DNA from: Euborellia annulipes
Taxonomy: Eukaryota; Arthropoda; Insecta; Dermaptera; Anisolabididae
DNA length: 64,000 nt
NCBI GenBank assembly: GCA_023213315.1
Contig: JAKCPI010024858.1
Location: forward strand, 46,915 to 110,914
Direction: 5' to 3'
Below are positions 1 through 64,000 of this stretch, one piece after another. The translations under genes were made by a program, and so were the position numbers. Numbering within the stretch: position 1 is the first letter of the stretch; each line of letters opens with the position of its first letter. The notes under the pieces were generated by a model, which worked only from the letters and a program-made list of their open reading frames with translations, was not told the origin of the DNA and did not search any database.

Positions 1-460
1 TTTTCATTTCAGGCTCCGGAATGTTATTTGATATATTCCGTTTAAGTGATGTAGTTGTTGTGGTAGAAGCTGTTTCATTTGCTGATTGCTCTAAAATTTC
101 TTTTAAGTTCCTCCTCTGCCTGCTCTTCTTGAGCTGTTGGTGCGGAAGAGGATTCTTGAATTAGTTGATCGATAAAAAATAATGTATGAAATTTATTAAA
201 TATTTTTAAAAAAGAAAAATGACTGAAGCTTTAAAAAAAAAAAGTATACAAAACAGTCGTTTCAAAAGATATCTTATAAAGTCATGGCTATGTTTTATTT
301 TTATTATTGAAATTATTAAAATAGCTTTATGCTTAAGGTTGTTCTGACGTTAAGGCACCTATAAAGATTAAAAGCTAATATTAACTACTTAGAGCCTTGT
401 TTGAAAAGGATGGAATTTTTTCAATCAATATATCGCAAGTTTGCGAGATATGTTTGTGCT
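1..460. other. unassigned left edge, possible decayed coding stretch
   Basis: On the minus strand 1-165 reads as an acidic, Gln/Glu/Ser-rich peptide that changes frame near 105 and then becomes Thr-rich. No splice-consistent exon could be built, so it may be the end of a gene outside the window or a fossil. The rest is AT-rich with no recognisable feature. Confidence 0.2.
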
Positions 461-461
461 T

Positions 462-655
462 AAGATTGGGCAAAACCCCCTGGAGTCGAACCAGGACCTC
501 CACGCTTTCGCGGCCCAATAAGCACATCTCGCATCCGCCTAATAATAATAGGCGGATGCTTTTTGGGCCGGCGCCCTAGGATAAGGGTAGTCCACTCGCC
601 TAGAAAGCGTGGAGGTCCTGGTTCGACTCCAGGGGGTGCAATTTTGTCCAATCTT
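462..655. repeat. inverted pair of tRNA-like SINE heads (large hairpin)
   Basis: The plus copy (about 571-641) has a seven-pair acceptor-like stem (GCGCCCT with GGGGTGC, some G-U pairs), a five-pair T arm around TTCGACT and a perfect B box GGTTCGACTCC. The anticodon arm has mismatches. An inverted copy of its 3' half lies at 470-520, so the region folds into a hairpin. A functional tRNA is unlikely because the A box and anticodon arm are weak. A tRNA-derived SINE remnant fits better. Confidence 0.55.
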
Positions 656-825
656 AAGCCGGGTATACATGGCAGGTTCAAAATACAAATTGGCCCGGCA
701 CCGATCCAAAACTCGCCGTGATTTAAATAAAAGTTTTCAATTTTTAAAAATTAAGTTATTTAATTTATTTATTTTTACTTTCTCTTATCTATATGTTTAT
801 GTATATATATTATATCTTTATATAT

Positions 826-1074
826 GAACCCTGTTATGCAATGGTGTGTCAAAGACCAAAAAATTCAAAATTGAGTTAAGCACGGAATATTGTTTCAAAT
901 GCTATAATTAATAGTATTTTTTATGGAATATGTCCTAAAAAAATTTATATTTAATGTTACTTGCACATTTGACAAGAAAAATTATATAGAATCCAATGTA
1001 AACAAAAAATTTTATTGTTGATTTTCTCAAAACTCGATGTTTGGTCTTTGACACACCATTGCATAACAGGGTCC
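826..1074. mobile_element. MITE, CCCTGTTATGCA family, copy 1
   Basis: Terminal inverted repeats of about 30 bp contain CCCTGTTATGCAATGGTGTG. Flanks are TATAT/ATATAT, compatible with a TA-type target. Two diverged copies sit at 20712-20952 and 60303-60571 and share the interior, including AATATTGTTTCAAATGC in one orientation. There is no coding capacity, so this is a non-autonomous DNA transposon, probably Tc1/mariner-type. Confidence 0.7.
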
Positions 1075-1430
1075 ATATATAATTCTTCTGTACGTGTGTA
1101 TGTGACTGAACTCCTCCTAAACGACTGAACCAATTATGATGAAATTTTCTGTGTATGTTTGTGAGAGTCCCGGACAGGTTTTGTTTCACAAATAACAATA
1201 AGTTAATCAGTAATTAACCGTTAAAATAAGAAAAAAATAAAAATTAGGAGAAATAGTTGCCATGGTAACAAAATATAAATATTTTCCCATGTTTTTTTTT
1301 TTTTATTTATTTACATTTGGAATTCTAAAATATCGGCGTAAATTTTTTGTCTGTGTACCGGGAGAGTCCCGGAAAGGATATGATTCACAAAAAATCTTAA
1401 GTTCATGAATAATTAACCGTTAAAATAAAC

Positions 1431-1565
1431 TCTACATATATATAAAAATGAAAAGGGAAAATGTTTGTATGTACCGGTATGTATATAAGTGGCGAGCAAG
1501 GGGGTCCAGGGGGCGCAGCCCCGGCTAGACGGAAAGCCCCGCCGAAGGCGGGGCTTTGCGTCTAG
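1431..1565 (+). mobile_element. miniature Helitron-like element, 135 bp
   Basis: It starts TCTACATATATATAAAAATG and ends with a GC-rich hairpin (arms GGAAAGCCCCGCC / GGCGGGGCTTTGC, 1531-1560), a six-base spacer and CTAG before a T. These are the hallmarks of Helitron ends: 5' TC, a 3' subterminal hairpin and CTRR. No terminal inverted repeats or target duplication are seen. The base before TC is C rather than the expected A. A related 3' end in the opposite orientation is at 53781-53945. Confidence 0.5.
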
Positions 1566-1567
1566 TA

Positions 1568-1990
1568 TATATATATAGAGAAAGTATTGGATTCATGTCA
1601 AAAATTCGATGTCGAGATTTTAATGGATATATACGTTTTGAGGTCCACTGAATCCAAAAAAGTGGTTTTCGCGACATGGTCTGTCTGGGTTCAATTTAAA
1701 GCATGAAGGAATTGGGCTAGGTTGTTGAAATTTTATATTTAAGTTAGTCACCCCCCTAGGGCGTGAAAATAAGCTTTTAATCAAAATCGGCCAAAAAGTA
1801 CTAGTAATTTACTGATGTACATTTTCACTTTATTTTGATTTTCTCAATATTCGCTCCAACAATTTTTTTTTTTAATTCAAAAATCAATTATTTTTTAGTT
1901 GCTCTTTAAAATGTATATTGTTTATCCTTAAATGTCAAATTTCAAACGGGCCTAATTGGCTACCCCCTATTTTGGATCTGTCGAAAATGG
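1568..1990 (+). repeat. dispersed repeat B, copy 1
   Basis: It begins near GAGAAAGTATTGGATTCATG and runs through a block around GTGGTTTTCGCGACATGG. Other copies are at 12455-12620, 41455-41830 and, inverted, 42890-43300. It is AT-rich and non-coding, with no clear ends. It is probably a non-autonomous transposon. Confidence 0.55.
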
Positions 1991-2039
1991 ACAAATTGGT
2001 TCGGTCTGCCGTGTATGCCCGCCTTTAAGCACAAACATT

Positions 2040-4000
2040 CAAAGCTAATGTTTTACTATGTTGTTATTAATCACTATCACATACGTATAAAATATTTTTT
2101 GAAGCAGATCTGACGATAAGTGTAATTAATTATTTTAAAAAATTGAAATTTAACATGTAGCCTATAGGAAATGTAGACGAAATGAATTATGTATAAAGAT
2201 AAAAAACCAAAAAAACTTCGCGCGTTTCACGTCTTCACTTACATTGTTTTTCCAATTTACGATATTTTTTCTCGCAAATCGCCCATTGTGTCTAAACTGA
2301 TTTACATTACTCATTGTAATATTACATATGTAAACACAGAGATTAATGATATCATTAATGTGCATAAACCATAAACAGCTGATAAATGCGATGTTGCCAG
2401 ATCTATATTAGGTAAGAAAATGCTTAAGTCAAAAGTCATTCATTTATTATTTTTGGTAATTAAATTATTAACTTAATCCAATTATAAATTATGATAGGTC
2501 ACGACTAAATTATAATAATGAATTTATGTATTCAAATTTTTAATTTTATTAAAAAAAAATTTTTAAATTCTATTATGACTTACGAGGTACTATCCGAACA
2601 ACTTTAATTATAAACAAAAAGCTGTGTGTTATTTAAAACTTCCTGAATATTTTATCGATAAATATATGAAGAAAGACAACAATCTTCATTTTTCTGTGAT
2701 TATATGTCATCTGAATAAGAGGTTAGAACTATAAAATTTATTATTTTTTTACCAAGTAATTTTATTATTCTTTAAGTCGAACAAATTTAATATTTCCTTA
2801 TTTGGTATTTTTAAGTTAATTAAAAAATTAATGTATTTTCCTACAATACTCTTAATTTAATAAAAAAAAAATGAGTCTATCTAGAAATCCTTTTCTAGTT
2901 TAATCTTTTACTTTAGAATTATTCTACAAAATTGTCTATTTGAATCGTTATAATAAATAAGCAAACTTTCTTCTTTCTCACTTAATTTCCATTTCTCATT
3001 AATTAGATTCAATCATCTTGTTTTTTTTTTTATTTATTTCTTCTTTGATATTTTTATGAAAAAAATGATTGATATTAAAACTAGTTGATAGATAAAAATA
3101 TAAAGATTAAACTAGCTAATTAAATATTAAATTTCTACTAAGTACCTGGAAAAAATGAAGAAAAAAAGAGAAAAGGCTATATAATTCTGGCAAAAAAAAA
3201 AAAACAGGAAAACTCTGCCTAACGTTATGAAAAAACCCCAAATTTGCCCGTTGAAGGCGAAATCCGGCTAAGTTAATAGGAAATAAAATATCTGAGATAT
3301 GCTAATCGTGTGTATCAAATTTACGATAAGCCGAGTTTTCTTGTAATAAATCATTTATTTGAATAATTTAGTCAAGTTTCATTTATTTTAATAAAGATTA
3401 TTTAGATATATTCTCTCAAGGGTATTTTTTTAAAAGTACAAATACAAAATTTAATTTTTTATATTTTAGAAAATAAAATATTTTTGCTTTATTTAAAATA
3501 AAACAAAAAGATTTTATAATATATTTTTTTATATTAAATAATTCACAATATTTCATCTTATAAGCTATTATATAAATATATATATAATAATTAAATATTT
3601 ATTAATTCATATACCCGAAAAAATAAGGGTGTGCCGCCTGGAGTTATATAAATAAGTATGAAGGGTAGGATAGGTTACATTCGAAAAGAAAGTTCTTTGC
3701 TAATCATTTAAGAGGACGTGACTTCCATTTGAAGAAAATTAAAATTTCTACAAAATAAAAAATTTTATTTTGGCCAACGGCTCCGACCCCCCCCTGGTCC
3801 CCCGAGGGACATTGTCCGGGGCAGCATTTTGATTGAAAACGCATTTGGGTCGGGTTATTGATTGTATCATTAAAATATTGTATTAAATTTGAATGTCATT
3901 CTATCAAAGTATTATTTCACTATTTCAAAATTCCTTAAAAGCCAGGAGCTGCCAATGACATTAGTAAAAAGCAGATTACGAAAATATTTTTTATTGATTC
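2040..4000. other. AT-rich intergenic DNA without recognised genes
   Basis: Mostly A/T tracts and short ORF shadows with no family similarity. A short C/G-rich block at about 3780-3830 is the only compositional break. No RNA gene, splice-supported exon or clear transposon end is seen. Confidence 0.5.
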
Positions 4001-4005
4001 CGAGT

Positions 4006-4126
4006 CAGGGCCGCATCTAGGGGGGGGGGGGGCAGTGGGTGCATGTGCACCGGGCGGCAGATATAAGGGGGCGGCAAATTAAATTTTGCCCCCCCCCCCC
4101 CTAAAAAATTCCTAGTTCCGGCCCTG
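4006..4126. mobile_element. hAT-type MITE with poly-G/poly-C interior
   Basis: Ends are CAGGGCCGCATCTAG and CTAGTTCCGGCCCTG. The flanks TTCCGAGT (3998-4005) and TTCCGTGT (4127-4134) form an 8 bp duplication with one mismatch. The interior is G and C runs around a cggcag core. It belongs to the 'CAGTGGCG-type' set listed at 16815, 27608, 36985, 38210, 40963, 43592, 50176 and 59840. Confidence 0.65.
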
Positions 4127-4567
4127 TTCCGTGTAAATACATGATTTGTAATAAAACCCCAAGAATAAAATTAACACGCATGTGCAATAAATATAAAATT
4201 GTATGCTTATTTTGACAAGTATTGGTTTAAAATAAAACCAATCGACTCTTGTAAAAAACTTTAAATAGCCACTGTGATTTTAAGATAAATATTTTCCAAG
4301 TGTATGCAAAGATTTTAATTTTTTAATTCACCTACTTCCTATTCAATTATAATAACTAGCGAATAAAGTTTTTTCAATCAATCTAAAAATAGATTTTTAT
4401 AAATTTTTTCCGGGTCAAGAGAGAACAAAAATGGATTTCAGGGCCTAAACGAATCGCCATTGAATAATTAATTTAAAAAATTTAAATAATCAAAAATTAA
4501 TATTTGAATATATAAATTTTGCAAATATTCTTGTAATCAAATTTAAAAATTTCATTTAGCAAATATT

Positions 4568-4780
4568 TCGTTGCAGACATAGGGGTACAGTGAGGGACAA
4601 TATTAATTCCCACCCATGCGTTTTCTACTTGTGATTATTAATCATTGTTAAAAAAAAAAAAATATACATGGGATTTTAATGAAAACTTTCATGGTTCAAA
4701 CCTAGAAAATTTCCAATAAAGGATTTTCATTTTCTTTTATAAAACAATGGGGAAATAATCACAAGTAGAAGACGCCTAAA
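4568..4780. mobile_element. MITE, GTGAGGGACAATA family, copy 1
   Basis: Near-palindromic ends contain CCCACCCATGCGTTTTCTAC and its inverse. The interior includes GGTTCAAACC. A second copy is nested in NIT2 intron 2 at about 47188-47390. It is non-coding. Confidence 0.5.
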
Positions 4781-5128
4781 ATTTCAAATTCGTAATCTTT
4801 TAACGTTTATTCATAGTTTACCTTAAAAGCCTCAATAATTTTTTAAATATTAAATTTTTTGTACAACTTTAGGTGTGAATGAAGAGAGATTGGGGATAAT
4901 ATTCAAGGAGAGGAGATTTTTGAATAAATTAAGAGTTAATTTTTCTATGGTCCTTTAAAGGTAGTTAGTTACTTTATTTAAAGAATGTATTATAATATGA
5001 ATGTATATATTGCAATATTAAATATAAAGCAAACTTTTGAATTTGCAATTCAGAACAAATCCAAATAAATATAAAATAAAATTTTTTTTCAGTTTATTAA
5101 AAAAAAAAAAAAAAAAAAAAAAACCTAA

Positions 5129-8100
5129 TTAAATATTCATTGCGTTTTTATCTCGGGATTCGGTCCAGGCTTTGGCGATGGTCCTCTTCAGGTCATCATC
5201 GCCTTCCTCGTACATTTTCTTCATCATATCCATGAGTCCTGCTGAGGGGTCATCGTTCTCATTCATTTTGGGTACCTTCGGCTCATTTGCTTTCTTTTCA
5301 GAAGCGGTAATATGCGACCAGCGAATACCTTCAGTCTTTTTAGACATGTTAACGATAACATTGTCTATGAGAGAATAAAGAAAAAATAATTATTACATAA
5401 GCAGCAGCAGCATATATGGACAGTGATGCTTTTGAATTTCCATTGTTTTTTTTTTTAATAATAAAAGTTTCAATTTTGTGTAGAAAATTTTATAGGGACT
5501 AGATTTTACCCTGGCGCCTGTTGGAGGAGGGGGTAGTGAAGATTATTTGAAATATATTCGCAGTTCTAAAATTTCTTCTGTAGTTTTTTTTTTCAGGTAT
5601 GTGTTGTTCGGCTGGATCTAGGGAATTGTCGGAAGATTTAATCAAATCACCAATTCATATCACCAATTCGTATCAGACAATTTTATTGGTTAACGAGGAT
5701 GCATTCTGTTCGTTTCGGCCGACAATAGGTCTTCATCAGAACCATATTTGTCTAAAATTTAAGACAGTTTTTTACTAAAGTTGTATTTATGTGAGTTTCA
5801 CGAGGATATGCCCCATAGTTCAAAATATTTCACTTGAAACCCACACCGCAATCCATAAATTTAACAGTTTTTTACATTTACAAATACAATTATTTAGTTA
5901 TCCGATTCTTATGCTTCATCAATGATGAACTTATGTATATCTTTATATATAAACAAGAATTTTTTTAAAATGTCAAAACAAAACGTTTCTAAGACTAATT
6001 ATATTCGGAGTAATTTAATTTAATTTAATTGAAATCAAATCTCTCAACAGAGATTGTTAACTCCAATTACAGAGAGATCAGGAATACAGAATACAATCAG
6101 TTGAGTATTTAGGAAATATCACCACGGTCCCTGTTATAAAGATAGATATATCCCTGGAGCAGGCAGTAACTTCGGGTAGTTAAAAACAATAGGGTAGAAC
6201 TACCTTGGCCGCTACATGACCGAATATTTCTGAAATATTCCGAAGAACATTTCAAACAATCTATGGTAATCAGTGGCACCAGAGTATAACTTGTAACTAT
6301 AAAATTGGTAATTCGTATCTGGAGAGATTTTCAGTTTTTTTTTTTTTTTTTTGTTTTTTAATATGTAATGAGACTGCTTTCAGCAATCAGATTAAGGGTA
6401 GGGGACCCTCCCTTTAAAGGTGCAGCCCATTTTATTAATAAAATGAATATTCAGATGATTTTTTTTCAGTGAATAGAGAAAAAGTTTTTAAATAGCAAAA
6501 TTTAATTTAGAAATGAGGCCTTGATCCCCCCCCCCCCCCATCAAAAATTAATTTCCTAATGTTACATTTGATTAAAGTAACATTTGGAATGTGATTTCCT
6601 CGACTTAAAAAATAACAATATTCATTGTTGACGCCCCCCCCCCCCCCCCTGTTTGTTTTTAAAAATAATAATTCATTTTATTATTAAAAAAACAATTGAA
6701 ATTCAAAAGCTCAAAGCCATAGTCTTGATTTTAATTTATTTAATATAACGCATCTTTTCCATGATCAAATTACCTGATTTAACCCTCCAATTGCTTTTCT
6801 CAACGTTAATTTCTTCTAAAAGGTTTTTAATCAGTAATTGGTAGTTACGATTGTCTAGCCCTTTCACATTCAATTCCATTGACCTATTAAGTAAAATTAA
6901 TTAAATCAAGATTCGAATTCATTATTCATAATAAAAAAAATAGATACCTGTTAGTAAATGTGCAGTAAACATTTCCTGATTCTAAAGATCCCACATTTTT
7001 TAAGGATACAAATATGTTAACAAATTTATCAGATTGATCCCAAGCTAAAATAAAAAAAAATTTAATTAAAATTTTGTTAAAAAATGTTAATATTTTAATA
7101 ACTTCTTACCATAATTATTGATTTTGGTATCATAACATTTAGGGACGCTGTTTGTAATCAGAGCTATAGCCGGGGAGGGTGAATTCGTTTTCGACGAGTT
7201 TTCTTCTTTTAATTTGAGATTAATAATTTCTGTTTCAACTTTTCTTATCTCAACAGAAAGGATATCCTTAACTCGGGGCCGTTGAGCAGTTTCTAGAAGT
7301 TGCTTCAATTCTTTGACATCTAGACCGAGCTGGAAAAATAAAATTATCATATTCAAAATCAATATTAAAGTGATGTGAATTCTTTTTAAGATTTCTGAAA
7401 TCTCTTTTGTAAAAATTCTCCCTTTTAACCTTCCCTTAGTCGCATGTATCTGGTAGATTCATGGAGAATTTGTATTTCACGGCACTTTTAAGTTTAAATT
7501 CCTACAGACTCAGTGTCCTCCTCGTTCAAGAGACTCTTTTTGACAGTGCGTCAACTGGGTTTGTACAAGAAAGTACTTTTGAAATAATAACGATTTGTAT
7601 CTCACAGATATACGCGACCCTTCTGGTAAGTTTTGTAAAAAAAAAAAACACTTGAATTGACATAGCTCTTGTGTCGAGGAAGGATAGCCTATAAATGCAG
7701 GCAGCCAAGAAATAAAAACGCTCTCGATTCCCTTTGAATGTCCAGACGTTTCGGGCAAAATTTATTCGCCCATCCTCAGTGAACTATTCTAGTGGGAGAG
7801 AGTTAAGTCTCCTTTGGTATACATAGTTGTTGTTAGGTCCTACTACGTATTCTATTTAATGTAACAATATGATGATAAATGAGTTTTTTGTTATTAAAAC
7901 TTTTTGCTATAAAAAAAAACTCATTTATCATCATATTGTTACATTAAATAGAATACGTAGTAGGACCTAACAACAACTATGTATACCAAAGGAGACTAAC
8001 CTCTCCCACTAGAATAGTTCACTGAGGATGGGCGAATAAATTTTGCCCGAAACGTCTGGACATTCAAAGGGAATCGAGAGCGTTTTTATTTCTGGCTGCC

Positions 8101-9359
8101 TGCATTTATATCCTTCCTCAATATATTTCCAGCCATTAAACATTATTATAGCTCTTGTGTCTCCTGATAATGAAAATTTAAATAAAAGAGAAAGATGTAG
8201 AACGGGCTATTTACAATCAAAAAAATCTCGCCTCACAAAATATTCTTGCATAAAATGTAAAAAATATTTGTCAAGATTGTGTTGTTTAATAAATATTTAT
8301 ATAAAAGGTAAAATACACTCGGTTATGTGTTTCAAGGTTTTTTTATTATTATTAATTACAATTAACACTTAATATGTATTTCGACATTACTGTCATCATC
8401 AGAAGTGGTTTTTAAAAATGATACATCTTGAAGTTATCCAAGGTAGATAACTTCACGATGCATTTTTAAAAAACCACTTCTGATGATGACAGTAATGTCG
8501 AAATACGTATTAAGTGTTAATTGTAATTAATAATAATAAAAAAACCTTGAAACACATAACCGAGTGTATTTTACCTTTTATATATACATAATGTTTCAAC
8601 TTGAGCCTACGGTAGAAAGTTTAAATCTAATAATAAATATTTTCCTATAATTATAATATAATTTAAAATTCTAGTTTTATTCCTTGTTTAGAACATTAAA
8701 ATTGTTCAATTAGAGCAAATTTAAAATGTTTTTTATTTTTGTAGTCCTTAAAAATAGCCTTGTATCTGTCAGATAGATATTCGCTACATCTTAAGAACTT
8801 TTAGGTCAATTTGATGTTGGTGAGAAAGAAGAGACTAGAAAATCGGTTTAGATGCCAGAGGAGCTGAACTTTGCTTTGGATATCAAAATTTATAATAAAA
8901 AATCAGGGCCGGATTAAAGTGTGTAAGAAGGAAGAATATCTCAAAGATACATTGCCATAAAAAGTCTAATATTTTTGTTAGGGTAAATAAACAAAACATG
9001 GAGGGCACACAAGCAATTCTTTGTGCAAAAAAACTACTCATCACTATTTTATAAAAGGAAATTGAGTGGAGATTTATTTAACTCATCTCTCAAAGCCCTA
9101 ATCAAATAAATTATTATTTCCTTATTAAGAAATAATCTTTAGTTTATAATTTAATCACTTCTAAACTAAATATAATAGTGAAACATTTTTATTATTTCAA
9201 TCATGTAATTTATTAACATTTCTTATCATTCTTATTAAATGAGAATAAGTTTTAACAAAAATGATTAAACTTTAATATTATTTATTTAAATTCAATTGTT
9301 GGATAGAAATAATTAAGATAAACAACTTTGCTTACCTCTTGAATTTTTGTGGCGGTCAT
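5129..9359 (-). CDS. CACYBP: calcyclin-binding protein / Siah-1-interacting protein
   Basis: Five coding exons read on the minus strand: 9359-9336, 7329-7110, 7044-6948, 6883-6774 and 5364-5129. All introns are GT-AG and the join gives 228 aa, the same length as human CACYBP. The N-terminal helical Siah-binding part (LKQLLETAQRPRVKDIL) is in exon 2. The CS domain core (WDQSDKFVNIFV) is in exons 3-4. The C-terminal SGS domain (GDDDLKRTIAKAW) is in exon 5. The family bridges Siah E3 ligase and Skp1 in beta-catenin degradation and binds S100 proteins. Exon 1 encodes only eight residues (MTATKIQE). The 2 kb first intron holds two palindromic hammerhead-ribozyme elements (7676-8147, 8299-8583). 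A minus-strand AATAAA lies at 5098-5093, about 30 nt after the stop. Confidence 0.95.
5703..5745 (-). ncRNA. decayed hammerhead ribozyme motif
   Basis: The minus strand carries CTGATGA, a weak stem II (GACC/GGCC, one mismatch) and GAAA. After GAAA it reads CGAAC rather than a usable stem III plus cleavage triplet. It lies in CACYBP intron 4. It is probably an inactivated relative of the intact copies. Confidence 0.4.
7740..7784 (-). ncRNA. type I hammerhead ribozyme
   Basis: The minus strand reads stem I GTTCA, core CTGAGGA, stem II GGGC...GCCC, then GAAA, CG, and cleavage triplet GTC (cut after the base at 7745), and stem I TGGAC. All core positions fit CUGANGA...GAAA...NUH. Stem III would be only A-CG-U, self-complementary (ACGU), as in dimer-acting metazoan hammerheads. 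It lies on the CACYBP sense strand. Confidence 0.75.
8017..8061 (+). ncRNA. type I hammerhead ribozyme (inverted partner)
   Basis: It is a plus-strand copy of the ribozyme at 7740-7784: GTTCA, CTGAGGA at 8022-8028, GGGC/GCCC stem II, GAAA at 8049-8052, cleavage after C8056, then TGGAC. Both arms of the palindrome keep an intact core, so decay has been limited since insertion. Confidence 0.75.
8366..8408 (-). ncRNA. type I hammerhead ribozyme, stem III slightly decayed
   Basis: The minus strand carries CACTT stem I, CTGATGA, stem II GACA/TGTC around GTAA, GAAA, TACATAT, then T and AAGTG. Compared with its partner at 8475, one base of the stem III palindrome has changed (ATACATAT instead of ATACGTAT), which weakens dimer pairing. 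Confidence 0.65.
8475..8516 (+). ncRNA. type I hammerhead ribozyme with 8-base palindromic stem III
   Basis: CACTT (8475-8479), CTGATGA, stem II GACA-GTAA-TGTC, GAAA (8500-8503), then stem III ATACGTAT, fully self-complementary, followed by U17 at 8511 and stem I AAGTG. This differs in sequence from the ACGT stem III of the other copies yet keeps self-complementarity. That argues for selection on dimeric folding. Confidence 0.75.
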
Positions 9360-9650
9360 TCTATGATTTTTGTTATAATTTTAAATAAATTTCAGAGTAT
9401 TCAATTTTTATAGAAAATTTAAAGTGAGAATTGAATAAAAATGAATTTCTTTGTTAAAAAAGCAATTTTCAATTTTGAAAGGGTTTTTGACTTTTCTAGA
9501 ATTTTTCTCTTTCTGTTCGGTGTTCAAGCTTCAAGGCCACAGAAGATAGCAATGATCAAGCGATTTTAAGTTTGAAGCAGAAATGCCAACATTAGAAAGG
9601 AAACATCTAGAAATTTCTAGAATTGAAATCAGGGAATGTTAATATCCCTG
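9360..9650. promoter_or_regulatory. CACYBP upstream region
   Basis: It lies directly upstream of the CACYBP start codon (minus strand) and before the hAT insertion. It is AT-rich. No TATA or initiator motif is convincing. Confidence 0.3.
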
Positions 9651-10439
9651 ATGTTAATTAGACATGGGTCATTACTCGATTTTGCTGTACCAGGTACCAG
9701 CTGTTACAGGTACTTGTTCTGACCCGATATTTTTACCTGATACTTTTGTACCCGAAACAAATTTCACCCAGCAACGCTAACTTTACATTAATTCAAGTCA
9801 ATAACAACGTGTCTAACATTTTTTCAAATGTTTTCTACCCTATTTATTCTTGTGTTGAGAACAAACTCATAATTATTCATTACTAAAGAGTTTTCCAAAC
9901 TGAGTGAACTGACATGTCTCCAAATTTAAAATGTCAATTTATATACTGCATTAGAAAAATAATTAACAAATTTCTGTGCCGGCGAACGAAATTTAATTTA
10001 ATTCTATTCATTATGTATTTCAATTCACAGTTACATATATTTTTATTTTTTTAATTAATGTTTTTATATATAAAAAAAAAAAAAAAAAGTTTCAAAGTAA
10101 AAATCAGATAACTTATTTATTAAAAAAAAATATATTTTTTTCATTTCTGCTCTCTTTCTTAAAGTGAAGAAAGAAATAATGTATAAGTAATAATTAGATT
10201 TGTATTTAATTATTATAGGGCCTAGTGAGAAAAGTAGAGTAAAAAATGTAAAAATGATTCGGAATGACGTTCGAAAAGGCGCCAGAGCTAGCGAAATTGC
10301 CCTGTCAGGAGAGAAGAGACGGGGCGGGGCGTCGCGAGTTGAGGGTCGCAAGAGAGAAGGAATGAGAGAACAGCAGGGGGGGGACAAGTCTATGGAAGAA
10401 TTTGGAGTGCTTTTAGAGATATGGTTACTATGTTCAGAA

Positions 10440-10870
10440 TGATCAAATGAGCTTTACGCCCCCGCTAGATGTGGTTAGTGTCGCCTGCTTTGGTCGCCGG
10501 AGCATGCGCACTAGGCACCAAGCCTCAAATAACTGACAAATAACAACACCCATATCCGCCATTTGTAAAAAAGTGTCAAAAACGTGAAAAGTGCTCCCTG
10601 ACCAGAAGTAACCTCGATCGAAATTCTTCAAAAATCCAAAATCAGGTTGGTTTTTTATTTCATTCCTAATAATATTAAACAATATATATTTTTTTTAAAT
10701 ATATTTTTAATATATTGTAATTTTTTATAATTTAATTTAATGAAATAGAAATTTTTCCTTTGATTCACTGTTTTGGCATTTATAAAAATATTAATTTGTT
10801 TTTTGCAGCATTATCCTGAAGTAAAGATGCCGCGCTGCAAAAATGGGCTTCCAGGATCAGAGAATTGAGA
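10440..10870 (+). pseudogene. captured promoter and exon-like fragments inside the hAT element
   Basis: A GC-rich block contains GCATGCGCA and ATATCCGCCATTTG (YY1-like). It ends with an exon-like stretch and a possible donor AATCAG|GTTGG. At about 10808 an acceptor TTTTTTGCAG precedes a tiny ORF (MPRCKNGLPGSEN, then stop). This looks like the 5' end of a host gene carried by the transposon, but the source gene is not recognisable. Confidence 0.35.
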
Positions 10871-11454
10871 AAATAAATAAAATAGCATGGCTATTTTTAC
10901 TGTAATAGCTGCCCAATTTCCCTTGACATGGAAAAGTCTTTGTAAAGTTCATAATTATGCTCATTTACAAATGCTTTCACTTAATTTTAAATCTGAATTA
11001 TATCCCAATACTGGTTGATATGACATCATGCCTTATTTTTTTCAAATTCTTTTTCATAACTATAGACTATATATACTGTATATATATATATATATATATT
11101 GGTCCAAATTTTGACTTTTTTGTCGACTCTAGTCCTAAATCGGTTACAAATATATAAAAAAAATATTTTGTCTTTTGTTAAATTATCATGTGTTTTTTTA
11201 TATGTTAACATATATTTATATTTTTTGAATTGAATTTGTTCAGCACAAAAATAATGTTTACTTTCTTCATCATAAATTTAAATTTAATAAATATGTATAT
11301 TTGCTTGAAACTCTATGCATTTTATTGGAAGTTGACTGGAAAAACTATTTTGTAATTATTATTATGTTTTTATTATTTGTTAACAAATATATTGTAAGCT
11401 TATATGTTTTAATTATAAATATATATGTTAACTTGGAACTTTTATGTTTTTTAT

Positions 11455-11635
11455 TTATGCTGGAAAAAACCATTATACTTTTTATTTATCCTGGAGAAAA
11501 ACCATTCAATAAAAATTTAATTCATTTGGGCGAGAACCATTAAGATTACCTTGGGTGAGAAACGATTAGAGAAATGGCTTTATTTATTCGGGAGAAAACC
11601 CATATTTCCTGGCGAAAAACCTTTTAGTTTTATAT
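11455..11635 (+). repeat. degenerate mini-repeat with zinc-finger-linker-like units
   Basis: About six units of 24-39 bp resemble CTGGAGAAAAACCATTC. One unit reads PGEKPF, like the TGEKPF linker of C2H2 zinc-finger proteins. Cys and His residues of fingers are missing, so this is either collapsed zinc-finger DNA or a chance AT-rich minisatellite. Confidence 0.3.
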
Positions 11636-11749
11636 TTAAATTTGGCGCCAAAATATTAGTAATATTACACCCCCAAAAGGGGTCGCTGTATCGGCCTTTT
11701 TAAACACTCCATTTTTTTACTACGTGATGTCCCTTCCCGTTTATTCCCT

Positions 11750-12062
11750 GGAGAACAGGATATACGAAAACTGTATCGGGTAAAGAAAAGACGCTCTAAA
11801 GTGAAAAGAAAGTATTTGATCAATGCGCAAGCGCGAGCGAGATATCAGGTTCGAGGGAGAAACGAATACCGAGCAAATAACATATACTTTTTTTATCTGT
11901 TATTTGAGTATCAACAACTCGGGCATACTCGACTGGACCTGAACAGGACGCGTATTCCTTTCTCACTCGTATCTGATATCTCGCGCATGCGCATTGATCA
12001 AATACTTGCTTTTCACTTTAGAGCGTCTTTACCCGATACAGTTTTCGTATTCCTGTTCTCTC
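11750..12062. repeat. nested fold-back repeat
   Basis: Arms at about 11752-11872 and 11950-12062 are inverted copies. They contain GATCAATGCGCAAGCGCGAG-like and ACGCTCTAAAGTGAAAAG sequences and are separated by about 80 bp. It sits between the inner arms of the hAT element and probably reflects a second insertion. Confidence 0.5.
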
Positions 12063-12454
12063 ATTCCTTCTCTCTTGCGACCCTCAACTCGCGAGCCGCG
12101 CCCGTCTCTTCTCTCCTGACAGGGCAATTTCGCTAGCTCTGGCGCGCTTTTCGAACGTCATTCCGAATCATTTTTACATTTTTTACTCTACTTTTCTCAC
12201 TAGGCCCTATAATAATTAAATACAAATCTAATTATTACTTATACATTATTTCTCTTTTCTTCACTTTAAGAAAGAGAGCAGAAATGAAAAAAAATATATT
12301 TTTTTTTTAATAAATAAGTTATCTGATTTTTACTTTGGTATTTAAATACCTGATATTTTTTGCTCGTACCCATTATGTGTACCTGTTACTTTTTCCTACC
12401 TGATACAAAATATCAGATTGATACAGTATCACCCATGTCTAATGTTAATATCAC

Positions 12455-12810
12455 AGATCATACAAAAATTCGATGTCGAGATTCTGATGGATATACACGT
12501 TTTGAGGTCCCCTGAATCCAAAAAAGTGGTTTTCGGGACATGGTCTGTCTGTGAACAAAATAACTCAAGAACGAAAAAGGCTAGGATGTTGAAATTTTAT
12601 ATTTAAGTTAGGCACCCCCATGGGACGTGACAATACTTATAAATTTTACATCTTGAATTCAATTCTATGATTCAATTTTACCCTACTGTCGGAAACTAAA
12701 AACATGTCAACACAAAAAATCTGGTGTGAAAGCACAGAACATAACTTTCGATTACCGAAGGTAAGAGAAAGTTGTGTGCTGTGCGACCAGTTACACCAGA
12801 TTTTTTTTAT
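12455..12810 (+). repeat. dispersed repeat B copy 2 with terminal hairpin
   Basis: 12455-12620 matches repeat B. 12707-12806 is a hairpin with arms AAAAAATCTGGTGTGA / TTACACCAGATTTTTT. The same order (repeat B then hairpin) recurs at 41455-42090, so both belong to one element. Partial hairpin sequence is also found at 50205-50260 and 59875-59935. Confidence 0.55.
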
Positions 12811-13205
12811 TTTAAATGAGGAAAGAGGCACTACAAGTTCTTCTGGTAAAAAAAAAATTAAAATTCTCTATTTCAAAGGCCACATGACATTTTAAATCAA
12901 ACCTCAGGAATATTAAATATAAATAAACTTATTTTATTTTAAATACTTTATTAGACTCTAACAATTAACAATTGCAAAAGAGGGAAAGTTTTGGCGCCAA
13001 TTTCTACCCTGTTTGACATTTGCTCAGCAAACATAATTTCCTCTTTATTTTGATGTGATAAATTAAATTTTTTTCTGAGAAAGTTGATTTAATTTAAATT
13101 TCCATTCCAATGAGAAAGCTATCAATTTAGTTTTTTTTCGTTGTCGGCTGCAAATTGCCGCTTGGCTGCTGTCGGTGTCTGCCAAGTGCCAATCACAACA
13201 AAAGT

Positions 13206-15685
13206 ATGTCTCTTTTTCCAATCTCTCTTTTTAATAAACCGGTAAGGTTTTGAGCATTTTTATCTTATTTTTCTATATTAATATCTCATAAATGGGATAT
13301 ATTTTTAAATGGATTTTGGTTTGTTTCTTTATATCACATTAATTTTTATTTTTAAATACTTAAAAATCCTAAAAAGGAAAGAAGAAAAAAATGCCAAACC
13401 CTTCTATTTTAGTCATTAATTTCTAAAAATCAATTTATATAACTATCCGTATTAGGATCAATTTATACAACTACAAAAATTCAAATAAAATTTTTATTTA
13501 TAAGATTAAAATGTCAAAGATAAAGGTACATGAATATTAATGAAATTTCTATTTCTTTAACACTCAGGCCAGTTTGGGAATCCTGCCTCTGCTCTCGTTT
13601 CTTTGGCTGAATCCTCTTCGTCTGATGGCAACTTCGACTTCGAATTACAACCCAGGCACTCACTCAGTCGCCTATGTCACCGCTCCAAGTGAAGATGTTG
13701 CTAAAAAACTTGCTCAGTAAGCTCAAATTAGATTTCAGAATTGTTATTCTCTTAATTATATATTTTGGCTAATTGTAAAACTTAAATTTCCTCTTTTGGC
13801 TAAATTTAATTTAATATTTAGCTGTACTAAACGTTAATTAATGTGAATCAAGTCAAATATTAATCGGCTTCTCTCCCCCTTTGACTCCACTTTAAGCAAA
13901 GTTTTTCTCATCCAAATCCCACTTTGCCTTAACACAAAATTCAGGTGATTGCGAGAACTTGTTAGCATAAACCTTTTTGAGAGGGAAAAGCCGCTTTGGG
14001 CAACTTAGTTTTAGAACTTTGATATTTTTGTTAACAAAAAAATATTTTTCTTATTTTCAGTGGAATAGTCAAAAACAAATTGGCAGCTTGTGTTAATATC
14101 ATTCCCAAAATTACGTCTGTGTAAGTAATTTTTCATATATTAAATTTAAAAGAAAAACTTTCTTATATCTCTATCTATAATTATTTTAGTTATGAATGGA
14201 AATCACAAATAAATGAAGATTCAGAAGTTTTAATGGTAAGGACAATATTTGAATCAAATTAAAATATTTACTGCTTGATGTAATGGATAGCACACCGATG
14301 CCGCGGAAAAGCTGGAGATCCTGGGTTCGATTCCCGGAGCGCTTGGCGCACCAACAAGAAGTATACTCACAATCATGTTAAATAAAATATTTTTTTTCTT
14401 ATTCAATTTTTATAGATGATCAAAACAAGGACAGAAATTGTGGATGATTTAACTGACTATGTTAAGTAAGTCTTAAACTGGTACACACGTAACTGCAAAC
14501 TTGACAAGCATGCATGACAATATTTTGTACAAGCGTGCACAAATTCCCTTTGGCACTGACACCTCACGGAATAAGCTTGCTTGTACAAGCATATTATATA
14601 TATAAAATATAAAAATATATATATATATATACTATTTGGTATCCAAATAGCTTAAATAAAATCATCGGACTGCCTGGGGTCCGAACCCGCGACTTTTGGT
14701 ATACGAGGTTAGCACGCTACCCCTACACCAGGCCCGAGGGCAAAGAAAATTATTATTGCTACGTATTCCAATCCAGTGCCTGCTTGAGGATTTGCTTACA
14801 TATAATACATAAATGCAAAGAATACATTAATTTTTCTCTATACATTTCTTATGGGAGAAATCGTAACTTTAGGAATTAATAACTCAAAAATTTATAGGAA
14901 TTTCGGGTCCCGAGTATTTTTCTTGAACTCTCCAAAATCCCAACGGGAAGTTGGTCAAACAAAGCGTGACAGACTGACAGACGGACACTCTGCTATTATC
15001 TATATTTATTTATTTTTTATTTTTTTTATCCTTTATTTTTCTATATTCTTTATTTATTTTCTATATTCTATATTTATTACTTAATAAGATATTGTATGCT
15101 GCTTCGTTCTTCGACTTATTATGATTCTCAGATGACTTAATTCGCCAAATGCAAGGGCGATTTTGATATTCGCAAATAAAATCTTCCAATAATTCACTGT
15201 GCGCCTTCTTCAGGTCGCAACAGTAAATTCAGGACTGTCGTTTGCTTGTACAAGCCCCATCTATACAGGTGCGTTTCGCTTGCACTAACACGCTTGTGCA
15301 AGCATGCATGATTAAAATTCAATTCAGCAATAAGCGGCTTGCACAATTAAAATGCTTGCGCAAAATTTTCTTACAGAAGCTTGTACAAAAATTTTGTTCA
15401 TGCATGCTTGTCAAGTTCGCAGTTAGTTAAGTGTGTAGCCCGCTTTACACTTTATAATTTTGTATTAGATAGTTGATTATTAATAATTTGCTAATTTTTT
15501 AAGGGCTAATCACCCCTACGAAGTATGCGAAGTAATTTCTTTGCCGGTGAGTATTTAAATGGCTATAAAAGTTTATTTTTTACTAAAAATAATCCAAAAT
15601 TGCATTATTTATTTAGATTGAAAACGGCAATCCAGCTTATCTGTCCTGGGTCAGCGAAGTGGTTCCAAAGAAAAGCGACTCATGA
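13206..15685 (+). CDS. CUTA: CutA1 family protein
   Basis: Seven exons: 13206-13241, 13568-13716, 14061-14120, 14190-14235, 14416-14465, 15504-15546 and 15617-15685. All are GT-AG and the join is in frame, giving 150 aa. A hydrophobic N-terminal segment (residues about 14-29) precedes MATSTS, mirroring the longer animal CUTA isoforms with an N-terminal membrane or signal anchor. The conserved CutA core is present: VAYVTAPSEDVAKKLA, LAACVNIIPKITSVYEW, VLMMIKTRTEIVDDL and ANHPYEVCEVISLPIENG. The family forms a stable trimer and was first linked to divalent-cation tolerance in bacteria and acetylcholinesterase anchoring in mammals. A downstream in-frame ATG could give a shorter cytosolic form. 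AATAAA lies at 15758. Introns hold a SINE head (14273) and a MITE (about 14475-15440). Confidence 0.95.
14273..14350 (+). repeat. tRNA-like SINE head in CUTA intron 4
   Basis: An A-box-like region TGTAATGGATAGCAC and a perfect B box GGTTCGATTCC are followed by GCTTGGCGCA. The same tail word occurs after the tRNA-like head at 27236-27308, linking the two. It is probably a truncated SINE rather than an active tRNA. Confidence 0.5.
14632..14740 (-). repeat. SINE family 1, truncated copy
   Basis: The minus strand reads a tRNA-like head with GGTGTAGGGGTAGCGTGC as A-box region and GCGGGTTCGGACCCC as B box. The body word AAGCCATTTGG-like is also present. The same family is at 50629-50874, 51308-51520 and 53950-54081. 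Confidence 0.55.
14747..15003 (+). repeat. dispersed repeat E, copy 1
   Basis: It shares with 55195-55490 the words TACGTATTCCAAT, CTTATGGGAGAAATCGTAAC and CCAACGGGAAGTTGGTCAAA, and ends near AGACGGACACTC. It is non-coding. Confidence 0.5.
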
Positions 15686-16814
15686 CCAAGATTCAATAAC
15701 ATTTTATTTATTATCATTTCTCTTTTACTAAAATTATATTTCTTTTAAAGTTCTAATAATAAATAATAATAATACAATTAAGATACATATAATTAAAGAA
15801 GCTGTCTTCTTGTATATTTATTTAAAAAATAAAGAAACAATATAAATTTATATAGGCCTATCATATTTATTTTTTTCCTTTATATATATATATATATATT
15901 TTGCAATAAAATTTTTTATAAAATTTATTTAATATTTAACATATTATATAGGACAGAGAGTACATTTTTATTTAAAATATTCAATATAATTATTTTGTGA
16001 ACATTGATGTGCGATTGGTCGATTCTATTTGCATTTTGAGCTCACAATTTTTATTCTTTTATATCATACAAAACGTTATCATAACTCTTTTGTACTTTTT
16101 TTTTTAATTTTCTAATTTCTAATGCATTTTATTTGTTAATAGAAGCAGATGACATTAAAAATTCAATATTTCTACGATGGTGCGCCATTAAATATTTTAT
16201 ACAATGTTAGGAAAAAGTTCTAGGTATAATAATTACTACAATATATTGGTGAATATTATTTTTTTTCCTTACACTTCATTATTTCAGAGTTATAAGATGT
16301 TAAAATTCGTTTGAAAGAATACATTTCTAAGTTTTATTCAGAGGCGGATTTAGCTGGTACGAGGAGAAAAGACAAGCTGAGGGTACCCCTAAAAAAAAGA
16401 TAAAATTTCGAGACAACTAAATGGGGAGTACCACATAGATTAAAACAAAAAATTCCAGCTAAATTCACCCCTGGAGTGAATTATTTTAAATATTATATAA
16501 ATATTATTTTTTTTAAAATTATAAAAATATGTTAAATATTGAGAAAAATAAATAGGCATTTTTATATATAAATCTTAGGAATTTTGTTATTTCGTTCTTT
16601 ATTTTGTTGAGTTAAATTAATTATAGCTCTCATATAATAAGGCAGTGATCGAATTGAGAGTTTCTTTTATTTAGAGATTTCCAAAATAGAATTAAAAATT
16701 AGTTAAGACGAATTCTAATCAAATTTTTTCAATTTAGATACAAAAAAAGATGAAAAGAGGAAGAACTTGGAATTTTTATAAACTAATCGTTTTTTAATAA
16801 TAAAATATAGGTAT

Positions 16815-17178
16815 CAGTGGCGTATTCAGGGGAGGGGGGCCCAGGGGGCCGGGCCCCCCAAAGCCTTCTCCAAAACAAAAAAATACCTATTGTTTTCCCT
16901 AATGTTTTTTTTTTTTTTAATAATTATTTTATTAACTCTCCTAAATTCTAAAATCTAAAAAAAAACATAAATAATTGAAAAAATCTCTAATATTTACGAA
17001 TTTTGTATTAAAATTATTTTTTATTTCAAGAAAAAAAAAATTTTTTTTATTTGTTTTATATTTATAATTATTATATTATCTAAAAAAATTTCTCCACTTT
17101 AAGTTTCTTGGAAAAGAGGGGGGGGGGGGGTTCAAAAATTTTTGGGCCCCCCAAGCAGAAATCCTGGCTACGCTACTG
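16815..17178. mobile_element. hAT-type MITE, CAGTGGCG ends
   Basis: Ends are CAGTGGCGTATTCAGG and CCTGGCTACGCTACTG, with a perfect 8 bp duplication ATAGGTAT (16807-16814, 17179-17186). The interior has GGGCCCCC runs next to each end. Confidence 0.75.
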
Positions 17179-17199
17179 ATAGGTATGTGTAGTTTTGTA

Positions 17200-18815
17200 A
17201 AAATAAAATATATAGGTGGCCTACTGGTATATCTACATTCTATAAGAATTAGTGTAGATTGCTCTGGAGAGATGAGAACTAAATTGGATTAAAAACAAGA
17301 AAACTAAAATTGATTTGGTTTCGAATGAAAAGTAAATGCCAAGTCCAAGTGAAAAATTTTTAACACGGTAGTGCGACCCACAATGATTTATGGGAGTGAG
17401 ACCAGGGCCCTATTTCATGAAGACTGACAATGCGACAATTGTCAAAAAATGACAAATTGTCAAGCTTACACTATGATAATTATTTTATTGTCAACTGCTA
17501 AAAAGCAGTTCAATTGCAAAGATTGTCAACACGTTTCATAAAAAAATTGTTAGCTAATACAAATTTGTCACTTTTTACTTCCTTCTACCCAGCCCTGGCT
17601 GCTCATTTTTATTTTTTTAAGCAATGTCCAATGGACCGAAACTAACCGAGCCGAAGCCGAGAAAGTTCTCTAGTTGTTTAACAATTTTTTTTTTCTAAAC
17701 AGGCTAAATCTTAACCGACCCGAACCCGGCAAATCCGGACCCCTGCAAGTTCTTTTAAATTATATTCGAATCCCCAACCGAGAATTCTTTAAGTTCCTTA
17801 AGTTGCTTTAATATTTGTTTTAAATATAGGCCTAGTTTTTGAATAAATAAAATATATATATAGGTTAATGTCACCTTCATATTTCTTCTATATTTTCGTT
17901 ATTTTTATATATATCTGAATCAAATTGTCTTTGCCCCCTCTATTTTTGGCTAATAAAAAGAATGGAGAGAGAAAAAACCGAAAAAGTTACCCAGAAAGAA
18001 AAAAAATAATCGACATCATATTTAATTCAGGCTTATTTTCATTTATTTAATTTATAAATATTTTAATTAAATATTATATTACCAAATAAACAAAGCATTA
18101 TTGCAAATTACATTATTTTTTTAAATAAGCATTATATTATATAACTTTAATATTATTTCCTTTTAATCAATTCGATGTAAATAAATGTGATATTCTAGGT
18201 TAGGCCTATATACGACACAGCTTTTAGTGCCTGTCAGAATTTTGTTACAATTGTCAAACAAAAAAAAAAAAAATTGTCCGGACAATTATCGTTTCAAAAA
18301 TATAAAGTGACAAATTGTCAAAATTCACCAATCAGCCTAGAAATTTTATGAAACCAAAAAGTGACAAATTGTCATGACAATTTTACAAAAATGTCATTTT
18401 TTTACTTGACAATTAAGTCAGAGCGGATTTTTATGAAACAGGAATTCGACAAATTGACAAATTGTCACCTGTCATTGTCAGCTTTATGAAATAGGGCCCT
18501 GGTCGATAAAAAAAGAACAGGAAAAAAAGTTGGATGTGGCGGAAATAAAAATGGTGAGATGGGCTATGGGACTGAGAAGATCCGAGGAGTGGCAGAGGTC
18601 CGATCCACGAGATTAGGTTGAGAGGGTTTGGTCATTTGATGAGGAGAGAGAAGGATTATGTGGGGAAAGAATGTGAGATTTAAAGGTGGTAGAGAAAGGG
18701 AAGAGACCAAGGGGAAGGCCCCAAAAGAAGATGGATGGACTGTAATCGAGGATTTCAACAGAAGGGATTGGAGTGTGAGGACGCGCAGGATAGGGCATTA
18801 AGACGAACGAAAATA
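17200..18815 (+). pseudogene. LINE reverse-transcriptase 3' remnant (RTE-like), split by a MITE
   Basis: Before the insertion the frame reads VVRPTMIYGSET. After it the text continues WSIKKEQEKKLDVAEIKMVR WAMGLRR, and in other frames gives the usual RGFGHLMRREKDYVG-like and PRGRPQKKMDG-like blocks. This is the C-terminal region of RTE/BovB-type LINE polymerases. Several frameshifts and stops make it a fossil. The MITE at 17405-18499 sits exactly inside YGSET|W. Confidence 0.65.
17405..18499. mobile_element. GGGCCCTATTTCAT-ended element, copy 1
   Basis: It is a 1.1 kb element with inverted ends GGGCCCTATTTCAT / ATGAAATAGGGCCC. Many TTGTCA / TGACAA words (for example GACAAATTGTC) cluster in the terminal 150 bp on each side. 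There is no coding capacity. Other copies are 20022-20639 and 54082-55104. No target duplication is evident. The host LINE reading ends ACC and resumes TGG. Confidence 0.65.
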
Positions 18816-20020
18816 AAAATAGGGATAAGTGATGATTTGGTCGTGATCGTGTATTCAGGGTCTAATGGCCTATATACTTGATTTCATTTTAAAGATCTCT
18901 GTCAATACGAATGAGCTTGTTAAACAAAATTCTCCTTAATTCTAAATATTAAAAGCACCATCATTCCACTATCGGATTCTGCGAAAAACATTTCGAAAAA
19001 AAAAACGTTTCCCGGGATCTGGAAATAGATATTTTTCATAGACAAATTGTCTTATACAAATTTGTAATAAATAATATAACAAAGGTCAAAAGACATGATC
19101 GACATTAATAAAAATTGAGTGTTTTCTTTTTTACTGTCTTCAATCAATCCAAAGCAATCAAAAATATATATTTCTAACTTTACTAAATATTAACAAATAA
19201 TACATAAATATTTATTGATTTTTGGTCTCATTGGGTTAGTAACAATTTCTTGATATACTTAACTAAGAAGGAAGACAAAAGTTTTTTTATTTTTAATTCA
19301 ATTAGTCATTTTTTAGCAGGAGAGGCTAAGGCTGACTTCATTTCGTTGGCGTAATTAATTTGGAAATCTCTTTTATTCTTATATATTAACAAGGAAATAA
19401 ACTCTTAAGCAAAAATCTCAGTCAGTTTCAAATAAAAATATAAATTTTATAGATAATACTCGTAAAAAAAAAAAATTAAACTTTGAATAAGAGATGAATT
19501 AGAGCAGAGTTGGGCTTCTTTTTGAAAGCAAATGCGCAAACAAATGGTGAATATTCGTAGGCATCGGGCATGGTAGAATCTCTTTGGCCTAGTTTAGATT
19601 TGGCACAGGTATCAAGATTAATCCATCATAAATGAGTAAGTGATGTGATGGACTTTCTGACAGATGGGACATACGTACATGGGTGGTGAACATGTTTATT
19701 ATATAATTTGTTATATTGTAAATTGATTTATAACTTATAAATTTATAAATTGACTGTATAACGCATTGTACTCATATTTGTATATGTGCACGCACAAAAA
19801 TACAATAAAGTTAATAATAATAATAATAATCCATATACTTGCATCAGGATATGCATTTAGACAATGCGACTTGTATCCGCGTATGTTTGAGGTATGAGAG
19901 AGCGATTACATTGAAAAAAGCAAAGCCTACTATGTCTCACGAAAAGGAGAATTAAGTGCTTACTAGATAATTATTTATAAATTAAAACATAAACGTCACA
20001 AGCGTAGTGGAGGATGAATC
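18816..20020. other. intergenic AT-rich DNA, nothing recognised
   Basis: It contains a short AAT repeat (about 19819-19832). No gene or clear transposon ends are seen. Confidence 0.4.
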
Positions 20021-20021
20021 T

Positions 20022-20639
20022 GGGCCCTATTTCATAAGACTGGCAATGCGACAATTGTCAAAAATTGACATAAATTGCTTTGCCACCTCTATTTTTGGCT
20101 AACAAAAAGAATGGAGAGAGAAAAAAACGAAAAAGTTACCTTTCATAATAAAAATAATCGACATCATAATTAATTCAGGCTTATTTTCATTTATTTTATT
20201 TGTAAATATTTTAATTAAATATTAAATAAATTAAATATTATATTACCAAATAAACAAAGCATTATTGAAAATTAGATTATTTTTTTTTAATATTTCCTTT
20301 CAATCAATTCGATGTAAATTAATGTGAATATATTCTAGGTTAGGCCTATACGACACAGCTTTTAGTGCCTGTCAGAATTTTTCTACAATTGTCAAACAAA
20401 AAAAAATTGTCCCGACAATTCTCGTTTCAAAAACAAAAAGTGACAAATTATCAAAATTCACCTATCAGCCTAGACATTTAATGAAACCAAAAAGTGACAA
20501 ATTGTCATGACAATTTTACAAAAATGTCATTTTTTACTTGACAATTAAGTCAAGAGCGGATTTTTATGAAACAGGTATTCGACAAATTGACAAATTGTCA
20601 CCTATCACCTGTCAATGTCAGCTTTATGAAATAGGGCCT
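20022..20639. mobile_element. GGGCCCTATTTCAT-ended element, copy 2
   Basis: A shorter copy of the element at 17405, with about 480 bp of the interior deleted. It keeps the TTGTCA-rich ends and the block TTAGGCCTATACGACACAGC. Confidence 0.65.
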
Positions 20640-20711
20640 TGGTTTTAAAAATTATGTGCGCATGGGATTTGATGGCTTTGAATATATTCTACAAAAAGTG
20701 ACAGCATATTT

Positions 20712-20952
20712 GGGCCCTGTAACGCATTAGTGTGTCAAGCGCCAGCTACCGAAATTAACATTAAAGTTTTTTGTTTTCATTGGATTATATATAATTTTTC
20801 TTGTCAATTGTGCAAGTAACATTAAATATAAATTTTTTTAGGACATATTTCATAAAAAATACTATTTATTATAGCATTTGAAACAATATTCCGTGCTTAA
20901 CTCAATTTTTAATTTTTTTTTGCGATTGACACACTAATGCATAACAGGGTCT
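20712..20952. mobile_element. MITE, CCCTGTTATGCA family, copy 2
   Basis: Ends CCCTGTAACGCATTAGTGTG and CACACTAATGCATAACAGGG are inverted. The interior is closer to the 60303 copy than to the 826 copy. Confidence 0.65.
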
Positions 20953-20959
20953 ATTTAAC

Positions 20960-22325
20960 AAATTGCCTATTATGTTATATACCTTATTATGTTCCTTTAA
21001 AAACAATAAACATTTAAAAGCATACCAGTTGGGTACATAAACATCTTCAGTGTCCACACCTTACTTTTTACTAGATTTTATTTTGGCCCTGACTTTTATT
21101 GTTGTGCCACTTATCCTCAGTTTCCTTTTTGCTGCAGTTTAAACTTTGTTCTATTTCTGTAAATATATCGCCTCGCACTTTTGTATCTTTTCGCAACGAT
21201 CCCAGGGAGAGATCGTTTTTTTTATTATTTTAATATTTTCGCTAATTTTAATTTTTTTTTATAAATCCAGTTCGGGAATAATCTTGAAATTTAGATTATT
21301 AATCCCTTTTCTTATTAAAATATAAATTTAAATATAAAATTCTAAAAGAAAATTTATTGAGAAGAGAAATATGTAATAAAAGAAATAATCCTTTTACTTT
21401 TTCCCCTTGCCCTTTTGAGAACAGAGGAGGTTGGTCAAGGAACTGGAAGAAATCTTCATTCGATGGCGGGCGGTGAAACCGTCAACATATTCACTCATTT
21501 GCGGGCTGGAAAAGCCCTCAGATCTCATCACCAAATCGGTTGTCGGCTTTTAGGCCGGCAACATCTGTATATCTGTATATCGGCTTGCTACTGGCCAGGA
21601 GCAGTCAGTGTCTTTAAAATTTATCTTGGCTGAGAGAGAGAGAGAGATCGCGTCCAGAAGAGGACCGAAACGTCCAACCGTCTTCAATTGTGTCCGGACG
21701 AAGGCAATCATTTGGGACCGAAACGCCACTCATTTTACAAGACACGAAGACAGCCACATATCCCATATTTCTCTTTTTCCTCATTTTATTATTTTTTTAT
21801 ATTTTCCAATGAATTTCTAAAATTATTTTTTTTAAATAAATTATAATTTATTTTTTTTTTTATTATTTTATTTTGCGAGCAGATCACTCTCCCTGATTAC
21901 ATCCCCATCCCTTTTTGGGAGATCTTCAAAAACGTTGCGTACTTTTACTTTTTACATTACAAACATTCAACTGTTTTATTTTTTCCATATCGTTTTTGTT
22001 TTGTACACGACGACATATTAATAAAATAAGCGTCTTCAATAACGAAAAACAAGTTAAAGTGCGGATTTGTCAATGAATATTGCAAAAAGTCCATATACAA
22101 ATTGTATGAGCGACAAGTAAAGTAACATCTATGCGCATACCAAATGCCAGAGCAGTAGTGTGCGATTTGTCAAATACACAAATATCTCATACAAAATCTA
22201 AACAAGGCCTTTGGATTCTAGGATCTTAAAGAATCTTTTTTTATTTTATAGTTTCTACATATTATAAAATTAGCCAAAAATATATTTTTCCAACAATTAT
22301 TTATTCAATAGAGATTGAATTTATT
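20960..22325. other. intergenic DNA with a decayed hammerhead-like block
   Basis: At 21655-21740 two GGACCGAAACG words follow GACGAAGG- and AGAAGAGG-like text. These resemble hammerhead 3' halves, but the CTGANGA core is broken in both. Otherwise no gene is recognised. Confidence 0.3.
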
Positions 22326-22327
22326 GT

Positions 22328-22487
22328 TAGCCCTTGACCTATGACTCAGAGGTAGAGCTTTAGCTTCTGCGGCTTAAGTTCAAGGATTCGCATCCCGTCC
22401 CAGGCGAGAAATTTAATTCATAGAAATAAATAGGGACGGGGTTTAATGTCCTCACATGCCGAAAAAGACAAACAAATTTTAAAAAAA
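22328..22487 (+). repeat. SINE family 2, plus-strand copy
   Basis: A tRNA-like head (ATGACTCAGAGGTAGAGC, diverged B box) is followed by CGTCCCAGGCGAGAAATTTA and GACGGGGTTTAATG, ending in CCGAAAAAGAC and an A-rich tail. The same body is found inverted at 57130-57299. Confidence 0.5.
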
Positions 22488-23197
22488 TCATTGTTAAAAG
22501 ATCAAATTCTAAGAAATTCTTTCAATTTGTTTTAAAAAAGGTTAAAAGTTTTACTGTGAAAAGCAATCGCTGGTTCATTTTCTCCAATAACTTCACTGAA
22601 TCATCCTCAGTTTAGTTTATTCTCCCGGGATTCATGTCCCGGACTTAAGTTTTCTTTTAAAAATGGCACACTTTCCGAAAAAAAGTCGCCCATCTCTGCT
22701 CTTGTTGTTAAGCGAAGTAAAATTTAAAATGAATGGGTCTAAATGTCCTTATACCAATTAAAAAAGTCATTTCTTTGTCAAGAAGAGAGATTTTAGGCGT
22801 TAAATTGCACAACCATTTTATTTTATTTTCAAATATAAATTCATTTTATATAAATCAACAATTGTTGTGCATTAAACAAAATAGAAATTGGAAATACTTT
22901 ATGATTAGTGCGGTGTAAATCTAATAGCATTTATAAATTTAATTTGCTTAGGCTAAATACTATTTAATATCAAAATATTTAGAATGTTTTTAAAACAAAT
23001 AATCAACAAATTCTTATAAATATATATTTAATTTTAAACAGTATAAAATATATTGATTTAAGCTTTAAATAAAATAAAGCCACTTACCAGCAGTCTTGTT
23101 GTTTTAATTAATAAATATATATATATTCTCATGGTAACCTCATAAATATCTAGTGAATAGGGCAGCGAAGAGATAGAGAGGTTTTTAAGAAAGAGAC

Positions 23198-26100
23198 TCA
23201 GGGTGCGTTGATTGGTGCGAGTTCCGTTGTGCCCGGATCTCCGGCCGCCGTCGGCTTCGGGGCGACAGCCGTTTCAAACCAATTTGTAGCTTGAACGCCA
23301 TTCATGTATTTGTCCTCGCACATGCATAGGAACAGCGTGTCGATTACAACCTAAAAGAAAAAAAAGAAAGTGTCTATTTGTGTTTATAAACAACACTGCG
23401 CGTCAAAAACACTTTGTTTCCTTTCTTCTTAAAAAGACCTGTTCTAATATATCTTAATAATACTGTAATTTATTAAGGTGCTACGGGAGCGAAGTGGTTA
23501 CGCATGTTTTTCCCGCTAAGATGGCGTTGTTTGTCATTAAAAGTATGCCCAAATATCAAGTAATTCAAAAATTTGCCAAGAGATGTCAGAATGGTAGCTA
23601 ATAATATTTAATGCATTTGGTTGATTTTCATTGATTTTTTAATAATAAATACTTTATAAATGTTATTATATATTATGTATCTTTTATAAAAGCATAAAAA
23701 TATATGAATATAGGCCAAAAGGGGATCGTCTGTTAGACTAGCCTGCCATCTATTGCAAGAATGCTGAACTAATTTAACAGTTGATTTTTAAATAAATCAT
23801 CTAAGCTTATTTTAAGAATTTCTTAATTAATATGTGATTAATAATAACAATTAAATTCATTTTTAAATTTAAAAAAAATTAAAAATTATTGGCACAGATT
23901 GTTTTTTTTGTATTTGCTTGCTAACAAAAAAATTAATTACGATAATTTTTTAATAAGTCATTAAAAAGATTATAGCTCGATGCCCCAATAATCTCATATG
24001 AATTTATTCATTTAAAAAAAAAAACCGCATTGAAAAATTCCTTATAATAGTATAGTTTTTTTTAAAGTACGTTTAGACGCCGCTCCTGAACCCCCTTAAA
24101 CATTTAATATCAAATAATTTATATATTTCTAGGTAAATTTAACACAAATCCATATCATTTTAATAAATAATTAAAATTTAAATCAAACATAGACAAAAAT
24201 ATCGCAATTTTTTTATTAACGCCATGTATAAGATATTTCATATTAAATGTTTCTAAAATTAGAGTATCATTAAGGTAGATTAAATAAGAAGAAACGTGAC
24301 GCGTAGTGTTTATTTTATATTCTTCCATAACATGCAAAAAAAAAAAAATAGATTGAAATAATATAAAGAATTACCTCATAAAGTGAGAGAATACAATGAG
24401 CAATAAAAAATGAGAAAATGCAGACAGCGACTGTTGGCGCGGCATAAAAATGCAATTCATAATTATGTTTAAACCAGAGTAAACCAAGAATTCCAGTAGC
24501 AGCTGTTACAAATACTTTTCCAAGAAACAGAATAAAATCGCCGATACTATTAATAGTTGCCAATTGCAAAGCATTATTAACCATACATGTAAAAGCCTGA
24601 AAAGGAGAATTAATCAAGAGTTAAAAATTAAATTTAGATTGGTAATCGTAGACACTAGTTGAAACATTGTAATATTTTTAAACACTAATTTTATAATTTT
24701 GGATAACCAATGAAGTACGTGGCTGTTGATTTATGCACAAGGAAGGAAGCAGGTGCAGCCAAAATTAAAGCCTCCGATTTTGTTACAATTAATGAGGCGT
24801 TTCTCGACAACTCCGGGACAAATACAATTTGAAAGACTGATGATGAGGAAATAAAGTTTTCTCGAAACGTCTCATTAATTGTAACAAAATCGGAGGCTTT
24901 AATTTTGGCTGCACCTGCTTCCTTCCTTGTGTATTTTATAATTTTACCTATTAAAATAGTTTATATTAAAATTGTGAGAATATTGGGTGCGCGGGAGAAA
25001 GAAAATCAGCAAATGCCTTATTATAAGAATGGAAATACAGAGCGAGGCATAATAAAGAGCGATTTTTAAAAGGCTGTTAAGTAAAAACCGTTAAAAAATT
25101 ATTTTATAAAAATACATGAAAAAGTATTTTCTGCAATAATAAAACAGTGGTAATTTTTTGAAGGTAACTCTGGTAAGATGACGTCCGTTTAGACGCACAC
25201 ATTCCTCCAGCCGGATCTTGAAGTGTCTCATCACATTGCGCAGGATTGCCAGTGGGATTTGAACAACTTCCTGTCGGATCCGCTCTTTCAGGGCTTCAAT
25301 TGTTCAAGGAGACTTTGGTTTTCAGATGACCCCACAAGAAAAAGTCTCATGTTGTGAACGAGAGTGCCATGCAATATCCCCTTTTCGGGTGATCACTTGA
25401 TTTGGAAACAAACAATTGACAATTAGTAAAAGAATTTGATTTTCGGTTTAACTGTGCTTGATTTGTAAAAATCACTTATTATACTCTTTATAATCTTAGC
25501 TGAAGAAGGCCACAGAATGAGTGGCCGAAACGTTCTAATTTTTACAAATAAACCACAGAAAATAAAATTCTTTAACTAATGATAGCAACTGCGAAAGCCT
25601 CAACTCCAAAAAAAAACAATTGACAATATTCTTATGATATTAAAAATTTTTTTTAACTACTTGTGTTTTTACTTAAGAGCCTTTTAAAAATCGCTCTTAT
25701 TTTGCCTCGCCTTGTATTTTGATCGACTATGCGAAGGGCCGCCAATGCACGGAGAATGGCCAAGCCCTCCGATGTTATCAAATAAGACGAGTCCGAAATC
25801 TGCTGGTTTTCTTTCTTGTTTTGTTTTGAATTCTTTTATTAATTATAAATAATTATTTACCCTTTTAGCGGCTGCACAAAAATGAATTCCTTGGATGGCA
25901 ATCACAGTATAGGCGTTATGATTCATAAAACGAATGAATTTTTCGAGACAATAAAAGCAACAAATGCAACCTTTGAGGCAACATTTTGCACATTCAGAAC
26001 CCTCTTCATCCTTCTTCAATCTAAAATTAATGATAATTAGCTTCAACTATCTTTTATTTAAGAGAAATAAATTAATTACTTTGCATATAGATAGGTGAGA

Positions 26101-27002
26101 ATAAGACGAGGCAATTTGAAGAGAGTAATGAGAAAGGAGCCTTTGGCCACTGATCCGAGGTGGTAGCTGATTAATTTACCCGTTGCAGCAAGCACTGAGC
26201 CACTCTCTCGCTTCCTCCTAGAAAATTATCAATTGTATTTAGCAGTTCAAGTGAATATTTATATAATTCATGATATTTACCCATTAAAGTACCAATCGGC
26301 GACGGAGCCTGCGATTACCATTTGCTGGCAGCTGAGAATGAATTCAGAGATCCAAATAAGACCGATGATATAAAACCACCACATGTAGCGAATCCAGATG
26401 GGGTCAAGATAATCGACGATGGTAAATGCTGCAAAATATTTACTGTTTTAATAGATAATAATTATTATATTTTAGAGTGCTTTTTCATATGAATAGAATA
26501 ATAGAGCTTTGTGCGTTGGCCAAAAATAATATATAAATACACTGTTTAAATAAGTGACATTCTTAAAGTGCAAATATTTAAATGTGAAAAAGTGTAATTA
26601 CTAATAAATTAAAAAATAATGACCAAGATATTTAAAAATTTTTAATAAAAAAAAAGCTTCTATTAGGCAGTGAGAAATGAATTCTAATATCTATTTTATT
26701 TATCAAACAAGTAATAACACTAAATTATTATAATTTATTAAATAACAAATAATCATGTCCCATGCAATATGCATTAAGAAAATTAATTTTCAGCTTTTAT
26801 TTTATCAGGAAATTATTTTTACATCAAGATTACATTAAAATAAAAAATAAAAGGGATACACCCCTTTAATTAAATTGCTCTAACGATTAGATTTTTTGTT
26901 TCCAGGGTGACTTACTCTGGTTACCAATCTTGAGAGGTTCAATTGTTGGTGAAGAAGAAGTGTCATCTTCAAAGAATGAAAGAGGAAAAAAGAAAACGTG
27001 CA

Positions 27003-27038
<36 letters not shown>

Positions 27039-30000
27039 ACACAATTTATGAAAGAAGAAAAAAAATTATTCATATTGAGAAAAAGACGAATTGTATATAT
27101 ACAGACAGTTTGAGGGCGCGAAATATTTGAGAACACAACCCTCAATCACTTGACCTTGACAACAGAAATTTCATTCCTCAGCTTCAAATCTGAGGCAGAG
27201 ATGTTGCCTTAGCCACCAATCGCAACGGCCTTTAGAGGCAAGTGGCTAAGCTGTGGATTACGGATCTGAAGTCTCCACTCGACTCGGGTTCGAATCCAGC
27301 TTGGCGCAAATAATTCAACATTGCCGAAGTCTCCTCTAGTGAGGGAAAATCTCACCCAACAGACACAAAGGACCCAATTTGAGGTGGCCTATGTGCCTTA
27401 AAAATGAGGATTACTCCGAATGAGTAACCCAGGAACCTCCCTGGTGGCTGAGAAGGAGCAATACCTCACAAAATCCAAAACCCACAAGTAAAAGTCGTCT
27501 GCAATGTTCTTGGGTGATGGATAACGAGGACCATGTAATACCACCTCACTTCTTCCCGAGCTTCTTTGTGGAGTGTCAGCCTCACAATGCCAAGGAGTTG
27601 ATGAAGGCATGGGCGTATCTAGGAAATTTGGCGGGGAAGGCCCGATATTGACTCAATTTTTCTTGGGTCGGAGAGATTTCTGGGGGAGGGGGTCCCCCTA
27701 GTTACGCCCATGGATGAAGTCTCCCTTAAGGTGGAATTCCGAGCAACGCGACAGAGCGGCAGCGTCAATAGGTCACTGCAGCCGCGACAGTGTTTTAGGT
27801 AAGGACAATAGGTCGCGTTTGTTTACTGACGCCGGCGTCTGTGTCGCAATACTCGAATAGCCTTTCATTTATTTACACATGACATGTTGTGTCGCTCTGC
27901 CGCCGCGTCACTGTCGTGGCGTCAGTGACGCTCTGTCGCGTTGCTCGGAATTCCACCTTTACATAACGTCCAAGCCAAGATGAATGAAAGAGTCCAAGCA
28001 ATTAATTGTTCTATAAAAAATGTTTGTTCTCAAATATCCCGTGCACCCTGTATAAATACTTATATCATAAAAGAAGATTGTTAAAAAAAAGGTTTGTACT
28101 CATACTTATTTATTTAATCTAATAATTTAAAATTATTCTACCTAAAGTTTAGGCAGCGCCAGTGTGCCTTCTTCAGGTCTGAAATTCTTTCAATGAAATC
28201 AGAGATAAGAGATACTTTACAAAAAAGTTAACAAAAAGCAGTGTTTTTTTTCTCTTACTTACTATAATTGAGGAAGCATGCCAAATTAAGATAATTGCGA
28301 AAGAAGTAATGAATTTGTTGAGAATCTATTTTACTGTTGCCTTCATTCATCTAGTAAGAAAGACACTCTGCTTTTTGTTAATTTTCTGATCCTGTTTTTC
28401 TTTAAAAGATATTTTAGAAGGGAATATGCAGGCAACCTTAAGCGGAATAATTTTAATTTAATAGATTAAATAAATAAGAACTACTTCCAAGGCCTCTTTT
28501 ATTACAAAATGATTATTCAATTTGTCATAAAATTATTTTTTAGTAAACAACAAAGAAATGCTTGGTTGTTGATGGCTGCATTATTATAGAGAGATGTAAG
28601 AATAAATGATATTTACTTTTAATTTTTGGGAGTGAAATATTCCTCTCAAGGGGAACTCGTTCTCCGGTTGATAACGCAGCAGTTTTTGGTTGACTTGAAG
28701 TTTCTAGAGTGCCAGACATGAAGGGTAAAATCGGCTTCACTCCTGGATAGCCTATGAAAAAAAAAAACAAATTATATTCTCAAAATAAATTGAATTTTAT
28801 TTCTAACTATAAATATATAATAGGGAGTAGTAGTTAAGCTGTTACGCATGTTTTTGCCGATAAGATGGCGTTATATGTCTTAAAAAGTAAGCCAAAAAAA
28901 ATGGTACCTATTACGAAAATTTGCCAAGAGATGTCAGAATGGTAACTAATAATTTAATGCATTTGGGTGATTTTCATTGATCTTTTAACAATGAATACTT
29001 TATAAATATTATTATATATATTTATAAAAGTATATATATATATATATAGGCTAAAATGGGATCTGATAATACCGGCTGTTAGACTAGCCTGCCATCTTTT
29101 GCAAGAATGCTGAACTATTTGACAGTTAATTTTTAAATAAATCATCTAAGTTTACTTTAAAACTTTCTTAATTAATATGTGATTAATGATAACAATAAAT
29201 TAATTTTTAAATTTGATAAAAATTTTAAAATTATTGAGACAGATTGTTTTCTGCATTTTCTTAATTCAAAAAAAAAAAATAAATAATTTCCATAATTTTT
29301 TAATAAGTCATTAAAAAAATTATTACTTTCTGCCCCAATAATCCTTTATGACTTTAATTCATTAAAAACAGCCGCATTGAAAAATTCCTTATAATAGTCT
29401 AGTTTTTTTTAAATACGTTTAGACGCCGCTCCTACTACCCCTTAACATTGATGATCATTTTGAAAAATATTTACAAATAAAAAGATGAGTTATATGATAT
29501 GAGTGAGATATGATGAGTTGTTTAATGAATTTAATTAGGGAAAGACAGCAAGGAAAAAGAGAACTTACTGGAAGTTGCGAGACAAGCCACAACAGCTACC
29601 CAGAAAATAAAAAACGCTAATAGTACTAGAAAAGTAAATAGCGGCTGTATAAAGAGCATTGGTAGAGCTCCCATACAGCTTGCAGCTTCGTGAAAGAGTT
29701 GTCCTAACATACGAACACGATTTCGAAGCACCCAAACAAGCAGTAATAAAATCACCTAAAAAATACCTTCAATATAAGAAACATATCTCAAAATTTTGAT
29801 GTGAATGTGTTACCGTTATTATGGTAGCAATAATGGCAAGTCCAAGAAAGGCTCGTTCATTTCGAATTACTTCCTCCAAAAACCGAGTAGTTTGAGAATG
29901 ATCCAAGTTATGTTTTAGATCATAGAAAGTCCACCAGAGAACACAAGTACCAGCAATTGATGCAATACTAACAATGATCATAAAAATCCATGCTACCACG

Positions 30001-32034
30001 CCGGCGAGATAATGCAAAATTCCAATCATTAATATTGAAAAGACTAGAAAAAATAATAATATAATCAATTTATATTCTTTTAACTAAAAATTATATTTAT
30101 TACCAAGAGCGACAAAAGTGAGTACAAGAATTTCTTTCCAACATGTGTATAAATCACCAAGAATGGATTCGATGGCGTCCCAAGCATTAATAACAGAATA
30201 GAGATTGCTGATCAAATGCCCTGCGGCCTCTTTGAAAGGTTTAGGCACGCATCTATTTAAAACAATCGTACTCTCGTATACTGGGAATTTGGGACAAGGA
30301 CCATAAGAGGTGCTCAAAGCCACTTTGGTCTCTTCAGTTGTCAAATTTGAGTCCAACCATTTAGAAATGTCTATGTCAGGTCTGAAATATAAATAATAAC
30401 TAATTAATAAAAAGGTAAACAATAAATACGTGATGCAAAAAGTGAAATTGTCGGAAATTTCACAAATCAAAAAATAAAAAAGTTAGAGCCTTTCAAAGTT
30501 ATAGATATAAAAAACGGGCTTTTGAGGTAAACGCATTTAAACACAATCAAAAACTTTATAAGGTTACTAAATCAATTATTTTGTAATATTTATCGGATTT
30601 TCAAAGCTAAAATTACCGAATAAACTTATTTAGGAAATAATGAAGAATCGTATCCAATCGATATTTTTGACCTAATACGACTTAAATGCCCGTACGATAA
30701 TTTTACAAGAGGTTCCTTTTCACTTTCGGCAACACATATATATAGATAAATTATTTAAAATACAATAAAGAATGAAAAGTAGAAACAGCGCGAGAGTATT
30801 AGTTGAGTGGAGAAATCAGGAAGGTTTACTCGCTTGTATGCAGTTGGTTGAGCAAGAAAAAAATATTATTCAGAGAATTATGTCGAGGATATTTATTTGT
30901 ACCAGACAACTGATTTTGAAAAATGATCAGTTTCGGATTGAATAAAAACATTATATTTGCAGTATATTGTTTGACATGTTTATCAACAATATACTGTATC
31001 AACAATATACCTCAAATAGAATGTTTTTATTCAATCTCTCCAGTAAAACAACTTATAATTGTGAAGATTATTGTCTTAATTTTATTGTCAATTTTAGATT
31101 GGTTGTAATATTGTATAGTCATTAGAATAAGTTTATATTTCAAAAATTATTGTATACAATTATTCATCTCATTGTGAGCTGGTATTGTTTTGTGTTTTTG
31201 ACTCTGTGCATTGAATCTCTTGATATTGTTCACAGGCCTGATGATGGTCAACCTTGACTGAAACTGATCATTTTTCAAATTCAATCGTCTGGTACAAATA
31301 AAGGTTAATCGGAGGACTCGAAGCCACGCCAGCGCCCCCTGGGTGGCTTGGAGTCCTATAATAAAGATTAGCCCAAATAAATATCCCCGACATAATTCTC
31401 TGAATTATATTTTTTTCTTGCTCAACCAACTGCATACAAGCGAGTAAACCTTCCTGAAAATACAATAGTTAGTTGGGCTTTTTTATAGTTAAAATTAACA
31501 AATGATATCTCACCTGCAAAGAGAGGATCCTGTCCTTTTGGCGAATTCTTTGACATCAATCAATGAGTTGAGTGTTTTATCAGGACAATTTTTCACACAT
31601 AATTTTAGAGAATTTCTCACATCACTAATATCAATATAGAAAAGAAAAGGTTTAGAGGTCATGTCAAGTCCAGAGAAAGGCAAACCCATGGGCTCGTTTT
31701 TCTTTGTGCCGCAAGTGTTTCCAAAACTGTCATATCCATTTATGAGACGAAGCGGATTCCCGTAAACGAATGCAAATGCAGCAATCAAGATCTAAAAGAA
31801 AATTAACTATTTATGAAGATATATACTTTTTTAGGAGTGACTGATTCCTCAATCATATATATATATGCGAAAAAATGATTAATTTATAAAAAAGATTGAG
31901 CCTCTCACCATAACACCCCAAAAGATGATAAAAAGACATAGCCAGAAGATATCTGTGCATGATCTCGGCTTTGGCTCTTGTCTTTGGCCAGCTTCGGCTT
32001 CCTCTTCATCGTCGCCACATCCACACCATGACAT
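23198..32034 (-). CDS. SLC44A1: choline transporter-like protein 1 (SLC44 family)
   Basis: Eleven coding exons on the minus strand: 32034-31909, 31791-31514, 30381-30104, 30043-29814, 29755-29569, 28751-28617, 26428-26281, 26217-26080, 26020-25861, 24596-24375 and 23350-23198. All joins are GT-AG and in frame, giving 684 aa, close to vertebrate CTL1. Landmarks are the RSCTDIFWLCLF first membrane segment, a long extracellular loop starting YDSFGNTCG with paired Cys, several hydrophobic segments, and the family core YMWWFYIIGLIWISEFILSC. Also seen are YHLGSVAKGSFLITL, the CCLKGCICCFYCLEKF Cys block and NALQLATINSIGDFILFLGK. The family moves choline across plasma and mitochondrial membranes for phospholipid synthesis. 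SLC44A1 is favoured over SLC44A2/4 from the N-terminus and loop, at moderate certainty. Introns are full of mobile DNA. Confidence 0.93.
23394..24290. mobile_element. Tc1/mariner-like non-autonomous element with nested MITE
   Basis: The left end CACTGCGCGTCAAAAA plus AAAAAGACCTGTTCTAAT, and an inverted counterpart near 24228-24290 (TATCATTAAGGTAGATTAA), match the element starting at 40741. A second element (23478-24103) sits inside it. It lies in SLC44A1 intron 10. Confidence 0.45.
23478..24103. mobile_element. intronic MITE F, copy 1
   Basis: It shares about 600 bp, in the same order, with 28822-29443: GTTACGCATGTTTTTCCCGC, GCCAAGAGATGTCAGAATGG, TTAGACTAGCCTGCCATCT and GCCGCATTGAAAAATTCC. 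Ends are only loosely inverted. It is non-coding. Confidence 0.5.
24701..24932 (+). mobile_element. hammerhead retroelement with 13 bp duplication (SLC44A1 intron 9)
   Basis: The element is 232 bp, flanked by ATTTTATAATTTT at 24688-24700 and 24933-24945. The arms CACAAGGAAGGAAGCAGG and their inverse enclose a hammerhead at 24832-24876. A 35 bp unpaired 5' head contains GTGGCTG. The left arm carries only a decayed ribozyme complement. It is inserted antisense to SLC44A1. Confidence 0.65.
24832..24876 (+). ncRNA. type I hammerhead ribozyme
   Basis: CTGATGA at 24837-24843, stem II GAGGAAA/TTTTCTC (one G-U pair), GAAA at 24864-24867, ACGT stem III and GTC with cleavage after 24871. Stem I (AAAGA / TCATT) has a mismatch and is the weakest part. 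Confidence 0.6.
25150..25395 (-). pseudogene. Tc1/IS630-type transposase C-terminal fragment
   Basis: Read on the minus strand in shifting frames it gives FLWGHLK, then LAILRNVMRHFKIRLEECVR and NGRHL. This is the usual end of arthropod mariner/IS630 transposases (after the last catalytic Asp). Stops and frameshifts show it is dead. Confidence 0.6.
25424..25614 (+). mobile_element. compact 191 bp hammerhead retroelement (retrozyme-like)
   Basis: A perfect 13 bp duplication AACAATTGACAAT (25411-25423 and 25615-25627) bounds a 191 bp insert. The insert has a short A-rich 3' end, an internal pairing AGTAAAAGAATTT / AAATTCTTTAACT, and one intact hammerhead at 25496-25538. It sits inside the Tc1/mariner element at 25038, so it is younger than that element. 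It has no ORF. Confidence 0.75.
25496..25538 (+). ncRNA. type I hammerhead ribozyme, strong stem II
   Basis: TTAG stem I, CTGAAGA at 25500-25506, a six-pair stem II GGCCAC/GTGGCC, GAAA at 25527-25530, ACGT stem III, triplet GTT (cut after 25534) and CTAA. A further perfect 12 bp complement (25461-25472 with 25538-25549) could close the whole fold from outside. Confidence 0.75.
27005..27036. repeat. AC microsatellite
   Basis: A TATATA run leads into about ten AC units in SLC44A1 intron 6. Confidence 0.8.
27236..27600 (+). repeat. SINE with tRNA-like head, type II arm (family 3)
   Basis: 27236-27308 has GGCAAGTGGCTAAGC as A-box region, a long variable arm and a perfect B box GGTTCGAATCC, as in Leu/Ser tRNAs, then CTTGGCGCA. 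About 290 bp of non-tRNA body follows. It is interrupted at its 3' side by two MITEs (27608 and 27729). Confidence 0.5.
27608..27712. mobile_element. short hAT-type MITE, CATGGGCG ends
   Basis: Inverted ends CATGGGCGTATCTAG / CTAGTTACGCCCATG. Flanks GATGAAGG and GATGAAGT are an 8 bp duplication with one mismatch. Length 105 bp. Confidence 0.65.
27729..27957. mobile_element. PIF/Harbinger-type MITE
   Basis: The perfect inverted end AGGTGGAATTCCGAGCAACG continues through GCGACAGAGCG. A 3 bp duplication TTA lies on both sides. The interior is rich in CGC/GCG and GTCAC words, unlike the AT-rich surroundings. Confidence 0.65.
28150..28192 (-). ncRNA. decayed hammerhead-like motif
   Basis: The minus strand has CTGAAGA and a GGCA/TGCC stem, but the GAAA box reads TAAA. 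A related truncated word CCTGAAGAAGGCGCAC occurs on the minus strand at about 15186-15200. Treat as a fossil. Confidence 0.25.
28822..29443. mobile_element. intronic MITE F, copy 2
   Basis: It is the second copy of the 23478-24103 element, also inside SLC44A1 (intron 5) and in the same orientation. Left end GGGAGTAGTAGTTAAGC, right end CGCCGCTCCTACTACCCC, loosely inverted. Confidence 0.5.
31234..31275 (+). ncRNA. probable inactive hammerhead motif
   Basis: CTGATGA (31238-31244), stem II and GAAA (31260-31263) are intact. After GAAA comes CTGATC rather than a short palindrome plus NUH, and stem I does not pair. Confidence 0.4.
31303..31373. mobile_element. 71 bp micro-MITE
   Basis: It has ends GGTTAATC / GATTAGCC and an inner hairpin AGGACTCGAAGCCAC / GTGGCTTGGAGTCCT. 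An 8 bp duplication CAAATAAA (31295-31302, 31374-31381) flanks it. The empty site is visible in the other arm of the surrounding palindrome (minus strand of 30818-30968), which has a single AAATAAA and no insert. Confidence 0.6.
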
Positions 32035-32504
32035 TTTGACACAATAAGAGTGATTTTATAACTGGCAAAAAAAAAAAGAAAGAATCGTCAATTCAATCTC
32101 AGTCATCAATCGATAATAACAAAAGAAATATTTCAAGCATTTGTCATAAACTACTCACCATTTAAAATAGCTCAGAATGTCTAATTCATTTCTTTTCACT
32201 TAAAAAAATATAAGATTCCTATTCTATTTTATTAATGAAAACAATTATATTAATTAGAAACTTTCTTTTATTTACAATTAATTAAGAAGGTAAATGCAAA
32301 TCAGATGTAAATGAGAAATATAAACAACGATCACAGAGTAAAATTCCCTAAAAATGCTTTTAGGAAAATCGTTTTATAATTATATTTTTTTCTTATGTAA
32401 CAAAATTGAAATATTATACATCTTTATATGTAATAATATTATAATCAGATAATAATAATTAAAATATATTTTATTCTTGACAGTGTTGACAATAGAATAT
32501 GATT

Positions 32505-32525
32505 CAAATTGCGCATGCGCACACC
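32505..32525. promoter_or_regulatory. NRF-1-like palindrome in the SLC44A1-SMYD4 spacer
   Basis: TGCGCATGCGCA is a full match to the NRF-1 / erect wing binding palindrome. It lies about midway between the two divergent start codons. The spacer 32035-33003 is otherwise AT-rich. A possible 5' UTR exon with donor GAGAG|GTAAAA ends near 32753. Confidence 0.5.
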
Positions 32526-33003
32526 ATGGCGCAATTTTTTAAATGTAAAAACAAATTGAATTTATTTGCAATTAAAATCAAATGAATTCAATTAAAAAAC
32601 TTTTAAAATAAATTTAAAAAATTAATTATAATTTGCTTATAATTTATAACTTATCTGAAATCAATATTCTTATGTAATATTGAGCCTGAGACCGAACGAG
32701 GTTTTTGCGATTCTAGCAAAAGATCCACTTGCTGTCAACAATTCATTTTGAGAGGTAAAATTTTATTTTATTTTTTTTTTCGTATGGTGTCGGAGCCATG
32801 CGGGATCTGCAATTTTTCCTCTATTTACATTGATACAATCGCCAGTGTGGATCTAAATATAAACCATCGAGTCCTAAAATAAATGAGTGAAAGAACGAGG
32901 GTGCGAAAGAGAAAGAAAGCTCTGCTTTTGTTTCCGGCTTTAGAAAGCAAATGAAATTTTGTTGTTTCTTTGTTATTCAGTAAAATTTTGATATTCCAAT
33001 TCA

Positions 33004-36000
33004 ATGGCTTCTTTTGATTCTTTATTAACAAATCAGGATGAATCTCCAGGATGGTTTGCATTATTATTTAAGAATTTCTGCAATCTGGAATCAACATCGG
33101 CACGTGTGCAGGATTTCGCAAAATTAACATCAGATATAGAAAAATTCAAATTTATACGGTATTGTATAAAAATTCTCTTAAGAAATTGAATTTTTTCTTT
33201 TAAAATTAACTCCTTTATAAATATAATAGAGATGATCCAGAAGCTTCAAGTTATATACAAAATTCATTTAATGAAAATTCCACGAAATTTAAAAAATGCA
33301 ATTTGGCAGCAGAGAAACATCGACAAGCGGGGAATAGAGCCTTTCAAAAAGGAGATTTCCCCTCGGCATTTCATCTCTATACACTGAGTATTAAATCCGT
33401 TCCCCAAGATAACACCAAGGATTTATCCATCTCGGTAGCCAATCGATCTGCAGCTCTTTACCACCTTGAATTGTACCAGGATGCATTAAGTGATATTACT
33501 TGGTGTTTGAAAGTCGGCTACAGCAAATCGCTGCACTATAAAGTCAAGGATAGGTAAGGATTTTGAAAATTATTATTTATTATTTATTAATGCTAATTAA
33601 TTTTAGGGAAGCCCGATGTTTACTTGCTTTAAAACAACATTTAAAAGCGCTGGATGCATTTCGTGGAACTCTTCAGGCATTAGATGATGCTGATTTATCT
33701 TTAGAACGACGGAGAAAATGGCAAATGGATGTACAAATTATGATGACGATGTTGGAGAAGACACCCCAGATTTCTAATGGTACAAAAGCTATTTAAAATA
33801 ATGGATAATAGGATATGTAAATATGGTAAATAAGATTTGTGCCGGATGCTGGACCGGTGAAATGATCTTTCAATGAATGAGCGGTAAATGGTAAATAAGA
33901 TGCATGGGGAATCCTAGGAATTAGATACCGTCTCACAACTCAATTTATAGCTGTGATGTTATATCCATAAGAGGGTAGAAAAATGAGAGACTCAGCTAAA
34001 GCTTTTTCCCACACAGCTGACGTTTCGGTTCCGTGTTTAAACCATCTTCAGAGCTGGCGAAGTCATTATTTAAGTGTCACAGTGGATTTCATACATAGTT
34101 GAACCAAACCTTTAAATAATTTTATTTATTTATTTGAACTTCCGCCCCTCCCAGTTTGGATTAAGAGTTCGATACATAAATTTACATACATTTATATAAG
34201 GCGGAATCAAAAAAAAAAAAAATTGCAAGACATATGCAGCCAAAATTATTTCTTTTATTATGCCGTTCCAGGCTGCATGTCTTGCAATTTTTTTTTTTTG
34301 ACTCCGCCTTAGAAATACTTCCAGCCACAAAGACATACCTCAATACCTTTATATAATTAAATTTTTTATAAATAAAATTTTATATACCTGGTCATCGCAT
34401 ACCGATTGTATATATTTATTATATGTATATATATTATTATATATCTGTGACACTGGTTCAAACTCGGAACCGAAACGTCAGCTGTGTGTATTAGATAAAT
34501 AAAGAAAAAACTTTAGCTGCGTCTCTCATTTTTCTACCCTTTTATGAATATACCGTTTAAGAATAGACAATATATTGAATAATATTTGTGAGAAGCTTTG
34601 AAGACTTTGGATTATGGTAAAGGTTATCTGCCTCAAAAGAAAGCCCTGTGGACCAATCACTCAGCTGAAAATATTAAGAAAGTCACTTGTTGCAGAGATT
34701 TTGGAGAATTCATCACCCCAGCTTCCAAGCTTAACTGGTGGAAAGCACCAAGCTCTTCCAGCCGCCTCGTCTCTAATTGGAGTTAGATTCGAACCAGAAT
34801 TGGGACGATATACAAAAGCTGAAAAACCAATAAAAACTGGAGATACATTGATTATTGAGAAACCTATTTGCGTTGTTCTTCTAGCTGAACATAGAGATAC
34901 TCATTGCTTCCAATGCTTTAAAAGGTTTAAATGATTTGTTTATGATATTTTGAAACAAAAATCAAAAACAAAAAAATTTATTTTGCGTAGACTAGTTGCA
35001 TCAATACCATGTCCAAATTGCACAGCGGTGCTCTTCTGCGGAATGTCCTGTCTTGAGAAGGCACTCAACACCCATCATCGATATGAATGTCCTTCATTGT
35101 CAGCCCTTTGGTCATCAGGAGCTTCAGTGACGTGCTTCATGACTTTACGGCTTATATCTCAAATATCTCCTCAAAACTGGACTTATTTACAACCCGTTCT
35201 AGAAGCGGTAAGAGTAACTCTTGAAATGCTAAAGTGTATTTTAATTATAAAGATTAAATAATTATTTTAGGATGATTCATCTCCAGATTCAAATGAAAGA
35301 TTATTATTGATTTCCGGGGATGATTATCGTTCTGTGCATCGTTTAGTTCGACATCCTTCTAAACGATCTAATGAAGATATTTTTCACCGAGCTAATATGG
35401 CATTAGTTCTTTATAAATGTCTTGAAAATGGAGGATATTTTGAAGGAATGAAAGAAGAACAAATTTTATTTATTGGAGGTCTTTTACTTAGAAATCTTCA
35501 AGTAAATATTTATTTTAAACACTTTCAATGTTATTCTCAACTCTGAGTTTTATTCTAATTTTATTGTCCAGGCCTTGCAGTTCAATGCCCATGAAGTTTT
35601 TGAATTACAAGAGTCAACAGATAATGATTCGTCTTCTCGGACGGTCTTTTTAGGAGGAGGTCTTTATCCAACACTTGCGCTATTTAATCACTCATGTGAA
35701 CCATCCGTTACTAGGTATTCTTTTTCTGTTTTCGCCTCGAATGATAATCCAGAGCCAAAACTATTTAATAATTTCTATTTCAGATATTTTGTAGGGACCA
35801 CAGTTGTCGCACGAGCTGTTCGTCCCATTCGAATAGGAGAGCAAATAGGAGAGAATTATGGGCCAATTTTCACTCAAGAACCAAAAATAGTTAGACAAGA
35901 AAAATTAAAAAATCAATATTGGTTCGATTGTCATTGTCGGGCCTGTATTGAGAATTGGCCTCTTTTTCAAGAGATGCCGACGGAGGTCCTTAGATTTCGT

Positions 36001-36412
36001 TGCGAATCTTGTCCTGGTGTGATCATCGTGCCCAAAGAGACGCCGGATTTTATGGTCAGATGTCCCTCTTGTAGCAAATATACTAATCTCCTTGGAGGTC
36101 TTAAAGCTTTACAGGTATGACAATTTGTGAAGTGGCTCTTGTATTTTAATAATAAATGAAGGAGCAGGCTAAGATGAATTCTATTTTCTTAATGCATTTA
36201 AAAAAATGTAATTATTTCTCTTATAGGATACTGATGCAGGCTTCAAAAGAGGAAGTCGCCTCTTTAATGAAAAAAATATTCCAAAAGCTCTTGAAGAATT
36301 TACAAAAATTTTGGATCTTTTGGACTCAACTCTTGCGCCGCCCTTTACAGATTATCATCTCTGTCAACAGGCTGTTCGGCAATGCCTTTTGAGATGTGGA
36401 AACAAAAAGTGA
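33004..36412 (+). CDS. SMYD4: SET and MYND domain protein, SMYD4 type
   Basis: Nine exons: 33004-33158, 33230-33553, 33607-33779, 34696-34924, 34991-35207, 35271-35501, 35572-35714, 35784-36114 and 36227-36412, in frame, 662 aa. The N-terminal TPR part (AEKHRQAGNRAFQKGDF; ANRSAALYHLELYQDAL) is in exons 2-3. The split SET domain starts near SSLIGVRFEPELGRY. The MYND zinc finger has CFQC, CPNC, CGMSC and HHRYEC. SET catalytic motif FNHSCEPS is in exon 7 and the post-SET cysteines FDCHCRAC in exon 8. SMYD4 is a predicted lysine methyltransferase active in cytoplasm and nucleus. The protein is shorter at the C-terminus than vertebrate SMYD4 (about 800 aa). The exon 3-4 join (donor after 33779, acceptor at 34695) is inferred. 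Intron 3 carries a hammerhead element. AATAAA lies at 36444. Confidence 0.9.
33961..34551. mobile_element. palindromic hammerhead element (SMYD4 intron 3)
   Basis: Arms at 33961-34060 and about 34445-34551 are inverted copies (AGGGTAGAAAAATGAGAGAC on the left). The minus-strand arm has an intact ribozyme, the plus-strand arm only its 3' half (34453-34485; core reads CTGTGACA). A second small palindrome without ribozyme (34197-34311) is nested in the middle, with a head reading TGGCTGGAAGTATTTC on the minus strand. Confidence 0.6.
34014..34056 (-). ncRNA. type I hammerhead ribozyme
   Basis: On the minus strand: CAGCT, CTGAAGA, stem II GGTT/AACC, GAAA (34026-34023), ACGT stem III, GTC with the cut after 34019, then AGCTG. 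Stem I is five perfect pairs. It is antisense to SMYD4. Confidence 0.7.
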
Positions 36413-36455
36413 ACAATTTTTTTTTTCTTTTTAATTAAAAATTAATAAAATTTCC

Positions 36456-36760
36456 TTAATTAATTGTGGATATCTGTGTGACTTCATGTTTTATGATGCA
36501 GACTTCTTCTTTGAACCTTCCTGGCCTCTTTCTTTGTTCTTTGAGGAGCCTTTGAAGACCTTTCTTCAATGATCCAACTTCGTGACTAAACCATATCAAA
36601 TGCCTTCCAAAATACTCCATTTCAATGGCGATTTTTCTTATTTCTGAAATTGACCTCTTCATGTTTCCGCGGCATATATCATCACACTTTGGAGAAGAGT
36701 AAAGTACAGAGAATGGAGCGATGTTGAATTTCCATGTGGCCAATTCACACTTTTAAGGTT
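36456..36760 (-). pseudogene. LINE 3' remnant just downstream of SMYD4
   Basis: In broken frames the minus strand gives MIYAAET, then MEYFGRHLIWF and LKKGLQRLLKEQRKRPGRF. These resemble the tail of LINE polymerases (YGSETW, LEYLGHI, GRPKxxW). There are multiple frameshifts. It is an old fragment. Confidence 0.45.
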
Positions 36761-36984
36761 GATATTTAATCCAGCTTGGACATAAATAAGACTGTTTTAA
36801 CCATCTTGGACTTCTGCAATAAAAATAGATCATCAGCAAAAAATCTGGACTGAATTAATAAAACGGGCAAGACAAACTTTTAGTTTTCATTTATAAATGT
36901 ATGAATCTTTATAAGATATATAAATATTTTTATTTTCTTATTCATTTCATAACTCTATTTGATATTAATTTAAATAAATAAAGA

Positions 36985-37441
36985 CAGTGGCGTAACATAT
37001 TTTAGCTGGGGCCCTTTTTTTCGAGCTCCCTTATTAAAGGGAATAATTTACAAGTAAAAACCGTGAAATTTGTTTGTTTTTTTAATGTAACCCACACAGC
37101 ACGGAATATTGCAATCTTGCTCAATGTTGACAATATTGCGGCAACATTGATGCAATATTGCAGCTCAAACAGCAATATTGCTAGTTTGGAATATTGCCGC
37201 TGCAATGTTGCCAAGATTCGCAATTTTTCTGCAACATTGCTGCAATATTTTGTGCTGTGTGGGATATTTCTACATTACAAAATGAAAAATATATAATTTA
37301 ATAATAGTAGTTAATTAGAAGGAAATGTATATTTATTTAGGCCTAACTTACTACTACATCACAAAACAGAAGGCTTACAAAGCTTTCGGTTCCACCCGAC
37401 CGCCCCCCCCCCACATCGCGGGGGTGTACGTTACGCCACTG
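36985..37441. mobile_element. hAT-type MITE, CAGTGGCG ends
   Basis: CAGTGGCGTAAC / GTTACGCCACTG ends and a perfect 8 bp duplication AATAAAGA (36977-36984, 37442-37449). The interior has a run of GCAATATTGC-like palindromes (37100-37260). Confidence 0.8.
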
Positions 37442-38209
37442 AATAAAGACATGATCCATTTAATGTAAAGCCTTATAATGAATAAGAAATAAAAATATTC
37501 ATAATAAAGATATTTGGGAAATTCAAGAATGAAATTACACAAAGATATTTTCATTTTTAAAATACACCAGTCATATTATTATTAAAGTCAAATTTTACCA
37601 GAAAAAAACATATTTTTTTTTTTTTTTTAGAAAATTTAGGAATATCTCTATAATTTTTATTATCCCAAAAGAGGGTCATATAAATAATCAATGAATATTA
37701 TCTGAAAAAATTCCTAGAGAAATATTTATATTTAGAACATTTTGATAGACATATATAGAATATGGACAAACTTCATTTTATTTGACCTCTTCGAGCATAA
37801 TCAAATAGTTGTAATGTGTCCTCTATAACAGGGCTTCTTAAAGGAGTGGGCCGCGGCTCCCTAGGGGGCCATGGATTACCCGCAGGGGGCCGCGAAGAGT
37901 CTCAAATGTAACAATATTGTTAAATAAATTTTTTTCTCATTAATCTTCACTCGTGGAAAATTTAACCTCTAACTTTATAGAAACCAGATGTAACCTAAAC
38001 CTGATCTTTTTTTTTATTTAATCTAATTTAAATAATGCAAATGTTTAAAAAAAATTGAGATTGTTATATGATTTGTGCACATATGATCTTAGCCATGGAG
38101 GTGGATGCATACATTCATCAACCAAAACATAAAAAGTGTGTTCATTTTTTAACCCAGCTTTTACTGTGAAGATTAATAAATGCATGCATTGACTAGTAAG
38201 TGTATGCAT

Positions 38210-38568
38210 CAGTAGCGTAACGTTTTTTAGATGCCCCCCCCCCCCGCAAACCTTTATTTCGGGCCCCATTATTAGACCTTACAAAAAATATTTTTAAAAT
38301 ACAGTATATCCCTGAACCCTGAGGGCCCGGGCCCTCTCAAAGACAAATTTTCATTAAATTTTTCCGTTTTTACCGGAGCCCTTAGGGCCCCGGCCCTTTC
38401 AAAGACAAATTTTCATTAATTTTTTTTTTTTTTATCTAAATTTTTCCGTTTTTCCAGGAGCCCTGAGGAGATACAGTTTTTTAGCCCGGCCCGGCCCGTG
38501 GGCCCCCAAGGTCCGGCCCCCCCCCCCCCCGGATCGCGGTGTCTGCGGGGGCGTACGTTACGCCACTG
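38210..38568. mobile_element. hAT-type MITE, CAGTAGCG ends
   Basis: CAGTAGCGTAAC / GTTACGCCACTG ends and a perfect 8 bp duplication GTATGCAT (38202-38209, 38569-38576). Poly-C runs lie inside both ends, and a TTTTCATTAA repeat unit is duplicated internally. Confidence 0.8.
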
Positions 38569-38579
38569 GTATGCATATA

Positions 38580-40440
38580 CGAAATCCAAAATTATAAATA
38601 GTTTTTTTTTAACCAATCTGAATTTAAAAAAAAAATTGGGGGCCGTGAGATATTGAGGGGGGGCCGACTTCAAACGTTAATGGCGATCGTTCCTCCTCCC
38701 TAAAAATATGTATTTTTGTGAATTCACACGCCTATATTAGCCAGTGCCAATTGTTCCTTTGACTGATCCAAGTATATGTATTTTCCTAACTAATCTAAAT
38801 ATTCATTTTTGTGGGTCATCATAAATTACAAGTTCGACACTTTGGTGTCTTCGATCTCTGGTTATGGATAACTCGGTAGACAAATCTCATCTTTTGATTT
38901 AAAATTCATTCAAATATAAAGAGATTTGATTCCTTTGAAAGAGGATCATAATAAAATTGAAGAAAGCCAAAATTCTTATCACTATATAAATCATATATAT
39001 ATATATATATATATATCAAAATGTCTAAACGAGATAATTTAAACAGTCATCTTCACACATATTTTATTTCTTTCCGTAAATCACCTATATTATTTTATAT
39101 TTATTCCTGAATATACAAAATAATTAATTTTAAAAAAATAGATGTTTTATTATTCACGTTTTTCATATCAAATAAAAAGTAATAATTATAAAAATGATTA
39201 TTATTCGATATTAAATATTCCAATACTATTAAGTTTAATTCATAAAAACCATTTTGAATAAAAAAATAAAATATTTTACAATCCTGACGTGGAAATTATA
39301 TATCAACTTAATAAATATTGAAAGACTTTTAAGTAGTTATAAAAGGTCTTGATTTTCATGTTTTTAATACACAGAGTAAAAAAGTAAATTCTTTTTCTAA
39401 GTAATTTCGTGAAGAAGTTTTCATATTTTTAAAATAATGATTATATTTAAAAAAAAAAAAAAAATTATAATCAGGTGTTATAAAAATAAGAAACTGAGTC
39501 AAGATCATATACATGGGACCTGATATAAAAAGATAATCATTATTTGAAAAAATAATTAAAATAGAAATAGAAAAATGCCCTTTTCAATGTACCTAGTTTA
39601 TATGTATAAAAAATTAAAATTTTTATTAATTTATTTATTAAATGAAAATTTCAATGTTTAAAAAAGAGAGCAAAAAGCCTATAAGATTATACTCTTTTAT
39701 TAATTTTTCATTTTTTTTTTTTATTAAATAAAAAAAATTTAATTTTAATTTATTATAATATATTAAACAAATTTTTATTATGTACATATATAAAGATAAA
39801 TTAATTTTTTATGATGGAAGGAGATAGTAAAAATTTCAATAAATATTATTTTTGGTCCATCTTTTAGAAATATTGATTTTATTGTTTGTATAAATCAAGG
39901 AATATGTAATAAAAAATTTAATGTGATACTTTAAAAAATTTTTAAAAAATATTGATATTAATGGAACATATGTCAAGTGAATATATAATTATATTTCTTG
40001 TGTATATAAAACAATAAAATCAACATGATGGTAGATTTATATATATATATGATTTCTCGTATTTAAATATTTTTATAATAGAGATTTTTTTTTAACTTTA
40101 TATATCGATCGTTGATGAAAAATTAATAAACTTAATATGAGGAAGGCGCGACAATATATTCATGTTAATCTTATGGAGGATATCTTCTATATTGTAAAAG
40201 AATGCACGAAGGCGGAAGGAATGATGGGACTCATTTTGAGTTAATGTCCACCGTTAAGAAATATAAAAAAAAAAAGAAGATTCCACAGGAGAGGGTCATT
40301 TCAAAGAGAATGACATCGACTCAAAGTCTTTAAAAGGCCGATGATTGGATTTATTACCCAAAGTCAAAATATTAAAATTAAATGTATTTGTGTATGGAGG
40401 TATGCATGAATAACCAACGATAACAATAAATGGAACTGAA
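38580..40440. other. AT-rich intergenic DNA between SMYD4 and SURF4
   Basis: Long A/T tracts and an AT dinucleotide run (about 38996-39016). No genes or clear transposon ends are recognised. A minus-strand AATAAA for SURF4 lies at 40355-40350. Confidence 0.4.
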
Positions 40441-40441
40441 A

Positions 40442-45928
<5,487 letters not shown>

Positions 45929-46110
45929 GTTGGCAACAGCTGGCACTCAAATATTTTTAATCAAATCGAGGATTCTGCGTTCGGCCGCTGAGCAGCCAAT
46001 GGGCCAGCGGGGCAGCAGGGAGGGCGCCACTGAGCCGAGCTGATGTGGAACTCCAAGAATGGAGGGCGCCAGCGCCATCTACGGCGCCGGCATTGCCTTC
46101 ACGCGTCTAC
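45929..46110 (-). promoter_or_regulatory. GC-rich SURF4 promoter, shared spacer with NIT2
   Basis: A CpG-rich island in AT-rich surroundings lies directly upstream of the SURF4 start. It contains a CCAAT box (AGCCAATGGG, 45993-46002) and repeated GGCGCC. The remaining spacer to the NIT2 start at 46672 is AT-rich. Confidence 0.5.
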
Positions 46111-46671
46111 CCTATGCTAATTATCACTGAGAATATTTAATTATTTTTTTTATATAAATAAGAGAAAGTACAATCACTCTATTCCATAAATTAAAAAAAA
46201 AATTAAAAACCTTTTGAAAAGTATACAAATTAATTTTTATTTAAATATTGTAAAAGTAACCGCCTAAAGAGGCAGAATGACCAACATTGCAAATTTTTAT
46301 AATTATTTTCGATAAAAATATTGAACAGAAAAATAATTTTATCTCTTTTTTCAAGAGAAAATTTTTTTTTATTGCAAAACGAGGAAAAAAATGAATATAT
46401 AATTTAGTTAAAAAAAAAAACTTAAAATTATGTCTTGTAGGGAATTTTGAGAAATCTGGCAAAAACACGGGCAAAAAACAGCTGCTGTTATTTGTAATTC
46501 CCTTCAAATTAATAGCAGGGGGATCTTATTAGTCCTTGCTGATTTTAAATGTCACTTAGTAAAGATTTAAAAAAGTATTATTTGGGTTATATAATATTTT
46601 CATTTTAATCATGATATGCTAATCTTTTATGACGTATAGTTAAAAAAATTTAAAGTAAATTTCAACTCAAA

Positions 46672-49621
46672 ATGAGCAATTGTAAGTATTATTAAATAAA
46701 TAATATTTTTTTAAATAAAGTGATTTATGAATCAATTATTATAGGTTTAAGGGTCGCTCTAGTTCAAATGGCAGTAGGAGCCAATAAATTGGAAAATATC
46801 AACAGAGCTCTGAAACATATTCAAGAGGCAAAAGAAAAAGGCTCACAACTTGTGATTCTTCCAGAATGCTTTAATTCACCTTATGGTACAAGTATGTAAA
46901 ACAGTTTTGATCTTGATATACTGTAGTAGTTATATGACTAATTAATTTGAAAATTAACTAATGTCATTGGCAGACCATCATGGATAATACATTAAGCTCA
47001 AGAGCTTTCAATTTTAAATAGCAAAAATAATGTTCTCTGAGCAATTTTTCATCTGTTTTTATACAACTTTTTCGTGCATGCCTCCATACCCGGCCCCTAT
47101 TCATGCATTGTGAGATGTCACGTCAAAACATGACTAACCATTTGCTAAGCTGTTTGGACTTAAGTATTGTATTAAGATGAATGGTGAGGGACAATAATAA
47201 GTACCACCCATGCGTTTTCTACTAGTGATTATTTCATTGTTATATTGTTAAATGAAAATTTATAGGAAATTTTGTAGGTTTGAACCATGAAAGTTTCCAT
47301 TAAAAAATATATATTTTTTAAAAACAATGAAATAATCACTAGTAGAAAACGCATGGGTGGGATTTAATATTGTCCCTCACCATTCATCAAATCTTAATAC
47401 AATACTTAAGTCCAAACAGCTTAGCAAATGGTTACTCATGTTTTGACGTGACATCTCACAATGCATGAATAGGGGCCGGGTATGGAGGCATGTAAGAAAA
47501 AGTTTGATAAAAACAGATAAAAAATTGCTCGTTATCGGCCCGAATAACTCCACTGTCTTAAGAGATAATTATTTTGAACATAAAACGGTTAGAAAGAATG
47601 GTACTTCAGTTTAATCCTATTATTTAATCAGTTTAATCCTATTATTTAATTTTACCGCGAGAGCGCGCGGCGGGAAATTCTTATTTGAAGGTTTAAACCA
47701 GGGGTGAACAACCTTTTTAATCAACGGGCCAATTTAAATTTTAAAAATTTTTGGCGGGCCGCACATAAAGTAACACTTATTAATAATTTACAAAACTTTA
47801 TTTATAATAAACATTAGAATAAAAAAAATTTAATTTAAAAAAAAGTAAAGATTTCATATACAAATTTTAATGCAAAATAAAAACAAGAAAAGAACAGAAA
47901 AACGAATTTACTTGAAATTTTTAATGAGAAATTTAAGCAGAGAGCGGAAAAAAGTCTCTTATTTTCGGAAAAAAGTCGCCTTAATTCTTTTTTAGCCAAA
48001 TAGTCGGTAAAAAGTCTCTTAAAAAGTCGCTGTCAAGTTTAAGAATTAATAATATGAAAAAGTAAAAGAAATACAGCCTTCAAGCACTGTACAATTTCTT
48101 TTAATAACTCGGACACCTTCTATATAATAATTTAAATAATTTTCGAGACCTATTCATGAATACCTCAATTCGGCTGGTCTAAATTATAAAATAATTATTG
48201 GAAACAAAGATTGATTTCACCATTTTGGGAGGGGGAAGAATTCCCAGGAATCTTTTTTTGTATATTCCTGAAACATACAATAGAGTAGTTTTTCTGCAAA
48301 AAATTGTAAATGGTTACCCCATCTTTATAAAATTTCATAAAATATTCAACTTGGCCTATATTGTCAAAGCTATTGTACAATTTTTGTTCTATTATAGAAT
48401 ATTTTGGTGAATATGCTGAGAATATTCCTGATGGCGAAACTTCCAAGAGTCTATCAGCTGCAGCCAAGAATTCACAAATTACCATTATAGGGGGATCAAT
48501 TCCAGAAAAAGTTGGGCAAAAGCTATTCAATACCTGCACTGTTTGGAATCCACAGGGCGAACTCGTGGCCAAATATAGTAAAATGCATCTTTTTGATATT
48601 AATGTTGTCGGAGGACAGCAATTTAAGGTACCTGGATTATAAAATTACATTTTTAATCATTTTAATATTATTTAGAGAACGGGAGAAATTTTATATCATT
48701 AAAATAAATGAAATCTTATAGTTCTGGATTTTATTGATAAACTATTTCCAATTTTATAAAAGAAAAATGTTTCTAACTTCAAAACAAATTAAAATCAATA
48801 TTTTGGACAAGCAATTCCTACCAGGGCTGGAGTCTCGACAGAAAAATATGTGACACCGAAAATATTAAAGAGGGTTTTATAGTTTTTGAAATTAAAATGC
48901 TCTATTTTGTCATTTTATGCCTACACAGACAGGGACAAAGTAAATTTGCCGACGACACCCCAGCCCTGGATCTTCCTAACCGCCTTTAAAGCTATTACCT
49001 TTATAAAAGATCCATTTCATTTCAGGAATCGGACACTCTATCAGCTGGGGATAAATTTGTTAATATTGATCTTTCTGGATGGAAAATTGGATTAGGAATT
49101 TGTTACGATATTCGATTTGTTGAATTAAGCCGATTGTATGCTCTTCAAGGCTGCGATTTTTTGGTTGGTATTAAATGAAAAACAATTTCTATTTTTATTT
49201 ATGAAATCTAATTTAATAATTTTGTAAGTAGGTTTTTCCAGGAGCTTTTAATCTTACGACTGGTCCTCTGCATTGGGATCTTTTAATACGTTCTCGAGCA
49301 TTGGATAATCAATGCTATGTTGCGGCTGTTGCCCCTGCTAGAAATGCTTCCGCCGACTACCAATCCTGGGGTCATTCAGCTTTGGTGGATCCATGGGGAA
49401 AAATTCTTGCTCAAGCAGAAGCAGATCCTCACATAATCATTCATGATATTGATAGGGATGTGGTTAAGGCTATTCGGGATCAAGTAAAAATTATTTCTTT
49501 TCTTAAAAATATTATTTACTTTATCTTATTTTTATAATTATTTTAATATACTAATGGGATTTTCTCTCCTTAGATCCCTGTCTTCAAACAACGCCGAACT
49601 GATATCTACAATATAAAGTAA
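46672..49621 (+). CDS. NIT2: omega-amidase NIT2 (nitrilase family)
   Basis: Six exons: 46672-46681, 46745-46891, 48398-48627, 49026-49163, 49232-49483 and 49574-49621, in frame, 274 aa (human 276). The nitrilase catalytic triad is visible: Glu44 in LPECFNSPYG, Lys114 in KYSKMHLFDI and Cys155 in GLGICYDIRF. The family block FPGAFNLTTGPLHWDLL follows, with the end IPVFKQRRTDIYNIK. The enzyme hydrolyses alpha-ketoglutaramate and alpha-ketosuccinamate in cytosol and mitochondria, closing the glutamine transaminase cycle. Exon 1 encodes only MSN plus one base. The donor of intron 4 (GTTGGT at 49164) is weak but needed for FLVFPGAF. Intron 2 (1.5 kb) contains a large palindromic insertion. Confidence 0.95.
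46975..47545. mobile_element. large inverted repeat with nested MITE (NIT2 intron 2)
   Basis: Outer arms at about 47035-47185 and 47385-47530 are inverted (GCATGCCTCCATACCCGGCC and its complement; GAGATGTCACGTCAAAACAT). The centre holds a second copy of the GTGAGGGACAATA MITE seen at 4568. The left tip has further unmatched sequence. Confidence 0.55.
47690..48190. other. rest of NIT2 intron 2
   Basis: It includes a block GGGGTGAACAACCTTTTTAA...GGCGGGCCGCAC typical of small dispersed repeats in animals. No ends are defined and nothing coding is seen. Confidence 0.3.
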
Positions 49622-50175
49622 ACAAAAAATTACAAAAAAATATTGTTACAAAAAGACAAAGTCACAACTGAATATAAAAGACCAACAAGAAAAGAGGAAA
49701 AATTAGAGTTTCGACAAGGGTCGGACAGAAAAGGGAAAATTGGTTGCAAGATAGTGGGTGGGGCACCTTTACAATGAGATTTATTTTTTTATTTTAAATA
49801 TAAAATATAAATTACCTTAATGGATTCTCTCTCAAGTATAGTATATCCTTTCATTTTTGAATAATCCTTTTATCCTAATTCTTCAAAGCAAATAAAGGAT
49901 TTTTGAATTCCTAGAGAATAATAAGCACCTGAAGAAGAAAAATATAAAATTAATATTACTTTTATAAAAAACAATAATAAATACAATTTTAAATTTGCCG
50001 ACACCGACACGAAAATTTGATTAATTCCGTTTTTGAATTTTTTTTTTTTAAATTTAATTCAAGAAGTGGAATTATTAAACAATTGGAGCGTGGAAGTACC
50101 AAAGGGAGTAAGTGCCAAAATTAGAGTACCGAGATAATCGTGAAAAACTGTTTAAGAACAGAACAGTGCTTTTAG

Positions 50176-50436
50176 CAAGGGCGGATCCAGAGGTGTTTCT
50201 CGGGGGGGGGTAATCTGGTGTGACTCGTCGCACAGCACACTATTTTTTTTAATTTCGGTAATTTAAAAGCGTATTCTGTACTTGTTTGCCAGAATATAAA
50301 TACACATCAAATTTTTAAGTATTAATTTTAAAAATTTTACATTAAAAATAAATTTTTCTGTGAAAAAAAGGTATTTTTTTCGAGTCTCGGGGGGGGGGTA
50401 ATTACCCCCTTTACCCCCCCCTTGTATCCGCCCTTG
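50176..50436. mobile_element. hAT-type MITE, CAAGGGCGGATCC ends
   Basis: CAAGGGCGGATCCAG and TATCCGCCCTTG ends, with a perfect 8 bp duplication GCTTTTAG (50168-50175, 50437-50444). Part of the CTGGTGTGAC...TTTCGGTAATTT interior is shared with 59840-60073. Confidence 0.8.
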
Positions 50437-50628
50437 GCTTTTAGAAGCCATTTTATCCAATAAATGAAGCAACAGCACGTTACTGAAACATAAGGTTTAT
50501 AAACTAAAGCAGTTTTAATAAAAAAAGGTTTACAACACGGAAGAATTTTTAGTACACAAAAAAAGTTTACAAAAGAAAAACACTTATTTTACTTTCTACA
50601 AATCATTTTGCATTTTAACAAACAAAGG

Positions 50629-50874
50629 TAGCGTGCCTACCTCCTATACCAAACGTCGCGGGTTCGGACCCAGGCAGTTCGATGATTTTATTTAAGCCAT
50701 TTGGATACCAGATGGCTTAAATAGAAATGCCTGACCCCATAATAGATATATTCTCTACAACGGTTATCGTCAAAGTCTTAAATGGCCTAAGTTGCCGAAA
50801 AGACTTGAATTGTGTGTGAATGTGAGTGTGAATGAGAAAAAAGTTTGAATGTTTTAAAAAAAAAAAAAAAAAAA
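50629..50874 (+). mobile_element. SINE family 1, best copy
   Basis: A 5'-truncated tRNA-like head (GGTAGCGTGCCTACC; B box CGGGTTCGGACCC) is followed by a body with AAGCCATTTGGATACC and GGCCTAAGTTGCCGAAAAG and a 21 bp A tail. A 12 bp duplication AACAAACAAAGG (50617-50628, 50875-50886) shows LINE-type retroposition. Confidence 0.75.
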
Positions 50875-51307
50875 AACAAACAAAGGAATTTACAAAACAA
50901 AAATACTGTTATTACACAAAAAAAGTTTACAAAAACAAATCACTTATTCTACCAAGTTTCTATAAAAGTCTGTGTTCTTGTTTATCTAAATAATCAAACA
51001 TGATCCTAATGCATTATTTCTTATCATCGGATATTTTATCATTGTGATCTAGCTTAATAAGTTCAATGGCAGACGCCGCGCCGGTTGGCACTTCGAACCT
51101 TTCTTATGAAATGACCTGTGAATTTACCGGTAGCGACAACTTATAGCGCACCTCAGCTTTCTAATTTCAATAAGCACAAAATTCCTTTTTCATGGCATGC
51201 AACTCGGTACATACTACATCTCTAACAGAAAATCTCAAAAAATGGCATATACCTCCTTCCACGCTTCAATTTACAAAATGGGTTAAACAATTTAATATAA
51301 AAATAAT

Positions 51308-51520
51308 TTTTTTTTTTTTTTAACACCCCACTTTTTCCCATTCACACATCCATACACACAGTCTTTTCGGCAACTTAGGCCATTTAAGGCTTTAAACGAT
51401 ACCCGTTATTTATAAATATATCAATTGGGGGTCCAGGCATTCTTATTTAAGCCATTTGGTATCCAACCCTTGGTATACAAGGCAGGCGCGCTACCAACTA
51501 CGCCAAGCCCGAGGGCAAAA
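51308..51520 (-). mobile_element. SINE family 1, minus-strand copy
   Basis: A T-run at the left, then the reverse complement of the SINE body and head ending near CAAGCCCGAGGGC. Flanks AAAAATAATTTT and AAAAATAAATTTT are a likely duplication. Confidence 0.65.
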
Positions 51521-51544
51521 ATAAATTTTCATCAAGTAAATTTA

Positions 51545-51648
51545 AAAGAACTTGCAAGAGTAGGCCCTTGAGGTTTCGGGAAAAGCAGCTTCGCGTGCTA
51601 TCTCTGGATAATAAAAGCCTAAATAGCAGAGTTGGCCTCTTAGAGGGT
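51545..51648 (+). other. possible orphan exon, coiled-coil-like
   Basis: The frame reads RPLRFREKQLRVLSLDNKSL and continues with hydrophobic heptads to a donor-like GAGG|GTGAGC at 51649. No matching upstream or downstream exon was found, so it may be chance or a gene fragment. Confidence 0.2.
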
Positions 51649-51769
51649 GAGCAACTTTCCAATGGAATTTCAAAAACTTGCCACCCTCATTCTGAACGTT
51701 TATTAAAGTTAAGGAGAAAGAATCGAGTATCTAAATGCTCTTGGAGAAGGATGATTTAAAAAATTGTAG

Positions 51770-52640
51770 AGTGTTAATATTTACCTTAAATAGATGTACT
51801 CAGAGAATTTCATCCCCCATTGAACAGCATCTGTAAGACAAAATTAAGATTAATATCATGAAAAAATAAAATTTATAATCAATCAAATGAATTTTTTCTT
51901 AAACAGTTTTAATTGAAACTATATTGATTTATTAAACGCATTAAAATATTCTGATTGAAGAACTTAAAATATGCAGTCAAATCTTATTAAAATAATTAAA
52001 GTATTAATAATTTACTAAAATATATTCAATATTTAAATTATATTTTTATTAAACTTAATATTTAATTTATTCAAGTTTAATCAATAAAAGAAACTTTGAA
52101 AAATATGATTATAAGTTTTAATAAGAGAATGAAAGCATTGATAAGTAATTCAATTTTTTTGTTTTATTTTGATTAATTTTATCTAAATTAATATATCAGT
52201 CTATATATAATAACATCTCATGATTCTTTAAAATTATATTTTTAATTCTAAATATAAACATGTAATTCAAAGTAAAAAACATATGTCGAAAATATATTAA
52301 ATTCTTTTACTACTAAATTCATATTCATGTATATAAAAATAAAACTAGGCCCACCCATATTTATATGAACAATCTTAATTTTGATTGTAAAGTTATATTA
52401 ATCGATTTCATATGAGAAAATGCAAAATAAATGTTTGTACGCGTTCGGGACATGTTCTTTTCTTTTGAGAATGATCTTTATTGATCTCTCACTTGTTTTT
52501 CTAAAATAATCTATATTGATTGTCAATATATATGGCTTTATAAGCTTAGTTTAGGGGTCAAGTCATGGACTAAGCAAAGTAGTATGCAAGTTAAGCTGGG
52601 AATGCAAATAAGGGGTTTTCTCAATCTTCTTCAATCGTTC
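51770..52640. other. AT-rich DNA without recognised features
   Basis: No gene, repeat family end or RNA is seen. Confidence 0.4.
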
Positions 52641-52645
52641 CTAGT

Positions 52646-52985
52646 GGCGGATTTAGCCATAAAGGGGCCTGGGCCTGTGATATTAGCGGCACTTAAAATT
52701 GTTAAGTTAAATCAATTATTTATTTTATAATATATGGTAGAAACAGTAGCTCCAAGAATTATTACAAAATGTAATAAAAGTAGGATATATGAAATTTTCA
52801 CTATAAAGGGAGCAAAGGTGCCGCTAACCTAACGCCCAAACTTTGATAAAAGACATTGATATTTATAAGTTCAAAATTATATTAAGATTTGAGTCATCAT
52901 ATGTGTTCTGCCTTCTGAGACAAACATTACTTAAAAAAAGCATTCGGCCCAAGAGCCGCCTCCTCCAGTTGATAAATCTACCAGT
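52646..52985. mobile_element. possible hAT-type MITE, AGTGGCGGATTTAG end
   Basis: The left end AGTGGCGGATTTAG and right end TAAATCTACCAGTG resemble the CAGTGGCG set. No matching 8 bp duplication is seen, so ends are uncertain. Confidence 0.4.
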
Positions 52986-52999
52986 GAATTGTTTCTTAT

Positions 53000-53775
53000 C
53001 ATTGGGTGAAGGTTTGTAATAATATTACCATGTATGAAAAGGTGGGGTGCCACATAAATGCGACAATTTTTTGGGAATGCGATATCTCCAATTATTCAAT
53101 TCCTATAGAAAACTTTCAAACATTATATTGATAAGAAAATAGGTATCAAAATAAAATTAGACACCTTGTTTTTTATTTCTACAATTCCTTCTTCGACATG
53201 TGTAGGAAGAATCTTTTCTTATTGATTAGAGTAGGAAAATGCCTCTTAAAATTGTGTTTCTAAATTAATTTTACATATGTACATTATTGTTTAAAAGTTG
53301 TAGATGCAACTGTGAAAATTTGATTTTTGAAAGATTTCATGATTCTTTTGTACATAAAGAATGAATGTTTGTATATTTACTTATTAATACTTTTATTTGT
53401 AGTGTTTAAAAGTGTTTGATACTCCTTTTATTAGAAACCCAGTCCTTAAGGCGACAATAGGGGAAGAGTTATTTTCCCCCAGGCTGCAGTCACAAGTAAA
53501 TATTATTTTTAAACGTGATTTTATTGTAAATAATTATGATTTACAAGTAGATATATATCTGTATGTTACTTTGCCTTGATGCGATAACACCCGGACAATT
53601 TTTCTAGGTATACTGGTATTTATCAGGAAGAATTTATTTTCGATTTAAAAAATCTAAATTATTAAAATATGTTTATTTGATGGATTCTTTTTGCAGTAAA
53701 AATTCTATTTTGGACAAGACCATAGAATAATATAGGCTAATAGAATGATTAAGTTAAATAAATAATGTATTATTA
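53000..53775. other. intergenic DNA, nothing recognised
   Basis: AT-rich, no splice-supported ORF or repeat ends. Confidence 0.4.
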
Positions 53776-53780
53776 AATAA

Positions 53781-53945
53781 CTAGAAGCCGCCCGCCTTCG
53801 CGTCTAGCCAGGGGGGCTTCGCTCCCCTGGTCCCCCCTCGCCTTTTCTTAGCTATGAGAAGCTGTGCCGCCAGCCTCTAGAGGCGTCTAGACCCCCTCTA
53901 GACGCTTAGCCCCCCTGGACCCTCCTCTCGCCTTTTCTTAATTAT
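53781..53945 (-). mobile_element. Helitron-like 3' end
   Basis: On the minus strand the sequence ends GAAGGCGGGCGGCTTCTAG before TTATT, with GC-rich hairpins (GGGGAGCGAAGCCCCC, GTCTAGACGCC). It shares CCAGGGGG and GGCTAGACG words with 1431-1565. The 5' TC end was not found. Confidence 0.4.
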
Positions 53946-53949
53946 GGGA

Positions 53950-54081
53950 ATTTTTTTTTTTTAAACACCACACTTTTTTCCCATTCACAGTCTTTTCAGC
54001 AACTTAGGCCATTTAAGACTGTTACGATAACCGTTATTATGAATATATACCATATATATTGGGGTCCAGGCTTTCTTACCT
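53950..54081 (-). repeat. SINE family 1, truncated copy
   Basis: A T-run followed by the reverse complement of the SINE body. The head is cut off by the element starting at 54082. Confidence 0.55.
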
Positions 54082-55104
54082 GGGCCCTATTCCATAAACC
54101 TGACAGTGACAGGTGACAATTTGTCGAATACCTGTTTCATAAAAATCCGCTCCGACTTAATTGTCAAGTAAAAAAATGACATTTTTGTTAAATTGTCATG
54201 ACAATTTGTCACTTTTTGGTTTCATAAAATTTCTAGGCTGATAGGTGAATTTTGACATTTGTCACTTTATATTTTTGAAATGATAATTGTCCGGGCAATT
54301 TTTTTTTGTTTGACAATTGTAACAAAATTCTGACAGTAAAAAAAATAATCTAATTTGAAACAATGCTTTGTTTATTTGGTAATATAATATTTAATTAAAA
54401 TATTTATAAATTAAATAAATGAAAATAAGCCTGAATTAAATATGATGTCGATTATTTTTTTTCTATGATAGGTAACTTTTTCGGTTTTTTCTTTCTCCAT
54501 TCTTTTTATTAGCCAAAAATAGAGGAGGCAAAGACAATTTGATTCAGATTTATATAAAAATAACGAAAATGTAGAAGAAATATGAAGGTGACATTAACCT
54601 ATATATATTTTATTTATTCAAAAACTAGGCCTATATTTAAAACAAATATTAAAGCAACTTAAGGAACTTAAAGAATTCTCGGTTGGGGATTATAATATAA
54701 TTTAAAAGAACTTGCAGGGGTCCCGAATTTGCCGGGTTCGAACAGGTTAAGATTCAGCCTGTTTAGAAAAAAAAAAAATTTTTAGAACAACTAGGGAACT
54801 TTTTCGGCTTCGGCTCGGTAAGTTTCGGTCCAAAACCGTTCAGTTCGAAGCGATTGGATATTACTTAAAAAATGAAAATGAACAGCCGAAGGCTGGGTAG
54901 AAGGAAGTAACAAGTGACAAATTTGTATTAACTACAATTTTTTTATGAAACGTGTTGACAATCTTTGCAATTGAACATCTTCTCCCTTTTTTTTTTTTTT
55001 GCTTTTCAGCAGTCGACAATAAAAAAATTATCATAGTGTAAGCTTGACAATTTATGTCAATTTTTGACAATTGTCGCATTTTCAACCTTTATGAAAGACG
55101 GCCC
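54082..55104. mobile_element. GGGCCCTATTCCAT-ended element, copy 3
   Basis: Inverted relative of the 17405 element, with TGACAATTTGTC-type words near both ends. The right end is slightly decayed (ATGAAAGACGGCCC). Confidence 0.6.
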
Positions 55105-55194
55105 AGAATTTTTTTTTTATTTATTTTTTTCAAGCCTTTAGCCCTTGGCCATCGGCACCATTACACTATATACATATAAAATACATAAAGAAAA

Positions 55195-55490
55195 TTATTA
55201 TTACTACGTATTCCAATTCAGTGCATGCTTGAGGATTTGTTTACATTCATAGAATACATAAATGTAAAGAATACATTAATTTGTCTCTATACATTTCCTA
55301 TGGGAGAAATCGTAACTTTAGAAATTAATAACAAAAAAAAAAAAGGAATTTCAGAACCCGAGTATTTTTCCTGGACTCTCCATAACGTCCTCTATAAGAC
55401 TGAAAAATTTCGTTTCGAAATTCCAACGGGAAGTTGGTCAAACAGCGTGCAGACGGACGGACACTCCGCTAAATATATATATATAGATAA
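55195..55490 (+). repeat. dispersed repeat E, copy 2
   Basis: Matches 14747-15003. It is slightly longer in the middle and ends with GACG-GACGGACACTCC. Confidence 0.5.
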
Positions 55491-55587
55491 TTAGTAAAGA
55501 TTATAGTGATACGTCTTTAGAAAAAAATTAAATAGTAGATAGGACGATAAGGAGCTTCCGTTTTCTCTCTCACTACTTCAATTTATT

Positions 55588-55629
55588 TGCAAATATTTCG
55601 GCTCCTATTCAGAGGCCATCTTCCGTGCA
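55588..55629 (-). ncRNA. decayed hammerhead ribozyme
   Basis: Same fold as its partner but with a U-to-G change in the invariant CTGANGA box, which should abolish cleavage. Confidence 0.5.
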
Positions 55630-55672
55630 TATATGAATTTTATGAGAGATTGTAAATTGACAATCTCTCTCA

Positions 55673-55714
55673 TGCACTGAAGATGGCCTCTGTATAGAAG
55701 CCGAAATATTTGCA
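55673..55714 (+). ncRNA. type I hammerhead ribozyme, AUAU stem III
   Basis: TGCA, CTGAAGA (55677-55683), stem II based on GGC/GCC, GAAA (55703-55706), then TAT giving self-complementary AUAU, U17 at 55710 and TGCA closing stem I. Stem II is weaker than in other copies. Confidence 0.6.
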
Positions 55715-55799
55715 AATAATTTGATGTAGGGAGAGAGAAAATGGAAGCTGTTTTTTTTTTCTCCTTATCGTCCTCATCTACGATTCCTTGAGATGCTAA

Positions 55800-57115
55800 T
55801 TTTGCGAGATTCCAGCAGCCACAATTTTGAAGCTATCGATCTGAAATTTTTTTAAAATTAAAACTATTTAAAATATCTACAACTTATAGAAGCCCTTTTT
55901 TTGATTTTCGAAAAAATAAATTTATTTTTTTAAATTAATCGCATTCAAGAAAAGATATTTTTAAAAAAATTCACTCTATATCTTATAGATAATTAAATTA
56001 GTAATCATTGTATTAAAAAATATTTAATTTTTTAACCTTAATTATTTAGCTGGAATCTTTCAAACGAATTGGAATAATTCCCTTGTATTCCTATGGGAAA
56101 AACTAACGCCATCTCTTGCCGCCTAGAGTAACTCGGTAGTGAATCGTCTTCTAACGGCTTTTCGAGACGCGCACCTTAAATCTCGACGGGAAACACAAAT
56201 AGGTAAAAACAAAGTGGTCCACCACCAATATTACTTTGCTACAAATTAGCTATCCCTCATTACCAGTCTATCCCAACAAACTAGAAAATTTGCTACTTTT
56301 TTTTTTATCTTTTCGGTATTTAAGATCATATAGTCCTTTATATCACCTTCAAATTATTTAATAATAATTACCATGAACATATCGGTTAAACTAAGAATGA
56401 TCCACTCATATTTATTTATTGATATATTTAAATCAACTTTCATTGTCTGTCTAAAATCTGAACCCACACCGAATGAAATGTAAAAGGTTTCTTAAAAATT
56501 AGAAATATTTAATTTGATGAAAATTAGATTCAAGTACTATCTTATAATCATCATTCATTGTGGTTCACAACAGTCGTTAGTTTCCAAATAACGATATTTT
56601 AAGCTGGGTCCAAACTGATAAGAATTTGTGTTGTTGTTGCCTCTGCTTCGTCCTGTGTCAGAATGTCAGCCAGTACTTTTATCTATTGAATTTCCAATAA
56701 ATTGTTGAATATTATGATACCTTTGCACCCAATTGTTTGTCATGGTTGTTTATGTTTACTTTTTGTAACCAATACATGTGTATATCTTTTTCCTATCAAT
56801 AAATCTTTTTCGCGTTCTCTCTAATTAAAGCGCTAATTATTTAAAGCAACTCTGCAATAGATATACTGAAGATGTTTAATCAAATATTGCTTTCTTTTGT
56901 GATTTTTTTTTTAATTGCCGAGTAAATTATTACTTCTTCTTTATTAACTACAGGAACATTTTAAATATAATATAAATAATGTTTTTAAAAAAACATCTCA
57001 CACAGCACGCACAACGCAAATTTTTTATCAGATGGCCCAGCTTTAAATGCTTTTTTTCACTAAAAGGATTGTTGAACAATTTTCTAATACAGTCCACATC
57101 AAAAATCATATTACG
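55800..57115. other. intergenic DNA, nothing recognised
   Basis: AT-rich with short ORF shadows only. Confidence 0.4.
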
Positions 57116-57129
57116 AAGTTGTGCTTTTT

Positions 57130-57299
57130 TTTTAAGGTCTTTTTCGGCATCTAAGGCCATTTAGACCCCATCCCTATTTATTTCAAATGATTTGTAGTCA
57201 AATCAAATGAAATAAATTTTTCTCGCTTGGGACGGGAAGCGAGCCCGGGACTCCGGTGCGAGAAGCTAATGTCTTCTCACTGAGCCACGGCTCCCGGGC
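57130..57299 (-). mobile_element. SINE family 2, minus-strand copy
   Basis: On the minus strand: a tRNA-like head (CCGTGGCTCAGTGAGAAG; CCCGGGCTCGCTTCCCG), then GGACGGGAAGCGAG-type body and a GCCGAAAAAGACC end before an A tail. A 14 bp duplication AAGTTG(T/C)GCTTTTT (57116-57129, 57300-57313) flanks it. Confidence 0.7.
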
Positions 57300-57314
57300 A
57301 AGTTGCGCTTTTTA

Positions 57315-59180
57315 CTCAAAAGAGGTTGTGGATGACTGCTTTAGAGTTTCAGTTTTTTTTTGTACTAATTGTATATAAATGGTATATAGTACTGGGAATA
57401 CTGAGATATATACAATTAGTAGCTCTTCGCTTGAATGTCAACTCGGGATTTGTGGCATGAGACCTTTTGTCCAAAAATGGCAGTGCCTACCTGGGAAATA
57501 GCGAGAAAAAAAATTTCAAAAATTTTCCAAATTATATAGAATGACAATAGTTAGAATTAAATTAAACGTTGTTTATAATCGATGATACTGAGAATTTTAT
57601 TTCTAAGTTATTCTCTAAATTGGTTCGATTCTTTTCGGAGTATTTCTTAGTGTATATTAATAATAAAATCTGTAAGAGATTAAAATTAAAATTGATGAAT
57701 AATGGCGCATAATGAGCGTTAAGTATCGCAATTTGACCAAACATGGAGAAACGATGAGATATTTCCAATATCTAATACACTTATCATATGCTAATATTTA
57801 TTTGCTTTCCATAAAAAGATGAGTGTTGAGTGATGGCGATGATGATGATGATGATCCGTTAAGTTTAATTCAAACTCAAATAACATCCCTTTGGAAAATT
57901 AAAAGGAAAAATTAAATTAAAAAATTTCATTCATAGCGTTTTTTATGTCAAATTAATATTAACCATCAAACACCGAAGAGTATAAATAATAAATGTGAAT
58001 CATGAGAAGCAATATTTGGTGTAACAAATTGTGAATATTCACAAAACATTTTACTATTAAAATTATATTAACACCCATTATATATTAGATATATGTATAT
58101 TTTAAGAAGAATATGTTAAGCCAGATTCTGGCCAATAAATAAATATGATAAGCTGTAGCTGGATTCATGCTGGAACTTACTTATTTAGCATAATCGTTGA
58201 ATTCCCAAGATTTCGGTGAGATTTTAAAATATACTCAAGACATGATTGAAAAATCTATTTATTACGAAATCATTGTTCTTTAATAATATGTCACCAGAGA
58301 AAAAAATATAAGAGCTTACATAGAAAAAAGTTGTGGTAGTGTTTAAAAATATCTAAGAAGAACTATGATGCCTAAAATAAAATATTCATAAGAGCTCTCG
58401 ACATGTACAAAACTTACCTCACAAAAGATTCTTTAAAAGGTCCTTGGACGTTGGAGTCGAATTAAAATTGAAATACTGGAAAAGATTGTAGTAACAGGCT
58501 CTTCTGAATGTTCTGTTTGAAATTTTAATAATTTTTCAAAACAAGTCTAATCCCAAGTTTGGTTTTAGGAACCTTATTTTGGCCTTTGTTTCTGGCTAAC
58601 TTTGGTTCGAGAGATCAGATAATTCAAACCAAATTTCAACTGAAAATCATAAGGTTAAAATAAGGTACTAAAAACTTGGGATAACTAACTGATTTTGTTT
58701 TGAAAAATCTTCAATCAATTCTGGTTTTGATTGATGGGAAAAAAGGATGGAAGAGAGAGAAGTCATGAATTAAGTTAAAATTATTTTAGGTGCACATTTG
58801 AAAAATTAAAAAAACCAACTTTTTGGCACATAATTTTAATAAGGAGAATAAAATTATTTGTCAAAAAAGTTAACTGCTTAATTTTTCAAATTGAATATCC
58901 ACTCAACATATCTCTAATTTTAGGTTTGATTAGAGAATTATTGTGGCGGAAATGTTTCAAGGGATCATAAAAATTATGGAACTACTGAGAAATTTATGAT
59001 AATAATATTTCGACTATTATGAAGATAAGCACAAGAGTAGAAATATTTCTTCAATTTTAATATAGATTATATCTATGTATATCATGGTAAATATCATATT
59101 ATCTTACTATAAGGTATAGAATAAAAGATTATTTTTTTCGGCCCAATTTTTCATTTGTTTTGCCCACTTTCACAAGGAAT
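57315..59180. other. intergenic DNA, nothing recognised
   Basis: Contains a GAT trinucleotide run at about 57837-57855. No gene found. Confidence 0.4.
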
Positions 59181-59192
59181 GATAAAAATGAT

Positions 59193-59479
59193 CTTGCAGT
59201 AAGGAAGAAAGAAAAGAGCGATTGCAGCTAAGTTTATTTCGTTTATCGCTTCAAGCCGACGTTTCGGTCAGATATACGACCATCATCAGGGCTGAAGCGT
59301 GTCAACAAAATTCCTCAAAATGTCGAATGACACAATTGTGTAAAAAATATTTTTGGCATTTTATAAGGACCAACAGGCTAAACGAGTCAAATTTAGATTG
59401 ATAAACGAAATAAACTTTGCTGCAATCGCTCTTTTCTTTCTTCCTTACTGCAAGATCTACTCAGCTATCCACCTCACTC
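59193..59479 (-). mobile_element. hammerhead retroelement with 13 bp duplication
   Basis: The element is 287 bp, bounded by TGATAAAAATGAT (59180-59192, 59480-59492). Arms CTTGCAGTAAGGAAGAAAG and their inverse flank one intact minus-strand ribozyme near the left arm. The unpaired 5' head (minus strand) is GAGTGAGGTGGATAGCTGAG. Confidence 0.75.
59248..59298 (-). ncRNA. type I hammerhead ribozyme, nine-pair stem I
   Basis: GCTTCAGCC, CTGATGA (59289-59283), stem II GGTCG-type with GACC, GAAA (59265-59262), ACGT stem III, GTC with the cut after 59258, then GGCTTGAAGC. Stem I has nine pairs with one bulged U, the best stem I in the window. Confidence 0.8.
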
Positions 59480-59839
59480 TGATAAAAATGATTTTAGTTC
59501 CCTATGTGAAATTCAAGTTGTAAAGAACAATATATAAAGAATCCTCTAGATTTCCAGAAAAATATTGGGCTATATAGCTAAGATTTCCATAATTCATTGA
59601 GGCCAGATCCGGACAGACAACGTCCGGGGAGATCTGGAAAATTTTTTGAAAATTTATCTGCATTTTTAGCTATCCTGAGACATGAAAAATATTATCAAAC
59701 TTGGCTTGATTTATATTTTTAAATTAAAAAATAAATATTATGAGGTTAATAAATTACAAATTTATTATAATTAAGGAAACACTATCACTTAAATTCCGTG
59801 AAATATTTACATTCAGTAGAAATAAGTGATTATTTATAT

Positions 59840-60073
59840 CAAGAGCGGATCCAGAAGAATTCTCGGGAGGGGGGCTGGTGTGACTGCTCGCACAGTACAT
59901 AATTTTTTCTTAATTTCGGTAATTTACGGGTGCATTGTGTACTTGCATATATATACAAATCAAATTTTTTAAATTTTATATTAAAAATAAAATTTAATTC
60001 CAAAAAAATTTTTTTTCTCAAATTTGGGGGGGGGGGTAATTACCCCCTTTATATCTCCCTGTATCCGCCCTTG
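59840..60073. mobile_element. hAT-type MITE, CAAGAGCGGATCC ends
   Basis: CAAGAGCGGATCC / TATCCGCCCTTG ends. The flanks ATTTATAT and TATTATAT are a poor 8 bp match. It shares its interior with 50176-50436. Confidence 0.65.
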
Positions 60074-60302
60074 TATTATATTCTGAAGTAAAATTTCCCA
60101 ATTTGGCTACATTTTCGGTTCATATTAGTTAAATCCTGACACTTTTCCAAATCCGGACTGTAGGGGCAAAATCCGGAGATTTGGTATATATATAGCACAA
60201 GTTTACTTAATAAGTAAAATGAATATTTTAATCAGAAACGAAAATAATTAACTCTTCTTTATGATGAGGGTCTTTAGTTTTTTACTTTCTCTTACCCTAT
60301 AT

Positions 60303-60571
60303 GGATCCTGTTATGCAATAGTGTGTCATTTGCCAGCTACCGAGATTTGAGAAAATTAACATTAAAGTTTTTTAGGCCATCTTAAAGTTTTTTGTTTTCA
60401 TTGGATTATATATAATTGTTTTTGTCAATTGTGCAAGTAACATTAAATATAAATTTTTTTAGGACATATTTCATAAAAAATACTATTAATTTTAGCATTT
60501 GAAACAATATTCCGTGCTTAACTCAATTTTTAATTTTTTGGCGCTTGACACACGAATACATAACAGGGTCC
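60303..60571. mobile_element. MITE, CCCTGTTATGCA family, copy 3
   Basis: GGATCCTGTTATGCAATAG / ATACATAACAGGGTCC ends, flanked by ATAT on both sides. Confidence 0.7.
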
Positions 60572-60579
60572 ATATATGA

Positions 60580-61180
60580 AATATATAGAATGTATTGCGA
60601 TCATTTTTTTATAGAATAAATCAAACAAAGTAAATATAAAAATATAAATTTCTTTAAAAAGATGTATATTGAAGAAACAAGGTCTTAGAATGGAAATATC
60701 ATTTCTTTCTTCTCTTTTTATACTGGAATATATAATTGTCTTTTTTAGGAGATTCATTAAAACCATTTTTCTGTTTCCGCTTTGAAATTTTTAAAATATG
60801 AACAAATTTCTTCTATTATCCTTAATCGTTTTTCCATCCCAAAAGAAATGTATTATCAATAATTTGCTCATTTGTTCAGATCCCAACAAAGGATTTCAAA
60901 TAAAATAGCTCATTGGAGTTTATGGAGAACAAAAGAAAATATGAGCAAATAAATAGTCTTGAAGGACGACTCTTCTTCAAAAATATTTTCAAGACTATTT
61001 TTCAAGTTTCTTTTTTTTCGGCTACTGAGTTCATTTAGACCAACATACTAAAATATAGACAATTTAATTTTATATGTTGGGTAAATTCGGTACCGATTGC
61101 TATCCAGTGACGTTCAATTCTTGTTCCTCGGGGGAAGTCTTCACAAAGCTTGGTCTTGATTAACACGAATGGCCTCGACT
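60580..61180. other. intergenic DNA, nothing recognised
   Basis: AT-rich with no supported feature. Confidence 0.4.
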
Positions 61181-61189
61181 GCTGTTCTT

Positions 61190-61560
61190 TTGTTTTTGGA
61201 ATGGGTACATAAGGTCCGAGGACCTATAGTGACCAGTGGTCACATACAGCCAGGAAGAATAGATTTAAAAAAGAAAAAAAGTAGAAGCATAAAGGGGGAG
61301 GGAACTCAATTGCTAGAACTGAGAAAATGCCTGTTGAGATTAGGCTTCAAAGTCTGAAGGTTTTGGGGAAGATAGATGCAGGGAGCTTATTCCAATCACG
61401 GGAGGTCCTAGGGAGAAAGGAAGATTGGAATTGGAATCTTTTCCCCTCTGCTGATAATAGTATTAAATGTTTAAGACAGTTGTGGGCTAGGTTTAATGCA
61501 TGGATATCAGCTAAAGTGTTATAATAATTTCGTATATAGATATCTGTTAAATAAACGAAA
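61190..61560 (-). pseudogene. CR1/L2/jockey-type LINE 3' remnant
   Basis: The minus strand gives SSFLPRTSRDWNKLPASIFP, then a frameshift, and the same 3' UTR words as 42100-42200 (GTCCTCGGACCTTATG). It is a dead copy of the same LINE family. Confidence 0.6.
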
Positions 61561-62290
61561 TGAAAAAAGGAGGCCGAGAAAATAGACTTTTTCCAATACC
61601 TGTAATTGTGTAGTATTGTGTTTAGGTTGTATGATTGTATTATAATATATTATGGTCACCCTCCCCTATTTGGGATGTTATTTTTTCCCGTAATTAAAAA
61701 ATTTAATGTTTAGTATTTTTTAATTAAAGAGGAAATTAAACATGTTACTTAAATAACGTTTTTTTTGATAAACTTGTAAAAATCAAAAGAAAATATTTTT
61801 TATAAGTTACAAAGAGGACTGTACTTTAAAAATAGGTTTGGAAACGAATATTCAAATAATGAAAGAATTTGTTTATTATACTGTAGATTATATTCATATG
61901 AATTAAATTTATAAATATAAAAAATGAAATTTTAAGTAAAATAATTGATTTTGGATTATTTTACCATTTTCAATTTCAAATCGTAAATATTTAATCAATC
62001 AAATTTTTTAAAAGTAACTTTTGAAGATACACTTATATCAAATAATATTACAAAAAATTTATAATTTTGTCCAATATTATATTATTTATAAATAAAAAAA
62101 AAAATATTCAAGATATAGGCTTTAAAATCGAATAAATTAAACCTAAAAAAAATTATATATTTATATAATAAATTTCTATAATTTATGGAAAATAAAATAA
62201 AAATAAAAAAACTATATATCGATATTAATATATTAAAATGATTGGTCAAGTGAGATGATCCAAATAAGTAGTCTAATTTCATTTTCAAAG
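61561..62290. other. intergenic AT-rich DNA
   Basis: No feature recognised. Confidence 0.4.
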
Positions 62291-62295
62291 ACTTA

Positions 62296-62807
62296 GGCCT
62301 GGCGTCCACTGGAAGCAGAAAGCGGCGAAATTTAGTTCGCACGAATACGACGGAAACGCGCGAATAATCCAAACACATTGGCAAATCAGCCCTCGTCCAC
62401 TAGGAGAGTTTCATTCGCGCTAATCGCAACGTATAGTCGCGACCAGCGAACCGATCCAATTTTGTTTGATATTTCGCGCGTTTGAAAGCGTCAAAGGGGC
62501 GGCCATTTTGGCCTTGTAAGGTTATATTTTAAGGCAAGCAGCCAATCTACAATCCTTCATTATAAATATAGATTTCATCATGGATGTTGAATATTAATGC
62601 CATATTGACCTAGCAAGGTTATATTTGACGTTCGCTGTCAGATTAAGTATACTTTATTATAGGTTATGTCAGCCATGTTGAATTCGCAGTTCGCAGGTTT
62701 CTGCTACTAGTGGACGCGCAAGCTTTCGCGACATTCCGCGCGTTAGATTTCGCTTGTTTTCGCCGTTTCGCTGTTCGCTAGTTTCTGCTTCCACTGGACG
62801 CCTAGCC
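62296..62807. mobile_element. PIF/Harbinger-type MITE, GGCGTCCACTGGAAGCAG ends
   Basis: Inverted ends contain GGCGTCCACTGGAAGCAG. The duplication TTA lies at 62293-62295 and 62808-62810. The interior is rich in TTCGC/GCGAA words near both ends and CpG-rich compared with its surroundings. Confidence 0.65.
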
Positions 62808-62810
62808 TTA

Positions 62811-63320
62811 TACTATTACTTTTTTTTACTTGCATTGTTAAAAGCTAGCACCGTAAACTGAGATATTAATATTAATTATCTAATATTCATCGAAACTTTA
62901 ACATCAATTATTTATTTATTACTAATTGTTATTTTTCTCTTTATATTAAAATGAAGTTTTTTTTATATTTTAAATGAAGAATGCACAATTAAAAAAATTA
63001 CAGAGCATTTTGTTTGCAAAGTTTTTTATTTCATAAAATTGATAATGAAAAGGAAACCTTTTTTAATTGAGGTCCCAAGAGTCAAATATGCTCGTTTGGT
63101 TTCGTGAATTTTTTTATTTTTTTCTGACACACATATGTGGGCTAATTACATTAAATATACCTAAATAGGTAGAAACCAGAATAATGCTTGCTTAGAGTCT
63201 AAAATGTTAAATAAAATGGAATAAAAAATTCAAAGTCCACCTGGGATGTGCAAGTGCTTAGAAGGATTTGAAAGGGGAGCGAACTCCCTTCTCTTCCTAT
63301 TCAAACACTAATGATAAAAT
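62811..63320. other. AT-rich DNA downstream of the last exon fragment
   Basis: Nothing recognised beyond possible 3' UTR of the minus-strand fragment at 63324. Confidence 0.35.
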
Positions 63321-63323
63321 AGA

Positions 63324-63532
63324 TTAATAACGCCTTCGCTTGTGAGGATAGTCTTCGTTGCCGCCACTTCCACCACCTCCACGGCGATCCGCTGGTGCCC
63401 AGCGACCTCGGCCACCTCCACGGCCGCCCCCGCCCCCGGAGGCGCCCCCAGGACCCCATATGGTCATCCTCGCATTTCATACCCACCACCACGATTCATT
63501 CTGTCATACGAATCCATGAAAGGCTTTGGATC
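63324..63532 (-). pseudogene. Gly/Arg-rich 3' exon, NONO/nonA-like, frame broken
   Basis: Minus strand: the acceptor GCGATTAG precedes an exon starting DPKPFMDSYDRMNRGGGYEM, which meets TGA at 63466-63464. In another frame the rest reads an RGG stretch ending NEDYPHKRRRY and TAA (63326-63324). An end in KRRRY after a Gly-rich tail resembles NONO of the DBHS RNA-binding family. One stop plus one frameshift separates the halves, so this is either a decayed copy or hit by sequencing error. Upstream exons would lie beyond 64000. Confidence 0.4.
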
Positions 63533-63539
63533 CTAATCG

Positions 63540-64000
63540 CGAAACCATTCATTAACAATACGTGTGTATTGTGGATCGATTGTATATCGTAAAAATGTTT
63601 TTATTTTTTTTTTATAAATAATCGAGCCATTGGAGTTCAGTTGAAACATAGAAAGAAAAATGGGAAAGAAAAATATCGAATTAGTGTCTATTAAAAATTC
63701 CTTTTATATTATATATAGAGTAAAATATATAGCCTATCCTGTAGAAGCTTTTATCTGAAGTAGATTTGAGCATTTTTTAAAAAACAAATTCAACTTCCAT
63801 TGTACTTGTATTTATATAGATAGATGAATATTTTATTTATTTCCATTATATCAAAATTGTAATATTTGAATGAGTAAAAAAATAAAATAGTTCTAGAATT
63901 TAAACGACGACGTTCTTAAATATCAGTAAACATTACTTATGATCTCTTGTAACTTTTATTTTAAGTTATTAAAATTTCTTGATTTATTTTAATTAACAAC
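63540..64000. other. right edge, possible intron of the minus-strand gene
   Basis: AT-rich. No exon or repeat is recognised. Confidence 0.3.

What the first reader, a model, noticed from the sequence alone, without database searches (positions are those of the whole stretch)
5703..59479. A family of hammerhead-ribozyme retroelements scattered through the window
Nine sites carry all parts of a type I hammerhead: CTGANGA, stem II, GAAA, a 4- or 8-base self-complementary stem III, NUH and a closing stem I. They are 7740-7784, 8366-8408, 8475-8516, 8017-8061, 24832-24876, 25496-25538, 34014-34056, 55673-55714 and 59248-59298. Stem II and stem I sequences differ between families while pairing is kept, which argues against chance. 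At least four carriers have 13-14 bp target duplications. Known relatives are metazoan retrozymes and hammerheads in Penelope-like elements. The number of distinct families in 64 kb is striking.
Basis: partly seen in the sequence, partly recalled or inferred. Interest (0 to 1): 0.9.

Follow-up and report, generated by a model that had tools for sequence, protein, structure and literature searches.

The report
Mirror-image Penelope insertions from two-sided copying
This genome carries tens of thousands of hammerhead-ribozyme motifs, many of them in mirror-image insertions of a Penelope-like kind whose two halves end at two different points of the same tail sequence, which likely means that the element's enzyme copies one RNA twice at each landing site, once from each cut DNA strand.

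Summary
A strict descriptor finds 8 of the 9 sites, against 5 hits in 200 shuffled windows; a covariance model trained on other loci recovers 7 of 9. The genome has 50,444 exact matches to one core pattern, 40 to the reversed pattern. Stems I and II covary. Rfam models miss them.

They do not look like retrozymes: 20 of 23 close pairs are inverted. They resemble pLTR insertions of Penelope-like elements, whose full-length copies carry the hammerhead in their pLTRs.

One end stops at a short tail and the other about 31 nt farther in 27 of 32 resolvable insertions of one family and in 12 of 12 others with clear target duplications. In 13 of 27 each arm holds RNA-derived sequence that the other lacks. 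Arms agree in splicing state in 17 of 17 clean cases and at a variable base in 18 of 18. Likely mechanism: two-sided target-primed reverse transcription of one sense RNA, often spliced. Ribozyme activity is untested.

The parts
7662..7675 (.). target duplication, left copy (ATAGCTCTTGTGTC)
7676..7901 (-). left arm, short tail, of mirror-image insertion W7.7; boundary at the centre approximate
   Evidence: inverted repeats I11/I13
7737..7787 (-). hammerhead in left arm
   Evidence: CM E 3.1e-10
7902..8147 (+). right arm, long tail, with TGGCTG/CAGCCA helix; boundary at the centre approximate
8014..8064 (+). hammerhead in right arm
   Evidence: CM E 3.1e-10
8148..8161 (.). target duplication, right copy
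8293..8589 (.). mirror-image element W8.4 (arms 8293-8418 and 8464-8589), hammerheads with an 8-base stem III at 8366-8408(-) and 8475-8516(+); 130 exact copies of its core in the genome; no target duplication found; Penelope link not shown
24688..24700 (.). target duplication, left copy (ATTTTATAATTTT)
24701..24812 (-). left arm with long tail (CAGCCA) of W24; inner end inside the hammerhead
24829..24879 (+). hammerhead in right arm of W24
   Evidence: CM E 7.1e-7
24855..24932 (+). mirrored part of right arm, short tail
24933..24945 (.). target duplication, right copy
25410..25423 (.). target duplication, left copy (AAACAATTGACAAT)
25424..25475 (-). short left arm without hammerhead, short tail; inner end approximate
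   Evidence: by eye
25492..25542 (+). hammerhead in right arm
   Evidence: CM E 3.1e-6
25543..25613 (+). right arm tail, long form
   Evidence: by eye
25614..25627 (.). target duplication, right copy
34011..34059 (-). hammerhead with long tail (TAGCTG and CAGCTA) to its left; no partner arm or target duplication found
   Evidence: CM E 7.2e-6
55669..55718 (+). hammerhead with ATAT stem III in right arm of W55 (arms 55553-55630 and 55672-55749)
59180..59195 (.). target duplication, left copy (1 mismatch in 16)
59250..59297 (-). hammerhead in left arm of W59, short tail to its left
   Evidence: CM E 2.9e-9
59399..59479 (+). right arm of W59, truncated before the hammerhead, long tail with CAGCTA; inner end approximate
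   Evidence: by eye
59480..59495 (.). target duplication, right copy

Best explanation
Seven of the nine hammerhead sites likely belong to insertions of Penelope-like elements, six of them in mirror-image copies of the element's pLTR that would have been made by target-primed reverse transcription from both cut DNA strands on one RNA. Shown by the sequences: the insertions are mostly flanked by target duplications of 10-14 bp; the two arms run outward to the same tail but stop at two points about 31 nt apart; their inner ends differ independently; many arms lack an intron; the arms of one insertion share splicing state and a variable base. Inferred: the endonuclease makes a staggered cut, each free 3' end primes cDNA synthesis on the same RNA, one strand at the inner (short) start and the other at the outer (long) start, and the two cDNA ends are joined in the middle. 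The short copies likely arise because synthesis begins at the pLTR near the RNA's 5' end and runs off it. The hammerhead is predicted to cut tandem transcripts when two copies pair through the short stem III; cut RNAs are at most a rare template in the loci seen.
For: Full-length elements L061 and L063 are head-to-head inverted, with pLTR hammerheads and 825 and 822 aa frames; L061 arms are 99.97% identical over 3.2 kb. Domains. Family F3: 57 loci, 43 two-armed, 32 with both ends resolved, 27 short/long (P 5.5e-5 against independent ends). Other families: 9 independent insertions with a duplication of at least 12 bp differ by 22-33 nt and three more window elements agree by eye, 12 of 12. Each arm holds template sequence missing from the other in 13 of 27 by at least 10 nt, in 8 of them by more than 30 nt. 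Isoforms agree in 19 of 19 loci with both arms across the splice junction, 17 of 17 when two loci with overlapping alignments are dropped: 11 spliced, 6 unspliced. Base near +82: 18 of 18 concordant, shuffle mean 9.2. Genome-wide the spliced junction has 473 exact matches and the intact 5' splice site 82. A helix joining the arm to the tail covaries (TGGCTG/CAGCCA, TAGCTG/CAGCTA, GGACTG/CAGTCC, GCTGG/CCAGC; 18 of 5000 shuffles reach the score). Precedent: a purified anole Penelope protein cuts and extends both strands and starts at two sites that bound the tail (PMC11167929, parts 1-2 of 4 plus passages).
Against: 5 of 32 F3 insertions are not short/long: three short/short rows (L098 is really one-armed, L114 without a clear duplication, L122 an odd right end) and two long/long with mirrored flanks (L099, L131). 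L071 differs by only 10 nt. 14 of 57 F3 loci have one arm, some with a duplication directly at the inner end. A later deletion at the centre could shorten an arm and mimic independent ends. Shared source locus rather than one molecule could give the concordances; arms of one insertion differ less than the median between insertions in 20 of 22, but are each other's closest in only 3 of 22. A plain alignment count at +82 gave 22 of 32 concordant; the anchored recount gave 18 of 18. Full-length partners were examined for three families (F3, L061, L062), none of them seen in the window. W25 shows no tail helix by eye; W34 and W55 have no target duplication. The anole study saw no difference in start site between strands (PMC11167929).
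Confidence: 0.78

Rival explanations
1. Two-sided target-primed synthesis, but on two RNA molecules from the same source locus, one per protein subunit.
For: Identical short arms cannot separate one molecule from two equal ones; the anole protein is predicted to dimerise (PMC11167929).
Against: No insertion mixes spliced and unspliced arms (0 of 19; 0 of 17 clean), although both kinds are common (40 and 21 arms). The near-obligate use of one start each is easier on one RNA.
Confidence: 0.15
2. Self-priming or snap-back: one cDNA (or an antisense RNA) folds back and is copied into the second arm, as proposed for rotifer Penelope elements.
For: Small palindromic centres in many copies; proposed in PMC3846280 (Discussion read).
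Against: A copied arm cannot contain sequence that its template arm lacks, yet 13 of 27 insertions need that in both directions. An antisense template could not be spliced at GT..AG, yet the exact junction has 473 matches.
Confidence: 0.03
3. Non-autonomous metazoan retrozymes spreading through hammerhead-made RNA circles.
For: Short non-coding type I hammerhead repeats at high copy number.
Against: Inverted, not tandem (20 of 23 against 1 of 23); templates run through the cleavage site, one of 57 loci (L125) starts at it.
Confidence: 0.03
4. Fold-back DNA transposons, or assembly artefacts, that happen to carry a hammerhead.
For: Long inverted arms.
Against: Spliced copies show an RNA step; bounded arms with duplications and different flanks on the two sides are not what a hairpin assembly artefact gives.
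Confidence: 0.02

Closest known systems
Penelope-like elements with minimal hammerheads in pLTRs (Cervera and De la Pena 2014; Lunse et al. 2017: not held, known from citing texts)
   Same: pLTRs with a hammerhead that lacks a proper stem III and is expected to work as a dimer
   Different: No description of the end rule was found in the papers seen. Here an extra base stands before stem II (4 bp paired in 273 of 328 cells in that register against 154 of 328 without it); whether those papers report it I could not read
Adineta vaga Penelope elements (PMC3846280, passages and Discussion)
   Same: Inverted pLTR at the 5' side; optional 31-bp tail on one of the inverted pLTRs; head-to-head palindromes
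   Different: Target duplications of 8-10 bp in the passages seen there, mostly 10-14 bp here; the authors favoured self-priming on an antisense template and left the matter open
Anole Poseidon element PAc in vitro (PMC11167929, parts 1-2 and passages)
   Same: Both strands cut and extended; two internal start sites bounding the tail; hammerhead not needed for insertion
   Different: Inverted structure not discussed in what I read; no strand difference in start site was seen in bulk
Metazoan retrozymes (PMC7229834, passages)
   Same: Small type I hammerhead repeats, low GC
   Different: Direct tandem repeats there, inverted pairs here

Membership tests
Penelope-like elements | One frame with reverse transcriptase and GIY-YIG endonuclease | tested here: met
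   L062 and L063: RVT_1 and GIY-YIG above cut-off; L061 RVT_1 above cut-off, L064 RVT_1 below it; GIY-YIG above cut-off at L061 and L064 in the genome search
Penelope-like elements | pLTR repeats flanking the frame, tandem or inverted | tested here: met
   4 of 4 loci L061-L064 show direct repeats; L061 and L063 are also fully, L062 partly, inverted
Penelope-like elements | Tail of about 30 nt present on one of the inverted ends | tested here: met
   27 of 32 F3 insertions, 12 of 12 others, full-length L061 by eye
Penelope-like elements | Hammerhead in the pLTR | tested here: met
   L061, L062, L063 yes; L064 none found by the scan, so 3 of 4
Penelope-like elements | Clade by reverse transcriptase phylogeny | not tested
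   no reference proteins at hand; no PDB sequence match for the L063 frame at E up to 1
Type I hammerhead ribozyme | CUGANGA/GAAA core with covarying stems I and II | tested here: met
   stem II 273 of 328 paired, shuffle 205; stem I 180 of 216, shuffle 111
Type I hammerhead ribozyme | Match to Rfam Hammerhead models | tested here: not met
   none at gathering or E up to 10 in the window; RF00163 none genome-wide, with no control ringing
Type I hammerhead ribozyme | Self-cleavage | not testable with these tools
   needs transcripts
Metazoan retrozyme | Direct tandem repeats bounded by hammerheads | tested here: not met
   1 of 23 close pairs in the same direction, 20 of 23 minus-then-plus
Metazoan retrozyme | Circular RNA of the repeat | not testable with these tools
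   no RNA data

The most novel reading that the evidence does not exclude
Penelope-like elements integrate by a form of target-primed reverse transcription unlike that of LINEs: one RNA is threaded by two reverse transcriptases at once, each primed by one strand of the same cut and each obliged to take a different one of two start sites 31 nt apart that flank one strand of a conserved RNA helix, so the normal landing builds a mirror image and the inverted pLTR is a direct product, not an accident. Splicing ends 2 nt before the ribozyme's catalytic C and rewrites stem I, so splicing and self-cleavage may be coupled.
Probability: 0.5. Interest if true: 0.82.

Novelty: new variant of a known kind. 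Interest (0 to 1): 0.68.

Why it matters
How Penelope-like elements come by their inverted pLTRs was left open in the 2013 rotifer study, which asked for experiments to discriminate (PMC3846280, Discussion). This genome holds many copies per family (586 and 130 exact ribozyme-core matches in the two families counted), so the question can be addressed by reading insertion ends. The result (one start per strand, each arm a separate cDNA, sense and often spliced template) is a sharp prediction for the existing in vitro system. A reverse transcriptase that writes from both cut strands at once is also of interest to genome-writing tools.

Tried and rejected
Rfam scans were negative. A permissive gap setting over-extended the arms and was discarded; one search replaced it. 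One search printed no matches, probably because of gap settings that BLAST does not accept; one search replaced it. Snap-back, antisense self-priming, retrozyme and assembly artefact were rejected for the reasons given. Arms ending at the hammerhead cut (+33) would show cleaved templates: one of 57 F3 loci (L125) begins there, with 2 nt of overlap with its duplication, and a loose crowding of inner ends at +24 to +34 is not convincing; 37 of the 57 loci were chosen by an intact hammerhead, which biases this. A second F3 pairing (TATGTCTT/AAGACATA, which would make a pseudoknot) was seen in one family only.
Full report
1. Observation. A strict descriptor finds 8 of the 9 reported sites; 200 dinucleotide shuffles of the window gave 5 hits in total. 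A covariance model made from 33 hammerheads outside the window finds 7 of the 9 at E 3.1e-6 or better and one unreported partner at 55584-55633. E-values of this model are rough. Rfam finds none.

2. Scale. In the 903 Mb genome the pattern CTGANGANNNN{6,30}GAAACGTC has 25,324 forward and 25,120 reverse exact matches; the reversed pattern has 40. The 100 places listed (the first contigs) hold 82 distinct strings. Without any filter on pairing, stem II pairs in 273 of 328 cells when one base is skipped after A9 (shuffle 205, sd 5.8) but in 154 of 328 without the skip (shuffle 143). Stem I pairs in 180 of 216 cells over 54 distinct sites (shuffle 110.9, sd 6.6). So the core is a hammerhead with an extra base between A9 and stem II. 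In the loci scanned stem III is usually ACGT or ATAT and could close only between two copies; one family (L061) has a stem III hairpin of its own.

3. Arrangement. Of 23 neighbouring pairs within 600 bp in that listing, 20 are minus-then-plus, 2 plus-then-minus, 1 same direction. Reading loci shows mirror-image insertions with the ribozyme in one or both arms. The same family can have different centres (window 7662-8161 against L001).

4. Autonomous partner. GIY-YIG matches number 118, several in inverted pairs. Of the 30 loci fetched around them (L031-L060, 3 kb each) 18 hold a hammerhead by descriptor. Four longer stretches carry 822-852 aa frames; three have hammerheads in their pLTRs, two are head-to-head inverted copies and L062 has a partial inverted copy. 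Pfam gives RVT_1 and GIY-YIG above cut-off for L062 and L063, RVT_1 for L061, and RVT_1 below cut-off for L064. The F3 ribozyme (586 exact copies) is identical in L063 and in one arm of the short insertion L022. In the full-length insertion L061 one end stops at the short tail point and the other about 31 nt farther, with a duplication of about 13 bp; read by eye.

5. The end rule. F3 loci: 1, 16 (8 pairs and 8 single places), 20, 20 chosen by a tail pattern from places absent from the listing. Of these 57, 43 are two-armed and 14 one-armed; 32 have both outer ends resolved: 15 short/long, 12 long/short, 3 short/short, 2 long/long. Eleven two-armed loci were dropped as unresolved or at the edge of a contig or stretch. 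In other families one search examined 22 loci; 10 gave no duplication of at least 12 bp and were not scored, 12 rows did. L074 was dropped because its match lies in an unrelated repeat, L066 and L067 are one insertion on two contigs, and L022 belongs to F3, leaving 9; their ends differ by 22-33 nt. W24, W25 and W59 in the window add three, assigned by eye. L071, with a 10-bp duplication, differs by 10 nt and does not fit.

6. Two separate syntheses. Among the 27 short/long F3 insertions the short-tail arm reaches farther into the RNA in 13, the long-tail arm in 8, and 6 are ties or ambiguous (margin at least 10 nt, in 8 of the 13 more than 30 nt). In the 13, each arm holds template sequence that the other lacks, so neither can be a copy of the other unless the centre was deleted later. 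This contradicts snap-back and self-priming.

7. Template. Short copies lack a 109-nt stretch with GTATGT and TTTTTTAG borders that full-length L063 keeps. 40 arms spanning the junction are spliced and 21 unspliced; of 19 loci with both arms across it 11 are both spliced, 8 both unspliced, 0 mixed. Two unspliced loci have overlapping arm alignments; without them 17 of 17 agree. With independent arms at these frequencies about 45% should be mixed, so 0 of 17 has a chance near 4e-5 (my arithmetic). At the variable base near +82, 18 of 18 pairs agree (shuffle mean 9.2, none of 5000 reach); an earlier count by alignment column gave 22 of 32, where the neighbouring T run makes the alignment unsure, and other columns gave 26 of 27, 15 of 18 and 14 of 15. 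Arms of one insertion differ by a median 4.2% against 10% between insertions, but are each other's closest in only 3 of 22. Genome-wide the junction has 473 exact matches and the intact 5' splice site 82. So the template is sense RNA, often spliced, likely one molecule per insertion. Inner ends peak at -79 to -87 (17 of 86 arm ends, spliced and unspliced coordinates pooled), likely the RNA's 5' end.

8. A structural cue. In 16 of 19 distinct long-tail arms examined over two calls a GC-rich 5-6 bp helix joins the segment before the short start to the tail between the two starts, in compensatory forms TGGCTG/CAGCCA, TAGCTG/CAGCTA, GGACTG/CAGTCC and GCTGG/CCAGC; L016, L065 and L071 lack it. Swapping tails among the 16 arms (which left out L001, L003 and L071) lowers the pairing score; 18 of 5000 swaps reach it. 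Some short-start positions there were set by eye.

9. The ribozyme. Templates run through the cleavage site; at most one of 57 loci starts there (L125). That agrees with the in vitro finding that the hammerhead is not needed for insertion (PMC11167929). The intron ends 2 nt before the catalytic C, so splicing replaces the 5' strand of stem I (TTAG|CT by CCGG|CT in F3). Whether this couples splicing to cleavage is a guess.

10. Literature. PMC11167929 (parts 1 and 2 of 4, and passages), PMC3846280 (passages and the Discussion), PMC7229834, PMC6155905, PMC7761336, PMC12910113 (passages). Searches listed no title or abstract that explains the inverted pLTRs by two-sided target priming or reports the short/long rule; I read only the papers named, and subscription papers, among them Cervera 2014 and Lunse 2017, are not held.

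Noticed in passing
30816-31457: Inverted-repeat element with an 11-bp direct repeat at its ends and hammerhead-like cores (CTGATGATGG..GAAACTGATCA at 31238) that do not fit the stem III rule.
   Followed up: partly
47039-47530: Another mirror-image element (140-bp arms, 96% complementary); no hammerhead was found in it by the scans.
   Followed up: no
8375-8507: The W8.4 hairpin matches the Rfam family MIR3932 at E 2.6e-7 but far below its gathering score (51.1 against 150 bits); probably only the long hairpin.
   Followed up: no
5703-5760: CTGATGA at 5739(-) followed by GAAACG but without a good stem II; possibly a decayed copy.
   Followed up: partly
L099, L131: F3 insertions with the long tail at both ends lie between mirrored flanks, as if the flanking DNA had been duplicated in inverted form as well.
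   Followed up: partly
L061:7722-8752: A second mirror-image hammerhead element (211-bp arms, 100% identical) is nested in the right tail of the full-length inverted element.
   Followed up: partly
35506-36120: Open frame that resembles an exon of a SET-domain (SMYD-like) protein by eye; not tested.
   Followed up: no
570-641: tRNA match at 42.9 bits.
   Followed up: no
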